From positions 1,030,861-1,094,860 of the forward strand of contig CANLZI010000001.1 in NCBI GenBank assembly GCA_947495555.1: a stretch of DNA of 64,000 bases. Direction: 5' to 3'. Positions within the stretch are counted from its first letter, which is position 1; each line of letters opens with the position of its first letter. Below, in pieces: positions 1-64,000 of this stretch. Source of the DNA: an uncultured Erythrobacter sp. GTDB taxonomy: Bacteria > Pseudomonadota > Alphaproteobacteria > Sphingomonadales > Sphingomonadaceae. Under the pieces are notes generated by a model, which worked only from the letters and a program-made list of their open reading frames with translations, was not told the DNA's origin and ran no database searches. The position numbers and the translations under genes are program-made.

Positions 1-606
1 GTGATAGACCCAGTCGCTGCGATGCGCCCCGTGGCGATAGAACAGATAGATATCTCCATTATCCATCTTCACCACCTGATTATACGTGCCGAAAGGCGGG
101 ATCGTGTCCAGCTCCTCCCACTCGGTGATGTCATAAGGTCGCTTCGACACGACATGCTTGTTATCACCGTAATGGTGATTACCAAGCGGGTTCTCACCCA
201 GCTCAGGCGTGCCGCCATGCCCGCCAAAGAAAATATGGATATACCCTGCATTATCGATGATCAGCGTCGGCTTGCCATGATTGTCGATCTTGCGAGTGGA
301 GTCTTTGCCCATCGCGCTGGCGCCGGCTTTGAACGGTCCGACCCACTCGCCAGTTTCGTGATTGTACGATGCGACATAGGGGTCTTCGAGCGGCCCCTGA
401 TAGCTCACATAGGTGATGCCATCCTTATGCTCACCGGCCGGATGCTGGACCACGGCAACCGCGTTTCCCAACCCGTTATCGGCGAAATATTCGGTCTGCA
501 TGGGCGCTGCTTCTGTGCTGCTTTGCGAACCATGGGCCGCGCTGCATCCGGTAAGCCCGCATATGCCAGCCGTGAATGCTGCTGCCAGGAGAAGAGAATG
601 TTTCAT
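1..606 (-). CDS. BNR_4 beta-propeller lipoprotein, candidate ulvan lyase (PL24/PL25-like), 3' part outside the window
   Basis: The frame is open from the ATG at 606 to base 1 (202 codons), so this is the N-terminal part of a longer protein. The leader ends in a lipobox (G-L-T-G-C, Cys21), so it should be a membrane-anchored lipoprotein. The body reads like the BNR_4 seven-bladed propeller family. His110 and His130 lie 20 residues apart, and Tyr175 and Arg191 lie 16 apart. The same spacings occur in the two other BNR_4 proteins here (18074-19531 and 25185-26555) and match, from memory, the catalytic His/His and Tyr/Arg pairs of a characterised PL25 ulvan lyase. It lies 23 bp downstream of the GH105 gene on the same strand, so lyase and unsaturated-uronyl hydrolase are probably co-transcribed. 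Family assignment is fairly firm; activity on ulvan is inferred. Confidence 0.75.
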   Translation of the reverse strand, partial: MKHSLLLAAAFTAGICGLTGCSAAHGSQSSTEAAPMQTEYFADNGLGNAVAVVQHPAGEHKDGITYVSYQGPLEDPYVASYNHETGEWVGPFKAGASAMGKDSTRKIDNHGKPTLIIDNAGYIHIFFGGHGGTPELGENPLGNHHYGDNKHVVSKRPYDITEWEELDTIPPFGTYNQVVKMDNGDIYLFYRHGAHRSDWVYH

Positions 607-629
607 GTATTTGGACCCTGCTTGGTGGT

Positions 630-1838
630 TCAAAGCATTTCGGATGCGAACAGCAACATGCCACCGGTTGCGTAAAGCTGGCTGGTGTCGGCATCGGTGG
701 TTTGCGGATCTTTGCCGATTTGCTGAACCCAGCCGACTTTGCCACTGTCCGTGGTGGCTTTGCGCATCGCATCCCACGCTTTGTCACGGGCAGCCTCATA
801 TTGCGCGCCCTCGATCATGCCGTTGTTCAGGCCCCACGCCAGACCAAAGCCGAAAAAGGCCGTGCCGCTGGTTTCGGGATTAGTCAGATATTCCGCATCC
901 ATCAGCGACGTTGGCCAATAGCCATCCTCTCTCTGGATTTCGACCAGTTTGGCGGCGAGGGTCTTGTAGGTCTTCACCATTAAAGGGCGCTCGGGATGGT
1001 CGGCTGGCATATCCTCAATAAAGCGGGCAAGTCCTGCAAACACCCAGCCATTGCCCCGGCTCCAGAATACAGACTCGCCATTGGGCGTCTTGGCGTCGAA
1101 GTAGCGGCTGTCGCGGAACAACAGGCTGGTTTCAGGGTCCTGCAGGTATTCGATAACAGCTCGCGTCTCTTTGGCTGCGTAATCGAGATAGCGTGGATCG
1201 CCCGAAACCTTAGTGGCCAGCGCCCATGATGGCGGGGCCATGAAGATAGCATCGGCCCAGCACCAACGGCGCTGGCAGGTGCCCTCTGTATGGCCATCCT
1301 CTGGCTCGATGAATTCAAGGCTCATTGTGTAATTCTGCGCGATGATATGGTCGAACACCTTGATCGACTTCTTCATCAGCGCCGGATTGTCATCGCGAAG
1401 GGCAATTGCACCATAGACAGCAGCGACCGCCTGATCATCGCCGTGCCAGACGCGGTCCCCCAGCTCCAAACCGTTCTCATAGGCATATTGCCGCACCCGG
1501 TTTAGCAGCTTCTCGTCACCCAATTTGGCTGCGTAGCGGTCCAGCCCGATATAGAATGCCGCTTTTACCCAGCCGCGCCCATATGAGCTTTCCGGAATTT
1601 TACGGTCGAGGTAGCTCATGTCTTCTTTGGCCTGCAGCTGCCAAGCAGCGACAGCGCAGCCGATTTCCTCTGCGGGCGCCTCTGATGGAGCGACCAGGGC
1701 CGGTGCTTGCCATTGCGGAACAATCGCAGCGCATGAACGCGCTCCACTATCACCAGAGTGATCATCGGCGAGCGCCGTGCCTGCCCCGGCCATGGCAATA
1801 GCCAGTGAACCAAAGGCGCTCAAATAACGGAATCTCAT
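630..1838 (-). CDS. GH105 unsaturated uronyl hydrolase, secreted
   Basis: A 402-residue GH105 alpha/alpha-barrel protein. It should remove the 4,5-unsaturated uronic acid that a lyase leaves at the non-reducing end of oligosaccharides. Family blocks in order: YGRGWVKAAFYIGL, HGDDQAVAAVYGAIAL, RRWCWADAIFMAP, FWSRGNGWVFAGL, ETSGTAFFGFGLAWG and a C-terminal GWVQQIG. The open frame extends 34 codons upstream, but the ATG at 1838 has a GGAGAG ribosome site and begins a good signal peptide (MRFRYLSAF... to ALA), so I start there. The partial BNR_4 lipoprotein follows by 23 bp. It is divergent from a sulfatase across a 164 bp promoter region. A paralogue lies at 30204-31421. Confidence 0.9.
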   Translation of the reverse strand: MRFRYLSAFGSLAIAMAGAGTALADDHSGDSGARSCAAIVPQWQAPALVAPSEAPAEEIGCAVAAWQLQAKEDMSYLDRKIPESSYGRGWVKAAFYIGLDRYAAKLGDEKLLNRVRQYAYENGLELGDRVWHGDDQAVAAVYGAIALRDDNPALMKKSIKVFDHIIAQNYTMSLEFIEPEDGHTEGTCQRRWCWADAIFMAPPSWALATKVSGDPRYLDYAAKETRAVIEYLQDPETSLLFRDSRYFDAKTPNGESVFWSRGNGWVFAGLARFIEDMPADHPERPLMVKTYKTLAAKLVEIQREDGYWPTSLMDAEYLTNPETSGTAFFGFGLAWGLNNGMIEGAQYEAARDKAWDAMRKATTDSGKVGWVQQIGKDPQTTDADTSQLYATGGMLLFASEML

Positions 1839-2002
1839 GAGGCAGCTCTCCACTTCTTTTCTGTTTGGCACATCACAGCACGCCTTTGATGAACTGCATC
1901 TTGCCTTATGATTTGGCGATTGCAATCCAGAATTGTTCATTTACGATCAAAATCGCGCATGGGCAAGCAGCTGCAGCGGCCTTTGCGCAAAGGAGAGAGC
2001 AT
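1839..2002. promoter_or_regulatory. Divergent promoter region, GH105 / sulfatase
   Basis: This 164 bp gap separates two divergent genes and must hold both promoters. It contains a perfect 14 bp palindrome, CCTTTGCGCAAAGG, at 1980-1993, whose right arm runs into the AGGAGAG ribosome site of the sulfatase. I did not find a convincing -35/-10 pair or a TGAYACCGGT operator here. Confidence 0.45.
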
Positions 2003-3424
2003 ATGGGGCGAATTTCGCGCAGAGAATTTTCCATCGGCGCCTTGCTTGGCGCGACGATGTTGTCCGGGTGCTTGCAAACGTACCAAGGAGACAGCACAGG
2101 CGAGGCCACAAACCTGTTGCTAATCATCATCGACGATCTGAACGATTGGGTGACAGCATTGGGCGATCATCCTCAGGTGAAAACGCCGCATATCGACGCG
2201 CTCGCAGCATCCGGCACGGTGTTTACCAATGCCCATGCTCAGGCGCCAATCTGCGGCCCCTCACGCGCCAGCCTGTTTTCCGGCCTCTATCCCACACAGA
2301 CGGGCATTTATGGGCAGATCAAGGATGCCGACCTAGGGCCAGCCGTGGCTGCCGCTTCTCCCACACTGCTGCTGCCGCAATATCTGCGCTCGCACGGGTT
2401 CTTTACCGCCGGGCGCGGCAAAGTGTCGCATCAAGGCGGGCAGGAAGGGATGTTTGACGAATACCACGCTCGCTCCGCGAAGAATGGCGACTACGGACCG
2501 AAACCGGAAAAGCGGATCAAGTGGGACAGCGACAAGACCCACACCGATTGGGGCGCCCACCCCAATACGGATGCAGAGATGATCGACCACATCACTGCGA
2601 CATGGGGCGCGCAGTTTCTTCAGCGCGAACATGCACAGCCTTTCATGCTGGCGCTGGGTTTCGTGCGCCCGCATGTGCCGTGGTACGTTCCCCAGCACTG
2701 GCTCGACAAGTTTCCTTTAGATGAAATAGCGTTGCCCAAGGTGCTCGCCAACGACCTTGGCGATGTGCCTCAGGCGGCCCGCGACCTTGCCGCTGTGCCA
2801 CAAATGCCGACGCTGGAATGGGCGATGGAAAACAAGGAGTGGCGCCCGATCATGCAGGCCTATCTCGCCTCGATCGCGTTCGTCGATCATTGCGTGGGCA
2901 TGGTGATGGAAAGCCTGCGCGCATCGGGCCGTTCCGAAGATACGCTGGTCTGTCTTGCCTCTGACAATGGATACCACTTGGGCGAGAAACAGCGGTTTGC
3001 CAAAATGTCTTTGTGGGGGCGCTCCACCCGCGTTCCATTGATGTTCGCAGGGCCTGGTATCCGCCCACAGGTAATCGCAGACCCGGTCGGTCTAATCGAT
3101 ATCTATCCCACAGCAATCGACATTCTTGGCCTTCCCGCAAATACGGAAAATGCCGGGCGCAGTCTGGCCCCGGTGCTTACCCAAGGCCAAGCTCTGCCCG
3201 TTAAACCGCAAGTCTCCGTCTACGGTGAAGGCAATTACGCGGTGATCGACCCGCACCACCGCTACATCCGCTATGCCGATGGGTCAGAGGAACTGTATGA
3301 TCTGAGCCAAGACCCAAATGAATGGGTCAATCTTGCCAATGATCCAACCCTTTCTGCGGTAAAAGACCGGTTGCGTGGATACATCCCCGCCAATCCTCGT
3401 GCTGACGTGATGGCGGTGCGATAG
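2003..3424 (+). CDS. S1 sulfatase, iduronate-2-sulfatase-like (S1_7-type), Tat/lipoprotein leader
   Basis: A 473-residue type I sulfatase that should hydrolyse a sulfate ester on an oligosaccharide. The nucleophile motif is C-G-P-S-R at Cys84, to be matured to formylglycine. The N-terminal metal site (IIIDDLNDW) followed by HPQVKTPHIDALA is typical of the iduronate-2-sulfatase/S1_7 branch. The ATG at 2003 has an AGGAGAG ribosome site; the frame is open 46 codons further upstream without a better start. The leader has a twin-arginine (ISRREF) and a lipobox (L-S-G-C, Cys23), so export may be by Tat with lipid anchoring. It converges on the GH5 gene with 8 bp between stops. The exact sulfate position (Rha-3S or uronate-2S) cannot be read from sequence. 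Confidence 0.88.
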   Translation: MGRISRREFSIGALLGATMLSGCLQTYQGDSTGEATNLLLIIIDDLNDWVTALGDHPQVKTPHIDALAASGTVFTNAHAQAPICGPSRASLFSGLYPTQTGIYGQIKDADLGPAVAAASPTLLLPQYLRSHGFFTAGRGKVSHQGGQEGMFDEYHARSAKNGDYGPKPEKRIKWDSDKTHTDWGAHPNTDAEMIDHITATWGAQFLQREHAQPFMLALGFVRPHVPWYVPQHWLDKFPLDEIALPKVLANDLGDVPQAARDLAAVPQMPTLEWAMENKEWRPIMQAYLASIAFVDHCVGMVMESLRASGRSEDTLVCLASDNGYHLGEKQRFAKMSLWGRSTRVPLMFAGPGIRPQVIADPVGLIDIYPTAIDILGLPANTENAGRSLAPVLTQGQALPVKPQVSVYGEGNYAVIDPHHRYIRYADGSEELYDLSQDPNEWVNLANDPTLSAVKDRLRGYIPANPRADVMAVR

Positions 3425-3432
3425 GGCGCAGA

Positions 3433-4902
3433 TTACAGACCGTCGCGCCGCTGCGGAATTTGCGCTGGCGGCAGATCTTTCCAGATACCCGCAGTCACCC
3501 GCACCTCAATTGATCCATCTGTGTCTGGCCAGCGCAGGACGAGGATTTGCTGCGCACTTTCATCCCAGATAAAATCCGATAGCTGGCTCCCCTTCCCAGG
3601 GCGCGCCACCTGAAACGCCTCGTCACTGCCCGGTGCATGGGTCAGCACCAGGCCATTGCTCAAATGCAGCGAGAAACCATCGGGATAATGCCGGTTTGCG
3701 CCGACAAACAGCGATGAAACGCCCTTGCTGTTATCCGGCGTGATCGTGGCGGAAAGCTCGCGCTGGGCAAAGTCATAGCGAAACCGCTCCAGATCTCCGG
3801 CGATAACCTTGGGATAGGGGCGCGCGATGATATCGGTGATATATTTGCGCTCCACCGTGCCGCGTGACTGGTTGTCCTGAAAGATTGCCCATGTAGACGG
3901 TCCGCCGGGGAGAAAGTTCTGATAGCGCGGATTGCCAAGGAACCACGCCTTGATCGTGCCCATGCCGGTTTCGTCGAAAATTTCTGCAGTGCGGATGTAA
4001 AAGCGCTGATAATGCAGTTGATCTTCCACCGAAGTGTCGGTCGACATCATGGTTGGAAAGCCCCACTCGCCCACCAGAATTGGCGCATCGAGCATCTCAG
4101 CCTCTCGCTCGAACCGGCGCAGGATCGGTTCAATGTAATCGATCCGGTCCTGATAGATATGCGGCGCGAAGACGACATTGCCCCCTTTGATGGGGTTCTT
4201 GATCTCGGCATATTGATTGAATTCAATCGCTTCGCCTTTATTCATGAAAATCGTCTGACAAAGGAACAGCTTATCCCGGTTATAAGTGCGCCCTTCCGCA
4301 ATCAAGCGCTCGTAGTACGGGATCAGGAATTCGCGCGTGAGATCATCGTATGAAATGTCCATCGAAAGCTTGCGCGGTTCATTGACCAAATCATAGCCAA
4401 CGACATCGGGATTGTCGGCAAACCGCGCCCACATGATATGCCAGGCTTTGGCGTAATCGTCCTGAATGCCGTTTGTGTTGTTCCAAAATCCTTCCCACGA
4501 AAAATCGGGAACGCCATAGAGCGTCATCTTGAAGCTGGTCGTCATGCCGGCATCGCTGCCGAGCTGGGTCAATCGCTCCAGCTTTTCGAGGTATGCCGGG
4601 TCAAATGTGGTGCCTGGCAATGTGCCAAACTTGCTGAGTTCAAGCCGGATCACCTGCGTGTTCGCGCCCATGCGCGCCATACGCCAATAATCGCCTTCAT
4701 CGAACATTACCGGCTGGTTGCCGTCATTGGTGTTCACGACAAACCCGCGAGGGATATAGTGACGTCCGTCTGCGTCTCTCAAACCATGCTTGATTTGCGC
4801 CTGAGCAGGCGCGGCCTGCATGGCCAACAAAGCCGCGAGCAAGATGCACAATTGCGCGGTCCACAAACCTACCCTGTGTCCGACTTTCAGAAAACGCATC
4901 AC
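3433..4902 (-). CDS. GH5 family glycoside hydrolase, secreted
   Basis: A 489-residue clan GH-A hydrolase with a signal peptide ending near A-P-A-Q-A. The acid/base Glu175 sits in YDLVNEP and the nucleophile Glu279 in LVGEWGF, the standard GH5 pair. After the barrel (about 40-385) comes a beta-sandwich of about 100 residues, an arrangement seen in endoglycoceramidase-like GH5 members. The substrate is unclear; within this locus a beta-glycosidic linkage of the same algal polysaccharide is the natural guess. It lies 64 bp downstream of the heparinase-like gene on the same strand, likely one transcript. Two adjacent Met codons open the frame; I use the first. Confidence 0.8.
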   Translation of the reverse strand: MMRFLKVGHRVGLWTAQLCILLAALLAMQAAPAQAQIKHGLRDADGRHYIPRGFVVNTNDGNQPVMFDEGDYWRMARMGANTQVIRLELSKFGTLPGTTFDPAYLEKLERLTQLGSDAGMTTSFKMTLYGVPDFSWEGFWNNTNGIQDDYAKAWHIMWARFADNPDVVGYDLVNEPRKLSMDISYDDLTREFLIPYYERLIAEGRTYNRDKLFLCQTIFMNKGEAIEFNQYAEIKNPIKGGNVVFAPHIYQDRIDYIEPILRRFEREAEMLDAPILVGEWGFPTMMSTDTSVEDQLHYQRFYIRTAEIFDETGMGTIKAWFLGNPRYQNFLPGGPSTWAIFQDNQSRGTVERKYITDIIARPYPKVIAGDLERFRYDFAQRELSATITPDNSKGVSSLFVGANRHYPDGFSLHLSNGLVLTHAPGSDEAFQVARPGKGSQLSDFIWDESAQQILVLRWPDTDGSIEVRVTAGIWKDLPPAQIPQRRDGL

Positions 4903-4966
4903 AAGCCTCTCGTTTTGGAAACCTAACCGATCAGGCGTTTGAGTCCCGACCGGACGTGTTCGAATT

Positions 4967-6904
4967 CTATTTTAGGATGATATTGTCCTCGCCGACGAAG
5001 AACCGATCGCTATGCCCATCTGCAAAGCGGACCGTGACTGCATAATTGTAGCGCGCTGAGCCGGCGCGCACCTCAATCATGGGTGGCACATCGCCATCGA
5101 ACGGCAAAACGAGACTAATCAGTTCGGGACTTTCGGCTTCCAACCTGGCCGAGATTCGCCTGAGATATTCATCATAGCGAAATTTTGTGCCGCGGCGGAT
5201 GAGGGTAACGTCGCTCAGATCATCCTCAGCCACGTGCAGCTGCCTGGTGCCTGAAAACACCGCGAGCAACGCCTTGCTGCCAGTGCGTCTCCCATGGATA
5301 ATAACCGACTTGCCAGTCTGCTCCACGCGGTTGCCCGGATGGGTGGCATATCGGCTTTCAAACAGTTTTGGACCGCTATTCTCGGTCCGCGCATCATCGC
5401 GGAAAATGATATACGGGCCCGGAGTGCGCACGAAGTACAGCTTGCGGTCCGCCTGCCCCACAAACGCCGCGTCAAAGTCATAGGCCTCTTCCGCCTGCCC
5501 GCGCACAAACGCGCCGCGCTTGTCTTCGCGGTAATCGACAATCCGCCCGTCGCCGCCCTTGATCTGCTCTGCCCCGTCAATCTTGAGGGTGGTGTGAGCG
5601 TCGCTGCGTTCGAGCCAATATTGCGGATCGATCAAGAACCCTTCGCCATGCGCGTAAAAAGTGACCGCATTCTCATCTTGATGATCGTGCCCACGGTGCT
5701 TGTCATAGCCGGACTTGAAAGAGACATGGGCCGCATCTTCGCCGGTCCATTTGTCGCGCAAAAAAACACGGCCTGATTCAAATCTGTGGCCCAGCGCAAG
5801 GCCCGCTGCCACTGGGTCCACTGGACTGACCGGCTGATTCCCCCAAATAAACAAAAAAGGCGCGGTGTAAGAAACACCGAAATAGGAACCCAGCTCATCG
5901 GTCGATCCCGACTTTTCCAGACTTTCTAGCGTGGCCCACACTTGATCACCACGGTTATGGCGAAGCGCACCGATCAAGGCGGCGACTTCTGCCGGCCGGT
6001 CAAAATTGTCGTTGAGAGGCAGCATCAATCCATCAAACGGCAGCAGCTTCCACACCATCTGATCACCCACCAGCGCAAGTGTCTCATCGGCCTCAGCGAT
6101 AAGGTCAGGGCCGCCATGCCGTCTAAGCGCCATGGAAAACGGCACAGCCCCGCCCAACCCGTATCCCACATAGTGGACGCCTTCGGTGGCGTAGCCGGTC
6201 GAGTCCGCAAAAGTCTGAAAGAATACGCGGGTGCGGCGCGTCGCCATCTCGACCCATTCAGATTTGTTCCCCAGCGCCAGAGCGACCAACCCTAAGCCGC
6301 CAAAATGCACCGAATTGTGATTGGAAGATGATACGCCGGGCACATCTTTGCCCCAGGTTGTATTCGCGTCAAACAGGATCGCGCCAATCTCGTCCATTTC
6401 AGCGCGCACTTCGGCACGCTCGGCCTCGCTCAACGTGTCATACAGCCAGTCATATCCAATCGCGAAAGCTTGCGCTGCATCCCCTTGTTGAAGGTGGCTT
6501 TGCCAGTGCTTCTTGTTGCCCGGCTCAGTCTGGCGGACCACCGCGAGCAGGATGTCTCGCCCCTTTTCTGCGTAACGCGGATCACCGGTCAGGTAAGTCG
6601 CAAATCCCAACGTGCCGAGCCGGTTTTGCAAGGCCCGGCCTGCAGTGCCCAACGCGTTTTGCTTCGATACGAGCGGATAGGGGTCGGTCGGTGTGGCAAG
6701 AAACTGATCCGCTTTGCGCAGGATTTCCACTCGCGCTGAGCGCAACCAAGCAAGACTATACGAGCGTGCCTCTATCTGTTGATGATCGCCCGCGCCAAAG
6801 AACAGGTCAGGCCGTTCCTGCGCTGATAGCGGATCGATTGATAATCCAGATGCCACCGTCAAGGCAGCACCAGTCAATACAACGGTTCGATATGATATTG
6901 GCAT
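4967..6904 (-). CDS. Heparinase II/III-like protein, candidate polysaccharide lyase
   Basis: A 645-residue secreted protein (leader ending L-S-A-Q) with the alpha/alpha-toroid plus beta-sandwich plan of the heparinase II/III superfamily. Visible blocks: toroid helices around 90-330 with SSSNHNSVHFGG and GYATEGVHYVGYGLGG, then the hallmark GHDHQDENAVTFYA near residues 400-415 at the start of the sandwich. The Asn-His, Tyr and late His blocks are where catalytic residues sit in PL15/PL17/PL21-type lyases. I cannot place it in a numbered family; ulvan-active members of this superfamily are known (I recall PL40), so an ulvan or oligo-ulvan lyase is plausible. Upstream (6991-7010) are two tandem GNTCAATA elements. 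Confidence 0.78.
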   Translation of the reverse strand: MPISYRTVVLTGAALTVASGLSIDPLSAQERPDLFFGAGDHQQIEARSYSLAWLRSARVEILRKADQFLATPTDPYPLVSKQNALGTAGRALQNRLGTLGFATYLTGDPRYAEKGRDILLAVVRQTEPGNKKHWQSHLQQGDAAQAFAIGYDWLYDTLSEAERAEVRAEMDEIGAILFDANTTWGKDVPGVSSSNHNSVHFGGLGLVALALGNKSEWVEMATRRTRVFFQTFADSTGYATEGVHYVGYGLGGAVPFSMALRRHGGPDLIAEADETLALVGDQMVWKLLPFDGLMLPLNDNFDRPAEVAALIGALRHNRGDQVWATLESLEKSGSTDELGSYFGVSYTAPFLFIWGNQPVSPVDPVAAGLALGHRFESGRVFLRDKWTGEDAAHVSFKSGYDKHRGHDHQDENAVTFYAHGEGFLIDPQYWLERSDAHTTLKIDGAEQIKGGDGRIVDYREDKRGAFVRGQAEEAYDFDAAFVGQADRKLYFVRTPGPYIIFRDDARTENSGPKLFESRYATHPGNRVEQTGKSVIIHGRRTGSKALLAVFSGTRQLHVAEDDLSDVTLIRRGTKFRYDEYLRRISARLEAESPELISLVLPFDGDVPPMIEVRAGSARYNYAVTVRFADGHSDRFFVGEDNIILK

Positions 6905-7098
6905 TGACGCCCCGGTCCCATTTTCGCGGCCACGACAAAGGTGCGGGCGGCAATCACGTCTGAGAGCTCAACAGCAAACCCTCTAGCTCACTATTGATCA
7001 ATATTGACCTAATTTGATTGTCTGTGCAATAGCTGCCCGCTGTGGCGCAATTCAATCACACTAAGAGCAGCCTCAGAGGGCGATCCCCATGCCTAGCT
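6905..7098 (-). promoter_or_regulatory. Promoter region of the heparinase-like gene with tandem GNTCAATA elements
   Basis: This 194 bp stretch lies between the LacI gene stop and the heparinase-like start. On the minus strand, 6991-7010 reads AGGTCAATATTGATCAATAG, two GRTCAATA copies 10 bp apart and about 90-105 bp upstream of the ATG. The same element recurs before other genes of the locus. No reading frame of note is present. Confidence 0.4.
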
Positions 7099-8148
7099 TC
7101 ATCTGAGCCGGGCCGATGCTCTCTCGACAATATGGGATGGAACAATGACCTGCTCCAGCTCGATCTTGGAGGCACTGTCACCCAAAAAATCAGGAACCAG
7201 TTTCATCGCTGCAAGCCGCCCCATTTCCTCGATCGGCCAGTGAATAGTAGTAAGGGGCGGCCAGACGTGAGAAGCGGTTGCCGTATCGTCGAAGCCGACA
7301 ACTGCCAGCTCTTCCGGCACAGCAATGCCGAGGCCGTGGGCTGCATGAAGCACGCCGGAGGCCATTTCATCATTGCTGGCAAATATGGCGGTTGGTCGAT
7401 CAGCGCGCTGCAGCAGTTCAAGCCCGGCCTCAAGGCCGGATTGAAACCGATAATTGCCTTTCGCTATCAAAGCGGGGTTAGGCTTCAAGCCCGCATCGTC
7501 CAATGCATCAAGGAAACCCCCTTCTCGTTCCAAGGGCGATCTGAAGCCGTCTGGGCCTCTCACGAAGCCGATCTTTTTGTGTCCTTGCCCGATTATTGCT
7601 GCGACAATTTCTCGGACGATTTCGCGATCATTGGAAGCAACGCAGCGTGTTTGTTTGTCCAAGACCGTCGAACCGATTCGCATGTAGGCGATGTCCAATC
7701 GTTTACACAGGTCAACGACCTCGTCGCGCTCCGAAATTGGCGGCAGGATCAGAACACCCAGAGGTCGCTGTTTGCTAAGAAAGGTTTCGATATCGTCGAG
7801 CAGAGCCGGCGAGGTTCGATCCACAGGCCGCACGGCAAGCGCCAGTTCGGTATCTTTGATCGCGGACAGAACCCCTTTCTGAAAATTAAGCACAGTTTGC
7901 CCGTTGGGGTTGTCATGCAGCAGCGCAATCATGAAATTGCGGCGCAGAGCGAGCGCCCGCGCTTGCGGATTGGGCACATAGCCAAGCTGTTCAATCGCGG
8001 CGGAGACTTTCTCGCGCGTCTTGGCGCTCATCAATGGCGATTTGTTGATGAACCGGCTGACTGTCTTCTTGGAAACACCAGCCAACGCGGCCACGTCGTT
8101 TATCGTCGGCGTGCTCTGACTTTGCGGATTGTCGCCATCATACGTCAT
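7099..8148 (-). CDS. LacI-family transcriptional regulator
   Basis: A 349-residue repressor with the LacI helix-turn-helix at residues 15-35 (INDVAALAGVSKKTVSRFIN) and a periplasmic-binding-protein-like effector domain from about 70, including the GFVRGP and FDDTATASHVWPPLTTI blocks. It probably senses a sugar or oligosaccharide released from the polysaccharide. It is divergent from the TRAP transporter operon; the 191 bp gap contains a LacI-type palindrome (8270-8284). A second copy of that palindrome lies between the beta-helix and hydratase-like genes (40247-40260), suggesting this protein controls both. The effector is unknown. Confidence 0.9.
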   Translation of the reverse strand: MTYDGDNPQSQSTPTINDVAALAGVSKKTVSRFINKSPLMSAKTREKVSAAIEQLGYVPNPQARALALRRNFMIALLHDNPNGQTVLNFQKGVLSAIKDTELALAVRPVDRTSPALLDDIETFLSKQRPLGVLILPPISERDEVVDLCKRLDIAYMRIGSTVLDKQTRCVASNDREIVREIVAAIIGQGHKKIGFVRGPDGFRSPLEREGGFLDALDDAGLKPNPALIAKGNYRFQSGLEAGLELLQRADRPTAIFASNDEMASGVLHAAHGLGIAVPEELAVVGFDDTATASHVWPPLTTIHWPIEEMGRLAAMKLVPDFLGDSASKIELEQVIVPSHIVERASARLR

Positions 8149-8269
8149 CTCTTGCCATCCCTATCTGGCCCGAGGCGAACCATGAAATATACCAGCGCAA
8201 CACTGTCATCATCAATTAGTCGCCGTCAATTAGTCTGTGCAATCACATAAATCATGCTTGCACAAAACA

Positions 8270-8284
8270 TGACACCGGTTACCA
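8270..8284. promoter_or_regulatory. Candidate LacI operator
   Basis: TGACACCGGTTACCA is an imperfect palindrome with a central CCGG, the typical form of a LacI-family operator. It lies between the lacI-type gene and dctP. A closer-to-perfect relative, TGATACCGGTGTCA, is at 40247-40260. Confidence 0.55.
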
Positions 8285-8339
8285 CTGATGATCTGATCTG
8301 CTCTAGCAGGCAAGATTGAAAGTAGCAGGGAGAGGGAAA

Positions 8340-9341
8340 TTGCTTGTCCATTCAAGGCGTCGGCATTTGCAGATGCTGTCCGTGGCAGGGCTCTGGGGGC
8401 TGCTACCAGGGTGTGCACGTATAGGTGCATCCAACCGCATAACGCTTGCTCATACTCTGGACGAGCAGCACCCGGTTCATCTGGCCATGGTGCGCTTCCG
8501 TGATGAGTTGATCCGCCTTTCCGGATCCACGCTGGCGGTAGAGATATTCCCCAATGCCCAGCTCGGAACCGAGCGAGAACTGGTTGAACTGGTTCAACTT
8601 GGCGCGATCTCGATGACCAAGGTCTCCTCGCTCTCACTGGAAAATTTCGCTCCGGATATGGGCGTTTACTCTTTGCCTTATTTGTTTGACGACAGCGAAC
8701 ATCAGAAACGCGTTGTGCAAAGCGAGATTGGAGAGGAAATCCTGGGCGGCCTCAGCAAGATTTTGCTCAAAGGTATGGGCCATTATGACGCTGGTGCACG
8801 TAGCTTTTACATGACCGGCGGGCCGGTGACCACGCCCGAAGATATCCGCGGCAAAACCTTGCGCGTCCTTCCAAGTGAAGCCTTGATCAAAACCGTTGAG
8901 ACGTTTGGCGGTGCAGCCACACCGATTGCCTTTGGCGAGCTTTACGCCGCGCTGCAGCAGGGCGTTGTCGACGGGGCAGAAAACAATCCTCCCAGTGTTC
9001 TGAGCGCCAGGCATCACGAGGTGTGCAAATACTATTCCTTGGACGAGCATGTTAGCGCCCCGGATGTCGTGGTGATGAGCCAGAAGATTTGGGATGGCCT
9101 CACCGAAGAACAGCAAGGCTGGGCCAAGGCGGCGATGGCCGCTTCTGAAAGCTACCAGCGCGAGTTGTGGCGCCAGGCATCAGATGACGCCCTCGCCGAA
9201 ATTGAAGCAAGTGGTGTCACGATCAATAGGCCTGATAAAGCGCCTTTCCGCGCCGCCGTTGCCGAGTTCAAGGCCAGTTTTGATGGCACACGGATCGGTG
9301 AACTCGCAGCCCGGATCGAAGCCATGTCGGAGATTTCATAA
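8340..9341 (+). CDS. dctP: TRAP transporter substrate-binding protein, DctP family
   Basis: A 333-residue extracytoplasmic solute receptor of the DctP type; such receptors usually bind organic or sugar acids, including uronates. Family features: IEIFPNAQLG-like block (AVEIFPNAQLG), FGELYAALQQGVVDGAENN and the R-V-L-P strand. I chose the TTG at 8340 because it follows a strong AGGGAGAGGG site and starts a leader with RRRHL and a lipobox (L-L-P-G-C), suggesting Tat export and lipid anchoring. A TTG at 8316 in the same frame is possible. Its stop overlaps the start of the DctQ gene. In this setting the likely ligand is an uronate-containing product or unsaturated uronate. Confidence 0.88.
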   Translation: MLVHSRRRHLQMLSVAGLWGLLPGCARIGASNRITLAHTLDEQHPVHLAMVRFRDELIRLSGSTLAVEIFPNAQLGTERELVELVQLGAISMTKVSSLSLENFAPDMGVYSLPYLFDDSEHQKRVVQSEIGEEILGGLSKILLKGMGHYDAGARSFYMTGGPVTTPEDIRGKTLRVLPSEALIKTVETFGGAATPIAFGELYAALQQGVVDGAENNPPSVLSARHHEVCKYYSLDEHVSAPDVVVMSQKIWDGLTEEQQGWAKAAMAASESYQRELWRQASDDALAEIEASGVTINRPDKAPFRAAVAEFKASFDGTRIGELAARIEAMSEIS

Positions 9342-9832
9342 TGCGTATAATGGTCGAGAAAGCGCTCGCCGCACTTCTGGTTCTTCTGTTCAGCGCTACG
9401 GTCATCACCGTTATCTGGCAAGTAATCGGACGCTACGTTCTGGAAGCGCCAAGTTCGGCAACAGAAGAGATTGCTCGTTTCCTCCTTATCTGGCTCGGCA
9501 TGGTTTCAATGGCCTATGCATTTGCCAAGCGCATGCACGTGGGTGTGGATCTCATTTCCGCCAGACTGTCACCATCCGGGCGTAAGACTTCAGCGCGAGC
9601 GATCTGGCTGGCATGCGCTGCGTTCGCTCTTGCGGTCATGGTTTACGGAGGAGGGGCGCTTGTCAATATCACGGCGACCCTCGGCCAGACATCGGCCGCG
9701 CTTGGCCTGCCCATGTGGACTATTTACAGTATCATGCCTGCCTGCGGTTTGATAATTTCATATTTCGCGATCTCTTTCTTGATCGAAGGGGCTGCGACCG
9801 AAGCTGAAAGCACTTCAGGAGAAGTCCAATGA
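9341..9832 (+). CDS. dctQ: TRAP transporter small membrane subunit, DctQ family
   Basis: A 163-residue inner-membrane protein with four predicted transmembrane segments (about 7-28, 45-65, 88-108, 128-150) and the E-E-I-A-R-F-L-L-I-W block of DctQ. It pairs with DctM and the receptor to drive Na+-coupled uptake of the bound acid. Its ATG overlaps the TAA of dctP, and its stop overlaps the dctM start (ATGA), indicating translational coupling. Confidence 0.9.
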   Translation: MRIMVEKALAALLVLLFSATVITVIWQVIGRYVLEAPSSATEEIARFLLIWLGMVSMAYAFAKRMHVGVDLISARLSPSGRKTSARAIWLACAAFALAVMVYGGGALVNITATLGQTSAALGLPMWTIYSIMPACGLIISYFAISFLIEGAATEAESTSGEVQ

Positions 9833-11124
9833 CCACTGGACTCATTCTCGTACTTGTTTTCTTCCTACTGGTAGCATTCAATGTCCCTATCGGATTTGCA
9901 ATTGGCCTTTCAACGCTGGCCGCGCTGGTGTCTATTATGCCACTCGATCCGGCGGCGACCACAATGGCTCAGCGCATGGTTGCTGGGCTCGACAGCTTCA
10001 CCTTGCTGGCCATCCCCTTCTTCATACTCAGCGGCTATCTGATGGGAGCAGGTGGCGTTGCAAGAAGGCTGATTGATGCAGCCAAGGGCTTGATTGGCGC
10101 ACTGCCGGGAGGACTGGCTGTGGTCAGCATCATCTCAAGCATGCTATTCGGATCCGTCTCTGGCTCTGCAGTTGCCGCAACATCGGCAATTGGGTCCTTC
10201 ATGGTTCCGGCGATGAAAAAGGAAGGCTATGATGCACCGTTTGCAGCATCGGTGACCACTTCGGCATCGATCCTGGGTCTGTTGATTCCCCCATCAAATG
10301 TCATGATTGTCTATGCAGTCGCTGCTGGTGGCGTTTCAATCGGAGCGCTCTTTCTGGCCGGCTATGGCCCAGGCCTGCTTGCCGGACTTGCGTTGATCAT
10401 TGCTGCAATGATTGTCGCTCGCAAAGAAGGTTATCCAGTGTCTGAAAGACTGACTTTCAGGCAGTCCATCAGCACAATCGTGCCCGCCATCCCCAGCGTT
10501 GCGATGCTCATTATCGTTGTTGGGGGTATCGTTGCGGGGTTTTTCACGGCCACAGAAGCAAGCGCCTTTGCGGTCCTGTATTCCTTGTTTCTCGGCATTT
10601 TCCTCCACCGGGAAATGACTTGGAAAGAATTGCCAGCCGTGATCGTCAAATCTGCAGAAACAACCGGCATCGTGTTGTTTCTTATCGCTGCTTCAACCGG
10701 AATGGCATGGATGCTCGCCTATTCCGGATTGCCCGGTGCCATCGCGCAGTCGCTGTTGACTATCTCGGACAATCCATTGCTGCTTTTGCTCTTGATCAAT
10801 GTCATTCTGTTGATTGTCGGCGCATTCCTCGACATCACTCCAGCCATATTGATATTCACGCCCATTCTGCTGCCGGTTGCCGTAGCTCTGGGAATTTCGC
10901 CGGTCCATTTCGGGATCATACTGATTTTCAACTTGTCGATTGGGTTATGCACACCGCCTGTGGGAACAGTGCTGTTCGTCGGGGCCGCTGTGGGAGAGAC
11001 CAAAGTCGCTGCGATGATAAAACCGATGATCCCTCTGTATCTCGCAATGCTTGCGGCGTTGGCGGTCACGACCGCTGTCCCTGCATTGTCAGAGGCATTG
11101 CCAAGGTTCTTCGAAATGATGTGA
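9829..11124 (+). CDS. dctM: TRAP transporter large permease, DctM family
   Basis: A 431-residue permease of about 12 membrane helices. Diagnostic blocks are FNVPIGFAIG, IPFFILSGYLMGAGG, FGSVSGSAVAATSAIG and LLIPPSNVMIVYA. Length and motifs are normal for DctM. It overlaps dctQ by four bases, completing a three-gene TRAP system. The next gene, an NCS1-type permease, starts 113 bp downstream with its own possible promoter. Confidence 0.94.
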   Translation: MTTGLILVLVFFLLVAFNVPIGFAIGLSTLAALVSIMPLDPAATTMAQRMVAGLDSFTLLAIPFFILSGYLMGAGGVARRLIDAAKGLIGALPGGLAVVSIISSMLFGSVSGSAVAATSAIGSFMVPAMKKEGYDAPFAASVTTSASILGLLIPPSNVMIVYAVAAGGVSIGALFLAGYGPGLLAGLALIIAAMIVARKEGYPVSERLTFRQSISTIVPAIPSVAMLIIVVGGIVAGFFTATEASAFAVLYSLFLGIFLHREMTWKELPAVIVKSAETTGIVLFLIAASTGMAWMLAYSGLPGAIAQSLLTISDNPLLLLLLINVILLIVGAFLDITPAILIFTPILLPVAVALGISPVHFGIILIFNLSIGLCTPPVGTVLFVGAAVGETKVAAMIKPMIPLYLAMLAALAVTTAVPALSEALPRFFEMM

Positions 11125-11237
11125 GGCCACGGTCGGGCTTCTTAACCAACGATCTTTTTTGATCATTTCCGATCATTTTCTTGCATCGGACAAAAAGCGA
11201 GCTAATCTCTGGCGCAAAGAATCCGAGGGGAGAGAGC

Positions 11238-12884
11238 ATGGAAGAATTCGAACGTGAGCCGGTTGCCCCGGCTTCGCTCAAGCCGGGTCGGTATTTCGCG
11301 GCCTCATACGCAGGCGAGCATGTTGCAGGCACCGAGTTCGTTATTGGCGCCATGTTCGTATCGTGGGGTGTTGGCGCCGGGGATGTTATCTCTGGCTTGC
11401 TACTCGGCAACCTGCTGGCCGTTCTAAGCTGGGTGTTGATCTGCGCACCAATTGCGACCGATACGCGTCTCACACTTTATGCATATCTTGAAAAAATTGC
11501 CGGTCCCGGCTTCATCAAGATATTCAGTGTGATCAACGGTATTTTATTCTGCATCTTGGCTGGCGCAATGATCACTGTTTCAGCCAGCGCCGTACGTATC
11601 CTGTTCGGGATTCCGCCGCAGGTCGAATGGTACCCTACTAGCATGACATTCGTGCTTATCGCCTTGGGGGTTGGCGCCGTCGTGTCTTTCGCTGCCATGC
11701 GTGGATTCAGCTTCGTTGCGCGCTTCTCTGAAGTTGCCGCACCATGGATGATTGCGATGTTCTTCGTTGGCGGGGCAGCCTTGTTGCCCGTTATCCTTGC
11801 CGGAACGCCCTCCGTTTCCAATGTCAGCAGTTATGGCGACTTCCTGAATTTGGCGGAGACCAGTATCTGGGTCGATCAAGGCACCGAAATGGGTTTCTGG
11901 CATGTTGCCGCCATCGCGTGGGGCGCTAACCTCGCCTTCCATGGAGGTTTGGGTGACATGTCGATCCTGCGGTTTGCCCGTCGATCTTCCTACGCATGGT
12001 ATTCCTCGATTGGCATGTTCATCGGACATTTTGCTGCATGGCTTGCAGCCGGTATAATGGGCGCCGGTGCGGCGATGATCCTGCAAACACCGCTAACATC
12101 ACTGGATGCTGGCGAAGTCGCCTTTCAGGCGCTTGGCCCCATCGGTATTCTCGCTGTGATCATTGCTGGCTGGACGACGTCGAATCCGACCATCTACCGA
12201 TCAGGCCTCGCCTTCCAATCGCTGCATCCGGCATGGTCGCGTGAAAAAGTGACACTTGTTGTGGGTGTTATCACGACCATTATCGCGTGTTTCCCGTTCG
12301 TGTTCACTCGCTTGCTCGATTTTCTTGGCATCATGGCGCTGGTTATGGCCCCGGTTGGCGGTTTGATCTTTGCTGAGCATTTCTTGTTCAAGAGAATCGG
12401 CCTGAAGCGTTACTGGCGGGCCGCGACCGGAGCGGCACTCAATGTACCTGCCTTGCTGACATGGAGTGCCAGCGTCGCAGTAGCCGCATTGCTTGGATAT
12501 CAGCTTGGTGTGCACGTGCTGTTCCTCTTCGTGCCTGCGTGGCTTACAGGCATGGTGCTGTATCCGGTGCTTGCATCAGCGATGGGCGCCAAGACTGTCG
12601 ATGCGTCGCAACTTGCAGCCACCGAACAGGCCGAAAGTGAACGCCGCGCTGCCGAGCTAACGTTTCTCGATAGCGACGCGAAGAGTCAGCTTGCTCCGTC
12701 GAACACCAATCGGCTGTTCCTTTCCGGCGCAAGTCTATCGCTTCTGGTTGCTATCGGCCTTGGCATTTCCGCTTTGATTTCAGGTGATCTCGCTAGGTTC
12801 CAGTCACTGATCATCTGGCCAACGGTGACCTATTTCGCCTTCGCGATTCTGCTTGTGATGCGGGAAGCGGCCGCGCAAAAATGA
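11238..12884 (+). CDS. NCS1-type (purine/cytosine permease-like) transporter
   Basis: A 548-residue integral membrane protein with about 12-14 hydrophobic helices and the layout of the Transp_cyt_pur/NCS1 family: an N-terminal block with SYAGEHVAGTEFVIGAMF, an internal WTTSNPTIYRSGLAFQSL block typical of the family, and a conserved FAEHF in the C half. NCS1 members normally carry nucleobases, hydantoins or vitamins, so its place in a polysaccharide locus is unexpected; it may carry a sugar or sugar acid. The ATG at 11238 follows GGGGAGAGAG; the frame is open 19 codons upstream. The leader region contains repeated GATCATTT segments (11162-11180). Its stop is 47 bp before the DUF4861 start. Confidence 0.7.
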   Translation: MEEFEREPVAPASLKPGRYFAASYAGEHVAGTEFVIGAMFVSWGVGAGDVISGLLLGNLLAVLSWVLICAPIATDTRLTLYAYLEKIAGPGFIKIFSVINGILFCILAGAMITVSASAVRILFGIPPQVEWYPTSMTFVLIALGVGAVVSFAAMRGFSFVARFSEVAAPWMIAMFFVGGAALLPVILAGTPSVSNVSSYGDFLNLAETSIWVDQGTEMGFWHVAAIAWGANLAFHGGLGDMSILRFARRSSYAWYSSIGMFIGHFAAWLAAGIMGAGAAMILQTPLTSLDAGEVAFQALGPIGILAVIIAGWTTSNPTIYRSGLAFQSLHPAWSREKVTLVVGVITTIIACFPFVFTRLLDFLGIMALVMAPVGGLIFAEHFLFKRIGLKRYWRAATGAALNVPALLTWSASVAVAALLGYQLGVHVLFLFVPAWLTGMVLYPVLASAMGAKTVDASQLAATEQAESERRAAELTFLDSDAKSQLAPSNTNRLFLSGASLSLLVAIGLGISALISGDLARFQSLIIWPTVTYFAFAILLVMREAAAQK

Positions 12885-12931
12885 TGCGCATAACGACCCA
12901 TCTACGCGCTTATCGATTGGGAGAAGTTCCA

Positions 12932-13879
12932 GTGAAAAGTTCCGGAACAGCTGCGGTATTATTCCTAGCTGCAAGCTTGTCTGCCTGCGGTGCAGGAACT
13001 GATCAGGCAAACACTGTGGCGAGTGACAGTGCAAGCGTACAAGTCGACCTGCGCATCCGAGACAATGCGGAAGCAGACTATATTTCAGTCACTGAATTCA
13101 CAGTTCCCGCCTCGCATGAGATAGGCGATGGCATGATGCCGTATGAAGGCATTGGCTGGGAAAACCGATTGGTTGGATACCGTCTGTATCTTGATGGCCG
13201 CTTGGTCAGCGATATATTCGGCAAACAGACACCCGATCAGGCCCTTGGCAATATCGCCAAGCTTGGCGCCTATCACGACCTCGCGCCTTGGGGCATGGAT
13301 GTCCTCAAGGTCGGGCAAAGCCTTGGAATTGGTGGCATTGGCATCATACGCGGCGATCAGCCTGAGCAGTTTGGCACAGTGCCGGAACTGTCTGCCAGCA
13401 TAGACGAAAGCGGAAGAAATAGGGGCGCATTCACCATCACGGCAAGCGGGATCGAAGGGCCATCGGGCACCACCGGCGGCTTAGTTGCCGATTATTCAAT
13501 CGGATCGGACAGCCCGCTCACCCACGTCAAAGTAACTGCCAATGGCGATCTGCCATTGGCAACAGGCGTGGTCATGCATGACGGGGCCGAATTGCTGCAA
13601 TCCGAGGACGCAGAAGGCGTGTGGCGTTATGTCGCGACATGGGGCGATATGCAAAGCGAGAACAAGGACGGGCTTGGTATGGCGCTATTCTACCGCGTCG
13701 ATCAAGCGGGCTATGGCGGCCTTGCCAATTCGACGCATTACATCGCATTTGGCCAGCCGGATTTTGAATATGCCTTCCTCGCGGCATGGGAACGCGATTC
13801 CTCGGGTGTCACATCACGCGAAGCATTTGAAGCACTGCTGGCCAACGAACTTGCCGCACTTGAAGGAACAGCTGAATGA
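12932..13879 (+). CDS. DUF4861-family lipoprotein
   Basis: A 315-residue secreted protein resembling DUF4861, a family often found with pectin- and rhamnose-polysaccharide enzymes and without a firmly assigned activity. The family-like block is YEGIGWENRLVGYRLYLDGR, followed by a His-rich segment (GAYHDLAPWGMDVLKVG). I chose the GTG at 12932 because it has a GGGAGAAG site and starts a clean lipoprotein leader (lipobox L-S-A-C). An ATG at 12881 overlapping the NCS1 stop is the alternative. The stop overlaps the downstream sulfatase start (ATGA). Co-transcription with transporter and sulfatase genes suggests it works on imported or surface-bound oligosaccharide. Confidence 0.65.
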   Translation: MKSSGTAAVLFLAASLSACGAGTDQANTVASDSASVQVDLRIRDNAEADYISVTEFTVPASHEIGDGMMPYEGIGWENRLVGYRLYLDGRLVSDIFGKQTPDQALGNIAKLGAYHDLAPWGMDVLKVGQSLGIGGIGIIRGDQPEQFGTVPELSASIDESGRNRGAFTITASGIEGPSGTTGGLVADYSIGSDSPLTHVKVTANGDLPLATGVVMHDGAELLQSEDAEGVWRYVATWGDMQSENKDGLGMALFYRVDQAGYGGLANSTHYIAFGQPDFEYAFLAAWERDSSGVTSREAFEALLANELAALEGTAE

Positions 13880-15360
13880 CTCGCATATTATTCGCTTTAG
13901 TTGCTGCGACAAGCTTCCTCTCGTTGTCAGGTTGTGCGACCACTTCGGACTTCGCCAACTCTTCTAGAGAGTCGGCAGAGACAGAAACCGCCGCGGCCGA
14001 GGCGCCCCGCCCCAATGTTCTGCTAATCCTGTTTGACGATATGGGCTACGGCCAATTGGGTATCACAGGCCATGACATCATCAAGACTCCCAATATCGAT
14101 GCGCTCGCCCGCGAAGGCATGATCTTTGCCAACGGGTATGCGGGCAGCACAGTCTGCTCTCCTTCGCGCATTTCGTTGATGACCGGACGCGATGCATCCC
14201 GGCTCCGCAGCACGGCCAACACGGTATCGCTGAACAAGGGTGACCGAACCATGGCGCATATGTTCAGCGATGCTGGCTACACCACTGCGCTGTTCGGAAA
14301 ATTTGGCATCGGCACGACCTTTGGAGAGACGGACCCGATGGCAATGGGCTTCCAGCAATGGAAGGGGCTGTTGCATAACATTCAAGCGCACCGCCAGTTT
14401 CCGATGTTCCTGTTCGAGAACAACAAAATGGTTCCGGTGCCTGAAAACCGGGCCGGCGCCCGCGAGGGATATGCTCAGCGCATTTTTACCGATGACGCGC
14501 TGGAATTTCTGGGTACACAGGATGGCAGCAAGCCGTTCTTCGCCTTTGTAAGCTACACCTCTCCGCATTCAGAAATGGCCGCGCCCGAAGAATTTGTTGC
14601 ACCCTATCGGGGGAAGTTTCCTGAAACGCCTTATAATGGATTGGCCGGGCCAACCCCGGCGAACCAGTTTCCAGACTATTATCCGCTCGCGATTGATGAA
14701 CCCAACGCCGTGCAGGCAGGCATGATCGCGGCGCTCGATGCCTATGTCGGTGAACTGGTCGCCAAGCTGGAAGCGCAGAATCTGAAGGACAATACGCTGA
14801 TCATCATCACATCAGACAACGGCCCACATTCCGAAGGCGGCGGAGACCCTATCGGGATTGCGGCTGGTGGCCCCTATCGCGGGGGCAAGCGTGACCTGAC
14901 CGAGGGTGGCATCCATATGCCTTTCTTGGCCATCTGGCCCGCTGTCATCAAAGCCGGGCGGGTCGAGGCGGAGCCCGTAATGTTCGCAGATCTGCTGCCC
15001 ACGTTGGGTACATTGGCGGGCAAACCAAACGCGGCTGAAGCAATGGGCGCCAATGGCGTGTCATTTGCGAACTTGCTGATGCGTGATGACGCCAAGCTAC
15101 CCGACCGGATGCTTTATTGGGCGTTTTCACGCCAGCTTGGTGATCCAAATTCTGGCATCATTGGCGTCACCCAGCAAGCTGGTAGGATCGGCAAATGGAA
15201 AGCCCTTCGCGTGAACGAAGACGCGCCGGTGGAACTGTACGATCTTTCCAAAGATCCAGGTGAAGCGAATGATGTTGCCGCGCAAAACCCTGCAATTGCA
15301 GCGGATTTTGCAGCCCGCTTCGATGCAGAGATTATCGAACAGGCGAGCTACGCCAAATAG
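13876..15360 (+). CDS. S1 sulfatase, lipoprotein
   Basis: A 494-residue type I sulfatase. The leader carries a lipobox (L-S-G-C, Cys20), then an acidic linker, then the metal block ILFDDMGYG. The nucleophile is Cys94 in C-S-P-S-R-I-S-L-M-T-G. The later block IITSDNGPHSEGGG provides Asp/Asn metal ligands, and LYDLSKDPGEANDVA is the usual C-terminal signature. Most similar in form to arylsulfatase A-like enzymes. It overlaps the DUF4861 gene by four bases and ends the operon: a hairpin terminator spans its stop codon. Confidence 0.9.
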   Translation: MTRILFALVAATSFLSLSGCATTSDFANSSRESAETETAAAEAPRPNVLLILFDDMGYGQLGITGHDIIKTPNIDALAREGMIFANGYAGSTVCSPSRISLMTGRDASRLRSTANTVSLNKGDRTMAHMFSDAGYTTALFGKFGIGTTFGETDPMAMGFQQWKGLLHNIQAHRQFPMFLFENNKMVPVPENRAGAREGYAQRIFTDDALEFLGTQDGSKPFFAFVSYTSPHSEMAAPEEFVAPYRGKFPETPYNGLAGPTPANQFPDYYPLAIDEPNAVQAGMIAALDAYVGELVAKLEAQNLKDNTLIIITSDNGPHSEGGGDPIGIAAGGPYRGGKRDLTEGGIHMPFLAIWPAVIKAGRVEAEPVMFADLLPTLGTLAGKPNAAEAMGANGVSFANLLMRDDAKLPDRMLYWAFSRQLGDPNSGIIGVTQQAGRIGKWKALRVNEDAPVELYDLSKDPGEANDVAAQNPAIAADFAARFDAEIIEQASYAK

Positions 15361-15370
15361 CTCGTTTTTT
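15343..15370 (+). terminator. Rho-independent terminator overlapping the sulfatase stop codon
   Basis: Arms CGAGCTA (15344-15350) and TAGCTCG (15358-15364) are perfectly complementary with a 7 nt loop, followed by TTTTTT (15365-15370). The TAG stop at 15358-15360 is the first three bases of the 3' arm. It should end the dctPQM-permease-DUF4861-sulfatase transcript. Confidence 0.8.
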
Positions 15371-15402
15371 GCCGAAGATCACTTAATTGAACTGATGCTG
15401 CC

Positions 15403-16239
15403 TCAAGCCAAAGCAGCTTGCGGCACATGGTCCATATCGTCGAATTCCTGGTTCTCGCCGCCCATAGACCAGATGAAGCTATAGGCGCCGCTGCCGACAC
15501 CGCAATGCATCGACCATGACGGGGACAGGGCGGCTTCCTCGTTTGATAGGGCCAGGGCTTTGAGCTCGTCGGGCCGCCCCATGAAATGGAACACACGGGC
15601 ATCATCCGCCAAGTCGAAGTAGAAATAGAATTCCGAACGGCGATCATGCGTGTGCGGCGGGAATGTGTTCCACACACTGCCTTCGGCAATACAAGTAAAG
15701 CCCATCACCAGCTGGCAGCTTTCGACGATACCCGGACGCAGTGGCTGAAAGATTGTGCGTTCGTTGCAGGTCGCTTTCTCACCTAGATCTATTCGGTTCG
15801 CCTGATCCTGTTTCACCAGCTTGTGCGGATAGGCCGTGTGCGCCGGATAGCTGACCAGATAAAAACGCGCCGGGTTTGACGGATCGCCGCTTTCAAATTT
15901 CACCGAGTGTTCGCCGCGCCCGATATACAGGCTGTCGAGCCGCTCCATCTCAAAGCGTTCGCCGCCAACTGTCACGATGCCGTGTGAACCGATATTGATC
16001 ACGCCAACTTCACGCCGCGCAGTAAAAGCGCCGCCGCCAAGTTCTGCGAAGGAGCTGAATTCCAGCGCCTCTTCCAGCGGAACCGCGCTACCCACGATCC
16101 CGCGGTCAATATCGGACAGGGTCAGCACAAGTTCGCCTTCGCTCATCAAGTCTGCGACGACAAAGCTGTCACGCAATTCCTCATTGCGCATCGTGCGATA
16201 GCGTTGCTGATCTGCGGCGAATTTGCGGTCTAGATTCAC
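15403..16239 (-). CDS. kduI: 5-keto-4-deoxyuronate isomerase KduI (copy 1)
   Basis: A 278-residue cupin enzyme that isomerises 5-keto-4-deoxyuronate, the open-chain product of GH105, to 2,5-diketo-3-deoxygluconate. Starting at the GTG at 16239 (CGGAG site, 7 nt spacing) gives a protein the length of E. coli KduI and places the zinc ligands at His196, His198, Glu203 and His245, the E. coli numbering. The frame is open 74 codons further upstream, which I treat as non-coding leader. It is divergent from rhaM. A second kduI lies at 41264-42100 next to kduD; the two share the metal site but differ clearly in the N-terminal half. Confidence 0.92.
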   Translation of the reverse strand: MNLDRKFAADQQRYRTMRNEELRDSFVVADLMSEGELVLTLSDIDRGIVGSAVPLEEALEFSSFAELGGGAFTARREVGVINIGSHGIVTVGGERFEMERLDSLYIGRGEHSVKFESGDPSNPARFYLVSYPAHTAYPHKLVKQDQANRIDLGEKATCNERTIFQPLRPGIVESCQLVMGFTCIAEGSVWNTFPPHTHDRRSEFYFYFDLADDARVFHFMGRPDELKALALSNEEAALSPSWSMHCGVGSGAYSFIWSMGGENQEFDDMDHVPQAALA

Positions 16240-16342
16240 GGTATGCTCCGGTTTTAGGGTATATGATTGTTTCTGAATGAATTTGGATTTTCTTGAGTGC
16301 TTATGCATGCTACGCGCAAGAATTGAAAGAGGGAGATTGCGC
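16240..16342. promoter_or_regulatory. Divergent promoter region kduI / rhaM
   Basis: This 103 bp AT-rich gap must contain promoters for both genes. It holds no TGAYACCGGT palindrome and no clear GNTCAATA element, so these two genes may be controlled differently from the rest. Confidence 0.35.
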
Positions 16343-16657
16343 ATGGCGTCATATGCATGGGTATTGGGAATTCGCCCAGGATACGAATTAGAATACAAGA
16401 AACGGCACGATGAAATCTGGCCAGAAATGACCGAGGCTCTGCAGCAGTCAGGAATCCGCAATTATCACATTTTTTCTCATGGTCTGACACTGTTCGGCTA
16501 TTTCGAAACTGACGATTTCGAAGCCACTGCAGCCTTTCTGTCAAACAATCCGGTCAACGCACGTTGGTCGGAATATATGGCGCCGATCATGCAGGTCGAT
16601 ATTGATCCGGCAACCAGCTTTCCCTACTTGCTGGCTGAGCAATTTTCGCACGATTGA
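16343..16657 (+). CDS. rhaM: L-rhamnose mutarotase
   Basis: A 104-residue RhaM protein that interconverts alpha and beta L-rhamnopyranose so that the isomerase receives its preferred anomer. Tyr18 and His22 sit exactly where the catalytic pair of E. coli RhaM lies, in GYELEYKKRHDEIWPEM, followed by IRNYHIF and WSEYMAPIM. The ATG at 16343 follows GAGGGAG; an upstream in-frame start at 16277 would add 22 unlikely residues. Its stop is 16 bp from the convergent GH43 stop. Confidence 0.94.
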   Translation: MASYAWVLGIRPGYELEYKKRHDEIWPEMTEALQQSGIRNYHIFSHGLTLFGYFETDDFEATAAFLSNNPVNARWSEYMAPIMQVDIDPATSFPYLLAEQFSHD

Positions 16658-16673
16658 GGCGTTGCTACGGCGT

Positions 16674-18032
16674 TCATTCGAACCACAGACGATCCAAGGC
16701 CATTTCCCCCTCGCCCAGCTGTTCCAGCCGAATGACTAGGCTTTCTTTGTCGGCAAGCGGACCAAGAGGTATCCGCCAGCGATTCGCCCCAGTAAGCTCA
16801 TGATTCACGATTGCCTTTGTCGCGCCTTCCCGACGTATCGACAGAATGAAATCTACCGCCGAAGTTCCTACCATTTCCAGAACAACTGTATCCTTGCCTC
16901 CTAATCCGCGAATATTTGGGAAGCTGAGCTCTCCGACTGGGCCGTCGAGAACAACATCAAACCCGTTGGATGCAAGGCGCCTCTGACGCTTGGCAAACCC
17001 GCTTCGCGCAAAGTACTCTTCCGCTTCGATTGATTCAGATGCAGCGCGGTACTCCCCAACCCCGGTCAAATCGACCCGGATAGGCGCGATGCTGCCGTCA
17101 TCACGATAATGAATGTAGCTGATAAATGTATCGCGAAAATATCGGTTTCCGCTTTGCGAAATGTCACAATAGGCAAAGTAGGTCTGGCCGTGCCAGCTGA
17201 AGAACGATCCATGCCGCCCCTGCTGTGGACCTGTTGGCCAGGTTGGTTCTGATAATCCGGTCGGAAAGCTCGCATCAGTAATCAGCGCGCCGCGATACTC
17301 GTAAGGGCCATAGAGCTTGGATGATGTGGCATAGAATGCGCCCCACGACAGATAGTACAAATCGCCATTCTTGTGCAGAAACGGCTTGTCGTCGGTCAGT
17401 TTGCCATCGAACGGTGTCCCTTCCGCGAAAGTGTAAGGGCCTTTCGCACCGACAATTTCGACCTTGCGCGGTTCCTCCGCCAAGGAGATCATATCGTCTC
17501 GGAGACGTGCAAGATAATAGTCCCATACACCAAAGACGATAAAGCGGTCATCCCCTTCTGCAAACAGGCCCGGGTCATACTCATGCGTTGGCGTAAGATC
17601 GTCCATCAATAGAGGTTTGCCAAGCGGATCGCTCCATGGCCCTACCGGGCTATCCCCCACAACAACCCCCGTCTGCCTGTTGGCCTCGGAAAAATACCAA
17701 AAGTACTTCCCGTTCTTCTCCGCGACATCCGCAGCCCAGGCCGATGCAAAATTTGGCTGCGCTTTGAGATATGTCTGATCAGGATATAGCGTCGACCGAA
17801 GCGTCCAATTGACAAGGTCCTCAGAGGACCAGACTTGCCAATCTTCCATGACAAAATCCCCATTTCGCGCGGACTTGTCATGTGAGGCGTAGAGATACGC
17901 TGTGCCATCAAAGATATGGATATGCGGATCGTTGACACCCTGATTTACTATTATCGGATTCCGCGCATTGGTCGGGGCGATGGTTGCCGCCGTAAGCAGC
18001 AATGCCGCGCCTACCCCCCGCCATATCCGCAT
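16674..18032 (-). CDS. GH43-family glycoside hydrolase with C-terminal domain
   Basis: A 452-residue secreted five-bladed propeller hydrolase. The catalytic base Asp lies in QGVNDPHIHIF just after the signal peptide, and downstream family blocks are AWAADVAEKNGKYFWYFS, HEYDPGLF and GLSEPTWPTGP (acid Glu region). A beta-sandwich of about 110 residues follows (around 340-452). In this locus a beta-xylosidase or alpha-L-arabinofuranosidase-like activity on xylose side units is likely. The ATG at 18032 starts the signal peptide; the open frame runs 73 codons upstream into the preceding gene, which argues against the longer form. It is the last gene of the TBDT1-led series, 41 bp after the BNR_4 gene. 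Confidence 0.82.
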   Translation of the reverse strand: MRIWRGVGAALLLTAATIAPTNARNPIIVNQGVNDPHIHIFDGTAYLYASHDKSARNGDFVMEDWQVWSSEDLVNWTLRSTLYPDQTYLKAQPNFASAWAADVAEKNGKYFWYFSEANRQTGVVVGDSPVGPWSDPLGKPLLMDDLTPTHEYDPGLFAEGDDRFIVFGVWDYYLARLRDDMISLAEEPRKVEIVGAKGPYTFAEGTPFDGKLTDDKPFLHKNGDLYYLSWGAFYATSSKLYGPYEYRGALITDASFPTGLSEPTWPTGPQQGRHGSFFSWHGQTYFAYCDISQSGNRYFRDTFISYIHYRDDGSIAPIRVDLTGVGEYRAASESIEAEEYFARSGFAKRQRRLASNGFDVVLDGPVGELSFPNIRGLGGKDTVVLEMVGTSAVDFILSIRREGATKAIVNHELTGANRWRIPLGPLADKESLVIRLEQLGEGEMALDRLWFE

Positions 18033-18073
18033 ACCTGGCACTTCTCTTCGATCTCGCTGGTACTTCACGAACA

Positions 18074-19531
18074 TCATTCGAACGCGATATCGAACACCTG
18101 CAACGGTGAAGATACGCCGCGCGCTTCCGGCGCGCGGTGCCACAGCATCGTAGCCTGCCCTTTCTCGAGAAGTGAGAGGTCCCACGTTATGTAGCCTCCT
18201 TGCGGATCGAACTTGCGGCTTTTGTCGACCTCCATCGGAAGCCGTTTCCATTTGCGGAAGTTAGCCTTGCGCTCGGCGTAATAGATCTGCCCTTTATCGC
18301 GCCCTACAAAGGCGTAAAGCCGGTCGCCAACCACCGCGAGCGTCGCGTCATTTCCGTCAAAATTGGTCCGTTGCTGGCTCCAGCTGCCATCGGGCTTGCC
18401 CAGGTAATGAAAGTAGTAGGCTTGCGTTGCGCCCGGCTGCGGAAGATGGCGTAGCAGCACATGCATATCACCCGATATCGGATCGACTGTCGAGGTGATC
18501 GAGGGATTGCTGGGCCCGAGCCCCTTGGGAATTTCGATCACGGGCCCGCCAAGATTGTCGATCGAAATCGCTTCTCCTTTTTCGGTGTCGGCGATGACCG
18601 ATCCATCCGCGCGCAGCCAGGTGCGTCCCTCGTCGAGCGATTTGGCATAGAAGAGTCCGTGGTTGCAAAATATCTCGCTCCGCGATGCGGTGGTGTAGTC
18701 ACACGGTCTCTCGCGAAACACCCATGCCGCGTGAAGCGAACCGTCACCGCCAACTTGCATTCCGTTAGCGAGGTAGGGGCCGCGCGTGGTCTCAAGACCT
18801 TTGTACGTGCCGCGCCGGTCCGATACCGAATGTACTTTCCCCCATCGACCAGTCTCGGCATCATACTTGCTCAGCCTCATATCACCGCCATAAGAACCAC
18901 CTGTGCGGAAATAGACAACGAGATTTCCACCCGGGAATGCCTTGAAAGATGGATAGGTGACATTCAGCCTAACCTTGGGGTCCCCGCCTAGGTTTTCGGC
19001 GTATTTGAACACGCTTTTGTCCCACTTCACGGAAGTGGGATTGTCTGCGACGCCAGTGGCCGTTGCAGCGTAATTCATTTGTGGACGATTGTGATGATCA
19101 AAGGAAATGTGGATCACGCCATCGCCAGCTGAAATACCGATCGTTTGTCGATTGTGAGCATCGTCGGACGTCAGCTTGTAACCTTCCAGCACCGAATGCT
19201 CCCAACCAAAAGCTCCAAGCTTGCGACGCGAGACTACGACAAAGGTAGCAGCTTCTTCGCTTGGCTTGCTGCGATCTCGACCGGAATAGAAGACGACATA
19301 TTGATAGCCATTGTGGCTCACCGCCTGTGCGCCTAACGGACCTGCAAAACGTGGCTTCCCGTCGCGCGAACGCTCCATCCCGTCTGACGTGTGGGAGTTG
19401 GCCGTCAATTGATCCCAGCCGGTGATATGGGCGCGCTTGGCTTCCTCCGCGCCCTCGGCCAGCAGCGCCGAGCTGCTCAAGATGAAACAGGATGCTGCGA
19501 GCGTCGGCGTTAGTTTGGGTATTGAGATCAT
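18074..19531 (-). CDS. BNR_4 beta-propeller, candidate PL24/PL25-type ulvan lyase (A)
   Basis: A 485-residue secreted protein of the BNR_4 propeller family with a signal peptide to about residue 25. Key residues: His126 (DDAHN), His146 (FDHHN), Tyr193 (VTYPSF) and Arg209 (VVYFRT). The His pair is 20 apart and the Tyr-Arg pair 16 apart, as in the other two BNR_4 proteins here and, from memory, in the PL25 lyase of Pseudoalteromonas. Expected action: beta-elimination at uronic acid next to rhamnose-3-sulfate. Its ATG overlaps the stop of the DUF5060 gene (TGATG), so translation is coupled. Confidence 0.8.
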   Translation of the reverse strand: MISIPKLTPTLAASCFILSSSALLAEGAEEAKRAHITGWDQLTANSHTSDGMERSRDGKPRFAGPLGAQAVSHNGYQYVVFYSGRDRSKPSEEAATFVVVSRRKLGAFGWEHSVLEGYKLTSDDAHNRQTIGISAGDGVIHISFDHHNRPQMNYAATATGVADNPTSVKWDKSVFKYAENLGGDPKVRLNVTYPSFKAFPGGNLVVYFRTGGSYGGDMRLSKYDAETGRWGKVHSVSDRRGTYKGLETTRGPYLANGMQVGGDGSLHAAWVFRERPCDYTTASRSEIFCNHGLFYAKSLDEGRTWLRADGSVIADTEKGEAISIDNLGGPVIEIPKGLGPSNPSITSTVDPISGDMHVLLRHLPQPGATQAYYFHYLGKPDGSWSQQRTNFDGNDATLAVVGDRLYAFVGRDKGQIYYAERKANFRKWKRLPMEVDKSRKFDPQGGYITWDLSLLEKGQATMLWHRAPEARGVSSPLQVFDIAFE

Positions 19532-21987
19532 CAGTGTCCTCCCTTGTTCGCAGGTTTCGGCACCGCGTGTTTATTGGCCTGTTCGAGGTGGTGGGGCATG
19601 TACGGGCTGAGCGTGAGGTAGAAGGCATCAAAGACAAAGCCGTCTTCCCGCATCGAGAACTCGACTTGGTGTGTGCCAGCTGTCGGCACATCCAGCCAAA
19701 GTCCGCCTCTCACGCCACAATGATTTTCACGCGTGCGTTGGCGGCTATCCCAATGCCAGCGCTGCCTGCCCTCGCAATACTGAATACGCGCGCCGCTCTC
19801 CGGCCATTCGCCATTGATGCCCGCATGCAAGCCATTGTCTTCAGAACCGAGCGAATGGGCGCGAACCCACAGATACCACCGACCTGCTGCCGGGAATTCG
19901 ACATCATATGTAAGGATCGCCATTTTACCGGGTGAGCCGCTGAAGTTTTCGCCGCGGATCAGGGTATCACCGTGAGTGACGCGGGTGTCGGGGACCAGCG
20001 CAATATAATCTGGCGCGCCGTCGCGCTCCCACCCATCCGGGCACTCAGCGCTCCTGCACCAGCTGCGCACTTCATTTGCACGCTGAGCCACGAAGTCCTC
20101 TGCTTCTACCAAGATGCCCTGATCGACCCGTTCCACCACGGCGATCCATTTGCCGCTGCCTCCTTCGGGTGGCTTCCCAATCTTTGTGTTGCGCCGGTGG
20201 TTATCGACTTCGGCCAACGTTCCGACTTGCAAGGCACCGCCATTCACCCGGTCGAACCATCGCACCGAAAAACGCCCTTCGATGCCGCCGGTCGTCATGA
20301 CGGTTTCCTCTTCTCCCGGAACGATTACGGCGAACTGACCCGGCTCGGCAAAGACGAAATCATCGCGCGGTCGGGTAAGGTGATCAGCGGCTATCATGCG
20401 TACAGCCCGGTCCCCAACGTGCTGGCGGAAGAATTCCAACGCCACCTTACCCTCGCGCCAAAGCCGCGCGCGGGTTCTGTGATCCTGACAATTGAGATCG
20501 CTGCACCCAGTCTTGTAACCGTAATAGGCCTCTACTCCGTTCGCGCCGGCAGTCAGCGCATTCCAAAGGCCATCACGCAAAAACAATTCAGGATCGAGTT
20601 CGAGCTCACGTTTCGCAGGCAAGCGATTCTCAGGGTAATCGGGATCCACGCCGGCTCCGCCATCTGCCCGTCCGGGCTCGTCATAAGCCATGACCAACGG
20701 TTTCCCCGCCAGTTGAGCTTCGCGAATCCACGCCGTCACATCGGGCCGCAAATCGGAGATATCATCTTCGCGCCCCTGCAGACTAAGGCCATTAAGTGCC
20801 GTGTCCTGACCCAGAAATGCGTGGTAACGTTGTTTCTGATCGGGATAGGAATGGAGCACCAGCGGGTGATCGTAGGGATCAAGCGCCGCGAGATAGGATG
20901 CCATATGGCGCACGTCGCCGGGATGCTGGACATTCTCTTCGCCCAAATTCCAAGTCAGCGCGAGGAAATGCCCGAACCGCGCCGCCATTTCGCGCAGATA
21001 GAGTTTGCGCGTGCGGCCCAATGCACCGCCATCCATGAAGCTGTCATTTTCGGTTTCCTGCAATTTGAGATGCAAGTGCAGTCCTCGCTTGTCAGCATAG
21101 CTCAACGCGCGCTGCCATTGATCGAGTTTCGAAAGGTCGAAACGGTCCTGAATTAGCCCTTTGCCCCACTGCACCCGCGGCTCCATTTGAACAAATTGCT
21201 CTGCAGAAACTGACATTAGGTGAGGGAAGACGTTGCGATCATCACCACCTGCATTCCAAAGCAACATGGACACTGAATTGGCACCTGCATTGGCGAGATA
21301 GTCGAACATACCAAGCAGGCCTGCGCCTGACTTATCCTTACCCCAACGCTGGCTTGCTCCTTCGCCATGCAGATCCCTGACATGGGCGTCCCAACTCTTG
21401 CGGAAGCCTTTGTAATCCGGCGTCGCGTCAAAGCCTTCATAGGCCAGCATGTTTTCTGGCGCGTCAGGTCCAAACTTAAAGAACACGCTGTTATCGCCTG
21501 CGAAACGATAATAACTTTCGCCAGTATATTGCAGCAGCCCGCGCGCGCGGATCGGATCGCCCGATTGCCCAGCGACTGAAAAACTGCCGCTCGCGCCATG
21601 GCCACTCAGGCGGTTACCCGGCGAAGGCGCCAAGGCCATATCTGTTCCGCTGCGGAAATCGACTTTCCAGTCATAATTTCCTTCATACGGCGGCACGAAA
21701 TGTGCGCGCCAAATATTTCCGCCCGTGCAACCGCTATCTGCTGCGTCTCCGCAACCAGCGAAATAACCCGGAATAACCCACGTCTTGCCATCATGCGTCA
21801 GCGTCCAGTCGAGACGCACATCAGCAAAAGGGTTTGCTCCGGTGCGTTCATCGAGCTGCAACCCCTCCATTGTCAGCGTCACTAGCTCAAAACGAGCGCC
21901 CGCTTGGGAAACATCTTGTGCCATCGCTCCCCCAGAAAGGGAAACAGCCAGAAGTCCGAAAAACCGCAAAAAAAGGCGATGAAGCAT
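19531..21987 (-). CDS. DUF5060-type secreted TIM-barrel protein with C-terminal beta-sandwich
   Basis: An 818-residue secreted protein (leader ending A-M-A-Q). An N-terminal beta-sandwich of about 90 residues (LDWTLTHDGKTWVIPGYFAG) resembles DUF5060. A TIM-barrel-like centre (about 150-560) has ANSVSMLLWNAGGDD, LTWNLGEENVQHPGD and KPLVMAYDEPGRADGG; the Glu in NLGEEN and in YDEPG are at positions fitting a glycosidase pair. The C-terminal part (about 640-800) looks like a carbohydrate-binding sandwich with GRWYLWVRAHS and an FVFDAFYLTL end. No CAZy number can be assigned. It sits between GH106 and a BNR_4 lyase with 1 bp or overlapping junctions, so it almost surely acts on the same substrate. 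Confidence 0.68.
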   Translation of the reverse strand: MLHRLFLRFFGLLAVSLSGGAMAQDVSQAGARFELVTLTMEGLQLDERTGANPFADVRLDWTLTHDGKTWVIPGYFAGCGDAADSGCTGGNIWRAHFVPPYEGNYDWKVDFRSGTDMALAPSPGNRLSGHGASGSFSVAGQSGDPIRARGLLQYTGESYYRFAGDNSVFFKFGPDAPENMLAYEGFDATPDYKGFRKSWDAHVRDLHGEGASQRWGKDKSGAGLLGMFDYLANAGANSVSMLLWNAGGDDRNVFPHLMSVSAEQFVQMEPRVQWGKGLIQDRFDLSKLDQWQRALSYADKRGLHLHLKLQETENDSFMDGGALGRTRKLYLREMAARFGHFLALTWNLGEENVQHPGDVRHMASYLAALDPYDHPLVLHSYPDQKQRYHAFLGQDTALNGLSLQGREDDISDLRPDVTAWIREAQLAGKPLVMAYDEPGRADGGAGVDPDYPENRLPAKRELELDPELFLRDGLWNALTAGANGVEAYYGYKTGCSDLNCQDHRTRARLWREGKVALEFFRQHVGDRAVRMIAADHLTRPRDDFVFAEPGQFAVIVPGEEETVMTTGGIEGRFSVRWFDRVNGGALQVGTLAEVDNHRRNTKIGKPPEGGSGKWIAVVERVDQGILVEAEDFVAQRANEVRSWCRSAECPDGWERDGAPDYIALVPDTRVTHGDTLIRGENFSGSPGKMAILTYDVEFPAAGRWYLWVRAHSLGSEDNGLHAGINGEWPESGARIQYCEGRQRWHWDSRQRTRENHCGVRGGLWLDVPTAGTHQVEFSMREDGFVFDAFYLTLSPYMPHHLEQANKHAVPKPANKGGH

Positions 21988-21988
21988 G

Positions 21989-24900
21989 TCAGTTGTCCTG
22001 AATTGTGACGGTCACCGGTCCGACTAGACCGGAAGGAATCAGTAGGTCGCCTGGTTTCTGAAAGTATTGCGTGGCAAAGGTCCGCCGCGGACCTGGCGGA
22101 GGTGGCAGATTTGAACTGTACCATTCGACCATATCCCGCTTGGGCAGGTTTTCCTCCGGCCGGTATCCGATATTGGCCTCCGGTTCATATCCGCTGGTAT
22201 CCGGCAACGCTGCGTCGCCAATCAAGCGGTTTACCCATAGATTGGCGACTTCGATTTCCACTAAGTTGCGACCCTCACGAACCGCTGTAGAAATATCGAT
22301 TGCATAAGGCGCAGTCCAAACCGTGCCGAGTTCCTGACCGTTCACACGAACACTCGCCACCGCTTCAACTTGCCCGAGATTGAGCGCCATAGGCGACGCA
22401 CTGTCGAGCTCATCCGCCTTCAATTCAAACGCTGTGCGATAGGTTGCCTTGCCAGAGAAATGGTGGATTTCGGGATTGTCGCTTGTGCTCCAGTCGAACA
22501 GGGCTGTGCCGGTCAGATCATCTACATCGCCATAAGCCGGATCGAAACTGATCGCCCATCCCTGATCAAGAATGGCCAGGACTCTCGTCGCCGTAGATGG
22601 CGCATACCCTATGGGCGCGAACGCAAGCTTTTGGTCAAACACCACAAAGCGCGATTCATAGGGAGCCAGCTCCAGTGCGATATTCGTGCAGCCGTCAGCG
22701 TCCACAAAGCCGGCTAATCTTTGTCTACCCCCTGTAACCGGGTGCCATTCTTCACCCTGTTTTCCTCTCACCCTAAAACACAAATCGAACTCTTTGTTTT
22801 GCTCTGAATCATTGAAGACAAAGAATATATCAACCGAACCAGACTGTCTTTGCGTGAAAGAAGGTAGATTGCCGCGAGAAGAAACGCGCGGCATTAAGCC
22901 AGCTGCCTGGAACACCTCTTTCGGCATATCGCCGCGGTGGCCAAAGGCAACGGGCACTCCAGCTCGGACCGCCTCTTCAAGACGCGCACGCTCTGCCGCG
23001 GAAGGAACCCGGTCGCGGGGCCACCAGATCATGGAATATTTCGTTCCATTCGAAAGCACGAACGCGCCGTCCACAAAATTGCTGCGATCCAGCAAGGTGT
23101 GAGTGTCGACGCAATCGAAATCCACTCCAGCCGGCAGGTGCTTGCCGGACTCTGATTTTTTCGGGCAGGTGACCGGACTGTTCGATCCCACCGCCATCGC
23201 AACATCGGACACCGCGAGGCCTTGCCTCAGAATGTGTTGGCCACGCGCCATATACATAAACCAAGCCGCGCCGCCTTTATCCCACCATGGCTGAGTGCGA
23301 TCAAAATGAGAGCCCCAGCGGTTCATAGTCATGCCGGGCATGACATGGGTATTCGCCTGATGCGCAAACCGGTGGAAGAAGAACTGGTTTACCCCTGCAA
23401 TCCATGCGCGATCACCCCATTTCTTTCCAAAAGCTGGATCGAAGAACCAGTTGTCGTCCCACACCGCTGTGAAAGCCTCTGCGGCGATCACCGGCTTGCC
23501 ATAAATACGGCCGGCGGAAACAGCTCCGTTGAGGTTGGACAGATCATCGCGGCGAACCCAAAACTCGCCGGCGGGGATCGAGGCAACCGAAGCAACGTTC
23601 AGCTCATCAAACGGCCCAAGCCCGTATGGCTGGATCAGGCTTTCCAAGCCTTCTTCTTCCATCAGGCGTCCGAATTCACCGTAATAATTGTCGTTGATCA
23701 ACTGCGCGTTGAAGCTGCGGATTTTGGCAAACATGTCGGTTGTCGCCGCCCCGCTGGAGACAAACCGCCCTGCATATATAGGCAACCAGTCTTTCAGATT
23801 GATGTCATATAATTGCTGGAACCCGGTATCGTAACCCTGCGTCCAATTTTGCCCACCAACCTCATAGCTGTCGATCATCACGCCGGCAGTGGCCGTTGGC
23901 GCAACCGCTCTAGCTCGCTTGATCACCGGCGCGATAAAGGCGTCATAATGCACACCAAAAGAGGACGCATCGAACTTGTCAACTTCAAGCCCGTTGCCCT
24001 CTGGAGATGGGTTTACATTGCGCGCGCCTGTGGACGTGTATCCAAACCGCATGACGGTCCACTGACCGGCAGGTAATGTCGTTTGCAAACGCCCGTATTC
24101 ATCAACAAACTGAGTGAGATCGCGGATTGCTTCGCGGCTGACCACAGCGCCGACCGGCGGCGTCGCATGAACTGGCAACTGATTGCCCGGAACATAGCCC
24201 ATGCCGCTATGGCCCGAGGCATTCGCAACCTGTGCCAGTTGGGAGAGTTCAATCTCCCCAATCAGCGCCTTATTGTCCAAAGAAACGCGGAAATGACGCG
24301 CTTTGATCGGCGCGAATGTCGCATCGACCTCCCATTCCACGCGCAACAAACGGGTTTTCTTAAATTCGCCGACGTTCCGAAAACTGACCCCGTCATCGGA
24401 TGCTTGCAGCACAATGTTAATGTCGCGTTCGGCAATATTGCCAACGGACAGGCTGCGAATGGGCACAGGTCGATCATAGCTGAATTGAACCCAGCCCGGC
24501 TCGTCTTGTGTTGCAGAGAAAAGGCTCTGTGTGAACGGCTCTCCATCAGTCACTCGGTCAAGGTTGAACTGCGGATCGGATGAGGAGAGAGTTGCAATGT
24601 TCGAGCGATCCGCGATTTCTCCGGCCAAAGACGGATAGGCAATGATAGCAATATCACGGTAAAGCCCCTCGACGGCTCCCGGTTGTTTCAGCTCAAGCGA
24701 AATCACACCGCCATCGACAACAGCCTCGCTCCATACGATCCGCTTCATCGATTTTTCGGGAGGGACCCAAGGGCCCCCAGTAGAGGACCAACCGTCGGCA
24801 TTGTGGAACGAAAATTTCAGCCCAAGCCGCTCGCATTCCGACGCCACATGCTCAATCAGTTTGAGATGTTCCGGCGAATTGAATTTGATAGGGCCGTAGG

Positions 24901-25183
24901 AAATCCCCTGCGTGACATGGAACAGCACGATCCCGCCGATCCCTACACGCTCCATTGCTTCAAGATCCTTGGTGATACCTTCGCGTGACATATTTCCGCT
25001 CATCACGTGATACCACGTCCATGGCCGCGCTTCAGGAGGAGGCGCGGTGAACTGCTCGTAAAGCTGGTCTATTTCTGTTTGGGCTGAGACGGGGGGGGGC
25101 GTCATGATCAGTGCCAGCAGTGCCCCTGTGACTGCCGCGCTTGCGCGCAGAATATTGCGAGCCACGTCAGCCATGACGGTCAT
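21989..25183 (-). CDS. GH106-family alpha-L-rhamnosidase-like enzyme
   Basis: A 1064-residue secreted enzyme, close to the usual GH106 length. Family marks: ARPWTWYHVMSGNMSREGIT and GIGGIVLFHVTQG near the N-terminus, FSFHNADGWSSTGGPW, a central MIDSYEVGGQNWTQGYD with a likely catalytic Glu, FFFHRFAHQANTHVMPGM, and a C-terminal GH2-like sandwich (LGQVEAVASVRVNGQELG). It should remove terminal alpha-L-rhamnose, probably after desulfation. I start at the ATG at 25183, two bases beyond the stop of the upstream BNR_4 gene; 25174 is an alternative. The codons for Pro29-31 form a run of nine C on the coding strand (25091-25099). Confidence 0.85.
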   Translation of the reverse strand: MTVMADVARNILRASAAVTGALLALIMTPPPVSAQTEIDQLYEQFTAPPPEARPWTWYHVMSGNMSREGITKDLEAMERVGIGGIVLFHVTQGISYGPIKFNSPEHLKLIEHVASECERLGLKFSFHNADGWSSTGGPWVPPEKSMKRIVWSEAVVDGGVISLELKQPGAVEGLYRDIAIIAYPSLAGEIADRSNIATLSSSDPQFNLDRVTDGEPFTQSLFSATQDEPGWVQFSYDRPVPIRSLSVGNIAERDINIVLQASDDGVSFRNVGEFKKTRLLRVEWEVDATFAPIKARHFRVSLDNKALIGEIELSQLAQVANASGHSGMGYVPGNQLPVHATPPVGAVVSREAIRDLTQFVDEYGRLQTTLPAGQWTVMRFGYTSTGARNVNPSPEGNGLEVDKFDASSFGVHYDAFIAPVIKRARAVAPTATAGVMIDSYEVGGQNWTQGYDTGFQQLYDINLKDWLPIYAGRFVSSGAATTDMFAKIRSFNAQLINDNYYGEFGRLMEEEGLESLIQPYGLGPFDELNVASVASIPAGEFWVRRDDLSNLNGAVSAGRIYGKPVIAAEAFTAVWDDNWFFDPAFGKKWGDRAWIAGVNQFFFHRFAHQANTHVMPGMTMNRWGSHFDRTQPWWDKGGAAWFMYMARGQHILRQGLAVSDVAMAVGSNSPVTCPKKSESGKHLPAGVDFDCVDTHTLLDRSNFVDGAFVLSNGTKYSMIWWPRDRVPSAAERARLEEAVRAGVPVAFGHRGDMPKEVFQAAGLMPRVSSRGNLPSFTQRQSGSVDIFFVFNDSEQNKEFDLCFRVRGKQGEEWHPVTGGRQRLAGFVDADGCTNIALELAPYESRFVVFDQKLAFAPIGYAPSTATRVLAILDQGWAISFDPAYGDVDDLTGTALFDWSTSDNPEIHHFSGKATYRTAFELKADELDSASPMALNLGQVEAVASVRVNGQELGTVWTAPYAIDISTAVREGRNLVEIEVANLWVNRLIGDAALPDTSGYEPEANIGYRPEENLPKRDMVEWYSSNLPPPPGPRRTFATQYFQKPGDLLIPSGLVGPVTVTIQDN

Positions 25184-25184
25184 C

Positions 25185-26555
25185 TTATCGAGGGATCTTG
25201 TGAAGCCGCAGCGTGGATGCGGGGGGAATCTCGCCACGCGCCTGATCCTGTGCCGGTGGGTTGGCCTCCCAGCTGAGGTAAAAATCATGAGCGCTAGTCG
25301 GCGACGTGCCTTCGGCTTTTCTCACAAATTGGGTAAGCTCAAAGTTGTTCTGAAAACTTCCGATAACCTGCGGAATAGATGTGTAGCTGCCAACCGTCAG
25401 GGTGCGATTGGTCGACGCGTCAACGATAAATTCAATCTCTTGACCGTCACGCTTCGCCCGTACACGTATCGTGCCGTCATCCCCGATATAGGGATCTTCC
25501 GGCACAAGGATCGAGACATTTAGGCTGCCGCCGCGATCCAAGAACTGCTTGCTGTCGGCCCAGTCGCTGATCTGATGGGTTGTCCACCCCTCGCCCGATT
25601 TCCGCGCCAGCATGATCTGCGTGTCGCCGTTTGGGTCATTCTTGTAGTAAGAAATCATGGGCCGATTAGCGGCATCAAAACCGATCCTTTTCTGCCCGTT
25701 CAGCATGCCACCAAAGGTCGGCACGGGATCAACAATTTCTCCCGTCGAACGGATCAAAGGCAAGGCTACCTGATTGCCGTTGGAATCCTCCCAATTTACC
25801 AGATCGGGACTGCGCACGTATGACAGGTTATTGTTCGTTGCTGCAGACGGTGTCTCGCGCCAAACCCAGATCATATGAAACTTGCCATCCGGGCCAAGGA
25901 CAGGGCCAGTATAATAGGCGCCGCGTTCGTCTTCTCCGTCGAAAAACTGGCCATCGTGCATCAGTGACCAAGTCAGCGTATCGGTATCAAATCGGTGGTA
26001 ATAATACCGGCCATTGCCGCTCCCACCCAAACGATAGATTGCAATCAGACGCCCTTCGCGGTCGTGCATGAAACGGGGATAGGTTACGTTCTGGTCCCGC
26101 TCTTGGCTGATGATGTAATCAACCTGCTTCAGCGAACGAACGTTCCACGGCTCGGTCGAACGGAAATAGACCAGCGGGTCATTGTGCATATTACCCATCA
26201 CATGGATGTAGCCCTTTTCGTCGACATCGACGGTCACATAATTGTGGCTGTCCCAGCCAACGAAGCTAGGCACTTTCTGATACCGCCAAGGCGTGCGCTG
26301 ATGCGCGCGGTGAGCAATGCTCATCTGCCGGTTGGCATCGTAATAAGCAATGATCTGATGTTCGCCGCGCTGGATCATCTGCGCGAAAACACGGTGGCCT
26401 GACCAAGTCAAATCTACGGCCTCGACCTCGCTAGCGAGGTTTAGCTGCGCATCCGCTAATCGATCGCTCGGTTGGGCTAATGCCTGCGGAGATGCAACAG
26501 CTACTGAGAGCAGCAGACCGGAAAAACGCTGAGCTCTTCGCCGCATTCGAAACAT
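25185..26555 (-). CDS. BNR_4 beta-propeller, candidate PL24/PL25-type ulvan lyase (B)
   Basis: A 456-residue secreted BNR_4 protein with signal peptide ending A-L-A-Q. His104 (WDSHNY), His124 (GNMHND), Tyr159 (VTYPRF) and Arg175 (IAIYRLGG) repeat the 20- and 16-residue spacings of the other two. It is clearly a different subgroup from protein A (18074-19531). The ATG at 26555 follows AAGGA; an ATG at 26546 is possible. It is the first enzyme gene after the TBDT at 26648-30064, separated by 92 bp containing a hairpin, and abuts the GH106 gene. Confidence 0.8.
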   Translation of the reverse strand: MFRMRRRAQRFSGLLLSVAVASPQALAQPSDRLADAQLNLASEVEAVDLTWSGHRVFAQMIQRGEHQIIAYYDANRQMSIAHRAHQRTPWRYQKVPSFVGWDSHNYVTVDVDEKGYIHVMGNMHNDPLVYFRSTEPWNVRSLKQVDYIISQERDQNVTYPRFMHDREGRLIAIYRLGGSGNGRYYYHRFDTDTLTWSLMHDGQFFDGEDERGAYYTGPVLGPDGKFHMIWVWRETPSAATNNNLSYVRSPDLVNWEDSNGNQVALPLIRSTGEIVDPVPTFGGMLNGQKRIGFDAANRPMISYYKNDPNGDTQIMLARKSGEGWTTHQISDWADSKQFLDRGGSLNVSILVPEDPYIGDDGTIRVRAKRDGQEIEFIVDASTNRTLTVGSYTSIPQVIGSFQNNFELTQFVRKAEGTSPTSAHDFYLSWEANPPAQDQARGEIPPASTLRLHKIPR

Positions 26556-26591
26556 GACAGGCTTTATCCTTCTGTGGGACCAAAACAAGTC

Positions 26592-26625
26592 GGCCGGCAG
26601 CCAGCAAAGTTGCTCGCTACCGGCC
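26592..26625 (-). terminator. Imperfect hairpin between TBDT1 and the BNR_4 gene
   Basis: Two 16 nt arms (26592-26607 and 26610-26625, both ending in GGCCGG/CCGGCC) pair with two mismatches, and on the minus strand a short T-rich stretch follows. It lies in the only sizeable gap of this gene series, so it may be a partial terminator or an mRNA-stabilising hairpin that lets the receptor be made in excess over the enzymes. Confidence 0.5.
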
Positions 26626-26647
26626 CTGTGGGAGTAGGTTTAACGCA

Positions 26648-29600
26648 TTAGAACCTGTAAGTTGCCGACAGCGAGTAAGTGCGGCCGTCATATTCGTACA
26701 GGCGGAAGAGCTCCTCGACGCCGAGATATTCGAGGCGCGAGCTTTGCGTTATGTTGAACACTTCTGCACGGATCTCCAGCCCCTTCATCGGCTTGATGGC
26801 ACCAGAGAAATCCAGTTGGCCACGTGGGGCGATGATGGTGTTACCCCCGACAAAGGAGGAACCGCCTTGACGTTGAATCTTGGACTGGTGGTTATAGGCG
26901 AGTCGCGCCTCGAGGAAACCATCTTCATAATAGCCGATGATGTTGTACGTATCCTCAGCAACATTGAAGAGTTGGACGTCATTATCGCCGCCCGAGCGAA
27001 CCCGGGTGTAGTTGGCCGACATCCCGGTATTTCCAAGCAAACCTGGCAGGAAGTCAAAATTCTGCAGAATCTGCGCTTCAAAGCCAGTCACGTTGATCGT
27101 ATCTGGATTATTGACCGTGCGAGATACCCGGATGCGCTGTGGATCGCCATTGTCGTTGGTGAAGACACACTGCCCCGCGTATGACTGCTCAATCGGATTG
27201 GCTGAATTGATGTCGCCGAGCCGAATGTCGTTAAATGTCCGGTCGTCGACCGTCAGGTTTTCGCCTTCCGGACAGAAGTTGCGTTGGCGGGTAATGTCGC
27301 CGACCAGGGATTTGCGGAAAAACCCGATCGAAACCACGCTGCCTGGCCGGTTATACCAACTCAACCCCAAGTCAAAACCGGTCGAGCGACGAGGTTGGAC
27401 ATCAAGTGTCGCAATATTGACCGACGTCCGCGGAATTGGATTGCCATCTGAACCGAGAATTCGGTCTTCAGGGTCCAAATCGTCGATATCGCCCGAAGTA
27501 TCATTTTCGACGATAAGCGTCGGCGTCGGGGTAAACTCAGCGAGATCCAGCGCTTCAAATGTGCCATAAAAGGCCGCACGCGCCACCAAATTGGGAGTGA
27601 TTTCATAGATCAAATTTGCCGACGGCAGGAAACGCTCAAACGTGTTGCTCGCCCCACCAAAGACCAAAGCATCATTGTCGCTCGCATCCTTGAATTCTAG
27701 AGGCGGCCCCCCGTTTGCGGCGCGAATGGCACTCAAATTATCATAAAACTCTAGGAAGGTCGGGTTCGTCAGACCGTCAAGTTTCGTCCTGACATATCGG
27801 ACTCCGAAATTACCACGAAGCTGCGTATCCGAAACATTTCCTAGATCAAACTTGGCCATGCCGTACAGCTCAAGCGTCTCACGCGATGAATTGAAGTTGT
27901 TATCCAAAATTGTCGAACGCGAAATCTGCGGCCGAGCAAGATACGTGTTCCCGCCGGGAGCCTGAACCAACGGCAATGCAGCGAGAATTTCAGCGGCCGT
28001 GATCGTCGCTGCGCTAGCAGACGTCAGTTGAGGAAAATAGCCGCGAATATTGCCAGCTGATGGAGTGAATTGGAGATCTGGTCGCGGTTCTTGGCTTGCC
28101 GAGCCAAGGAGCGACTCCAAAGCTGGAATGTTGAGCGAGAGAAAATTATCGAGTTCGACGCCGGGAATATTTCCGCCCAAATAGTCGGCGCCCTCTGCAA
28201 CCCCGTCGTTCGGAACAAGAATGCTGGGATCAAAGGCTGCGGCATAATTCAAGCCGAGGCCTCCAAATTCTGAACGATATCGATGAGAACTCTCGTCACT
28301 ATAGTAGCCGCCAACTTGAAACTCGGTAAATATGCTGCCTTCAAACTTACGAGCCACATCGAAATCGAACGATTTCAGATCGCGGTCCACGCCCTCAGTG
28401 AAACCCAACGCCAAAATCGAGGTGGGTTGGTTGAAAGGGTTCTGGTTTGGCCCTGGAGGAACGAATCCAGCAAAGTCGTCACGGGCACCGATGCCCGAAC
28501 CAGCTTCAATACGAGTAGAACCACGCGTTTGATCGAGTTGGTACAGAAGCGGATTAACAATATTGTCAACAAAGATGCCATCAAGGCTTCCGAGGCCCTG
28601 ATCCAAAATTAGGATCGAATTGTTCCCACGATCATCGATGCCATCAAGGTTCGAGTCGATGTCACGAGTGGATGCACTCCCCCCACGGAAACGGACACGC
28701 AAGCTGTACTGGTTCAAGCTCGAACGACCACGGGCTTCGGAATATGTTCCGATCGCATTGACCCGCCAGTCGTCGTTCTCAAAGCTAAACTGCGGATAGA
28801 TGGCCCACGATTCGTCGAGTGAAGGAAAGCTGCGGTTTTCGATCGCGGTCTGCGAGTCACTGATTAGGACGCGCGGGACAATGAAAACATTCTCCTCAGT
28901 GCCGTTCTCATCGAAGTCGACCACACCTACGTCGATAGGTGCGGACAGCGGAGATACAAGCGAATTGAAGCCGTTGTGCCCCTCAAAGATCGAGATGTCT
29001 TGATTTGATTCACCCAAATCGCGGCGTGTAAATATACCATCAAGGCGCAATTCGATGTTGTCTGAGACCTCGTAGGCCATGCCGGCCGAAAACGAGAACC
29101 GCTCACCGCGGTTGTTCTGCACAAATTGACGCATGGCGCGCGGGTAAATTACCGCGTTATTGAGTCCATTGCCGCCAACATCTGGAATATCAAAAGCTGA
29201 ATTAGGGGTCCCTGATACTGCGCTTTGGTCGGCACCCACACCGCTAGCCCTAGTACCGTCGGCGAACCCCGCAACCTGGGCATTCGAAAACTGGCGGTAA
29301 TTATTGAGCCGCAGTGTATCACGGCGGAAACTCTGCTCAGAATAAGCAAAGTTGGCGTAGACACCAAGGCGATCACCGATCCGCTGGGCGCCGGAGACAA
29401 AGAATTTGGGGAGTTCATCGCCAGTCGTTTCTTCATGATCAACTTCAGCACGAAGCACAAAACCTTCACGACGGCTCAACGCACTGTTTATCCGCAAATC
29501 CACTTGCGCAGCCAAACCTCCGGATGGTGTATCCGGAGTGAAGGATTTAATAACGTTTGCACCGTTGAAGATAGCGCTTTCAAAGATTCCAAAGGGGTTA

Positions 29601-30064
29601 CCTGTGTTGTTACCCCGAGTGGTTGAAGCGATTGTCTGCCCCATCACGGTTGTCTTGGTGAAACGGCCAGGCAGACCGCGTACCGAAATCGTGGCATCGC
29701 GACGAGCACCCTCCCGATTGATCTGGACGCCCGGGATTCGCGCTAGGGCTTCACCAAGGTTCAAATCCGGTGTCGAACCAATATCATCAGACGAGATACC
29801 GTCTAGGATTACATCAGACTTGCGCCTGATACTCAGAGCATCTTCGAGGCTTTGACGGATACCAGAGACAATGATGACGTTGCCATCATCGGCGCCGATG
29901 ACGCCATCGGTAGCGGCCTCATTCTGAGCGATTGTCGCGCTCTGCTCATCCTCTGAACCGTCCTGCGCAACAGCAAGAACTGGTAAGCAAAGCGTGCTAA
30001 GCGCCACGCCGGTATAACATGCAGCCTTAACGATTGAGCCCTTGCGGGCGCCGCGATTTTTCAT
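26648..30064 (-). CDS. TonB-dependent receptor 1 (carbohydrate type)
   Basis: A 1138-residue outer-membrane receptor. After the signal peptide (ending V-A-Q) come a TonB-box-like segment NVIIVSGIRQSLEDAL, the plug domain (IGSTPDLNLGEALARIPGVQI, RDATISVRGLPGRF) and a 22-strand barrel ending in YSLSATYRF. The VSGIRQSL form is common in large sugar-type TBDTs of Sphingomonadales and Caulobacterales. It should import oligosaccharides too large for porins. The ATG at 30064 follows a perfect GGGAGGGA site. A GGTCAATATGG element lies 55-66 bp upstream. It heads the series of BNR_4, GH106, DUF5060, BNR_4 and GH43 genes. Confidence 0.92.
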   Translation of the reverse strand: MKNRGARKGSIVKAACYTGVALSTLCLPVLAVAQDGSEDEQSATIAQNEAATDGVIGADDGNVIIVSGIRQSLEDALSIRRKSDVILDGISSDDIGSTPDLNLGEALARIPGVQINREGARRDATISVRGLPGRFTKTTVMGQTIASTTRGNNTGNPFGIFESAIFNGANVIKSFTPDTPSGGLAAQVDLRINSALSRREGFVLRAEVDHEETTGDELPKFFVSGAQRIGDRLGVYANFAYSEQSFRRDTLRLNNYRQFSNAQVAGFADGTRASGVGADQSAVSGTPNSAFDIPDVGGNGLNNAVIYPRAMRQFVQNNRGERFSFSAGMAYEVSDNIELRLDGIFTRRDLGESNQDISIFEGHNGFNSLVSPLSAPIDVGVVDFDENGTEENVFIVPRVLISDSQTAIENRSFPSLDESWAIYPQFSFENDDWRVNAIGTYSEARGRSSLNQYSLRVRFRGGSASTRDIDSNLDGIDDRGNNSILILDQGLGSLDGIFVDNIVNPLLYQLDQTRGSTRIEAGSGIGARDDFAGFVPPGPNQNPFNQPTSILALGFTEGVDRDLKSFDFDVARKFEGSIFTEFQVGGYYSDESSHRYRSEFGGLGLNYAAAFDPSILVPNDGVAEGADYLGGNIPGVELDNFLSLNIPALESLLGSASQEPRPDLQFTPSAGNIRGYFPQLTSASAATITAAEILAALPLVQAPGGNTYLARPQISRSTILDNNFNSSRETLELYGMAKFDLGNVSDTQLRGNFGVRYVRTKLDGLTNPTFLEFYDNLSAIRAANGGPPLEFKDASDNDALVFGGASNTFERFLPSANLIYEITPNLVARAAFYGTFEALDLAEFTPTPTLIVENDTSGDIDDLDPEDRILGSDGNPIPRTSVNIATLDVQPRRSTGFDLGLSWYNRPGSVVSIGFFRKSLVGDITRQRNFCPEGENLTVDDRTFNDIRLGDINSANPIEQSYAGQCVFTNDNGDPQRIRVSRTVNNPDTINVTGFEAQILQNFDFLPGLLGNTGMSANYTRVRSGGDNDVQLFNVAEDTYNIIGYYEDGFLEARLAYNHQSKIQRQGGSSFVGGNTIIAPRGQLDFSGAIKPMKGLEIRAEVFNITQSSRLEYLGVEELFRLYEYDGRTYSLSATYRF

Positions 30065-30203
30065 GTTCCCTCCCAGAAACCTCATTTATTCGATCACAGA
30101 ATATCATTGGAACTGATCAGGTCAATATGGGTAATTGATGTTTTTTGATCTTTTTTGATTATTTTAGCACTTTTTCGACCAAAAAGTCGGCATGCAACCT
30201 ATT
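30065..30203 (-). promoter_or_regulatory. TBDT1 upstream region with GGTCAATA element and repeated TTTTTTGAT
   Basis: This 139 bp AT-rich region separates GH105 from TBDT1. On the plus strand it contains TGATCAGGTCAATATGG (30114-30130) and tandem TTTTTTGAT units (30141-30158). It probably carries the TBDT1 promoter and operator. Confidence 0.4.
30169..30187 (-). terminator. Possible weak terminator after GH105
   Basis: ACTTTTT (30169-30175) and AAAAAGT (30181-30187) form a 7 bp AT-rich stem with a 5 nt loop just after the GH105 stop. There is no U tract directly behind it, so it may only be a weak terminator for rhaD-rhaI-GH105. Confidence 0.3.
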
Positions 30204-31421
30204 CTAGTCTAGAATGGAAGCCGGATTCGCGAATCGATCATGTTTGATCAAATTTAGAATTTGACCTGCTGCAAGCAGAAGCGCTCCTACACCGTAAAGC
30301 TGACGATCATCTGGCTGGACGCCCTCGGGACGATCTCCAACCTGTTGGACATAACCTAGACGTCCCTCCCGATCGACGTTTGAGACAAGAGCAGGCCAGC
30401 CTGCTTTGACGGCATCCGAATAGCGCTCACCTTCGAGCAGGCCTTCGTTTAGGCCCCATGCAAGACCATAGACAAAAAACGCGGTTCCGCTGGTCTCTGG
30501 CGGTGTTTCGCTCGAAGCCAGCAATGAAGCCCGCCACATTCCGTTATCAGCTTGGATTTGGACCAACCGGTTTGACATTTTGCGGAACAACCCAACATAG
30601 TATTCACGCCGCGGATCGTCTTTCGACATCGCGCGCAAGATGTTGACGAGACCGCCATAAACCCATCCATTTCCCCGACTCCAGAACAGCTTCTCGCCAT
30701 CTGCTCCGCGACGATCAAAAAAGCGGCTATCGCGATAGTAGAGGCCAACTTCCGGGTCGAACAGTAGTTCGGTCGCGACTTGGAATTCGCTATGAGCATA
30801 ATCGGCATATGCCTGCTGGCCAAATGTAGCGCTCGCCTCCCACCAGGTCGCAGGTGCCATGAACAGAGCATCGGCCCAACACCAACGTTTGGCGCAACCA
30901 GGATCACCATGCTTGTCTGGATGCATCATCTGCGTCTTAGGTGGATCCGCCAGAATGGTGTCAAATGCCATAAGGGTTGGTTTCAAATCAGCCCCTGACA
31001 CGTCATTCCGAGCGAGAACGAAGTAGAACTGGCCTACCAGGTGGTCATCGGCATGATAGAGCCGGTCGCCTAGCTTCCATTCTTCGCGATTAGCAATTGC
31101 CCCTAGCGAATCGAAATAGTCCGATTGACCGGTGATTTCCGCATAGTCGGCCAGACCTAAGAAAAAGGTACCCTTTACCCAGCCACGTGGGTTGGGTGTT
31201 TCCCGGCTAACATAGCGGATGTAGCTATCGAGATTATCCAGATTAGCAAGCTGCCAGTCGGCTGCGCTGTTGGCGACAAGCTTGACCTGTGCATCGCTAA
31301 ATGCAGTTGGCGATTCTGCCTGAATTGCAGCTGTTGGGCGTTCCGGACTTGTTGTGGAACAACCGGTCAGCATGGCCGCAAGCGGAAGCAAACTAAGGGC
31401 AAGCGAACGCTGGTTTCTCAT
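30204..31421 (-). CDS. GH105 unsaturated uronyl hydrolase, lipoprotein (copy 2)
   Basis: A 405-residue GH105 enzyme with a lipobox (L-T-G-C) leader, so it is membrane-anchored. Family blocks: PRGWVKGTFFLGLADYAE, YHADDHLVGQFYFVLA, KRWCWADALFMAPATWWEA, FWSRGNGWVYGGL and ETSGTAFFVYGLAWGLNEG. It resembles the enzyme at 630-1838 throughout but differs enough to suggest a different oligosaccharide preference or location. The ATG at 31421 has a GGAGA site; the open frame continues upstream into rhaI. It is third in the rhaD-rhaI-GH105 series, 43 bp after rhaI, linking release of unsaturated uronate to rhamnose catabolism. Confidence 0.91.
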   Translation of the reverse strand: MRNQRSLALSLLPLAAMLTGCSTTSPERPTAAIQAESPTAFSDAQVKLVANSAADWQLANLDNLDSYIRYVSRETPNPRGWVKGTFFLGLADYAEITGQSDYFDSLGAIANREEWKLGDRLYHADDHLVGQFYFVLARNDVSGADLKPTLMAFDTILADPPKTQMMHPDKHGDPGCAKRWCWADALFMAPATWWEASATFGQQAYADYAHSEFQVATELLFDPEVGLYYRDSRFFDRRGADGEKLFWSRGNGWVYGGLVNILRAMSKDDPRREYYVGLFRKMSNRLVQIQADNGMWRASLLASSETPPETSGTAFFVYGLAWGLNEGLLEGERYSDAVKAGWPALVSNVDREGRLGYVQQVGDRPEGVQPDDRQLYGVGALLLAAGQILNLIKHDRFANPASILD

Positions 31422-31464
31422 CGAAATTCTCCGAAATTTAGGTGTTCTTGCAGGCGCGTACTGA

Positions 31465-32757
31465 TCACACGATCCCCGCACCAAGCCCGACCGCCTTGCG
31501 CTCTTGAGCCTTGCGATCGCGATATTTGCTGGCGCGATAAACGCCCAGCCAATCGATTGCCCCACCCAATTCGTCGCGCGCTGCCGCCAGAACTGGGGTT
31601 ACGTCGGTTTCATAGGCCGCACGTAAGGTGCGGAATGCCAGCATGACATCATTGTCGTTCTGCGCGGCATGAAGCGCTTCACGATCAACCAAGGCAGCCC
31701 GCGCATAGCATCCGGCGATCGTTTCGGCTGAGGACAGCATGCTCTCAATTGGGTCAGTCACATTGTGTGATTGGTCGATCATATAGGATGGATCAAAACC
31801 TTCACGCGGAGAGCGTTCGGCCTCAATTAATTCATTGAAAACCAGAAACAGCTGGTGAGGATTGATGCTGCCGCTATCCAAATCATCATCGCCATATTTG
31901 CTGTCGTTAAAGTGGAAGCCGCCCAGCTTACCAGCATGATGCAGGCGCGCGACAATCTGTTCGATATTCACATTGGGCGCATGATGCCCCAAATCGACCA
32001 GGCACTTGCATCGATCTCCAAGCTGTTGCGCCGCCATCAGCGAGCTACCCCAATCGGAAATGACGCTGGAATAAAAGGCAGGCTCGAACATCTTATGCTC
32101 GAGCATCATTAGCCAGTCATCAGGCAACGCAGCATATACTTCCGACGCAGCCTCAATGTAACGGTCAAAGCTCCGGCCAAGGTCCTGTTGACCGGGGAAA
32201 TTGGTTCCATCACCAACCCAAACCGTCAAGCGTTCTGAGCCGATTTTCTGGCCAATCTCGATACATTCAATATTGTGGTCAATAGCCTGCTGGCGGGTTT
32301 CCGGAATTGTGGAAGAGAGCGATCCAGTCGCATAAGTTTGCGCCTGCCCGGGCTGATCCTGAAAGGTATTGGAATTTACTGCGTCAAAGACAAGGTTGTA
32401 GGCGGCAGCTTCGTCTTTAAGCGCAGTGTAGTCGTCGACGCAGTCCCAAGGGAAATGCGGGCTGACCGCAGGAGTCGCTTGACCCAGCTGATGGATCACA
32501 GCGCAGTCTTCCAGCTTTTCGTGAATGTTGGTCGGTTCACCAGCAATCGGGAACTTCGCGAAGCGGGTTCCACCCCGCCCCGCTCCCCAGCTAGGTACGG
32601 CCACGCCGAATGCCTTGACCTGGCCTTTCAACGCATCGATCGCGATCCCCCGCCGTTCGAGCTTGCGCCCAAGCGCCGCATAATCTTCCGCCAATGCATC
32701 GCGCGAATTCGAGTTGTACTCTGCGATCAAATCCTTCGAGATCGGCAATTTTGTCAT
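31465..32757 (-). CDS. rhaI: L-rhamnose isomerase, RhaI type
   Basis: A 430-residue TIM-barrel isomerase converting L-rhamnose to L-rhamnulose. Length and sequence fit the RhaI form of rhizobia and pseudomonads rather than enteric RhaA. Metal and active-site blocks are visible: LMMLEHKMFEP (Glu), CLVDLGHHAPN (Asp, His), LGGFHFNDSKYGDDDLDSG (His, Asp) and VWVGDGTNFPGQ. It lies 21 bp downstream of rhaD and 43 bp upstream of the GH105 gene. Confidence 0.95.
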   Translation of the reverse strand: MTKLPISKDLIAEYNSNSRDALAEDYAALGRKLERRGIAIDALKGQVKAFGVAVPSWGAGRGGTRFAKFPIAGEPTNIHEKLEDCAVIHQLGQATPAVSPHFPWDCVDDYTALKDEAAAYNLVFDAVNSNTFQDQPGQAQTYATGSLSSTIPETRQQAIDHNIECIEIGQKIGSERLTVWVGDGTNFPGQQDLGRSFDRYIEAASEVYAALPDDWLMMLEHKMFEPAFYSSVISDWGSSLMAAQQLGDRCKCLVDLGHHAPNVNIEQIVARLHHAGKLGGFHFNDSKYGDDDLDSGSINPHQLFLVFNELIEAERSPREGFDPSYMIDQSHNVTDPIESMLSSAETIAGCYARAALVDREALHAAQNDNDVMLAFRTLRAAYETDVTPVLAAARDELGGAIDWLGVYRASKYRDRKAQERKAVGLGAGIV

Positions 32758-32778
32758 AAGTCCCCTCCGACTTCGAAG

Positions 32779-34890
32779 CTAGCGCGTAAATGCCTGGGCG
32801 TTGCCCGCATCAACATTGATCATGTTGCCGGTGGACTTTGCCGACGCATCGCTAGCCAGCCAATATGCGGCCTCTGCGATATCCTGAGGCAAGACGGACC
32901 GCTTAAGCATCGAGCGCTGGCGGTAGTGCTCTTCGAGCTCGTCACCTGAATCAATACCATGGGCACCAGCCCGTTCTTGCCGCCAGTCACCATCCCAAAT
33001 CCGACTACCTTTGATGACTGCATCTGGATTTACAATATTCACACGAATGCCATTGTCGGCTCCTTCAAGTGCGAGGCACCGCGCTAGATGATTGGCCGCA
33101 GCCTTTGCACTTGCATAAGCGCTGGCATTCTTCGCTGCAGCAACTGCATTCTTAGACCCGACAAACACAATGCTCGAACCGCCTTGCTCGGACATGCTTT
33201 CAAGCATCGGCCAGGCATGCTTAGCAGTTAGAAAATAACCCTGTGCCAGAACATCGAAATTCTTATTCCACAAAGCTAGCGATGTTTCACGTATTGGTGC
33301 CGATGATGCGATCCCCGCATTGGCAACAAGCACATCCAGCCCGCCAAACTCCAAAGCGCAGGCAGACAGAGCGGCAACAACCTGAGCCTCATCGGTCACA
33401 TCACACGTCACGCTCCGCACGACATCCCTGCCAAAAGCGTTCTTCAAGCTGTCGCACATGGCCTCGACCGCGGCCCCATCAAGATCGGCAAGCATGACGC
33501 AGGCACCTTCGCGCAGAAAACGTTCAGCCGCTGCTGCACCTATGCCGCCAGCACCGCCCGTCACAAGTGCGACCTTACCGACCATTTCTTTGGGGGCTGG
33601 CATGCGCTGCAACTTCGCTTCTTCAAGCAACCAATATTCGATATCAAACGCTTCCTGTTCGTCGAGCGCAATGTAGTCGCCGATCGCCTCTGCGCCGCGC
33701 ATCACGTTGATCGCATTCAGGTAGAATTCCCCCGCAATGCGAGCCGTCGACTTATCTTTGGCAAAGGTAATGCGGCCAACACCTGGAACCAGCACCACAA
33801 CCGGATTGGCATCGCGAATGGAAGGAGAATTGTCGCGTTTACAACGCTCGTAATAGGCGGCGTACATCGTGCGATAGTCGCTGATCGACTGCTCCAGATA
33901 GGTATCATCATCCAGTTTAGCCGGATCAAGCGCCAGTGGAGCGATCTTGGTGCGCAGAAAGTGATCTGGGCAAGACGTGCCCAAATCTGCAAGCCGTGCA
34001 AAATCTTCGCTACCGACAAATTCAAGCGTTGCCTCGTCGTCTGAAAAATGCCCAACCTTGCGGCGATCACCGACCATAAGGGCACGCAAACGCGGCATCA
34101 AACTGGCGGCGGTACCCCCCCGATCTTCAGCCGGGGCTACTTTTGCACCGCCGAAGGCTGGTCCGTTAGCAAGTTTGGAATTGAGATATTCAGCAGCCTC
34201 AGCAATTAAGCGCACCGTTTGGTCGTAACACTCCTTAGCAGTATCAGCCCAACAGATAATACCATGGCCAGCGAGCATGGCGCCTTTTGCACTTGGGTTG
34301 GCTTTGGCAAAGTCGCGGATCTGCACACCCAACGTAAATCCCGGACGCTTCCACGGAAGCCAACCGATTTCATCGCCCCACAATTCCTTCGTTGCCTTCT
34401 CGCCCCCGCTTGATGCTGCCAGCGCGATAATCGCATCGGGGTGTACATGGTCTATATGCTGATAGGGTAACAGAGAATGCAGAGGCGTATCGATACTTGC
34501 AGCACGATTATTCAAATTGAAGGTGCAATGTGGAAGAAACCCGACCATTTTGTCATCGTCGTCCTCGCCTTCGTAATGCGACTCGAGAGCAAGCAATTTT
34601 TCCTGATAAAGTGTAGCAAACCCATCCATGCCCATAGAGCCGATATCACCACCTGAGCCTTTGACCCAGAGCACTTCGACATGTTCGCCGGTCAAGGGGT
34701 CGCTCTCCATCACCTTCGCTGAGGTGTTGCCGCCGCCGAAATTGGTTACTGTCAAATCCGCGCCAAGTAAGTTTGAGCGATAGAGGAGAAGGTCAGCCTC
34801 GGATTTGTTGGAGGCGACTTGCTCATCCCACCGATTGACAGGGATGGCGAACGGAATGGCAGCTTCGGCCAGAGACGCGTGGATGTTCAT
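32779..34890 (-). CDS. rhaD: Bifunctional rhamnulose-1-phosphate aldolase / L-lactaldehyde dehydrogenase (SDR)
   Basis: A 703-residue two-domain protein. The N half is a class II aldolase with zinc-binding YQHIDHVHPDA near residue 147 and AGHGIICWAD; it splits L-rhamnulose-1-phosphate into DHAP and L-lactaldehyde. The C half is a short-chain dehydrogenase with VTGGAGGIGAAAAERF near 443 and YASAKAAAN (Tyr/Lys) near 594, expected to oxidise lactaldehyde to L-lactate. This fused form is the known RhaD aldolase/dehydrogenase of alphaproteobacteria. I start at the ATG at 34890 (MNIHASLAEA); a longer version from 34926 is possible. It is divergent from rhaB. Confidence 0.94.
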   Translation of the reverse strand: MNIHASLAEAAIPFAIPVNRWDEQVASNKSEADLLLYRSNLLGADLTVTNFGGGNTSAKVMESDPLTGEHVEVLWVKGSGGDIGSMGMDGFATLYQEKLLALESHYEGEDDDDKMVGFLPHCTFNLNNRAASIDTPLHSLLPYQHIDHVHPDAIIALAASSGGEKATKELWGDEIGWLPWKRPGFTLGVQIRDFAKANPSAKGAMLAGHGIICWADTAKECYDQTVRLIAEAAEYLNSKLANGPAFGGAKVAPAEDRGGTAASLMPRLRALMVGDRRKVGHFSDDEATLEFVGSEDFARLADLGTSCPDHFLRTKIAPLALDPAKLDDDTYLEQSISDYRTMYAAYYERCKRDNSPSIRDANPVVVLVPGVGRITFAKDKSTARIAGEFYLNAINVMRGAEAIGDYIALDEQEAFDIEYWLLEEAKLQRMPAPKEMVGKVALVTGGAGGIGAAAAERFLREGACVMLADLDGAAVEAMCDSLKNAFGRDVVRSVTCDVTDEAQVVAALSACALEFGGLDVLVANAGIASSAPIRETSLALWNKNFDVLAQGYFLTAKHAWPMLESMSEQGGSSIVFVGSKNAVAAAKNASAYASAKAAANHLARCLALEGADNGIRVNIVNPDAVIKGSRIWDGDWRQERAGAHGIDSGDELEEHYRQRSMLKRSVLPQDIAEAAYWLASDASAKSTGNMINVDAGNAQAFTR

Positions 34891-34982
34891 GAGAGACTCG
34901 GTATCATTAGGTCTTTTCAATATCAATCAATTTCGCTAATCGTCAATCAATAAAGTTCATTTTGAGCCGTGGAGAGTGGGTT

Positions 34983-36383
34983 TTGAACGACGGTTTCGCA
35001 ATTGTTGTCGATATCGGCAAAACGCTTGCAAAGGTAAGTCTCTGGTCTCGCAATGGTGAAATGCTGGCCCGCGAGACTCGTCCCAACGATACCATCATAA
35101 TTGATGGCATACGTCGCCTAGATGCAGGCGGCATCGCAGAATGGCTGACTTCGGCTCTGGCAAGCTTTGGAGGCCACCCTGTAGAATATATCGTTCCAGT
35201 GGCCCATGGAGCTGGCGTTACGCAAATCTGTGATGACGAGTTGGCCATCGCGCCAATTGACTACGAACAGGAACTTCCCGCAGAGCTACGTGCGCAATAT
35301 GACGCTATCAGAACGCCCTTTGCAGAAACGGGTTCTCCAAATCTGCCTGCCGGGCTTAATTTCGGAGCCCAATTGTTCTGGTTGGAGAAGACTCATCCGG
35401 GCCTGATTTCGCAATCCACTTTGGTGCCGTGGGCACAATTTTGGGCCTGGTTCCTTACGGGCGAGGCCTGCACCGAAGCGACAAGCATGGGCTGTCACTC
35501 TGACCTATGGGCACCTGCCGAAGGCAAATTTTCCCGCCTTGCAGTCCAACGTGATTGGGCTGACCGCTTTGCACCCTTGGCTGCCGCGGGAGATATCATC
35601 GGAACCTTAAAGCTCAATCTGGCAGAGAAGACTGGTCTGCCTGCTAGCGCGAAGGTCCTGGCGGGACTCCACGATTCAAACGCAGCCCTTAACGCGGCTC
35701 GCGGATTTCATGAGATCGAGAATCGCGAAGCGACGATCCTCTCAACCGGAACATGGTTTATAGCCATGCGGCTTGCAACAGGCGAGATCGACCTGAGCAA
35801 GCTGCCCGAGGCGAGGGATTGCTTGGTCAATGTCGACGTTTTTGGCAATCCCGTTCCATCTGCACGCTTCATGGGCGGGCGCGAAATCGAGACTTTGATC
35901 CAGATCGACACACAGCAGGTAGACATCAAGCCCGACCAGCCACGCCTGCTCGATGCAGTACCTAGCGTAATTGCACAAGCTGCGATGGTCTTGCCCACAC
36001 TCGCTCCTGGCAACGGCCCCTACCCGCAAGCACAAGGTGGATGGGTCAATCGCCCCGAGGATTGGTTCGAAAGGCGCGCAGGTGCGTGCCTATACGCGGC
36101 GCTTGTTGCTGACACTGCACTCGATCTCATTGGCTCTCAGGGCTGCGTTCTAGTCGAAGGGCGCTTTGCCGAAGCTGAAGTGTTTGTGAGAGCTCTCGCC
36201 ACCCTCAGGTCCGACACAAAGGTCTATGTTGCCAACGCCCACAATGACGTGAGCTTTGGCGCGCTGCGATTAATTGACCCAAGCATACGTCCAAAAGGTG
36301 GCCTGTCACGGGTTCAACCCTTGGCGGTCGATCTTTTTGGTTATCGCGAAGCCTGGCATCGGGCGCAGATGGCCAGCGCATGA
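34983..36383 (+). CDS. rhaB: L-rhamnulose kinase, FGGY family
   Basis: A 466-residue FGGY sugar kinase phosphorylating L-rhamnulose at C1. Visible are the phosphate-1 motif [14 protein letters not shown] at the N-terminus, [15 protein letters not shown] and [11 protein letters not shown] in the middle and [17 protein letters not shown] near the end. It starts with TTG at 34983 after GGAGAG (6 nt spacing); TTG at 34962 is an in-frame alternative. It overlaps lldD by four bases and is divergent from rhaD across about 90 bp containing repeated TTGATTGA and TCAATA units. Confidence 0.9.
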
Positions 36384-37534
36384 TCGCTGCAAGCGCTATC
36401 GACTATCGTGAATTGGCACGTCGGCGTCTGCCGCATTTCCTGTTCGAGTATATCGACGGCGGCTCCTATGCACAGGTCACGCTCGAACGGAACGTCGCTG
36501 ATCTTAAGAATGTAGCACTGCGCCAAAGAGTGCTTCGCGATGTATCCGAAATCGATTTGTCTACTCGGCTGTTCGATCAGGATTTGGCGTTGCCAGTAGC
36601 ACTCGCCCCTGTAGGGCTTGCCGGAATGAATGCGCGGCGCGGCGAATGTCAGGCCGTCCGCGCCGCGAACAATGCAGGTATCCCTTTTACCCTCTCGACC
36701 GTCTCCGCTTGTGATATTGAAGAGGTTTCAGCAGCGAGCAGCGCCCCCTTTTGGTTCCAACTCTATATGATCCGTGATCGCGGATTCATGCGTGAACTGA
36801 TGGCTCGCGCGGCCTCGGCCGGTTGCACCGCGCTGGTTTTCACGGTCGATATGCCTGTCCCTGGGAGCCGTTACCGCGACTATCATTCGGGCCTAGCCGG
36901 CGCTCCAGGTATTGTCGGAGCCCTCCGGCGAACTTGGCAAGGCGCGCTGCGGCCTCATTGGGCGTGGGACGTGGGCATCAAAGGACGCCCGCACAGCTTG
37001 GGGAATGTTGCGACTGTGCTCGGCGACAAGTCAGGAATAGAAGACTTTTTCGCGTGGATGAGGAAGAACTTCGACCCATCAGTTACTTGGGACGATCTCG
37101 ATTTCATTCGCAGCGAGTGGAAAGGCACAATGATCATAAAGGGCGTTCTTGATCCGGAGGATGCGATACGAGCTGCAGAGCTTGGTGCTGATGGTGTGGT
37201 TGTGTCGAACCACGGAGGGCGTCAATTGGACGGCGTACTGTCAAGCGCTCAGGCATTGCCCAAGATTGCCGAAGTTGCCGGTGACCGGCTGACAGTGCTT
37301 GCCGACGGCGGAATCCAGTCCGGGCTTGATGTGGTCAGAATGCTTGCCCTCGGAGCAAAAGGTGTGCTGCTTGGTCGCGCATGGGCTTATGCTCTGGGCG
37401 CACGTGGCGAAGCTGGCATTTCGCATTTGTTGCAACTGATTGAAGCAGAAATGAAGGTCGCCATGTCGCTAACAGGTGTGACCAGCATTGATCAGATCAC
37501 ACGCGTAATTCTTGCCGAGCGAAACTGTGGCTAA
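36380..37534 (+). CDS. lldD: FMN-dependent alpha-hydroxy-acid (L-lactate) dehydrogenase
   Basis: A 384-residue member of the LldD/glycolate oxidase family. It has the FMN barrel with [36 protein letters not shown], the catalytic His278 in [12 protein letters not shown] and [20 protein letters not shown]. Coupled to rhaB (ATGA overlap), it fits as the step that turns L-lactate from rhamnose into pyruvate, passing electrons to the quinone pool. Oxidation of another 2-hydroxy acid cannot be excluded. Its stop overlaps the convergent DeoR gene by four bases. Confidence 0.92.
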
Positions 37535-38328
37535 CCGATCGGCTTGACTATATCGATCTGCTGCAGGCCAGCATCGCGGAGCTGATCGATCAGCTTCGGA
37601 TCTGCGCCTTCATCGGTAATCATGCGGTCGATGCGGCTTAGCTCGCAGACGATGGCGCCGGACGACGCCTCCAACTTGCTACTATCGACGACAAGAATGA
37701 CTTCATCGGTACGGTCAAGAAATCGGCGTTGGCTCGCCACAAGTAGCGCATCTGCCTGAAATATGCCTCGCGAACTGACCGACGCCGCACCCAAAAATAG
37801 CTTGCTGGCGTGAAAATTGGGCATGGTGGTTTCACCAGCTGGCGCAAGAATGATATTCTGTTCGCGAAAAATCGGCCCTGACGGAACAAGCAGCTGCGTA
37901 GTTTCCTGACACAGCAATGCATTCACAATGTGGAGCGAATTGGTCAGGACTTGAAGATTGAGATCGGCCAAGTGTTCGCACATCTGGTAGGTCGTTGTCC
38001 CGCCGTCTATAATAATGCCCTCGCCTGGAGCACAGAGTTTCGCAGCCGCCCTTCCAATCGCCCGCTTCTCAGCAATGTTCTGCTTGAGTGATTTTTCAAA
38101 AGGGGTGCCGGCAAGGCTCGGTGGAGAACCGGCAACCGTTGCGTCCGTATCGACGGCTTTAGCGCCCCCATGCAAACGTATAATCTTGCCTTGTTTCTCA
38201 AGCCTGGCGAGATCGCGCCGAATAGTTGCAGGAGAAGCGTCGACGTTCGCCTCAAGATGTCGATACGTGGTGAAGCCCTTCTTCATCAACGCGTCGAGAA
38301 TTATTTCTTCGCGTTCGGCAGCGTGCAT
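37531..38328 (-). CDS. DeoR-family transcriptional regulator
   Basis: A 265-residue regulator with an N-terminal winged helix ([16 protein letters not shown] to [19 protein letters not shown]) and the DeoR C-terminal phosphosugar-sensing domain ([49 protein letters not shown]). The ATG at 38328 follows TGAGGAT; the frame is open six codons further. Lying beside the rhamnose genes, it probably responds to rhamnulose-1-phosphate or a related ester and controls rhaD/rhaB. Its own upstream region has an inverted repeat (38437-38452). Confidence 0.9.
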
Positions 38329-38436
38329 GCACAAATCCTCAATCACTGTTCAACGCGAGATGCGGCGTCGAACTTGTTCAAAAGCCTCCCTGCATGCAGA
38401 TTCATTCAGTATCAAGTCGGAACTGATCATTTTCGC

Positions 38437-38452
38437 GCAAACTTGCGTTTGC
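38437..38452. promoter_or_regulatory. Inverted repeat upstream of the DeoR gene
   Basis: GCAAAC and GTTTGC arms separated by TTGC, about 110 bp upstream of the DeoR start; the inner CGCAA/TTGCG at 38436-38447 is also palindromic. It is a candidate autoregulatory operator. Confidence 0.35.
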
Positions 38453-38493
38453 CGTTCTATTTTCTGATATGAAAAGTTCAATATATCAATGGC

Positions 38494-40200
38494 CTAGGGG
38501 GATGCTGAAAGCTGACTGCGCTGGTTTAACTGATATGCATAAAGTGACGGGACTGCATCAACGGGCCGATTTAGCAACTCCAGATATGGTTCTGGCGTAT
38601 GGTCCAGACGAATTTTGCGATTGCCATGCATCCCAATTATTCGCGCATCAGGGCCTTCGGACCCGCCAAGGATCACGATTTCGCTACCAGGCTCTACGCC
38701 TTCGGCAACCAACACTTTGACATTCCACGCTGTGTTGTAGCGACCGTGCCCCGGTAGCCAGTAGCCCGCGCCGCCCGCTTTATATAAATCATACATCGGC
38801 GTACCATCAGTAGCCGTCTTGTCAGGCGTCACATGGACAGTCACATTATCGTATAGATTTTGGTGGTTCGCACCGGCATGTTGATCGAGCGTAGGCGTGG
38901 TCCAGACCACTGCGTCCTTATATACGGACTTGGTCGATTGTGTGTTGAAACTGAGCGCGTGGACGGTCGGATTGAACACCGTCAACCCTTCTACAAGCAC
39001 ATTGTGCACATTGCCGATATGAACGCTGTAATGCGCCGTGTGATTGCCTTCGGTCACAATATTGCGAATAGTCACATTGGCCAGATCGTCTGTTAGAATT
39101 CCGCTATCGCTGTTGGATATCCTCACATTGCGGATCCAGCCATTGTGGACGCCGGAAAAATAGACTCCGTTGAATCCGCTCTCGTTATGGTGTCCAAAAT
39201 CGGGGTTCTCAGGAAAGACGAGCGACAAGTCCTGAATGCCTACATGGGAGAGATGCTCCCACGTTGAAAAGTAAGCAGGTAAGCTATCACCAATCGGGTG
39301 CAACAAAGGATCTGCAATGGTCATCTTATCGCCATCGATTGCCTCAATCCGGGTTACCTGACGAACCAGCGGGCGATCGGGCAATTCCCAATGCCGGCTT
39401 CCAATTTTTTCCTTAGTATCGCCATAGAGCGATTTGACCAACGGACCCTCAGGGCCATCCCGGTTGTGCCAGTTGATCTGCAACACATCACCGACGTTGA
39501 TGCTGCTAGCACCGGAAACCAATAGTTCGCGCGAAAACTGCTCGCCCGATGCAATCTGCTTCACTTCCCTTATCGGCCGATCATAGCGTTCGAGATATGT
39601 CGCATGGCGGCCATTGGGCACCCGCGTCCAGATAAATCCGGCGCTCCAGCTATAGGGCGAAAACAGAACCTCCAGATTTGCGTCGGGGATGCGCTCGAAC
39701 TTATTGTTCTCTTCGAGATAGATGCGGATCTCATCGAGCGCGCCACCATCGTCAATCTGATTCAGGGGCCGCGGCATGAAGAGCTCTGTGCCACCCGTTC
39801 CCATGCCCATGCCCGACAGCACAATTCCGCTGCGTTCGATCCAAAGGATTTCGCTCAGCACGTAGCGTCCGGCATGAAACTGCACACGTACAGGCTCAGC
39901 GCCCTCATGCGCCTCCTTCAGCGCCAACAGAATCGCCTTGCTATCATCCTTCCCATCATTGGGTATAGCCCCGAAGTCAGCCACGTCGATTGTGTTCGTG
40001 ATATCGGGGATGTCAGCGGCTCCAAACTCGAAGCCGGCGTAGGAGAAGTCCGGCAAGGGGTTATCCTCACGCACCGATTGATCCGACAGGATTGCGGGGA
40101 AGCTTTCTGCGCTTGCAGGCACTGCCAAAGCCCCCACAGTCGCAGAAAGAGCCAGTAAGCTCTTTGAAAATTGAGAAAACATACCCGTCAGGTTAGTCAT
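38494..40200 (-). CDS. Secreted right-handed beta-helix protein (pectate-lyase-3-like)
   Basis: A 568-residue secreted protein with signal peptide ending P-A-S-A. The segment TNTIDVADFGAIPNDGKDDSKAI is the usual opening of Pectate_lyase_3 beta-helices, and the later turns GFNGVYFSGVHNGWIRNVRIS, SGILTDDLANVTIRNIVTEGN and NVHNVLVEGLTVFNP show the coil periodicity. The C-terminal 150 residues are less regular (GAGYWLPGHGRYNTAWNVKV). Such folds include lyases, hydrolases and epimerases; I cannot assign one. The ATG at 40200 follows GGGAGAGAG. The upstream region holds a TGATACCGGTGTCA palindrome shared with the LacI-TRAP intergenic region. Confidence 0.72.
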   Translation of the reverse strand: MTNLTGMFSQFSKSLLALSATVGALAVPASAESFPAILSDQSVREDNPLPDFSYAGFEFGAADIPDITNTIDVADFGAIPNDGKDDSKAILLALKEAHEGAEPVRVQFHAGRYVLSEILWIERSGIVLSGMGMGTGGTELFMPRPLNQIDDGGALDEIRIYLEENNKFERIPDANLEVLFSPYSWSAGFIWTRVPNGRHATYLERYDRPIREVKQIASGEQFSRELLVSGASSINVGDVLQINWHNRDGPEGPLVKSLYGDTKEKIGSRHWELPDRPLVRQVTRIEAIDGDKMTIADPLLHPIGDSLPAYFSTWEHLSHVGIQDLSLVFPENPDFGHHNESGFNGVYFSGVHNGWIRNVRISNSDSGILTDDLANVTIRNIVTEGNHTAHYSVHIGNVHNVLVEGLTVFNPTVHALSFNTQSTKSVYKDAVVWTTPTLDQHAGANHQNLYDNVTVHVTPDKTATDGTPMYDLYKAGGAGYWLPGHGRYNTAWNVKVLVAEGVEPGSEIVILGGSEGPDARIIGMHGNRKIRLDHTPEPYLELLNRPVDAVPSLYAYQLNQRSQLSASP

Positions 40201-40246
40201 CACTCTCTCCCAGAATGGAACTTACACAGAGGGTATTGACCTCAGA

Positions 40247-40260
40247 TGATACCGGTGTCA
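40247..40260. promoter_or_regulatory. Candidate LacI operator between the beta-helix and hydratase-like genes
   Basis: TGATACCGGTGTCA is a 14 bp palindrome with one mismatched pair, of the LacI-operator type, and close to the site at 8270-8284. It is flanked by inverted TATTGAC (40234-40240) and GTCAATA (40257-40263) elements, so the whole 30 bp block is dyad-symmetric. Repressor binding here would silence both divergent genes and possibly kduI-kduD-kdgK. Confidence 0.6.
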
Positions 40261-40378
40261 ATAATGTTTGCGCTTAGAACCCATCACGCTTCGGCTGTGA
40301 ATGCTGGCCAATCATTTGGAGCATGGGGGAGGGCGCGAAGGTGGAATCGGCGATGAACCGCAAACAAGGGATCAAACA

Positions 40379-41188
40379 TTGACCACGCTACGCGAGCTGC
40401 GTGCTTCCCGCGCCGATGGAGCAGCGGATTTGAGCCCTACCTTTGCAGAAATTTCGGCGTCTCTAGTCACTGCGCGACGCGAAGCGGGTGTACTGGCCAG
40501 GTTTCCGGGGACGGTCCCTACAGATCTGGCTTCAGCCTATCGGATTCAGTCTCATTCGATCGCCAAGTGGCCCGATACAGTAGCTGGTTGGAAGGTCGGT
40601 GGCATTCCCCCAAATTGGCGCGACACGCTCGGTGTGTCGTGGTTGGTCGGGCCGATCTTCCATAAATCAGTCCGATTTGATCAGGCCGGCGAGACATCTA
40701 TTATGCCTGTCTATAGAGACGGATTTGCCGCAATTGAGCCAGAGCTGATTGTTCGGCTTGGCGAAAGCCGCGAGCAAGATCGTATGTTCATTGGCGCCGA
40801 GATAGCCAGCAGCCCCGTGTCTGCCATTAACGACTATGGCCCGATCGCCGTGGTGTGCGACTTTGGCAACAACAACGGCGTGTTGGTGGGCAGAGAAATT
40901 GCCGAGTGGGCCAGATTTGACGAGCCGATCACAGCATCGATCTGGATCGACGGTCAACTCATTGCCGAAAGAGTGCTTGAAGACACGTTTGCCAACGCGC
41001 TCGCAGCCAGAGACTTTTGTTTGGAGAATGTGGCGCAGCGCGGCCTTGAATTGCAACCAGGCACATTGATTTCGAGCGGCGCGATCACCGGTATCCACGA
41101 AGCCGCTTCAGGAGCGCGCAGCACAGTGTCATTTGGAGCTCTGGGACAATTCGAATTGGAGTTGGGCAATGCGCAGCCGCTTTGCTGA
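40379..41188 (+). CDS. 2-keto-4-pentenoate hydratase-like protein (FAH/MhpD superfamily)
   Basis: A 269-residue protein of the hydratase/decarboxylase branch of the fumarylacetoacetate hydrolase superfamily. Conserved blocks: YRIQ near the N-terminus, VAGWKVGG, GPIF, AIEPELIVRLG (metal Glu pair) and LISSGAITGIHEA. The start is uncertain: TTG at 40379 has an AAGGG site and gives the usual family length, whereas ATG at 40301 lacks a ribosome site. It precedes kduI-kduD-kdgK, so it may act on a 2-keto-3-deoxy acid from uronate or deoxysugar breakdown; the substrate is unknown. Confidence 0.7.
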   Translation: MTTLRELRASRADGAADLSPTFAEISASLVTARREAGVLARFPGTVPTDLASAYRIQSHSIAKWPDTVAGWKVGGIPPNWRDTLGVSWLVGPIFHKSVRFDQAGETSIMPVYRDGFAAIEPELIVRLGESREQDRMFIGAEIASSPVSAINDYGPIAVVCDFGNNNGVLVGREIAEWARFDEPITASIWIDGQLIAERVLEDTFANALAARDFCLENVAQRGLELQPGTLISSGAITGIHEAASGARSTVSFGALGQFELELGNAQPLC

Positions 41189-41263
41189 CTACTCCGCACC
41201 ATCTAAGCACCGCGCGGTAAGGCCTAGCCTAAGAGTAGCGGGTTGATCGAAGGAAAGTATTAA

Positions 41264-42100
41264 ATGTTCAATAAAGTCTATCACGCCACGCATCCAGAAA
41301 TGATGGATGGTATTTCGAACGATAAGCTGGAAGAGCTCTATTGCGTGCCCGACCTTTTCGCGGATGGCGAGGTCCGGCTCATCTACTCGCATTACGAACG
41401 CTTTGTTCTGGGTGGCTGCGTACCAGCTGGCAAAACGGTCGCGCTACCGGTGCAAGCCGAGCCCGAAAGCTCTGCTGGAAAACCCTTTCTCGAACGTCGG
41501 GAAATGGCTGCAGTCAATGTCGGTAGCGGTCCGGGTTCGATTACGGTGGACGGGGTCGAAACAGTGCTCGACCAGCATGACTGCCTGTATATTCCGATGG
41601 GCTCAGGCGACATCCTCTTCGCGGGCCAGGCTGCACGGTATTATCTGGTCAGCCTCCCGGCGCACAAGGCGTGCGAGCTGAAGAAGATCTCTGTTGCCGA
41701 GGCCAATCCATTAAAGCTTGGCTCGCTAGAAACATCGAACAAGCGCACAATCTATCAGCTGGTTATCCCCGGCATCTGCGAAAGTTCGCAACTGCTGCTT
41801 GGACTGACCCTGCTGGAAGATGGCAGTGTATGGAACACCATGCCTCCGCATCTGCATGACCGGCGCAGTGAAGTATATTTCTACTTTGGATTCGACGAAG
41901 GCTCACGCGTGTTCCACTATATGGGTGAGCCGGACAAAGTCCGCCATATCGTTATGGAAAACGAGCAAGCTGTGATGAGCCCGCCGTGGTCGATCCATAT
42001 GGGGTCCGGTACGAAGAGCTATGGCTTTATCTGGGCGATGGGTGGTGAAAATCTAGACTACACCGACATGAACGTCCTTGATCTCTGCCAGTTAAAATGA
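41264..42100 (+). CDS. kduI: 5-keto-4-deoxyuronate isomerase KduI (copy 2)
   Basis: A 278-residue KduI with zinc ligands at His196, His198, Glu203 and His245 ([11 protein letters not shown] and PWSIHMG), identical numbering to E. coli and to copy 1 at 15403-16239. It converts 5-keto-4-deoxyuronate to 2,5-diketo-3-deoxygluconate, the substrate of KduD, whose gene overlaps its stop (ATGA). The ATG at 41264 follows GAAGGAAAG. This copy is the one operon-linked to the rest of the pathway. Confidence 0.95.
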
Positions 42101-42867
42101 CCAGCATGTTTGATCTTAAAGGGCGAAAAGCCATCGTCACGGGCGCCAATACTGGCATAGGTCAGGGCATTGCAGTTGCACTGGCGAGAGCCGGTGCCGA
42201 CCTCGCGCTGGTTGGACGAAGCGCAGCCGAAGAAACGCAAGCATTGGCTCAGGCTGAGGGACGCAAAGCGATCCTGATTGAAGCTGATCTTTCCAGCATT
42301 GCCCCCGTTTCCAATGTGGTTTCGCAGGCCGTAGAAGAATTGGGCCGTGTGGACATTCTGGTCAACAATGCTGGAATCATTCGCCGGGAAGACGCTCTCG
42401 ACTTTTCGGAAGCGGATTGGGATGCGGTCGTGGACACAAATATGAAGGCTTTGTTCTTCCTATCCCAAGCTGTTGGTCGTCACATGGTCGATTGGTCGAG
42501 CCAGAACGGGGAAAGAGGCAAGATCATCAACATTGCATCGATGCTCACATTCCAGGGCGGCATCCGCGTTCCCAGTTACACTGCCTCCAAGAGCGGTGTC
42601 GGCGGCCTGACCAAACTGTTGGCGAATGAATGGGCGCCCAAGGGAATCAATGTTAACGCGATCGCCCCTGGTTATATCGCGACCAACAACACTGCCGCAT
42701 TGCAAGCGGATGAAACACGCAATCGCCAAATCCTTGAAAGGATTCCTGAAGGACGCTGGGGGGACCCAGCGGACATTGGCGGCGCCTCTGTCTTCCTGTC
42801 AAGCAATGCCGCTAACTACATTCAAGGCCACATTCTGGCTGTCGATGGTGGGTGGCTGGCGCGATGA
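42097..42867 (+). CDS. kduD: 2-deoxy-D-gluconate 3-dehydrogenase / 2,5-diketo-3-deoxygluconate reductase
   Basis: A 256-residue short-chain dehydrogenase with [11 protein letters not shown] at 14-24, NNAG at 90-93, Ser148 and the Tyr161/Lys165 pair in SYTASKSG. It reduces 2,5-diketo-3-deoxygluconate to 2-keto-3-deoxygluconate. Overlapping junctions on both sides (kduI before, kdgK after) put it in a tight kduI-kduD-kdgK cassette. Confidence 0.94.
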
Positions 42868-43877
42868 GCAAATCGGGCATCGTTGCATGTTTCGGAGAGG
42901 TTCTGTTGCGGTATTCGCCGACTCAAGACCGCGCTCTGAGAAATGCAACGGGGCTCGATGTGTTTCCAGGCGGTGCGGAAGCCAATGTGGCTGCCGGGCT
43001 TTCGAATATCGGTAGAGCCACGCGCATGATCTCCGCCTTGCCCGCCAGTGAGCTTGGTGCGATTGCTCGTCGCGCTTTACAACGCGAAGGGGTGGATACA
43101 TCATCAATTGTTGCAAGCCCGGGCCGCATGGGCATCTGCTATGTAACGCCGTCAGGTCCCATGCGGCAGAGCAGCGTAATTTATGACCGGGCTGAATCCA
43201 GCTTCGGCCTTCTCGACCAGTATGATTTCGACACTGGTCTCGATGGCGTTCAACACGTTCACATTTCTGGGATTTCGCTCGCTGTGAGCGACACGTCGCG
43301 CGCAAATACTCTTCGCCTGGCTCAGGTGGCAAGGGGAAAAGGTCTCGGCATAAGCTTTGACGGTAACTTCCGTCCGGCCCTTTGGAAGGCACAATCAGTC
43401 GATCCGCGCCCTGCAATTGCGCAGATGGTCGAACTCGCCGATCTGTTTTTCGGCAATCACAAAGACATGGCCTTGCTGCTCAGGCAGGATTTTTCAGGCG
43501 ATGGTCCGGAAAGGCGGCGCGAGGCAGCGCTCGCCGGATTTGAAGCATTTCCTAATCTTGCGGCAATCGCTTCTACTGCCCGCCACGTCGATGAACATGA
43601 TACTCATCGGATCATAGGTAGGATCGACACGCCTGAATCTGTGCATCAATCAGAGGAACAAATTTTGTCTAATGTCGTTGACCGGATCGGAACCGGCGAC
43701 GCTTTCGCTGCTGGAGTTATCGACGGCTGGCTAGGACGACCTGACAATCTCGTCCGCGCGCTCCAACAGGGCATGGCGCTCGCAGCGCTCAATCATTTTT
43801 CGCGCGGAGATTTCAGCCTGGCAAGTCGCGCTGAAATGGACGCCGCCATCAAAGGTGCCGGCGATGTCGTCCGATAG
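42864..43877 (+). CDS. kdgK: 2-keto-3-deoxygluconate kinase, PfkB family
   Basis: A 337-residue PfkB/ribokinase-fold kinase. It has FPGGAEANVAAGLSNIG at the N-terminal sugar site and DRIGTGDAFAAGVIDG with catalytic Asp279 at the C-terminal anion hole. It should make KDPG from the KduD product. The ATG at 42864 overlaps the kduD stop. The KDPG aldolase needed to split its product is not in the window and must be supplied elsewhere. Confidence 0.91.
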   Translation: MSKSGIVACFGEVLLRYSPTQDRALRNATGLDVFPGGAEANVAAGLSNIGRATRMISALPASELGAIARRALQREGVDTSSIVASPGRMGICYVTPSGPMRQSSVIYDRAESSFGLLDQYDFDTGLDGVQHVHISGISLAVSDTSRANTLRLAQVARGKGLGISFDGNFRPALWKAQSVDPRPAIAQMVELADLFFGNHKDMALLLRQDFSGDGPERRREAALAGFEAFPNLAAIASTARHVDEHDTHRIIGRIDTPESVHQSEEQILSNVVDRIGTGDAFAAGVIDGWLGRPDNLVRALQQGMALAALNHFSRGDFSLASRAEMDAAIKGAGDVVR

Positions 43878-43905
43878 GTAATAAGGGATATTTCTGCAAC
43901 ACAAA

Positions 43906-43925
43906 TGCTCAATAATGATCATTAT
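43906..43925. promoter_or_regulatory. Palindrome and GCTCAATA element upstream of TBDT2
   Basis: TGCTCAATAATGATCA (43906-43921) overlaps a perfect 14 bp palindrome ATAATGATCATTAT (43912-43925), about 80-95 bp upstream of the TBDT2 start. The first element matches a site before xylB in 13 of 15 positions when read on the opposite strand. It is a candidate operator or activator site. Confidence 0.45.
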
Positions 43926-44002
43926 ATGTCAAAATGAATGCTACACGAGCCAATTTCTACCATAATCCGAGCTTAGAGGTTAACGAATCAAGGGAGAGCG
44001 AT

Positions 44003-47000
44003 ATGCGAAAATCTGTAAAAACGAGTCTTCGTCTGGCTGTATCGACGGCAGTCGTCACGGCTATGCTGACTGCTCCGTCAGTCGCGGCGGCGCAAGAAAC
44101 AGACGGCGGAAACGGAGCTAGTTCGGCTCAAAATGACACCGGTGCCAATGAAAATGTTATTATCGTAAGCGGGATTCGCCAATCGCTGGCGAGTGCCCTC
44201 GACGAGAAGCGAACGACCGACAATATTGTCGAGGTCATCCAGGCAGAAGATATTGGCAAATTGCCAGACCAAAACTTGGCAGAAGTTCTTGAAAATGTCA
44301 CTGGCGTGCAGATCATTCGCGATGCGGGTGTCGGTACCGGAGTGCAGATCCGCGGCACCAGTGCAAACCGGGTTGAAATCAATGGCGTTTCAACAGTCGG
44401 ATCAGGCACTGGCCGCTCTGGCATCAGCTTCGAGGATCTACCCGCCGCGCTGATCGCTTCCGTCGAAGTAGTCAAGGTACCTGAAGCAAAGACGATCGAA
44501 GGCTCAGTCGGCGGCACGGTCAACCTGCGCACCTTGCGCCCTCTAGATATCAACGAGCCGCTATTGGCATTCCGCGCGCAAGGCGAACATAGCAGTCTAT
44601 CGGACACAATCACACCTCGCTTCTCCGCAACGATCGGAAATAGCTGGGACACAGGTGCAGGCGAATTCGGCGTCGTTATGAGCGCCAGCTATGCTGAGCT
44701 GGATGTGTCGGAATTTTTTGCGCGCGTAGACCGGGATCGTACCGTGCTTCCAGGCGCGTCCGCCAGTTCGGAGACTTTTCCTTTCTTGCGGGTTCAATTC
44801 CTAGACCAGGATGTCAGTAACCAGGAATATACAACCATCAACTGGACCGGTTCAGTCGAGTGGAAACCATCAGACAATCTGCGCTTATACGTCGACGCTA
44901 CGATCAATGATCAGGAAAGGGTAGAGCAAGGCTCACGCGCCTTCTTCTCCGGAACGACCTCAAGCGCAGTAATTGACAACACAAACAACACGTCTTTCGA
45001 GACTGTCGACTTGGGCACAGTTCAGGGCCCGAACGGTCCGATCGTGCTTGGTGAAGTCCAGGCTGTTACTTCGGGTATCTTGGGAGTTGGTGTAACAGCC
45101 AACGGAACGATTGATGCAAACTTGCGCACGGGCACATCGACGGGTGCGCGTCAGACCGACAGCGCAGTATTTGCTGGTGGTGTGGAGTGGCAACAGGACC
45201 GCTTCACTGTAAATGCCGAGATCGCACGCTCGACCTCCAAGTCTGACTTCCCAGGTCTCGGCTTTCAGTTTGACTTCGTCAATCCAAATGGCCCGCAGCC
45301 CTCACTGGGACAAAGCAGCGATAACGGTGTTCCCGCAGAATTCGATGTCCGCGACGGCATTCTGCAATTCGGTATCGCGCAAGGGCTGGCTGAGACGCCA
45401 ACCAGTGCACAGCTGCTCGATCCCGCGAACTATCGAGTTCGGCAAGTCAACCGTTCCGCTAACAGCAACGATAACAGCGAAATGGCATACCGGCTTGATC
45501 TGAACTTTGATTCAGAAGGCGCATTGCCATTCTTCTCCTCTATCGATGCAGGCTGGCGCTATAGTGTTTCCAAGGCGGAGAACATCGACAGTAGTCTGAG
45601 GAACAACTTCACTTCTACCAATTCTCCGTTTTTCTTCCGCCCCACTTTTGATCAGTTCAGCGACATCGTGGCGCCTGGGGTAAACAATTTTGATAGTGCC
45701 GGCGGCAATCGCACTCTGTTTATTCCTGATTACCTGCAAATCGACCCTCGGATTTCAGCTGATGATCCAGACGGAGTATTGGATGCTATCAATGCGGCAA
45801 TCGAAGCACAGAACGCCGCAAACGGTGTGACCTTGCCACTCATTAGCCAGCCGACAGAGACACTAACTGCATTCTTCGATATCGAGGAAAGCACACTCGC
45901 GGCATACTTCCAGGGCAATTACGATTTAGATGTCGCTGGCTTGCCGATCCGCGGTAATGTTGGCGTCCGTTGGGTCTCAACCGAGATTGACTCGATCGGC
46001 AACAACGTTGTCAATGGTGCTGTTGACGGACAAATCAGGCAGTCATCGAGTTATGAATTCTGGTTGCCTCGATTCAGCCTCGTGGCGGAACCAGCGAACG
46101 ATCTCTTGATCCGTGCAGGTGTATCGCGAGATCTGCGCCGACCGAACTTTAACAACCTTTCCACCTCGGTTGCCTTCGGCGGTAACGCATCTACGGCGGT
46201 CGGCGTTGGAAATCCGAGCCTTGAACCGGAAACCGTCTGGTCATTTGACCTTTCAGGAGAATACTACTTCTCCGACACTGGGTTCTTCAGCCTTGGCTTC
46301 TTCCACAAGCGACGCACTAACCTCTTTGCCCAAGAGACTGAATTTCCGGTCGAGGTGAACGGGCCGAACGGCATCGAGCGTGATATTTCGCCACCTTGCG
46401 AAGGTGGCGGTATTTTCAACCCGTTCGCAGACCGGAACGTCTTCTCACCCATTCAGGGAATTGGTATCTGCGTCCCCGTTGCCACGACGATCAACTCCGA
46501 TGGAGTTGCAACACAAACTGGTGTCGAAGTCGCGTTCCAGTACGATCTTTCCGACTTTGAAGATACTTTAGGCTTTGCCTCGGGCTTTGGCTTCATTGGC
46601 AATTTCACATATCAAGAAGATGGCGGAAACGTCAGCAACTTCTTCAATGGTAGCGGCGGCGGCAACGCCCTCAATCTGTTGCTGGGACGAACCGACACCG
46701 ATATGTCGACTGCCACCCTGGACGACGATGTCGTGCAGCAGCTGGTAACGCTGCCAAATCTGTCGAAGTATGCATTCAACACGACACTCTTCTATGACAA
46801 ATACGGTCTCAACTTCCGCGCTCGTTACAGCTGGCGCTCTTCGTTTAGGAGCACTGATACACGCCGGTTTGGCCTCCCGCGCATTGTTAATGCACGGGGA
46901 CAGCTCAATGCCAGCCTAAGCTATGCGATCACCGACCAGCTTACTGTTGGTGTTGACGGGATCAATCTTCTGCGCGAGCGCAATGATGAGTACTGCATCA

Positions 47001-47074
47001 CCGACGGGTCCTTGCTGTGCCAGCAAGACTTTAGCGACCGCCGTATCGTCGGAGGGGTGAGCTTCAAGTTCTAA
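44003..47074 (+). CDS. TonB-dependent receptor 2 (carbohydrate type)
   Basis: A 1023-residue outer-membrane receptor with signal peptide, TonB-box-like ENVIIVSGIRQSLASAL, plug (IGKLPDQNLAEVLENVTGVQI, TGVQIRGTSANRVEING, VGGTVNLRTLRPL) and a barrel ending in VGGVSFKF. It differs strongly from TBDT1 in the barrel, so the two probably import different oligomers. The ATG at 44003 has an AGGGAGAG site; the frame is open 23 codons upstream. It follows kdgK by 125 bp and is closed by a strong terminator. Confidence 0.93.
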   Translation: MRKSVKTSLRLAVSTAVVTAMLTAPSVAAAQETDGGNGASSAQNDTGANENVIIVSGIRQSLASALDEKRTTDNIVEVIQAEDIGKLPDQNLAEVLENVTGVQIIRDAGVGTGVQIRGTSANRVEINGVSTVGSGTGRSGISFEDLPAALIASVEVVKVPEAKTIEGSVGGTVNLRTLRPLDINEPLLAFRAQGEHSSLSDTITPRFSATIGNSWDTGAGEFGVVMSASYAELDVSEFFARVDRDRTVLPGASASSETFPFLRVQFLDQDVSNQEYTTINWTGSVEWKPSDNLRLYVDATINDQERVEQGSRAFFSGTTSSAVIDNTNNTSFETVDLGTVQGPNGPIVLGEVQAVTSGILGVGVTANGTIDANLRTGTSTGARQTDSAVFAGGVEWQQDRFTVNAEIARSTSKSDFPGLGFQFDFVNPNGPQPSLGQSSDNGVPAEFDVRDGILQFGIAQGLAETPTSAQLLDPANYRVRQVNRSANSNDNSEMAYRLDLNFDSEGALPFFSSIDAGWRYSVSKAENIDSSLRNNFTSTNSPFFFRPTFDQFSDIVAPGVNNFDSAGGNRTLFIPDYLQIDPRISADDPDGVLDAINAAIEAQNAANGVTLPLISQPTETLTAFFDIEESTLAAYFQGNYDLDVAGLPIRGNVGVRWVSTEIDSIGNNVVNGAVDGQIRQSSSYEFWLPRFSLVAEPANDLLIRAGVSRDLRRPNFNNLSTSVAFGGNASTAVGVGNPSLEPETVWSFDLSGEYYFSDTGFFSLGFFHKRRTNLFAQETEFPVEVNGPNGIERDISPPCEGGGIFNPFADRNVFSPIQGIGICVPVATTINSDGVATQTGVEVAFQYDLSDFEDTLGFASGFGFIGNFTYQEDGGNVSNFFNGSGGGNALNLLLGRTDTDMSTATLDDDVVQQLVTLPNLSKYAFNTTLFYDKYGLNFRARYSWRSSFRSTDTRRFGLPRIVNARGQLNASLSYAITDQLTVGVDGINLLRERNDEYCITDGSLLCQQDFSDRRIVGGVSFKF

Positions 47075-47100
47075 GCGGCAAATCACTTCCCGATGAACGA

Positions 47101-47134
47101 AAGGGGCGCCCATGTGGCGCCCCTTTTTCTTTTT
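47101..47134 (+). terminator. Strong Rho-independent terminator after TBDT2
   Basis: Perfect 10 bp stem AAGGGGCGCC / GGCGCCCCTT (47101-47110, 47116-47125) with loop CATGT, followed by a T-rich run to 47134. Confidence 0.93.
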
Positions 47135-47201
47135 CCGCAATCTGTACCGGTCTGGCCTGCGACTTTCCTGATATGCCTTGAAAGGTTTAGAGATCAGCCT
47201 T

Positions 47202-47519
47202 TCATACAATGTCGCTGTCGAGATTTGTCAGGGCATCGCCCTCGAACGCCGCCCACTGGAACGAAGTAACGATTGCCGTTGTATCGTCCAGACCATCATC
47301 TGCGACCGATTGCCAGCCATCTGTCGCGCTGCATTCGCCACCAGTCGTCGGGATGGTGCTGGTCGGCATTGATGCAGGAGCTTGCGTTTGGGTAGGGCTA
47401 CTGCCTGTTAGTATTGCCGGAGAAGCCTTACCCTCGTCCTGTCGATGTCAAGAAGCAAGCGGCAGGCAAATAGCAAGTAGAAAAGAAGGCCGTTGCTTGT
47501 CGCGCGCAGGCAATTTCAC
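47202..47519 (-). pseudogene. Probable broken small lipoprotein gene with a stop codon at the lipobox Cys
   Basis: From a GTG at 47519, 20 bp after the GH3 stop, the minus strand encodes a typical leader (charged start, then PSFLLAICLPLAS). The next codon is TGA (47448-47450), exactly where a lipobox L-A-S-C would have its Cys (TGC or TGT). The same frame then stays open for 81 codons: a Thr/Pro/Ser-rich linker and an acidic domain with CSATDGWQSVADDG, ending at a TGA at 47202-47204. One base change would give a complete lipoprotein of about 105 residues. It may be a recent nonsense mutation, a sequencing error or chance. The rest of the 465 bp gap around it holds only the TBDT2 terminator. 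Confidence 0.4.
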
Positions 47520-47539
47520 ATTCTAAGTCGGTTGAATTC

Positions 47540-49894
47540 CTAGACTAATTCGATCGAAGTCGACTTCAGATTTTCGCTGTCCGGTCCTGCCATAACGGTA
47601 AACCTGCCCCGCTCAAGAACAAGCTTCCCACTCGCTTCGCGAAAACCGAAATCTTCAGCGCCAAGCGTGAACTGTATGGTGCGTTGTTCTCCGGGCGCTA
47701 AACTCACCTTTTCAAATCCGCGCAGCAGTTTGATCGGCCTCGTCAGGCTAGCGATCTCGTCGCGCACGTAGAGTTGGACAACTTCCTGACCGGACCGCTG
47801 CCCGGTATTCTGAACAGTGACCGAGACCTTCAGATCTTCGTCCGCTTTGATAGAAACGGCCTCCGGTACCGGAGTTCCGCAGGCGAATTGTGTGTAGCTC
47901 AACCCGTGTCCGAACGGATAAAGAGGCGTCGAATCAGAGAATACATAATTTCTGAATTTGCCGGTCGGCTTCTGATAATAGAATCCCGGTATCTGCCCAA
48001 CGTTGCGGACCAACGTCACAGGTAGTTTACCACTCGGATTGACATCTCCAAACAGTATGTTGGCGATGGCGTGGCCACCCTCTTCACCGGGGTAAAAGAC
48101 GTCGAGGATTGCGGGGCAATTCTCCACCAGCTTTTGCGGCGAGAGCGGACGACCATGTATCAACACCGCAACAGTCTTCTTGCCGAGAGCCAACAGGGCT
48201 TCGGCAAGGTCATTCTGTTCGCCAATTAGCTCAAGATCGTCACGATCTCCGCGCGAATCTCCGGCAAAATAGGCTTCGCGAGCGGTCGCCTCATTGCCGC
48301 CGAGGCACATCACAATCGTGTCAACATCACCCGCAGCCGCGACCGCTTCACCGATGAGTTGGCGATTGAGCGCTGGATCAGCCCGCACAGTCTCATCCGC
48401 CGCATCGGTTTCAATCTCGTTCTTTCCTTCATCGCCTGCTGTGATCCGGCACCCCGGCGCGTAGACAGTTTCAAACCCGGCCCGAAGACCATGAGCCTTG
48501 ATCCCTTCGAGCATGCTGACCCCGATGAAGGGCTTGGGCGAATATCCGCCTAGATGCACCGATGCCGCGTTTGGTCCGACCACCAAGACCTTTTTTGTGG
48601 CGGCCTTCTCGAGCGGCAGAAGATCACCTTCATTCTTGAGCAGAACGACTGACTCTTCTGCTGTCTTGCGCGCCAATGCCCGGTGTTCCTTGCTTCGCGC
48701 CAGGCTGGCCGCCTTTGCAGGCTCCGCCCATGGCAGATCGAACAGACCGCATTTGAACTTAGCTGCGAGCACACGCTCGGCGGCGCGTCGGACATAAGCT
48801 TCCTTGAGCTTTCCTTCGCGCACAAGCTGCGGCAGCATAAGGTAGACGCCGTTATTGGCAAGCTCCAGATCGACGCCCGCCTTGAGCCCCATGATCGCAG
48901 CTTCAGCTTCGTCTTTGGCGACCCCGTGCAGGCTATGAATACGGCGGATATCGTCCCAGTCAGAAACGACGTAGCCATCAAAACCCCAGTCATCTCGGAG
49001 CAGATCTGACAGCAGCGCGATGTCGGCATGCGCAGGCACTCCGTCAATCTCGCCATGCGACGCCATCAGACCGACCGAGCCGGACTCGGTGATCGCGGCG
49101 CGGAACGGCGGCAGCACGACATTTTGCATCTCGACCGGGCCGATATGCGAAGGTGCAAAGTTGCGACCCCCGATTCCTTGACCGTAGCCCGCAAAGTGTT
49201 TGACGCTGGTGGCCATGCGGTCCGCGGGAAGATACTCCGCAGGCGCTCCTTGTAGACCGGTCACAATCGCACGCGCCGAAACAGTAACCAGATAGGGATC
49301 CTCGCCCCACGTCTCTTCGGCCCGGCCCCAGCGCGGATCGGTGCAGATATCGATGTTGGGCGAGAAACACGCCTGCGCACCGCGCGAGCGCGCCTCTTTG
49401 GCGGTCGCGGCGAAAACCTGCTCAACAAGTTCGGGATTGAAGGCGCAGGCCATTGCCATCGCTTGCGGATATTGCGTCGCTCCATCGGCGAGCAGTCCGG
49501 CCAGACATTCTTCGAAAATGAACGCTGGAATACCGAACCGACTGCGGCTGACAACCTCGCGCTGCAAAGCAATCACAGCGTAGGCATTGTCCTTTGGCCC
49601 GGCCTCGAGGCTGGCTGAGTAGACGCCACCGATACCATATTGAAAATAGGGAAAGTCAGTTTCGAATGCTTTGGCGTCGGCCATCACGTCGGCTGCGCGC
49701 GGGCAATTTAGCTGAGCACCGAGCTCATCCAGAGTCATCAGCGCGACTAGCGCCTTTGCGCGGCGTGCCGGAGAAAGCGACTTGTCGCGGAAGTCATCGC
49801 TGGCGCGGGCGTGGAGCACGTTACCGAAGCCGCTGGCTGCGGCAAAGCCCAGTCCGCCAATGCCAGCCAGCGTTGTTCGCCGATCAATTTTCAT
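47540..49894 (-). CDS. GH3-family beta-glycosidase (candidate beta-xylosidase)
   Basis: A 784-residue three-domain GH3 enzyme: (alpha/beta)8 barrel, alpha/beta sandwich and C-terminal FnIII-like domain (KVSVTVQNTGQRSGQEVVQLYV). The nucleophile is Asp312 in GYVVSDWDDI; SVKHFAGYG and the NIDICTDPRWGRAEETWGED block are typical of the xylosidase/glucosidase branch. The leader (KIDRRTTLAGIGG) suggests Tat export to the periplasm. The ATG at 49894 follows AGGAAAG. With xylA/xylB in the same locus, release of beta-xylose from oligosaccharides is the most sensible role; beta-glucosidase activity is the alternative. Confidence 0.88.
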   Translation of the reverse strand: MKIDRRTTLAGIGGLGFAAASGFGNVLHARASDDFRDKSLSPARRAKALVALMTLDELGAQLNCPRAADVMADAKAFETDFPYFQYGIGGVYSASLEAGPKDNAYAVIALQREVVSRSRFGIPAFIFEECLAGLLADGATQYPQAMAMACAFNPELVEQVFAATAKEARSRGAQACFSPNIDICTDPRWGRAEETWGEDPYLVTVSARAIVTGLQGAPAEYLPADRMATSVKHFAGYGQGIGGRNFAPSHIGPVEMQNVVLPPFRAAITESGSVGLMASHGEIDGVPAHADIALLSDLLRDDWGFDGYVVSDWDDIRRIHSLHGVAKDEAEAAIMGLKAGVDLELANNGVYLMLPQLVREGKLKEAYVRRAAERVLAAKFKCGLFDLPWAEPAKAASLARSKEHRALARKTAEESVVLLKNEGDLLPLEKAATKKVLVVGPNAASVHLGGYSPKPFIGVSMLEGIKAHGLRAGFETVYAPGCRITAGDEGKNEIETDAADETVRADPALNRQLIGEAVAAAGDVDTIVMCLGGNEATAREAYFAGDSRGDRDDLELIGEQNDLAEALLALGKKTVAVLIHGRPLSPQKLVENCPAILDVFYPGEEGGHAIANILFGDVNPSGKLPVTLVRNVGQIPGFYYQKPTGKFRNYVFSDSTPLYPFGHGLSYTQFACGTPVPEAVSIKADEDLKVSVTVQNTGQRSGQEVVQLYVRDEIASLTRPIKLLRGFEKVSLAPGEQRTIQFTLGAEDFGFREASGKLVLERGRFTVMAGPDSENLKSTSIELV

Positions 49895-49929
49895 GTCTTT
49901 CCTACTTTCGTGTCTAAGTCGGGCAGGGA

Positions 49930-51252
49930 TCAGCGCGGCCACCATTCCTCAATCTCCGCACGGATTGCTTGGACCCGCTTCGCGTGCTCGGGGTGGCCAG
50001 CAAGGTTTTCCTTTTCATCAGGGTCGGACAGCAGATGATACAGCTCAGGTCTGCCCTCATCGTGATCATTGAGGATCAACTTCCAATCGCCATTGCGTGC
50101 CCAACGATGCGTCATATTGATCTTCGGATCGTCTAGGTCGACCGAGGTATGATAGTAGATCTCTCCAAAAACGGTGCGCGGTGCCATGCTCGCGTGCCGG
50201 TCGACAAAAGGCCGCAGGTTCTTTCCGGGCAATTGGTTGTTCTGTGGGGCACCCGCGAATGCGAGCGTCGTCGGGAAGAAGTCAATCGAACTCACCAAGT
50301 CGTCGTAACGAGAAGGTTCGATGCGGCCCGGCCAACGCACAAAAATGGGTGTGCGCACACCGCCTTCATAGGGTGATTGCTTGCTACGCGCGTCAAAGCG
50401 CAGGTCACGTCCTTGAAGATCGCGAAAGCTCTCACCGTCGCGATTGGGCAACCAACCATTGTCTACGATGAACATGATAACAGTGTCGTCTGCCTGGCCG
50501 CTTTTTTGGAGCAAATCCATCAGCTGGCCGACAGTATCGTCGAGCCACGAAATATTGGCGTAATAACCAATCTCACGTTTTCCCAATCCCTTGCCGCGAA
50601 ATGGCTCCTTGTAAGCTTCCACAGCATCGAAAGGTGCATGCGGCAGATAGGGGGCAAACCAAATAAAAAAGGGATCATTGCCCACGGCTCCTAGGAATTG
50701 CTCGATCGGCTCCATCGTCTTTCGGCCGATACGAAGCCCCGCGTCGCCATGACGGGTTCCTTGCGTCATGCCATCGGTAAAACCGCCGTTGGTGTAGATC
50801 CCTTCCCAGAATTTTCCCGTTTGCAGGCTTCGATATCCTTTGGCCATCAAGGCTCTTGGAATGGGCTCCTGCATTTCCAAAAATCGAAAAGTCGCTGAAT
50901 GCGGAATGCCGTCAGGTGGGTCGTTGAAGCATATACCGTGATCAAAAGCGTATTTGCCTGTGATCAGTGTAGCGAGCGATGCGCGGCACAGGCTGCTTGG
51001 AACGTAGCCATTAGGAAAAAGCGCAGATTCTGACGCGAGCTTGTCGAGGTTCGGAGTGCGAACAAGGTCATGCCCCATAAACCCGAAGTCGCCATAGGCC
51101 TGATCATCGGCAATGATCCAAATGATGTTGGGTGCTGATTCTGTGGAGTTGCTTGCTCTGGAAACGGGATCGCCCAGTGGAACTGCACATGATGCCAAAG
51201 CGAACATCAATCCAAAAATAGTCAGAATTCGAAGGTAGAATGGATGTGTCAT
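49930..51252 (-). CDS. S1 sulfatase with atypical active-site signature, lipoprotein
   Basis: A 440-residue sulfatase with lipobox (L-A-S-C, Cys22), metal block IIADDQAYGDFGFMG and the usual downstream FIVDNGWLPN and GVRTPIFVRWPG. The active-site stretch reads C-R-A-S-L-A-T-L-I-T-G from Cys89. The Cys is at the right distance from the T-G end, but Pro(+2) is Ala and the Arg(+4) of the C-x-P-x-R motif is Leu, with an Arg at +1 instead. This may be a subfamily trait. Its start overlaps the GH78 stop (ATGA), and GH3 follows 35 bp later, forming a GH78-sulfatase-GH3 unit. Confidence 0.84.
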   Translation of the reverse strand: MTHPFYLRILTIFGLMFALASCAVPLGDPVSRASNSTESAPNIIWIIADDQAYGDFGFMGHDLVRTPNLDKLASESALFPNGYVPSSLCRASLATLITGKYAFDHGICFNDPPDGIPHSATFRFLEMQEPIPRALMAKGYRSLQTGKFWEGIYTNGGFTDGMTQGTRHGDAGLRIGRKTMEPIEQFLGAVGNDPFFIWFAPYLPHAPFDAVEAYKEPFRGKGLGKREIGYYANISWLDDTVGQLMDLLQKSGQADDTVIMFIVDNGWLPNRDGESFRDLQGRDLRFDARSKQSPYEGGVRTPIFVRWPGRIEPSRYDDLVSSIDFFPTTLAFAGAPQNNQLPGKNLRPFVDRHASMAPRTVFGEIYYHTSVDLDDPKINMTHRWARNGDWKLILNDHDEGRPELYHLLSDPDEKENLAGHPEHAKRVQAIRAEIEEWWPR

Positions 51253-54089
51253 ATCGGATCTTTCCATCCACCGTCAGCAGTCAATTGATAGGTGTGCTTG
51301 CCGGGTCCGACCTTCGTTTCTGCCAAAGGCAGGCCTTCAAGATTGATGGTCGCCGAAGAGTTGCTCGGAATCTCAACGTTCCAGACTAATAAAGCACCAT
51401 CGCGCTTCCAAGCACTCCTTATGGTTCCGTAACCTGTCTCCAACGAGACCAAGACCTCGTCCAAGTCTTTCGGAAAGACCGGATGCAGGAAGAAGTGCTT
51501 GTAGCCCGGATCCACGGGATCGGGGTTGATCCCACCGAGACCGCTGTAGAACCACGCATCGTAGCCGCCTTTGAAGGGATGGTTGAGCGACCTTCTTGGC
51601 TCCGCCCCATAGTCGGGTACATACCCTGTAATATTCTCCCACAATGTTGTGCCATTCAAGGTGTCAAACAAATAGGAATAGCCTGGCGGGCCTTTAGCTG
51701 CGAACACGCCGAACGCAGTATCCTCATATCCCGCATCCGAAAGCGCGGGGTAAACCCACGTCTGACCCAGCGCCCCGACTGAAGCATGGCCATCCCATTT
51801 CTCGCGAACATCCGCGTCAATCGCCGCAGCGATAGATTTCCGTTTTTGCACAGGCGCTATGCCGAACTGCAGCGCCATGGCATTCGCGGTCTGGCTGCCA
51901 TATCCAGAGGTATCACCTTGATAATAGGCGCGGTCAAACGCTCCGCTAACGTCTTTGAAGCGCTGCTCGAACGCCCTTGCGTCATCTTCCCGCCCCAGAC
52001 GCGCGGCCATATCCGACATTTGCTGGAACACTCGCGCCACCAGCGCGGTTGCCGTCAGATCACCGGGAGTACTGAACGATGCGCAGCGGCCGAGAGGACG
52101 AGCCATCCCGAGTTCCGGCAGTGCGTCACACCAGTCGCCGTAGTAATGGAATGGATCGGTTACGCGATTATCGTCCATGGCCTTTTCGACATAGGCGACA
52201 TAATCGAGAAGACTGTCATATTGCCGCTCGATGACCGACACATCGCTGGTGTGGAGGTAATGTTCCCACGTGAGAAAGACCTCTGCCGCCGCCCAGTCAA
52301 CCTTGCCCGAGTGTGTCCGCCGCCCCGGCACAATGGCCGGTGAGATGAAATCGGTGGTTCTGAAGTCTCCTAGATATTTGTCGAGAAATGGCCCCATGTC
52401 GAAATTGTAGCTCGCAGTCTGGACTATCGCATGCGCGTCACCGGTCCAGCCATTGCGCTCGCGGATCGGACAGTCAGACAAGACCGAAACCATGTTGGTT
52501 TCGAACGACCACAAAGCAGTTTCATGGATGCGATTGAGCAGCGGGTCGGAGGAGGAAAAATGTCCAATTCGGGCGATATCAGTACGAGTTAGATGCGCGG
52601 TGATAGCATCCAGCGGCGGAGGTCCATCGATCCCGCTTATCTCCATATAACGAAATCCATGCCAAGTGAATGATGGCGACCACGGGTTCGCATCCTCGCC
52701 GTCAGAGACATAAGCATCAACCTGCTTTGTGCGCGGGGCACCGCCGCCAGAATTCATCCCCACCCTGCCCGTGCTGTCTGCCCATTCGCCATAACGCAGC
52801 AAAACCATCTGCCCTTCAGAAAGGCCAAAACGCGACATGTCGATTGTCGGCAATCCAGTGAAATTCTGGCCCATATCGATAGTATAGACGCCCGGTTCGG
52901 GGATAAGGACGGCATCCGGTTTCACTTCGGTGACGCGGCGAACAGGTGGCATTTCCGCTGCCACCAAAGCCTGTGTTGGGCTATCCTCCAGTACCGCCGC
53001 ATTGCGCCAACCTGCGCTGCTATCATGGCCCACGTCATTCCATGCTGGCACATTCTCACGGGCATCGAAGAACTCGCCCGAATAGACCCCATTCTTCAGG
53101 ATCGGGGACGGATGAGCAAGCCAGCTGCTGTCACTCTCAATCGTCTGGCTCGACCCATCTTCATAGGTAATTTCGAGCTGCGCAATCGCGGCAGGCTCAC
53201 CGTAGAAAAGCTTGTCCATTCCGAACGCTGTGCGCTCGCCATAAAAGCCATTGCCAAGATGGACGCCCAAAACCTGCTCGCCGTGACCCAGCCGATCTGT
53301 GAGATCGTCGATATCGTAGTAAATCCGCTTGTCAAAATCAGTCTGGGCCGGGTTTAGGATCCGGTCGCCGATCTTCTCGCCATTCAAGAAAAACTCCGAA
53401 TATCCAGCGGAAGTGGAATAGAGAAGCGCCGATCTAATCGGCTTTGTGATCGCGAACGTCTTGCGGAAAAAGGTCGCTGGACGCACATCTCGCAGCCGGC
53501 GTTTGGTATCCGCGATTGTTTCTTCATTCTTGAACTGCGGGTCTGCCGCGGTCGCTTCTAGCCAGCGTGTCATACCCGCCGTCTCTTCAGCCGCTGGAAA
53601 GATCGGGCTGGTCACCCAAGCCGCGCTCCAATCAGATGGCTCGAGTAATGCCATTTTCCACTTGCTAACTTCGCTCCATTCACCCGGTTGGTTTTCACCT
53701 TCCGCCCAAATTCGAACCCTCCAGAAGGCCTCCTGCCGCGACCTTAAGGCTTTTCCCTCATATTGGATGGCGACCGAGCGACCATCTTTTACCTGGCCGC
53801 TTGACCACAGATCAGCTCCACCGGAGTTTAGCAGGTCAGCGGTGGACGCAACCTGGATCTGAAAAGAAGTCTGGCTGTCGGCAGCGCTGCGCCAGGAAAG
53901 GCGTGGGATCTCACGCCCGACCCCAATCGGATTGGCATCCCCTTCAACCATAAGGGAAAATGGAACGGGAGCTCCAGGTGTGCTATCTGTCCTAGAAACC
54001 CTGCTCTGCTGACCAAGCTGGAGAGAGCATGCCGCAACCATGAAGCATGCGATAGCCGCCAGTACGCTGCGCAACTTTCCGCCCATCAT
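51249..54089 (-). CDS. GH78 alpha-L-rhamnosidase, lipoprotein
   Basis: A 946-residue enzyme with the full GH78 layout: an N-terminal FnIII-like domain (LSWRSAADSQTSFQIQVAS), two beta-sandwich domains (ALLYSTSAGYSEFFLNGEKIG), the (alpha/alpha)6 barrel and a C-terminal sandwich. The hallmark SDCPIRERNGWTGDA lies near residue 540, and WYHYLHTSD-type and LWENITGY-type blocks follow (EHYLHTSDVSV, TTLWENITGY). The leader carries a lipobox (V-A-A-C). The ATG at 54089 follows GAGGGATGGGG. It should release alpha-L-rhamnose from oligosaccharides. A GATCAATATGG element lies 16-26 bp upstream of the start. Confidence 0.93.
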   Translation of the reverse strand: MMGGKLRSVLAAIACFMVAACSLQLGQQSRVSRTDSTPGAPVPFSLMVEGDANPIGVGREIPRLSWRSAADSQTSFQIQVASTADLLNSGGADLWSSGQVKDGRSVAIQYEGKALRSRQEAFWRVRIWAEGENQPGEWSEVSKWKMALLEPSDWSAAWVTSPIFPAAEETAGMTRWLEATAADPQFKNEETIADTKRRLRDVRPATFFRKTFAITKPIRSALLYSTSAGYSEFFLNGEKIGDRILNPAQTDFDKRIYYDIDDLTDRLGHGEQVLGVHLGNGFYGERTAFGMDKLFYGEPAAIAQLEITYEDGSSQTIESDSSWLAHPSPILKNGVYSGEFFDARENVPAWNDVGHDSSAGWRNAAVLEDSPTQALVAAEMPPVRRVTEVKPDAVLIPEPGVYTIDMGQNFTGLPTIDMSRFGLSEGQMVLLRYGEWADSTGRVGMNSGGGAPRTKQVDAYVSDGEDANPWSPSFTWHGFRYMEISGIDGPPPLDAITAHLTRTDIARIGHFSSSDPLLNRIHETALWSFETNMVSVLSDCPIRERNGWTGDAHAIVQTASYNFDMGPFLDKYLGDFRTTDFISPAIVPGRRTHSGKVDWAAAEVFLTWEHYLHTSDVSVIERQYDSLLDYVAYVEKAMDDNRVTDPFHYYGDWCDALPELGMARPLGRCASFSTPGDLTATALVARVFQQMSDMAARLGREDDARAFEQRFKDVSGAFDRAYYQGDTSGYGSQTANAMALQFGIAPVQKRKSIAAAIDADVREKWDGHASVGALGQTWVYPALSDAGYEDTAFGVFAAKGPPGYSYLFDTLNGTTLWENITGYVPDYGAEPRRSLNHPFKGGYDAWFYSGLGGINPDPVDPGYKHFFLHPVFPKDLDEVLVSLETGYGTIRSAWKRDGALLVWNVEIPSNSSATINLEGLPLAETKVGPGKHTYQLTADGGWKDPI

Positions 54090-54220
54090 GCCCCATCCCT
54101 CAATCCATATTGATCGATTATGATCACATATACGCAAATTAGATCATTTCCAAGGGCGAACTTAAGTCTTCCTTGATCAGGCAACGATATTCAGTTGCAG
54201 AGATAGAGCGGGCGACGGAT

Positions 54221-55627
54221 TTAGCCTTTCATATCCTCCAACTCGACACCCTTCGTCTCGTGCACGGCAGCGCGAACGAAGAAGTATGAGACTGCGGCAA
54301 AGAGGGCATATCCCAAATAGGCGATCGAAAGCCCCGGCCATTCAACCAGCGAGGGAAAGCTGACTGAAACGAGCGCGTTGGCTATCCACTGTGCGAAACC
54401 GGCCACCGCAAGTCCCGAACCGCGAATTTGGTTCGGGAACATCTCACCCAACATGACCCACATGATTGGTCCCCAGCTGGCGTTAAAGAAGGTGACATAG
54501 AGATTTGCTGCGATCAGCGCGATAAGGCCACTGTTACCTGGCAGCACAAGGGTTCCATCTGGCCCGGGCACTCCCGTCGAAAATGCATAAGCCACCGTTG
54601 CCAGCGACAAAGCCATCCCGATAGATCCGATCTCAAGCAACGGTTTACGTCCGATCCGATCGACAAAGGCAATGGCGACCAAGCATGCTCCGATAGAGAG
54701 CGAGCCAGAAAGGACATTAGTCAATAGTGCTTCATCCTCAGTGAAGCCTACAGCTTCCCAAAGCGTTGCTCCGTAATAAAAGACTACATTGATGCCTACG
54801 AGCTGCTGAAAGACGGCTAGGCCGATGCCAACCCAGACAATCGGGCGAACCTTACCAGTAGTTCTCGAAATCAGGTCAGACAGCTTGGGGCGATGATGAT
54901 CGCGGGCAAGGCTCTGTTCGATGTCGAGCGTCTTGCGTTCTGCAATTCCCTCGTCGAAAAGTCGTGTCAGGACGGCCTTGGCCTCGTCATTGCGGCCTTT
55001 GATCACCAGAAAACGCGGACTTTCGGGGATCATGAGCAAGGCCAGAAAATAGACGAGCGCGGGGAGCGCTTCGATCATGAACATCCATCGCCACGCAGCG
55101 TATCCAAGCCAGATTTGCTCGGTTGAACCGCCTGCGTAACGAGCGAGTGCAAAGTTCGCGAGAAACGACCCTGTCAGGCCGATGATGATCATTACCTGCT
55201 GAATGCTGGACAAGCGGCCGCGCCGGTCCGCTGGAACGACCTCGGATATGTAGACTGGTGCTATAACGCTTGCCGCTCCGACGCCTAAGCCTCCTATGAT
55301 ACGGCCAAAAATGAATATTTCCGAGCTGCTGGCGATACCTGTCAGTATGGCACTGATGAAGAACAGAACGGCACTAACCAGCATCACCCCGCGCCGACCG
55401 ATCCTGTCAGACAATCGTCCGGCTCCGAAAGCTCCGATGGCAGAGCCAACCAGAATCGAGGCAACGTTGATTCCTAAGCCCAGGCTTCCAAGATCGAATG
55501 CTGTCTCCAGACCGCGCTGCGTTCCGTTGATCACGCCCGAATCGTACCCAAACATGAAACCACCGATGGTGGCGATCGAAACGATCACACCGATGACCCC
55601 CATTTTTGCGCGGTTCTCTGTCGTCAT
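54221..55627 (-). CDS. MFS sugar porter (xylose/glucose-H+ symporter type)
   Basis: A 468-residue 12-helix transporter of the sugar porter family. Signatures: GFMFGYDSGVINGT in helix 1, GRLSDRIGRRG after helix 2, PESPRFLVIKGR before the central loop, QQLVGINVVFYYG in helix 7 and DRIGRKPL after helix 8. Being divergent from xylB-xylA across 145 bp, it is probably the xylose importer, though glucose or another hexose cannot be excluded. GH78 begins 131 bp downstream on the same strand. Confidence 0.92.
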   Translation of the reverse strand: MTTENRAKMGVIGVIVSIATIGGFMFGYDSGVINGTQRGLETAFDLGSLGLGINVASILVGSAIGAFGAGRLSDRIGRRGVMLVSAVLFFISAILTGIASSSEIFIFGRIIGGLGVGAASVIAPVYISEVVPADRRGRLSSIQQVMIIIGLTGSFLANFALARYAGGSTEQIWLGYAAWRWMFMIEALPALVYFLALLMIPESPRFLVIKGRNDEAKAVLTRLFDEGIAERKTLDIEQSLARDHHRPKLSDLISRTTGKVRPIVWVGIGLAVFQQLVGINVVFYYGATLWEAVGFTEDEALLTNVLSGSLSIGACLVAIAFVDRIGRKPLLEIGSIGMALSLATVAYAFSTGVPGPDGTLVLPGNSGLIALIAANLYVTFFNASWGPIMWVMLGEMFPNQIRGSGLAVAGFAQWIANALVSVSFPSLVEWPGLSIAYLGYALFAAVSYFFVRAAVHETKGVELEDMKG

Positions 55628-55772
55628 TTAGCCCTCCGTGTAGCGGTCGCTAGGCGCCTACCGTGGAGGTCGCCCGGTCGTGTGAGAGTCATATGCCTCC
55701 CTTTCCGAAAAACCTTCGAGACAGGGGATGACAATGCCACTGTTGAGCATTATTGATCGTTTTTGAGGGTAT

Positions 55773-57221
55773 ATGCAAATGTATTTGGGAATCGACATCG
55801 GAACATCGGGGATCAAGGCAGCCGCTTTGACCGATGCAGGTGTAGTCGCCGGTCAATCAACAAGCCCTTTGACCGTATCAAACCCCTCACCCGGTTGGTC
55901 CGAGCAAGACCCGCGAGACTGGTGGAGCGCCACTTGCGATGCCGTGCATCAGCTTGATCCCGCATTGCGGCGTCAGATCAAAGCGATAGGTCTGAGCGGC
56001 CAAATGCATGGTGCAACACTGCTCGATCAGGAAGACCGACCCTTGCGCCCCGCGATCCTGTGGAACGACGGCAGGTCTGCCACGGAGTGTGCAGCGATCG
56101 AGGCGGCAGTGCCCTCTAGCCGCCAGATTACTGGCAATCTGGCAATGCCAGGGTTCACAGCACCAAAGCTGCTGTGGGTGCGCGATCATGAACCTGTTGT
56201 CTTTTCTGCCACGCGTACCGTGCTTCTTCCAAAAGACTTCGTTCGTCTAAAGATGACGGGCGACAAGGCTTCCGACCTGTCGGACAGCGCCGGCACCTTG
56301 TGGCTCGATGTTGCAAGGCGCGATTGGTCTGACGCCATGCTCTCGGCTACGGGTCTGAGCCGGGAAAACATGCCAGAGCTCTTTGAAGGCAACTCGCATA
56401 CCGGTCAGCTGCTGGCAGATATTGCGAACGATTGGGGGATGGATCGCGTGCCTGTTGCCGCTGGAGCAGGCGACAATGCCGCAGGCGCCGTTGGCGTTGG
56501 GGCTATTGGAGACGGCGACGGGCTGCTCTCCCTTGGAACTTCGGGAGTGACCTTCGTTGTGACTGACAGCTTTCGCCCTAGTCCCGACAACGCTGTCCAT
56601 GCCTTTTGCCACGCCGTGCCCGATACATGGCACCAGATGAGCGTGCATCTGTCAGCGGCTTCATGCATCGATTGGGCTGCGCAGCAGCTCGGCATCGGCG
56701 ATGCAGCCAATTTCATGTCTCGCGCCCAAGATGCCGGTGCGGCCCATGGCCCTGAATTATTTCTCCCCTTTCTAAGCGGCGAGCGAACTCCGCATAATGA
56801 CCCGGATTTGCGCGCGGGTTGGCTCGAATGCGACAGCCAGACTACGCCAGGGCGGCTCGCATGCGCCGTGCTTGAAGGCATTGCCTTTGCCCACGCTGAT
56901 GGTTTGTCGGTTCTGCGTGAAGCCGGGACCCAGGTTGATCGCCTCTCTGTAATTGGCGGCGGATCGCGTTCGCGTTTTTGGGGCCGTATATTGGCTTCAG
57001 CACTGGATGTGCGGCTCGACTATCTCGATGGAGGAGAGGTCGGCCCGGCCATAGGCGCTGCATGGCTCGCGCGGATGGCGGCCACGGGTGAAAATCCAGC
57101 GTCGGTTTGCAAGCGCCCCGACATTATCGAAACGATCGAACCCGATTTAGAACTGGCCGAGCGGCTTGCGTCCAAACGCGATCACTATCGCCAATCCGTC
57201 ACCAATCTCAAAACGCTCTAA
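55773..57221 (+). CDS. xylB: Xylulokinase
   Basis: A 482-residue FGGY kinase. It has [14 protein letters not shown] (phosphate 1), [12 protein letters not shown] and [10 protein letters not shown] (sugar contact), [18 protein letters not shown] and [12 protein letters not shown], and [15 protein letters not shown] near the end. These are xylulokinase forms rather than glycerol or rhamnulose kinase. The ATG follows TGAGGG. A GATCAATAATGCTC element (minus strand, 55745-55758) lies just upstream. xylA follows by 11 bp. Confidence 0.93.
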
Positions 57222-57232
57222 GGAAACCCGCC

Positions 57233-58555
57233 ATGTCCGCTGACTATTTCTCGCAATTCGAAACCGTGCGTTTCGATCCTTCAACCACTTCGGACCTTGC
57301 CTATCGCGTTTATGACAAGGATCGCATGGTGATGGGCAAGCGGATGGAAGATCATCTGCGGTTCGCCATCTGTTTCTGGCATACATTCTGCTGGCCTGGC
57401 AGCGACGTGTTCGGGGCAGGAACGTTTGATCGCCCATGGCTTGCCGGCCCGAATGATAGCGCTGCAGCTCGCGCCAAACGCGAAGCTGCCTTGGCCTTTG
57501 TCGAAAAAATGGATGTTCCTTTTTACTGTTTCCACGACGTCGATGTGATGGCTGATGCGGAAGATGCAAACACCTTCCGCTCCAATTTTGCCGAAGCGGT
57601 CGATCACCTTGGCGAACTTCAGGAAAGGCATGGGCGAAAACTGTTGTGGGGCACGGCGAACCTATTCAGCCATCCGCGCTATATGGCGGGAGGGGCCACC
57701 AATCCCGATCCGGAAGTTTATGCTTGGGGGGCCATGCAGGTTCGCGACGCATTGGAAGCGACCCGTAAGTTGGGCGGCCAAAATTATGTCCTGTGGGGCG
57801 GCCGTGAAGGCTATGACACGATTCTCAATACGGATATCGGCACTGAGCTCGACAATTTCGGCCGATTTCTGTCGCTGGTGGTGGAACACAAACACCGCAT
57901 TGGCTTCAAGGGCGCAATACTGATTGAGCCCAAGCCGCACGAACCGACTAAGCATCAGTACGATTTCGACACGCAGTCGGTTTACGCGTTTCTCACACGA
58001 TATGGCCTGGAAAAAGAGGTGAAGGTCAATATCGAGGCCAACCACGCGACACTGGGTGGTCACTCCTTCGAACACGAACTCGCCATGGCACGCACATTGG
58101 GCATTCTGGGCTCTGTCGATGCCAATCGCGGCGACCCACAGAACGGTTGGGACACTGACCAGTATCCAAACTCGGTCGAAGAGTGGACACTCGCCATGCT
58201 TGAGGTGTTGCGCGACGGGGGCTTCACCACAGGCGGTTTCAATTTCGACGCGAAGGTAAGGCGGCAATCTACCGATGCTGCCGACCTGTTCCACGGCCAT
58301 ATTGGCGGCATAGACACCATTGCGCAGGCGCTGCTCAATGCCGCCGCGATCATCGAAGACGGAGCTTTGGATAGCTTCCGCGCAGAGCGATATGCCGGTT
58401 GGCAAAGCGAAACTGGACGCGCGTTTCATGCTGACGACGCCACACTGGAGACAATTGCCCAGCACGCCATCGACACAAACGCCTCTCCAGCTCCTCAATC
58501 GGGGCGCCAGGAATGGTGCGAGAACCTGATCAACCGCGCACAATGCTCGAACTGA
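57233..58555 (+). CDS. xylA: Xylose isomerase
   Basis: A 440-residue class II xylose isomerase, the usual length. Signatures in order: [25 protein letters not shown] (catalytic His), [35 protein letters not shown] (metal Glu), [17 protein letters not shown] and [17 protein letters not shown]. It converts D-xylose to D-xylulose for XylB. The ATG at 57233 has an AAGGAAAC site; the frame is open 42 codons into xylB. Confidence 0.96.
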
Positions 58556-59397
58556 ATTCGGGCGACTACCGGGTCTTACTGGAGCCGGAACGGGGCGGCT
58601 CGCTTGCGGCATTCGAGTGGGCGGGACTTTCGATCCTTCGTGCGTCCCGGCCCGGACTAATGTCGGAAACGGCTTGTTTCCCGCTAGTCCCGTTTTCCAA
58701 TCGGATTGCCAACGGTAAATTCGCTCTGAAGGGCCAGAAGTTCCAGCTTGCGCCCAATGCGCCCGCTGTTGACGCGAAAAACCCGATCCATGGCTATGGT
58801 TGGCTGAGCGCATGGAATGTGGTCAGCGCGGGCGGCACAAGCGCTGTTATAGAGCACACGCACGATGGCGACAAATGGCCATGGCGTTATCGTGCGCGGC
58901 AACAAGTGTCCGTCAAGCACGATGGCCTATCACTGCAATTGCACGTCACCAATCTGGACAAGACAGCCATGCCAGCGGGCTTGGGCTTTCACCCCTATTT
59001 CCCGCGCAAGGCGGACACGATCTATCACGGCTTGCACAAGGGTGAATGGCAAGTCGATGAAGGCTGTCTGCCTGTCGATTTGAATGAAATGCCAGAGCCG
59101 CAAGACTGGTGGAATGGCCAACCGGTTGGCTCGCGCGGCGTCGACACTGTTTACGCCCGGCGAGAAGGTCCGCTGACACTGCACTGGCCGGATATTGCTG
59201 CCAAGGCGACGATCCGGCCATCAGACAATCTGCCGTTCACCGTCGTCTATACGCCTGGCGGCAGGGATTTTTTCTGCGTAGAGCCGGTGAGCCAAGAAAC
59301 CGATGCAGTGAATGCAGATTCAGGCATGATGACCATGCTCGCGCCAGGAGAAACCATGTCGGCATCATTGCATATCGAAGTTGAGGCCGAGCGTTGA
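58543..59397 (+). CDS. Aldose 1-epimerase family protein
   Basis: A 284-residue galactose-mutarotase-fold protein. Blocks [45 protein letters not shown] (His), LGFHPYFPR (His) and [15 protein letters not shown] (Glu) match aldose 1-epimerases. It most likely equilibrates xylose anomers for XylA. The ATG at 58543 overlaps the xylA stop; an ATG at 58513 would add 10 residues. Its stop is next to the convergent sulfatase stop (59399). Confidence 0.86.
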
Positions 59398-59398
59398 A

Positions 59399-61084
59399 TC
59401 ACTGTTGGCAGAACGCAATTTTGGCCGGATCAATCTCGACAGCTTTCGAGGGCTGATAGCCATAGCGAACTGCTTTGGTCTTGAAGGGCGCAGCCATTGC
59501 AATGGGCTGCGCATATAGTTTGGCCTGACCGTCATGTCCGCCATAGCCAATCGACGCGCCTTCGGTTGCAGATCCGAGCAAAACCTTGCCGTCTGCGTCC
59601 GCGCATGCCTCCACACGTGCTGTTTGCGGTTGCACCCGGTCAGGCCATATACGGGCGACCAGATCGCGCTCCGGGATGCGGCCCATATCACCGCTCTGGT
59701 CAATCCATGCCTCCAGGCGTCCTGACAGGCGGCTTTGGATGGCGGCATAGCGCGGGTCACCAGCGAGATTGCGCACTTCATAGGGATCAGTCTGCGTATC
59801 AAACAGCATTTCGCGTGGGGCCGCCCCTTCCAGATAGGCTGCTTGCAGTGGTGTCAGACCACCTTCTGCATGCAGACGCCGCATTTCGCGCATGATCGGA
59901 TTGACGTTCTGATAGCTAAGCAAGGGGATTACCGGCTCGTCACTGAAATAACGGACGTAGTGCCAGCGTTCTTCGCGCACACCGCGAAACCTCTGCGGCA
60001 CTTCGTCAAACCGGTCACCCGCCATAAAAATCGCATTGGGCGCCGGATCATCGAAAAGGCGGCGTCCCTTGATATATTCTGGAGCAGTTACGCCCGCCCA
60101 ATCTAGAATGGTCGGGGCAAGATCGATAAAACTGACAAGATCGCCGCGCTGCGTCCCCGCCCCGAACCCGTCTGGAAACCGTACCAGCAGAGGCACATGC
60201 GTGCCACTGTCAAAGATTGTGCGTTTGTGTCGGGGCAGTCCGTCGCCGTGATCCGTGGTAAAAATGATGATGCTGTCGGCGAATCGCCCCTCCGCCTCCA
60301 ACCGGTCAAGCAGAGCGCCGACCTGCTCGTCCATCACTCTGATATTGTCATAAAACCGTGCGAGATTTGCTCGTACTGCGTAAGTATCGGGCCAATATGG
60401 CGGCACCTCTACGCGCGCCGGATCGGTCAGCTGAAAGTTCTTCGTCGCATCGATCTCGGCATTGAGCGAGTTGCGACGGGACACGACTGGATGCAGCGCA
60501 TGGTCCGTATCGGGCGGCCAGGTGCGTCCTTCATGCGTGACTTCATGATTGATCATCGCAAAGAACGGCTGGCCCGGCGCGCGGTCGTTCCAGTCAGCCC
60601 CTTTTGTGTTCCGATCCCATACCGTGAAGACATCGCCAAACTGGTAGTCGGTTTTGAAGTCATTGACGGTGAAGTATCCCGCAGCGCGCAAAAGCTCGGG
60701 GAAGGCTTTCACTGACGGCGGCGGAACGGCGCGGTAGGGCGCACCTTCATCCATATTCTCGCCATAGCTGGAGGTGCGCATATTGTGCGCGCCAATCGTC
60801 GTTTGATGTACGCCGGTGATCAGCGCCGCGCGCGATGGGGAGCACACCCCTGCGGTGGTGAATGCGCGATTGAACTGCACACTCTGTGATGCGAGCCGAT
60901 CGAGATTGGGAGTTACCGCGACCGGATCACCCATAAAGCCCAGCCGTGGCCCCAAATCTTCTGCCGTGATCAGAATGATATTGGGGCGATCAGGCATTGC
61001 CGCACGATCAGAAACGGAAATCGGTGCGGAGGGCAGGCAAGCCTGCGCAAGCATAGTCGCAATCAGTAGCAGGAAGAATCTCAT
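59399..61084 (-). CDS. S1 sulfatase, heparan N-sulfatase-like (S1_8-type)
   Basis: A 561-residue sulfatase with N-terminal leader, metal block ILITAEDLGPRLGFMGD and nucleophile Cys81 in C-S-P-S-R-A-A-L-I-T-G followed by VHQTTIGAHNMRTSS, typical of the SGSH/S1_8 branch. FTTDHGDGLPRHKRTIFDSG carries later metal ligands. The C-terminal 90 residues form a small extra domain rich in beta residues (KTKAVRYGYQPSKAVEID). The leader ends at A-Q-A-C, a weak lipobox. Divergent from the sulfatase-DUF1080 gene across 148 bp with a GATCAATACC element (61128-61137). Confidence 0.87.
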   Translation of the reverse strand: MRFFLLLIATMLAQACLPSAPISVSDRAAMPDRPNIILITAEDLGPRLGFMGDPVAVTPNLDRLASQSVQFNRAFTTAGVCSPSRAALITGVHQTTIGAHNMRTSSYGENMDEGAPYRAVPPPSVKAFPELLRAAGYFTVNDFKTDYQFGDVFTVWDRNTKGADWNDRAPGQPFFAMINHEVTHEGRTWPPDTDHALHPVVSRRNSLNAEIDATKNFQLTDPARVEVPPYWPDTYAVRANLARFYDNIRVMDEQVGALLDRLEAEGRFADSIIIFTTDHGDGLPRHKRTIFDSGTHVPLLVRFPDGFGAGTQRGDLVSFIDLAPTILDWAGVTAPEYIKGRRLFDDPAPNAIFMAGDRFDEVPQRFRGVREERWHYVRYFSDEPVIPLLSYQNVNPIMREMRRLHAEGGLTPLQAAYLEGAAPREMLFDTQTDPYEVRNLAGDPRYAAIQSRLSGRLEAWIDQSGDMGRIPERDLVARIWPDRVQPQTARVEACADADGKVLLGSATEGASIGYGGHDGQAKLYAQPIAMAAPFKTKAVRYGYQPSKAVEIDPAKIAFCQQ

Positions 61085-61232
61085 ACACCCCAATTTACCT
61101 AGAGCTTGTCAAAACGCCAGCACTTGTGATCAATACCGCGCATAATCGATCGAAAACATTGTGCGTGCCTGTGACCTTTGTCGGCAGTCAGGCATCGTGC
61201 GGACCACCAGTCTTCTATCAGGGCAGAAACCT

Positions 61233-63362
61233 ATGCAAATTCTGACACAGGCATCTTGCCCCAGGCAGCCTAGTAGCACCCCAAAATGGAGCATCGATTG
61301 CACCAGGCCGTTTGGATTCATCCTCATGATACTGGCACTTGCAGTTACAGGCTGTGCAAAGTCACCTGGTCCGGCACCCTCAGCGCCCGTGTTCACCGAT
61401 GAAAGAGCGCAGCCCAATGTCGTGATGATCGTGATCGATGATCTAGGCTGGGCGGATGTTGGCTATAACCAGACTACAGACCTGCTGGAGACACCGAATA
61501 TCGACGGGCTCGCGCAGCAGAGCATGCGCTTTGATAATGCCTATGCCGGTGCGGCAAATTGCGCGCCCAGTCGCGCGGTATTGATGTCAGGCCAATACGG
61601 TCCGCGCCATGGCATCTACACCGTCTCCCCATCTGCGCGCGGCGAGGCAAAGGCCCGCAAGCTCATCCCAATACGCAATGAGCGCGGGCTCAAACCTGGA
61701 GTGATAACGCTTGCTGAAACACTCAAGGCCGCCGGATATTCCACCGGCCATTTCGGCAAATGGCACCTTGGCGCTGATCCCGATACGCAGGGTTTCGACC
61801 ACAATGTCGCGGGCAGCGGCATGGGTATGACACGACACTATTTCAGTCCGTATAACCTTCAAAACATCGAGGACGGGCCTCAAGACGAATACCTAACGGA
61901 CAGGCTAACAGACGAAGTTATCAATTGGGTGAAGGCGAAAAAGTATGCGCCGTTTTTCGCTTATGTGCCATTTTACACCGTGCACACCCCGTTTCAGGCT
62001 CCGGCTGATATCGTTGCGAAATACCGCGCCAAGGGCATCTCGAGCGACGCCGAGGCGACCTATGCCGCGATGGTCGAAAAGATGGACGTCAGCGTCGGGC
62101 GGATTTTGGCGACGCTGGACGAAGAAGGCTTGGCACGCGATACCATCGTCATCTTCACCTCTGACAATGGTGGATATCGCATGCCGTCTTTCCCCTCGCC
62201 CATCCGCGCGGGCAAGGGTTCCTATTATGAAGGCGGCCTGCGCGTGCCCCTGTTGGTCCGTTGGCCCGACAAAATCGCACCGGGCGACAATGCCACACCC
62301 ATCATCAATGCCGATTTTTACCCGACCTTGATGACACTGGCCCATGCCAAGCGACCTGATCAGCTGCTCGACGGGCAGGATATGAGCGGCATGTTGATGG
62401 GGCAGGAAGCAATCGCCGGCCGCGATCTGTTCTGGCATTTTCCGGTCTATCTGCAAGCCCATGATGGGCGAACCGATCAGGCGCAAGATCCGCTGTTTCG
62501 TACCCGACCCGGAACCGCAATGCGCAGCGCCAACTGGAAGCTGATCCATTATTTCGAGCATGACGAATATGAATTGTACGACCTTGCCGCAGACGTCGCT
62601 GAACGCAACAATCTGTCCCAATCGAAACCAGCTGTGCTGCGCGCTTTGCAGCAGAAGATGGACGCTTGGCGGCAGAGCATAGGGGCGGATATCCCAACCC
62701 AGCTCAACCCGGAATACGATGCGAGCGAGAACCAGAGACTAATCGCACAGAACACTCCAAATTGGATTTCACTTTTCGATGGAAAGAGCCTCGACGGATG
62801 GCGGGTGCACGGCGGCGCACATCGGTTTTCCGTCAAGGATGGCGTGATAACCGGCGAGGCAATTGCGGGCGAACCCAACGCTTTTCTCGTCACCGAAGCA
62901 ACCTATTCCGATTTTATCCTCGAAGCGGATTTCCTGTCCGATGGATCGATGAATTCGGGCATCATCTTTCGCGCAGATTATGATCCGGAATATCGAGAGG
63001 GCCGTCTGTTCGGTTATCAGGCTGATATCGATCCCAGCCCACGCGGCTGGACCGGGGGATTGTTTGAGGAAGCCTTGAGGGGCTGGCTTATCCCGCTTGA
63101 AGACGGCGATCCCTGCAAGAGCAGCTTCCGGCGCGATCAGTGGAACACAATGCGCATAGAGGCAATTGGCAGCGACCTGCGCATTCACCTGAACGGCGTT
63201 GCCTGTGTCCGTGGCTCGGAAGACAATTTGACCAGCGGCGTGATCGGCTTGCAGGTGCACAGCGTGCCGCCGGGCAGCCGCATGGGTGAACCGGGCGACT
63301 GGGTTTCGTTCAGAAATATCCGCATTCTTACCGATCAGCCCAAGCGTTTCCGCCTGCGCTGA
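61233..63362 (+). CDS. S1 sulfatase fused to a C-terminal DUF1080 domain
   Basis: A 709-residue fusion. Residues 60-500 form a sulfatase with IVIDDLGWADVGYNQ, nucleophile Cys110 in C-A-P-S-R-A-V-L-M-S-G, GHFGKWHLG, FTSDNGGY and YEGGLRVPLLVRWP. Residues about 509-709 form a DUF1080/3-keto-disaccharide-hydrolase-like sandwich (SLFDGKSLDGWRVHGG, FILEADFLSDGSMNSGIIFR, WNTMRIEAIGSDLRIHLNG). The ATG at 61233 is preceded by a weak site; the leader ends in a lipobox (V-T-G-C, Cys41) after an unusually long n-region, so a later start is possible. The second domain may bind or cleave the sugar being desulfated. Confidence 0.85.
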   Translation: MQILTQASCPRQPSSTPKWSIDCTRPFGFILMILALAVTGCAKSPGPAPSAPVFTDERAQPNVVMIVIDDLGWADVGYNQTTDLLETPNIDGLAQQSMRFDNAYAGAANCAPSRAVLMSGQYGPRHGIYTVSPSARGEAKARKLIPIRNERGLKPGVITLAETLKAAGYSTGHFGKWHLGADPDTQGFDHNVAGSGMGMTRHYFSPYNLQNIEDGPQDEYLTDRLTDEVINWVKAKKYAPFFAYVPFYTVHTPFQAPADIVAKYRAKGISSDAEATYAAMVEKMDVSVGRILATLDEEGLARDTIVIFTSDNGGYRMPSFPSPIRAGKGSYYEGGLRVPLLVRWPDKIAPGDNATPIINADFYPTLMTLAHAKRPDQLLDGQDMSGMLMGQEAIAGRDLFWHFPVYLQAHDGRTDQAQDPLFRTRPGTAMRSANWKLIHYFEHDEYELYDLAADVAERNNLSQSKPAVLRALQQKMDAWRQSIGADIPTQLNPEYDASENQRLIAQNTPNWISLFDGKSLDGWRVHGGAHRFSVKDGVITGEAIAGEPNAFLVTEATYSDFILEADFLSDGSMNSGIIFRADYDPEYREGRLFGYQADIDPSPRGWTGGLFEEALRGWLIPLEDGDPCKSSFRRDQWNTMRIEAIGSDLRIHLNGVACVRGSEDNLTSGVIGLQVHSVPPGSRMGEPGDWVSFRNIRILTDQPKRFRLR

Positions 63363-63377
63363 TTGACGGCGAGAAGC

Positions 63378-64000
63378 CTATAGCTTGCCCTCTTGCAGCA
63401 GGTCCGCTGCATGATGCGCGGCCCGCGCTGATAGCGCCATATAGGTCAGGGATGGATTGGCAGTTCCACATGACGCCATGACGGCACCATCGCTGATCAA
63501 CAGATTGGCGATGTCATGGGTTTGACACCAGCTGTTCACAACCGACGATAGGGGATCTGCGCCCATGCAAGCCCCACCCATTTCATGCGTTCGTTCACCC
63601 AGCATCACAAAGGCATTGGGTTCAGGCGAAATCTCCCGCACATTTGTGCAGCCGCCCGCTGTCAACAGTTCAACCGCATCTTTGGCCCCCTGCGCGCGCA
63701 TCTTTTTCTCATTGTCCCGACCTTCGCAATCCAGGTGGAGCAAAGGGGTGCCATAGCGGTCCGTCTTGGTCGGGTGCAGCGAAGCGCGGTTATCGTGATA
63801 GGGCAGCATCTCGCCATACATGAACAGGCTCATGCGCCAGCGCGGGCCATTTTTGCCCCTCTCCCACATGTCGCTACCGATGCCGGGTCCATTGCCATTG
63901 GGCCGTTCCGACTTGCGCTGTTGCGCGCCGCCCTGGAAGCCATAGCCACGCAGAAAATCTGCATCGTCCAGTTGCTCGTGGCGATAGTTTGGCACATATA
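63378..64000 (-). CDS. GMC-family oxidoreductase, C-terminal part (5' end beyond the window)
   Basis: The frame is open to the right edge and ends at a stop at 63378. The visible 207 residues carry the GMC C-terminal domain: THEMGGACMGADPLSSVVNS, ISDGAVMASCGTANPSLTYM and a helix ALSARAAHHAADLL. The H-E-M-G-G and N-P-S/T blocks resemble gluconate/2-keto-gluconate dehydrogenase large subunits. It probably oxidises a sugar or sugar acid in the periplasm; its FAD-binding half is outside. It converges on the sulfatase-DUF1080 gene with 15 bp between stops. Confidence 0.87.
   Translation of the reverse strand, partial: YVPNYRHEQLDDADFLRGYGFQGGAQQRKSERPNGNGPGIGSDMWERGKNGPRWRMSLFMYGEMLPYHDNRASLHPTKTDRYGTPLLHLDCEGRDNEKKMRAQGAKDAVELLTAGGCTNVREISPEPNAFVMLGERTHEMGGACMGADPLSSVVNSWCQTHDIANLLISDGAVMASCGTANPSLTYMALSARAAHHAADLLQEGKL

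Follow-up and report, generated by a model that had tools for sequence, protein, structure and literature searches.

The enzymes closest to those described here belong to PL25, with the ulvan lyase PLSV_3936 (PDB 5UAM, 5UAS), to PL24, with the ulvan lyase LOR_107 (PDB 6BYP), and to PL42. PL42 includes the L-rhamnose-α-1,4-D-glucuronate lyase FoRham1 (PDB 7ESK, 7ESL, 7ESN), a fungal enzyme acting on gum arabic whose Asn275 binds rhamnose O2/O3 (PMC8377490), and also BT3686, BACINT_00347 and BACCELL_00856 (PDB 5MUK, 5MUM, 5MVH), which were formerly placed in GH145. The lyase activity of PL42/GH145 and its coupling to GH105 have been published, and gum arabic or wine AGP is the substrate of those PL42 members that have been characterised (PMC8377490, PMC8406133). 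A frame of His, His, Tyr and Arg residues is common to gum arabic and arabinogalactan lyases and to BT3686, an enzyme with a hydrolase site as well (PMC8377490, PMC8406133, PMC10951650); the frame alone therefore cannot indicate ulvan as the substrate. It has already been published as a His-His-Asp motif in PL24, PL25 and PL42. Formosa agariphila is reported (PMC8511951) to convert a non-reducing end made up of rhamnose followed by uronate into an unsaturated uronate for GH105 by means of a GH78 and the dehydratase P29_PDnc.

The window analysed here, the whole stretch of 64,000 nucleotides from an uncultured Erythrobacter sp., contains the genes of three such proteins, which we call P1, P2 and P3.

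Results

By its predicted gene content the locus amounts to a complete island for ulvan utilisation (Table 1). The heparinase II/III-like protein is only distantly related to solved lyases (best PDB match at E=8.8e-10), and a beta-helix protein in the locus likewise has distant PDB matches only.

Table 1. Predicted features of the window. Residues of P3 are numbered from the ATG at 26555.
Feature	Position	Strand	Basis
P1, PL25 ulvan lyase, residues 1-202 of 468	1-606	-	phmmer, alignment columns, lipobox
P1 codons H110; H130; Y175; R191	277-279; 217-219; 82-84; 34-36	-	
GH88/GH105 unsaturated uronyl hydrolase, first copy	630-1940	-	Pfam PF07470, E=1.2e-57
Sulfatase 1	1865-3424	+	Pfam PF00884
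Heparinase II/III-like protein	4967-6904	-	Pfam PF07940
TRAP transporter genes (DctP; large subunit)	8316-11124 (8316-9341; 9829-11124)	+	Pfam PF03480 (DctP); reading (large subunit)
Sulfatase 2	13876-15360	+	Pfam PF00884
GH43, presumed xylose side	16674-18251	-	Pfam
P2, PL42-type lyase, nearest FoRham1	18074-19531	-	phmmer, Foldseek, alignment columns, tree
P2 codons H126; H147 (homologous second His); Y193; R209	19154-19156; 19091-19093; 18953-18955; 18905-18907	-	
GH106 α-L-rhamnosidase	21989-25288	-	Pfam PF17132, E=6e-134
P3, PL42-type lyase, nearest BT3686 and BACCELL_00856	25185-26555	-	phmmer, Foldseek, tree
P3 codons H104; H124; Y159; R175	26244-26246; 26184-26186; 26079-26081; 26031-26033	-	
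TonB-dependent receptor adjoining P3	26648-30085	-	Pfam PF00593, PF07715
GH88/GH105 unsaturated uronyl hydrolase, second copy	30204-31565	-	Pfam PF07470, E=6.4e-71
Putative rhamnose catabolism, isomerase-like	31465-32757	-	Pfam
Putative rhamnose catabolism, aldolase/dehydrogenase fusion	32779-34926	-	Pfam
Putative rhamnose catabolism, kinase	34962-36383	+	Pfam
Putative unsaturated uronate catabolism: KduI, SDR (KduD-like), PfkB kinase (KDG kinase-like)	41264-43877	+	Pfam
Second TonB-dependent receptor	43934-47074	+	Pfam PF00593, PF07715
GH3, presumed xylose side	47540-49945	-	Pfam
Further sulfatases	49930-51267; 59399-61093; 61161-63362	-; -; +	Pfam PF00884
GH78 rhamnosidase	51249-54137	-	Pfam PF17389 and others

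A first-pass annotation had put forward all three proteins as candidate ulvan lyases, and for P1 this is borne out: on the following matches we assign it as a genuine PL25 enzyme. P1 matches 5UAM with E=3.1e-187 over residues 29-465 (phmmer) and is 59.8% identical to PLSV_3936 over 433 aligned residues. The catalytic His123, His143, Tyr188 and Arg204 of PLSV_3936 and its Zn ligands His208, His264, Cys266 and His278 are all matched in the alignment columns, and the binding residues Asn122, Lys125 and Tyr246 are aligned. P1 falls into the PL25 clade with 5UAM both in a quick tree (support 98) and in a more careful one (100/100). The full gene of 468 aa, of which the remainder lies beyond the window edge, is found at L004:14061-15467. 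No weighty sequence difference separates P1 from PLSV_3936; its genome is of Erythrobacteraceae type, and it bears the lipobox LTGC, which suggests that it is probably a surface lipoprotein. Protein locations are read here from signals alone, and the lipobox pattern also flags 3 of 10 P2 relatives and 4 of 37 P3 relatives.

The frame residues are H110/H130 and Y175/R191 in P1, H126/H146 and Y193/R209 in P2, and H104/H124 and Y159/R175 in P3; wherever P3 is counted from an upstream TTG, the numbers are higher by 11. It had been noted that the spacings are exactly 20 and 16 in all three proteins. These counts are correct as written, but P2 carries a His-His doublet (H146-H147), and in an alignment of 110 rows including PDB fragments it is H147 that aligns with PLSV_3936 His143, FoRham1 His105 and BT3686 His110. 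The true homologous spacing in P2 is 21, so that the agreement of all three proteins on 20 is in part a coincidence. A spacing of 21 occurs in 10/10 P2 relatives and in 18/18 PL24 rows, and LOR_107, which has the same fold and the four catalytic columns, resembles P2 in this respect; the spacing is 20 in all 37 counted PL25 rows and in 37/37 P3 relatives. A loose form of the frame (HisX19His, then TyrX15Arg within 60 residues) appeared in 341, 291 and 344 of 5000 shuffles each of P1, P2 and P3, about 6-7%, and spacing by itself is therefore weak evidence.

At the four aligned columns, His, His, Tyr and Arg are present in every row counted (37 PL25, 18 PL24, 37 P3-type and 10 P2-type, leaving out rows gapped at any of the four), and the same holds for P1, P2 and P3 themselves and for three PDB fragments. 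The alignment had been cleared of rows shorter than 300 residues, of duplicates and contained fragments, and of copies stemming from the window itself. The proposed match to the PL25 catalytic set thus holds, the residues falling on the catalytic positions of PL25, PL24 and PL42 enzymes. The column of FoRham1 Asp83 is Asp in P1, P2 and P3, and Glu rather than Asp in 17/18 PL24 rows. The surrounding sequence is indeed quite different, with 16-21% pairwise identity among the three proteins, in all of which Pfam finds BNR_4. On this alignment P1, P2 and P3 belong as paralogues to a single superfamily of seven-bladed propellers and have inherited in common a predicted site for beta-elimination, made up of Asp, His, His, Tyr and Arg.

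The idea that P2 and P3 are PL25-like ulvan lyases is not supported by the comparison, and by sequence both are PL42-type. In a phmmer search of the PDB, P2 matched FoRham1 (7ESL, E=5.2e-33) and P3 matched BT3686 (5MUK, E=8.2e-38); neither had a PL25 match at E≤1, and the PL24 matches were weak and partial (E=6e-4 for P2, 2.6e-5 for P3). The columns of the PL25 Zn ligands also differ in both proteins, and on these two grounds a PL25 identity was rejected. The top Foldseek hits, 7ESL/7ESK for P2 and 5MVH for P3, serve as support only, given the low confidence of the AlphaFold models used (mean pLDDT 54.5 and 63.2). Both proteins have the anterior-site residues of FoRham1 (Asp83, His85, His105, Tyr150, Arg166) and conserve its accessory Ser170, Tyr202, Arg220 and Asn275; the FoRham1 PDB fragment aligned does not reach Arg331, Tyr26 and Glu381. 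At the column of Gln276, which binds rhamnose in FoRham1, P3 has Gln299 (TTG count) and P2 has Ser344. P2 shares 34% identity with FoRham1 over 279 aligned residues of the fragment and differs from it also by the one-residue insert between the two His and by being a bacterial protein encoded in a sulfatase-rich ulvan-type locus. P3 is 30% identical to BT3686 over 297 aligned residues and shares its anterior His, His, Tyr and Arg columns; the Arg333 column of BT3686 is Val in P3, at a column placement that we do not trust. Like the lyase-only BACCELL_00856, P3 is without the posterior His. As P2 and P3 are nearest PL42, a wholly new family, also suggested at first, is unnecessary.

A careful tree was built from 76 of the 110 aligned rows, after removal of most PL25 rows and of individually named rows on long branches. 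It supports PL25 (100/100), a group of P2, FoRham1 and PL24 (100/100) and the P3 family (99/95); BT3686 stands apart from the P3 clade, and PL42 is therefore not one clade on this tree, the P2 side of which has long branches. PL24 forms a clade of its own (100/100), and on this separation together with the weak partial similarity a PL24 identity was rejected for P2 and P3, which are only 20% and 18% identical to the PL24 protein L023:18134-19675. The P3-type proteins of PL25 genomes form one clade (97/90) spanning Alpha- and Gammaproteobacteria and Verrucomicrobiota, separate from the P3-like proteins of genomes without PL25; a partial P3 (L098, genome G698) was left out of the trees. Five columns separate the ulvan-clade P3 from 7 other P3 proteins; none is a known catalytic residue, and no specificity claim rests on them.

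A collinear block is present in three further genomes belonging to the same family (G041, G121, G179). The collinear arrangement is seen in the cultured strain Pontixanthobacter rizhaonensis RZ02 (locus L009/L066/L067). In the family survey, ulvan-clade P3 occurred in 5/5 PL25 genomes and was not seen in the other 293, among which one weak match (L041) was left unclassified. In a set of genomes found with P1's own peptides, P3 accompanied PL25 in 20/21 genomes, one copy being partial, and P2 in only 8/21 plus one distant case; P2 is absent from G682, a Sphingomonadaceae PL25 genome. The genome rows of this set total 127 BNR_4 matches, part of which, mostly weak, remained unclassified. In an order sample of 247 genomes, however, ulvan-level P3 was found in only 1/3 PL25 genomes, or 1/2 excluding the sample centre G531, chosen after it had already been seen with PL25 and without P3. 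The positive genome, G768, matches G687 (Neiella) in its contig places and is therefore not independent of the 21, and a family-level repeat of the sampling, with only 7 genomes, added no power. P3 is thus not a universal partner of PL25. Other sphingomonads have P3-type genes without PL25 (L029-L034, L054).

Discussion

From the computed family placement, conserved residues, locus content and synteny we infer the location, substrate, exo action and order of the enzymes, as well as any split of GlcA and IdoA between P2 and P3. On balance we lean towards P1 being a PL25 endo-lyase and P2 and P3 being PL42-type exo-acting L-rhamnose-α-1,4-uronate lyases, probably periplasmic, that trim ulvan oligomers. 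The division of labour first suggested for this locus is plausible. P1 would cut Rha3S-(1,4)-uronate bonds outside the cell, and the TonB receptors would import the oligomers, from which GH88/105 would take off the unsaturated uronate. After a sulfatase has cleared the exposed Rha3S, P2 or P3 would eliminate the desulfated rhamnose by beta-elimination from Rha-GlcA/IdoA ends, leaving a new unsaturated uronate for GH88/105 so that the cycle can repeat. Compared with the Formosa agariphila route, the same kind of non-reducing end would be processed, with one PL42-type elimination replacing two steps and doing the work of GH78 plus oligosaccharide dehydratase.

Several observations run against the proposed route. 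The GH78 and GH106 of the locus could remove the same rhamnose, PL42 enzymes are known to act on gum arabic and arabinogalactan caps rather than on ulvan, P2 has Ser344 in place of FoRham1 Gln276, P3-type genes also occur without PL25, and both P2 and P3 are missing from some PL25 genomes. In the literature searched that pairs PL42 or GH145 with ulvan, we found no PL42 enzyme in an ulvan locus. It is a tentative suggestion, which we hold possible, that P2 and the P3 clade linked to PL25 are exo-lyases dedicated to ulvan, with a new PL42 specificity, stripping desulfated rhamnose from Rha-GlcA/Rha-IdoA ends. P2 and P3 might then each take one of the two uronates, GlcA (syn) and IdoA (anti).

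All three proteins could instead be endo-acting ulvan lyases that differ in uronate or sulfation preference, and the catalytic columns shared with PL24 and PL25, the fully supported grouping of P2 with PL24 and FoRham1, the PL24-like spacing of 21 in P2 and the fit of the locus to ulvan would all agree with this. We consider it unlikely, as P2 and P3 match PL42 far better than PL24 or PL25 and keep the rhamnose-binding Asn275 of FoRham1 (PMC8377490), which none of the 18 PL24 rows has. Rather improbable, too, is that the target of P2 and P3, as PL42 lyases, is a different glucuronan capped with rhamnose, such as arabinogalactan-like side chains, eaten alongside ulvan. The substrates of the characterised PL42 members would fit such a role, as would a sphingomonad P3-like gene (L069) that lies beside GH88/105 with no sulfatase among its six scanned neighbours. 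However, the PL25-linked P3 clade is distinct from the P3-like proteins of genomes lacking PL25, P2 and P3 are syntenic with PL25 and sulfatases, P3 being linked to these rather than to AGP genes as BT3686 is, and Pfam recognised no galactanase among the proteins scanned, GH43 being assigned at the level of the family.

It is very doubtful that P2 or P3 acts as a retaining α-L-rhamnosidase at the rear face through an equivalent of BT3686 His48. P2 does have His73 at this column, but 10 P2 relatives have Tyr (9) or Phe (1) there and P3 has Arg (Arg74 from the TTG, 63 from the ATG), so that His73 is private to the P2 of this genome among the rows compared; a dual front and rear active site in P2 was rejected because His73 is not kept in the relatives. 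That chance or convergence produced the frame is scarcely conceivable despite its recurrence in shuffles of each protein and the wrong His behind the spacing of 20 in P2, since all three proteins are BNR_4 and, in an alignment anchored by enzymes of solved structure, the columns do not vary among the rows counted, which refutes it.

The His/His/Tyr/Arg frame alone should thus not be read as 'ulvan lyase'. If ulvan oligomers are the substrates of P2 and P3, the two would fill a step that takes a rhamnosidase and a dehydratase in Formosa, and the P3 clade would serve as a sequence marker of certain marine ulvan degraders. If the ulvan-dedicated specificity is true, Erythrobacteraceae and several Alteromonadales would use a repeating cycle of sulfatase, lyase and GH88/105 without the rhamnosidase plus dehydratase.

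Identity of the three propellers

P1, P2 and P3 all match BNR_4 (PF15892, Pfam), as the first-pass annotation had claimed, and they are the only three such matches in the 2.78 Mb assembly of the window's genome. P1 is cut by the left window end, and its whole gene encodes 468 aa. The proposal that all three are ulvan lyases fits P1, which by similarity is a PL25 protein, but fits P2 and P3 less well, since these best match FoRham1 (PL42, 7ESL) and BT3686 (formerly GH145, now PL42) and lack the PL25 Zn ligands in the alignment columns. Residues 29-465 of P1 match the PL25 enzyme PLSV_3936 (5UAM; phmmer, E=3.1e-187) with 259/433 aligned residues identical, and the PL25 Zn ligands and binding residues, their roles taken from PMC13193363, are aligned in P1. 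This protein is a further member of an already known family.

For P2, FoRham1 was the best phmmer match (E=5.2e-33), followed by BT3686 (3.2e-16) and weakly by PL24 (6e-4). P3 matched BT3686 best (8.2e-38), then other former GH145 structures and FoRham1 (8.8e-15), with a weak match to PL24 (2.6e-5); neither protein had a PL25 match at E<=1. The AlphaFold models are of low confidence (mean pLDDT 54.5 for P2 and 63.2 for P3), and their top Foldseek matches, FoRham1 for P2 and BACCELL_00856 (also formerly GH145) for P3, agree with the sequence matches. Both proteins retain FoRham1 Ser170, Tyr202, Arg220 and Asn275, while the Gln276 column holds Gln in P3 and Ser in P2. The column of BT3686 His48, on the rear face, is Arg in P3 and His (His73) in P2; since the ten P2 relatives carry Tyr (9) or Phe (1) there, we do not take His73 as a second active site. 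P2 and P3 probably represent a new variant within PL42.

Coordinates of the features discussed
Feature	Location	Strand	Remark
P1, partial	window 1-606	-	PL25-type
P1, complete gene	L004:14061-15467		window's own genome
Site of second PL25 in collinear genomes (none here)	window 4902-4967		GH5/heparinase-like gap
Heparinase II/III-like	window 4967-6904	-	
P2	window 18074-19531	-	
DUF5060 protein	window 19531-21987	-	818 aa
P3	window 25185-26555	-	
Beta-helix protein	window 38494-40203	-	
Formylglycine-generating-like	L004:12999-14054	-	downstream of P1
P3-like gene	L069:8810-11520		sphingomonad stretch

A shared catalytic frame

We aligned P1-P3, PDB fragments of PLSV_3936, BT3686 and FoRham1, and BNR_4 relatives (110 rows, L-INS-i). 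The columns of PLSV_3936 His123/His143/Tyr188/Arg204 coincide with FoRham1 His85/His105/Tyr150/Arg166 and BT3686 His90/His110/Tyr143/Arg159. Once rows gapped at any of the four are left out, these columns are invariant as H, H, Y and R across the 37 PL25, 18 PL24, 37 P3-type and 10 P2-type rows counted, and likewise in the window and PDB rows. The His, Tyr and Arg residues counted in the first pass are indeed present in all three proteins, and the claimed His spacing of 20 holds for P1 and P3, as for PL25, P3-type proteins, FoRham1 and BT3686. However, the second His of P2 is a doublet (H146-H147); the aligned distance is 21 in window P2 and 10/10 P2-type rows, as in 18/18 PL24 rows, so the homologous residue is H147 and the count of 20 had taken its neighbour. 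Since a relaxed version of the frame also arose in 341/5000, 291/5000 and 344/5000 shuffles of P1, P2 and P3, spacing by itself is thin evidence; it is homology, as judged from the alignment, that supports an inherited frame. An Asp column holds D in P1, P2 and P3, and Glu in 17/18 PL24 rows.

The shared lyase-site frame is already published. PMC10951650 gives a His-His-Asp motif common to PL24, 25 and 42, PMC8406133 states that the PL25 triad is kept in GH145, and PMC8377490 compares FoRham1 with GH145, PL24 and PL25. The triad Arg of BT3686 is Arg333 according to PMC8406133, and the neutraliser is FoRham1 Arg166, conserved in BT3686, according to PMC8377490. In our alignment Arg166 falls on BT3686 Arg159, and the Arg333 column, in a weakly aligned region, is Val in P3 and thus not kept.

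A quick tree held 109 rows; a careful tree of 76 rows, with most PL25 and named long branches removed, was assessed by ultrafast bootstrap/SH-aLRT. In the latter, PL25 and PL24 each formed a clade (both 100/100), as did the P2-type proteins (10 rows with window P2, 100/98) and the P3 family (34 rows, 99/95). P2 and P3 lie outside both the PL25 and the PL24 clade. P2-type proteins, FoRham1, a distant protein (L103) and PL24 made one 100/100 group, and BT3686 paired with L053 outside the P3 family; on this tree, with caution for program-flagged long branches, PL42 as now defined (FoRham1 plus former GH145) does not appear as one clade. P3-family proteins of PL25-carrying genomes (n=24) form one clade (97/90); seven sphingomonad proteins whose genomes lack PL25 fall in a separate one (100/96).

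Distribution of the pairing

In the family sample BNR_4 occurs in 14/298 genomes and PL25 in five, all of which (5/5) carry P2 and an ulvan-clade P3; the latter was not seen in the other 293, among which one weak match (L041) was left unclassified. Among genomes retrieved with P1 peptides, 20/21 have a P3-family protein, one of them partial and left out of the tree. In 14/20 of these the gene lies <=60 kb from a PL25 on the same contig, in one the distance is ~72 kb, and in five the two genes sit on different contigs. P2-type proteins were found in 8/21, plus one distant case. The order sample, called gammaproteobacterial because its positive G768 matches G687 (Neiella litorisoli), has PL25 in 3/247 genomes, with an ulvan-level P3 in 1/3 of these and 0/244 others, and a more distant P3 in G491. 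It is not neutral, as its centre (G531) was known beforehand to carry PL25 without P3 and its positive is not independent of the genomes retrieved with P1 peptides; without G531 the count is 1/2. Over these samples, PL25 proteins close to P1 are often paired with a P3, but not in every genome.

In a sphingomonad where no PL25 was found, a P3-like gene adjoins a GH88/105 gene with a TonB receptor near, and none of six neighbours scanned is a sulfatase. This pair may be a lyase and GH105 for an unsulfated Rha-GlcA polymer.

The locus

By Pfam, the neighbours comprise five sulfatases, two GH88/105, GH106, GH78, GH43, GH3, GH5, a heparinase II/III-like protein, two TonB receptors, a TRAP binding protein and a sugar permease. 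There are also kinases and isomerases whose presumed roles fit rhamnose, unsaturated uronate and xylose. This content matches the ulvan sugars. Three genomes (G041; G121, rated the same genus as the window's genome; and G179) keep a collinear block that starts with rhamnose isomerase, continues with the second GH88/105, TonB receptor, P3, GH106, DUF5060, P2, GH43, KduI, sulfatase, DUF4861, TRAP, LacI, GH5, sulfatase and first GH88/105, and ends with PL25; GH43 was not seen in G121, where it fell at the seam between two fetched stretches. All three have a second PL25 next to GH5 and the window's genome has none, which suggests that it was lost here or gained in the others.

Of these genomes, G041 showed the heparinase-like gene, and G121 and G179 did not. 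Solved lyases are no more than distant relatives of its product (E=8.8e-10 for the best PDB match), which may be a further lyase or a Formosa-type dehydratase; a 51% identical relative shares an 18-kb stretch with PL25 in a Paraglaciecola MAG. The DUF5060 protein, between GH106 and P2, keeps its place in the three collinear loci at 78-88% identity. For the beta-helix protein the PDB gave no convincing match (E=0.01 at best), and its relatives adjoin PL25 in three fetched stretches (L010, L013, L024). On reading, the gene downstream of P1 resembles a formylglycine-generating (sulfatase-activating) protein and stays beside PL25 in several relatives.

Proposed route of ulvan degradation

PMC8377490, PMC8406133 and PMC10951650 concern gum arabic and AGP. 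The literature searched gave no paper title on a rhamnose-glucuronate lyase in an ulvan locus. PMC6431674 and PMC13050008 both deal with ulvan loci of Gammaproteobacteria; BNR and neuraminidase are absent from their main texts, as is GH145 from PMC13050008, the only one in which it was sought. Erythrobacter is listed among seaweed-surface genera in PMC10233909.

P1 carries a lipobox (LTGC), as do 22/39 PL25 rows by a simple pattern, and the signals of P2 and P3 are of the plain secretory kind. Also flagged by this pattern are 3/10 P2 relatives, among them one from Catenovulum (L108) that looks real, 4/37 P3 relatives and window P2, which we disbelieve as its Cys sits within the hydrophobic stretch. 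From these signals we infer P1 to be at the cell surface and P2 and P3 to be periplasmic. P1 would cut ulvan at the surface, and P2 and P3 would act in the periplasm, where, as a guess, GlcA (syn) and IdoA (anti) might be divided between them.

As described in PMC8406133, PL42/GH145 enzymes free terminal rhamnose to leave an unsaturated glucuronate, which GH105 then removes. In Formosa, according to PMC8511951, Rha3S-GlcA/IdoA-Rha3S is desulfated, GH78 bares a saturated uronate and a dehydratase yields the unsaturated end. In contrast to these two enzymes, we hypothesize that a single PL42-type lyase would act on ulvan oligomers and carry out both steps in one, replacing GH78 and the dehydratase.
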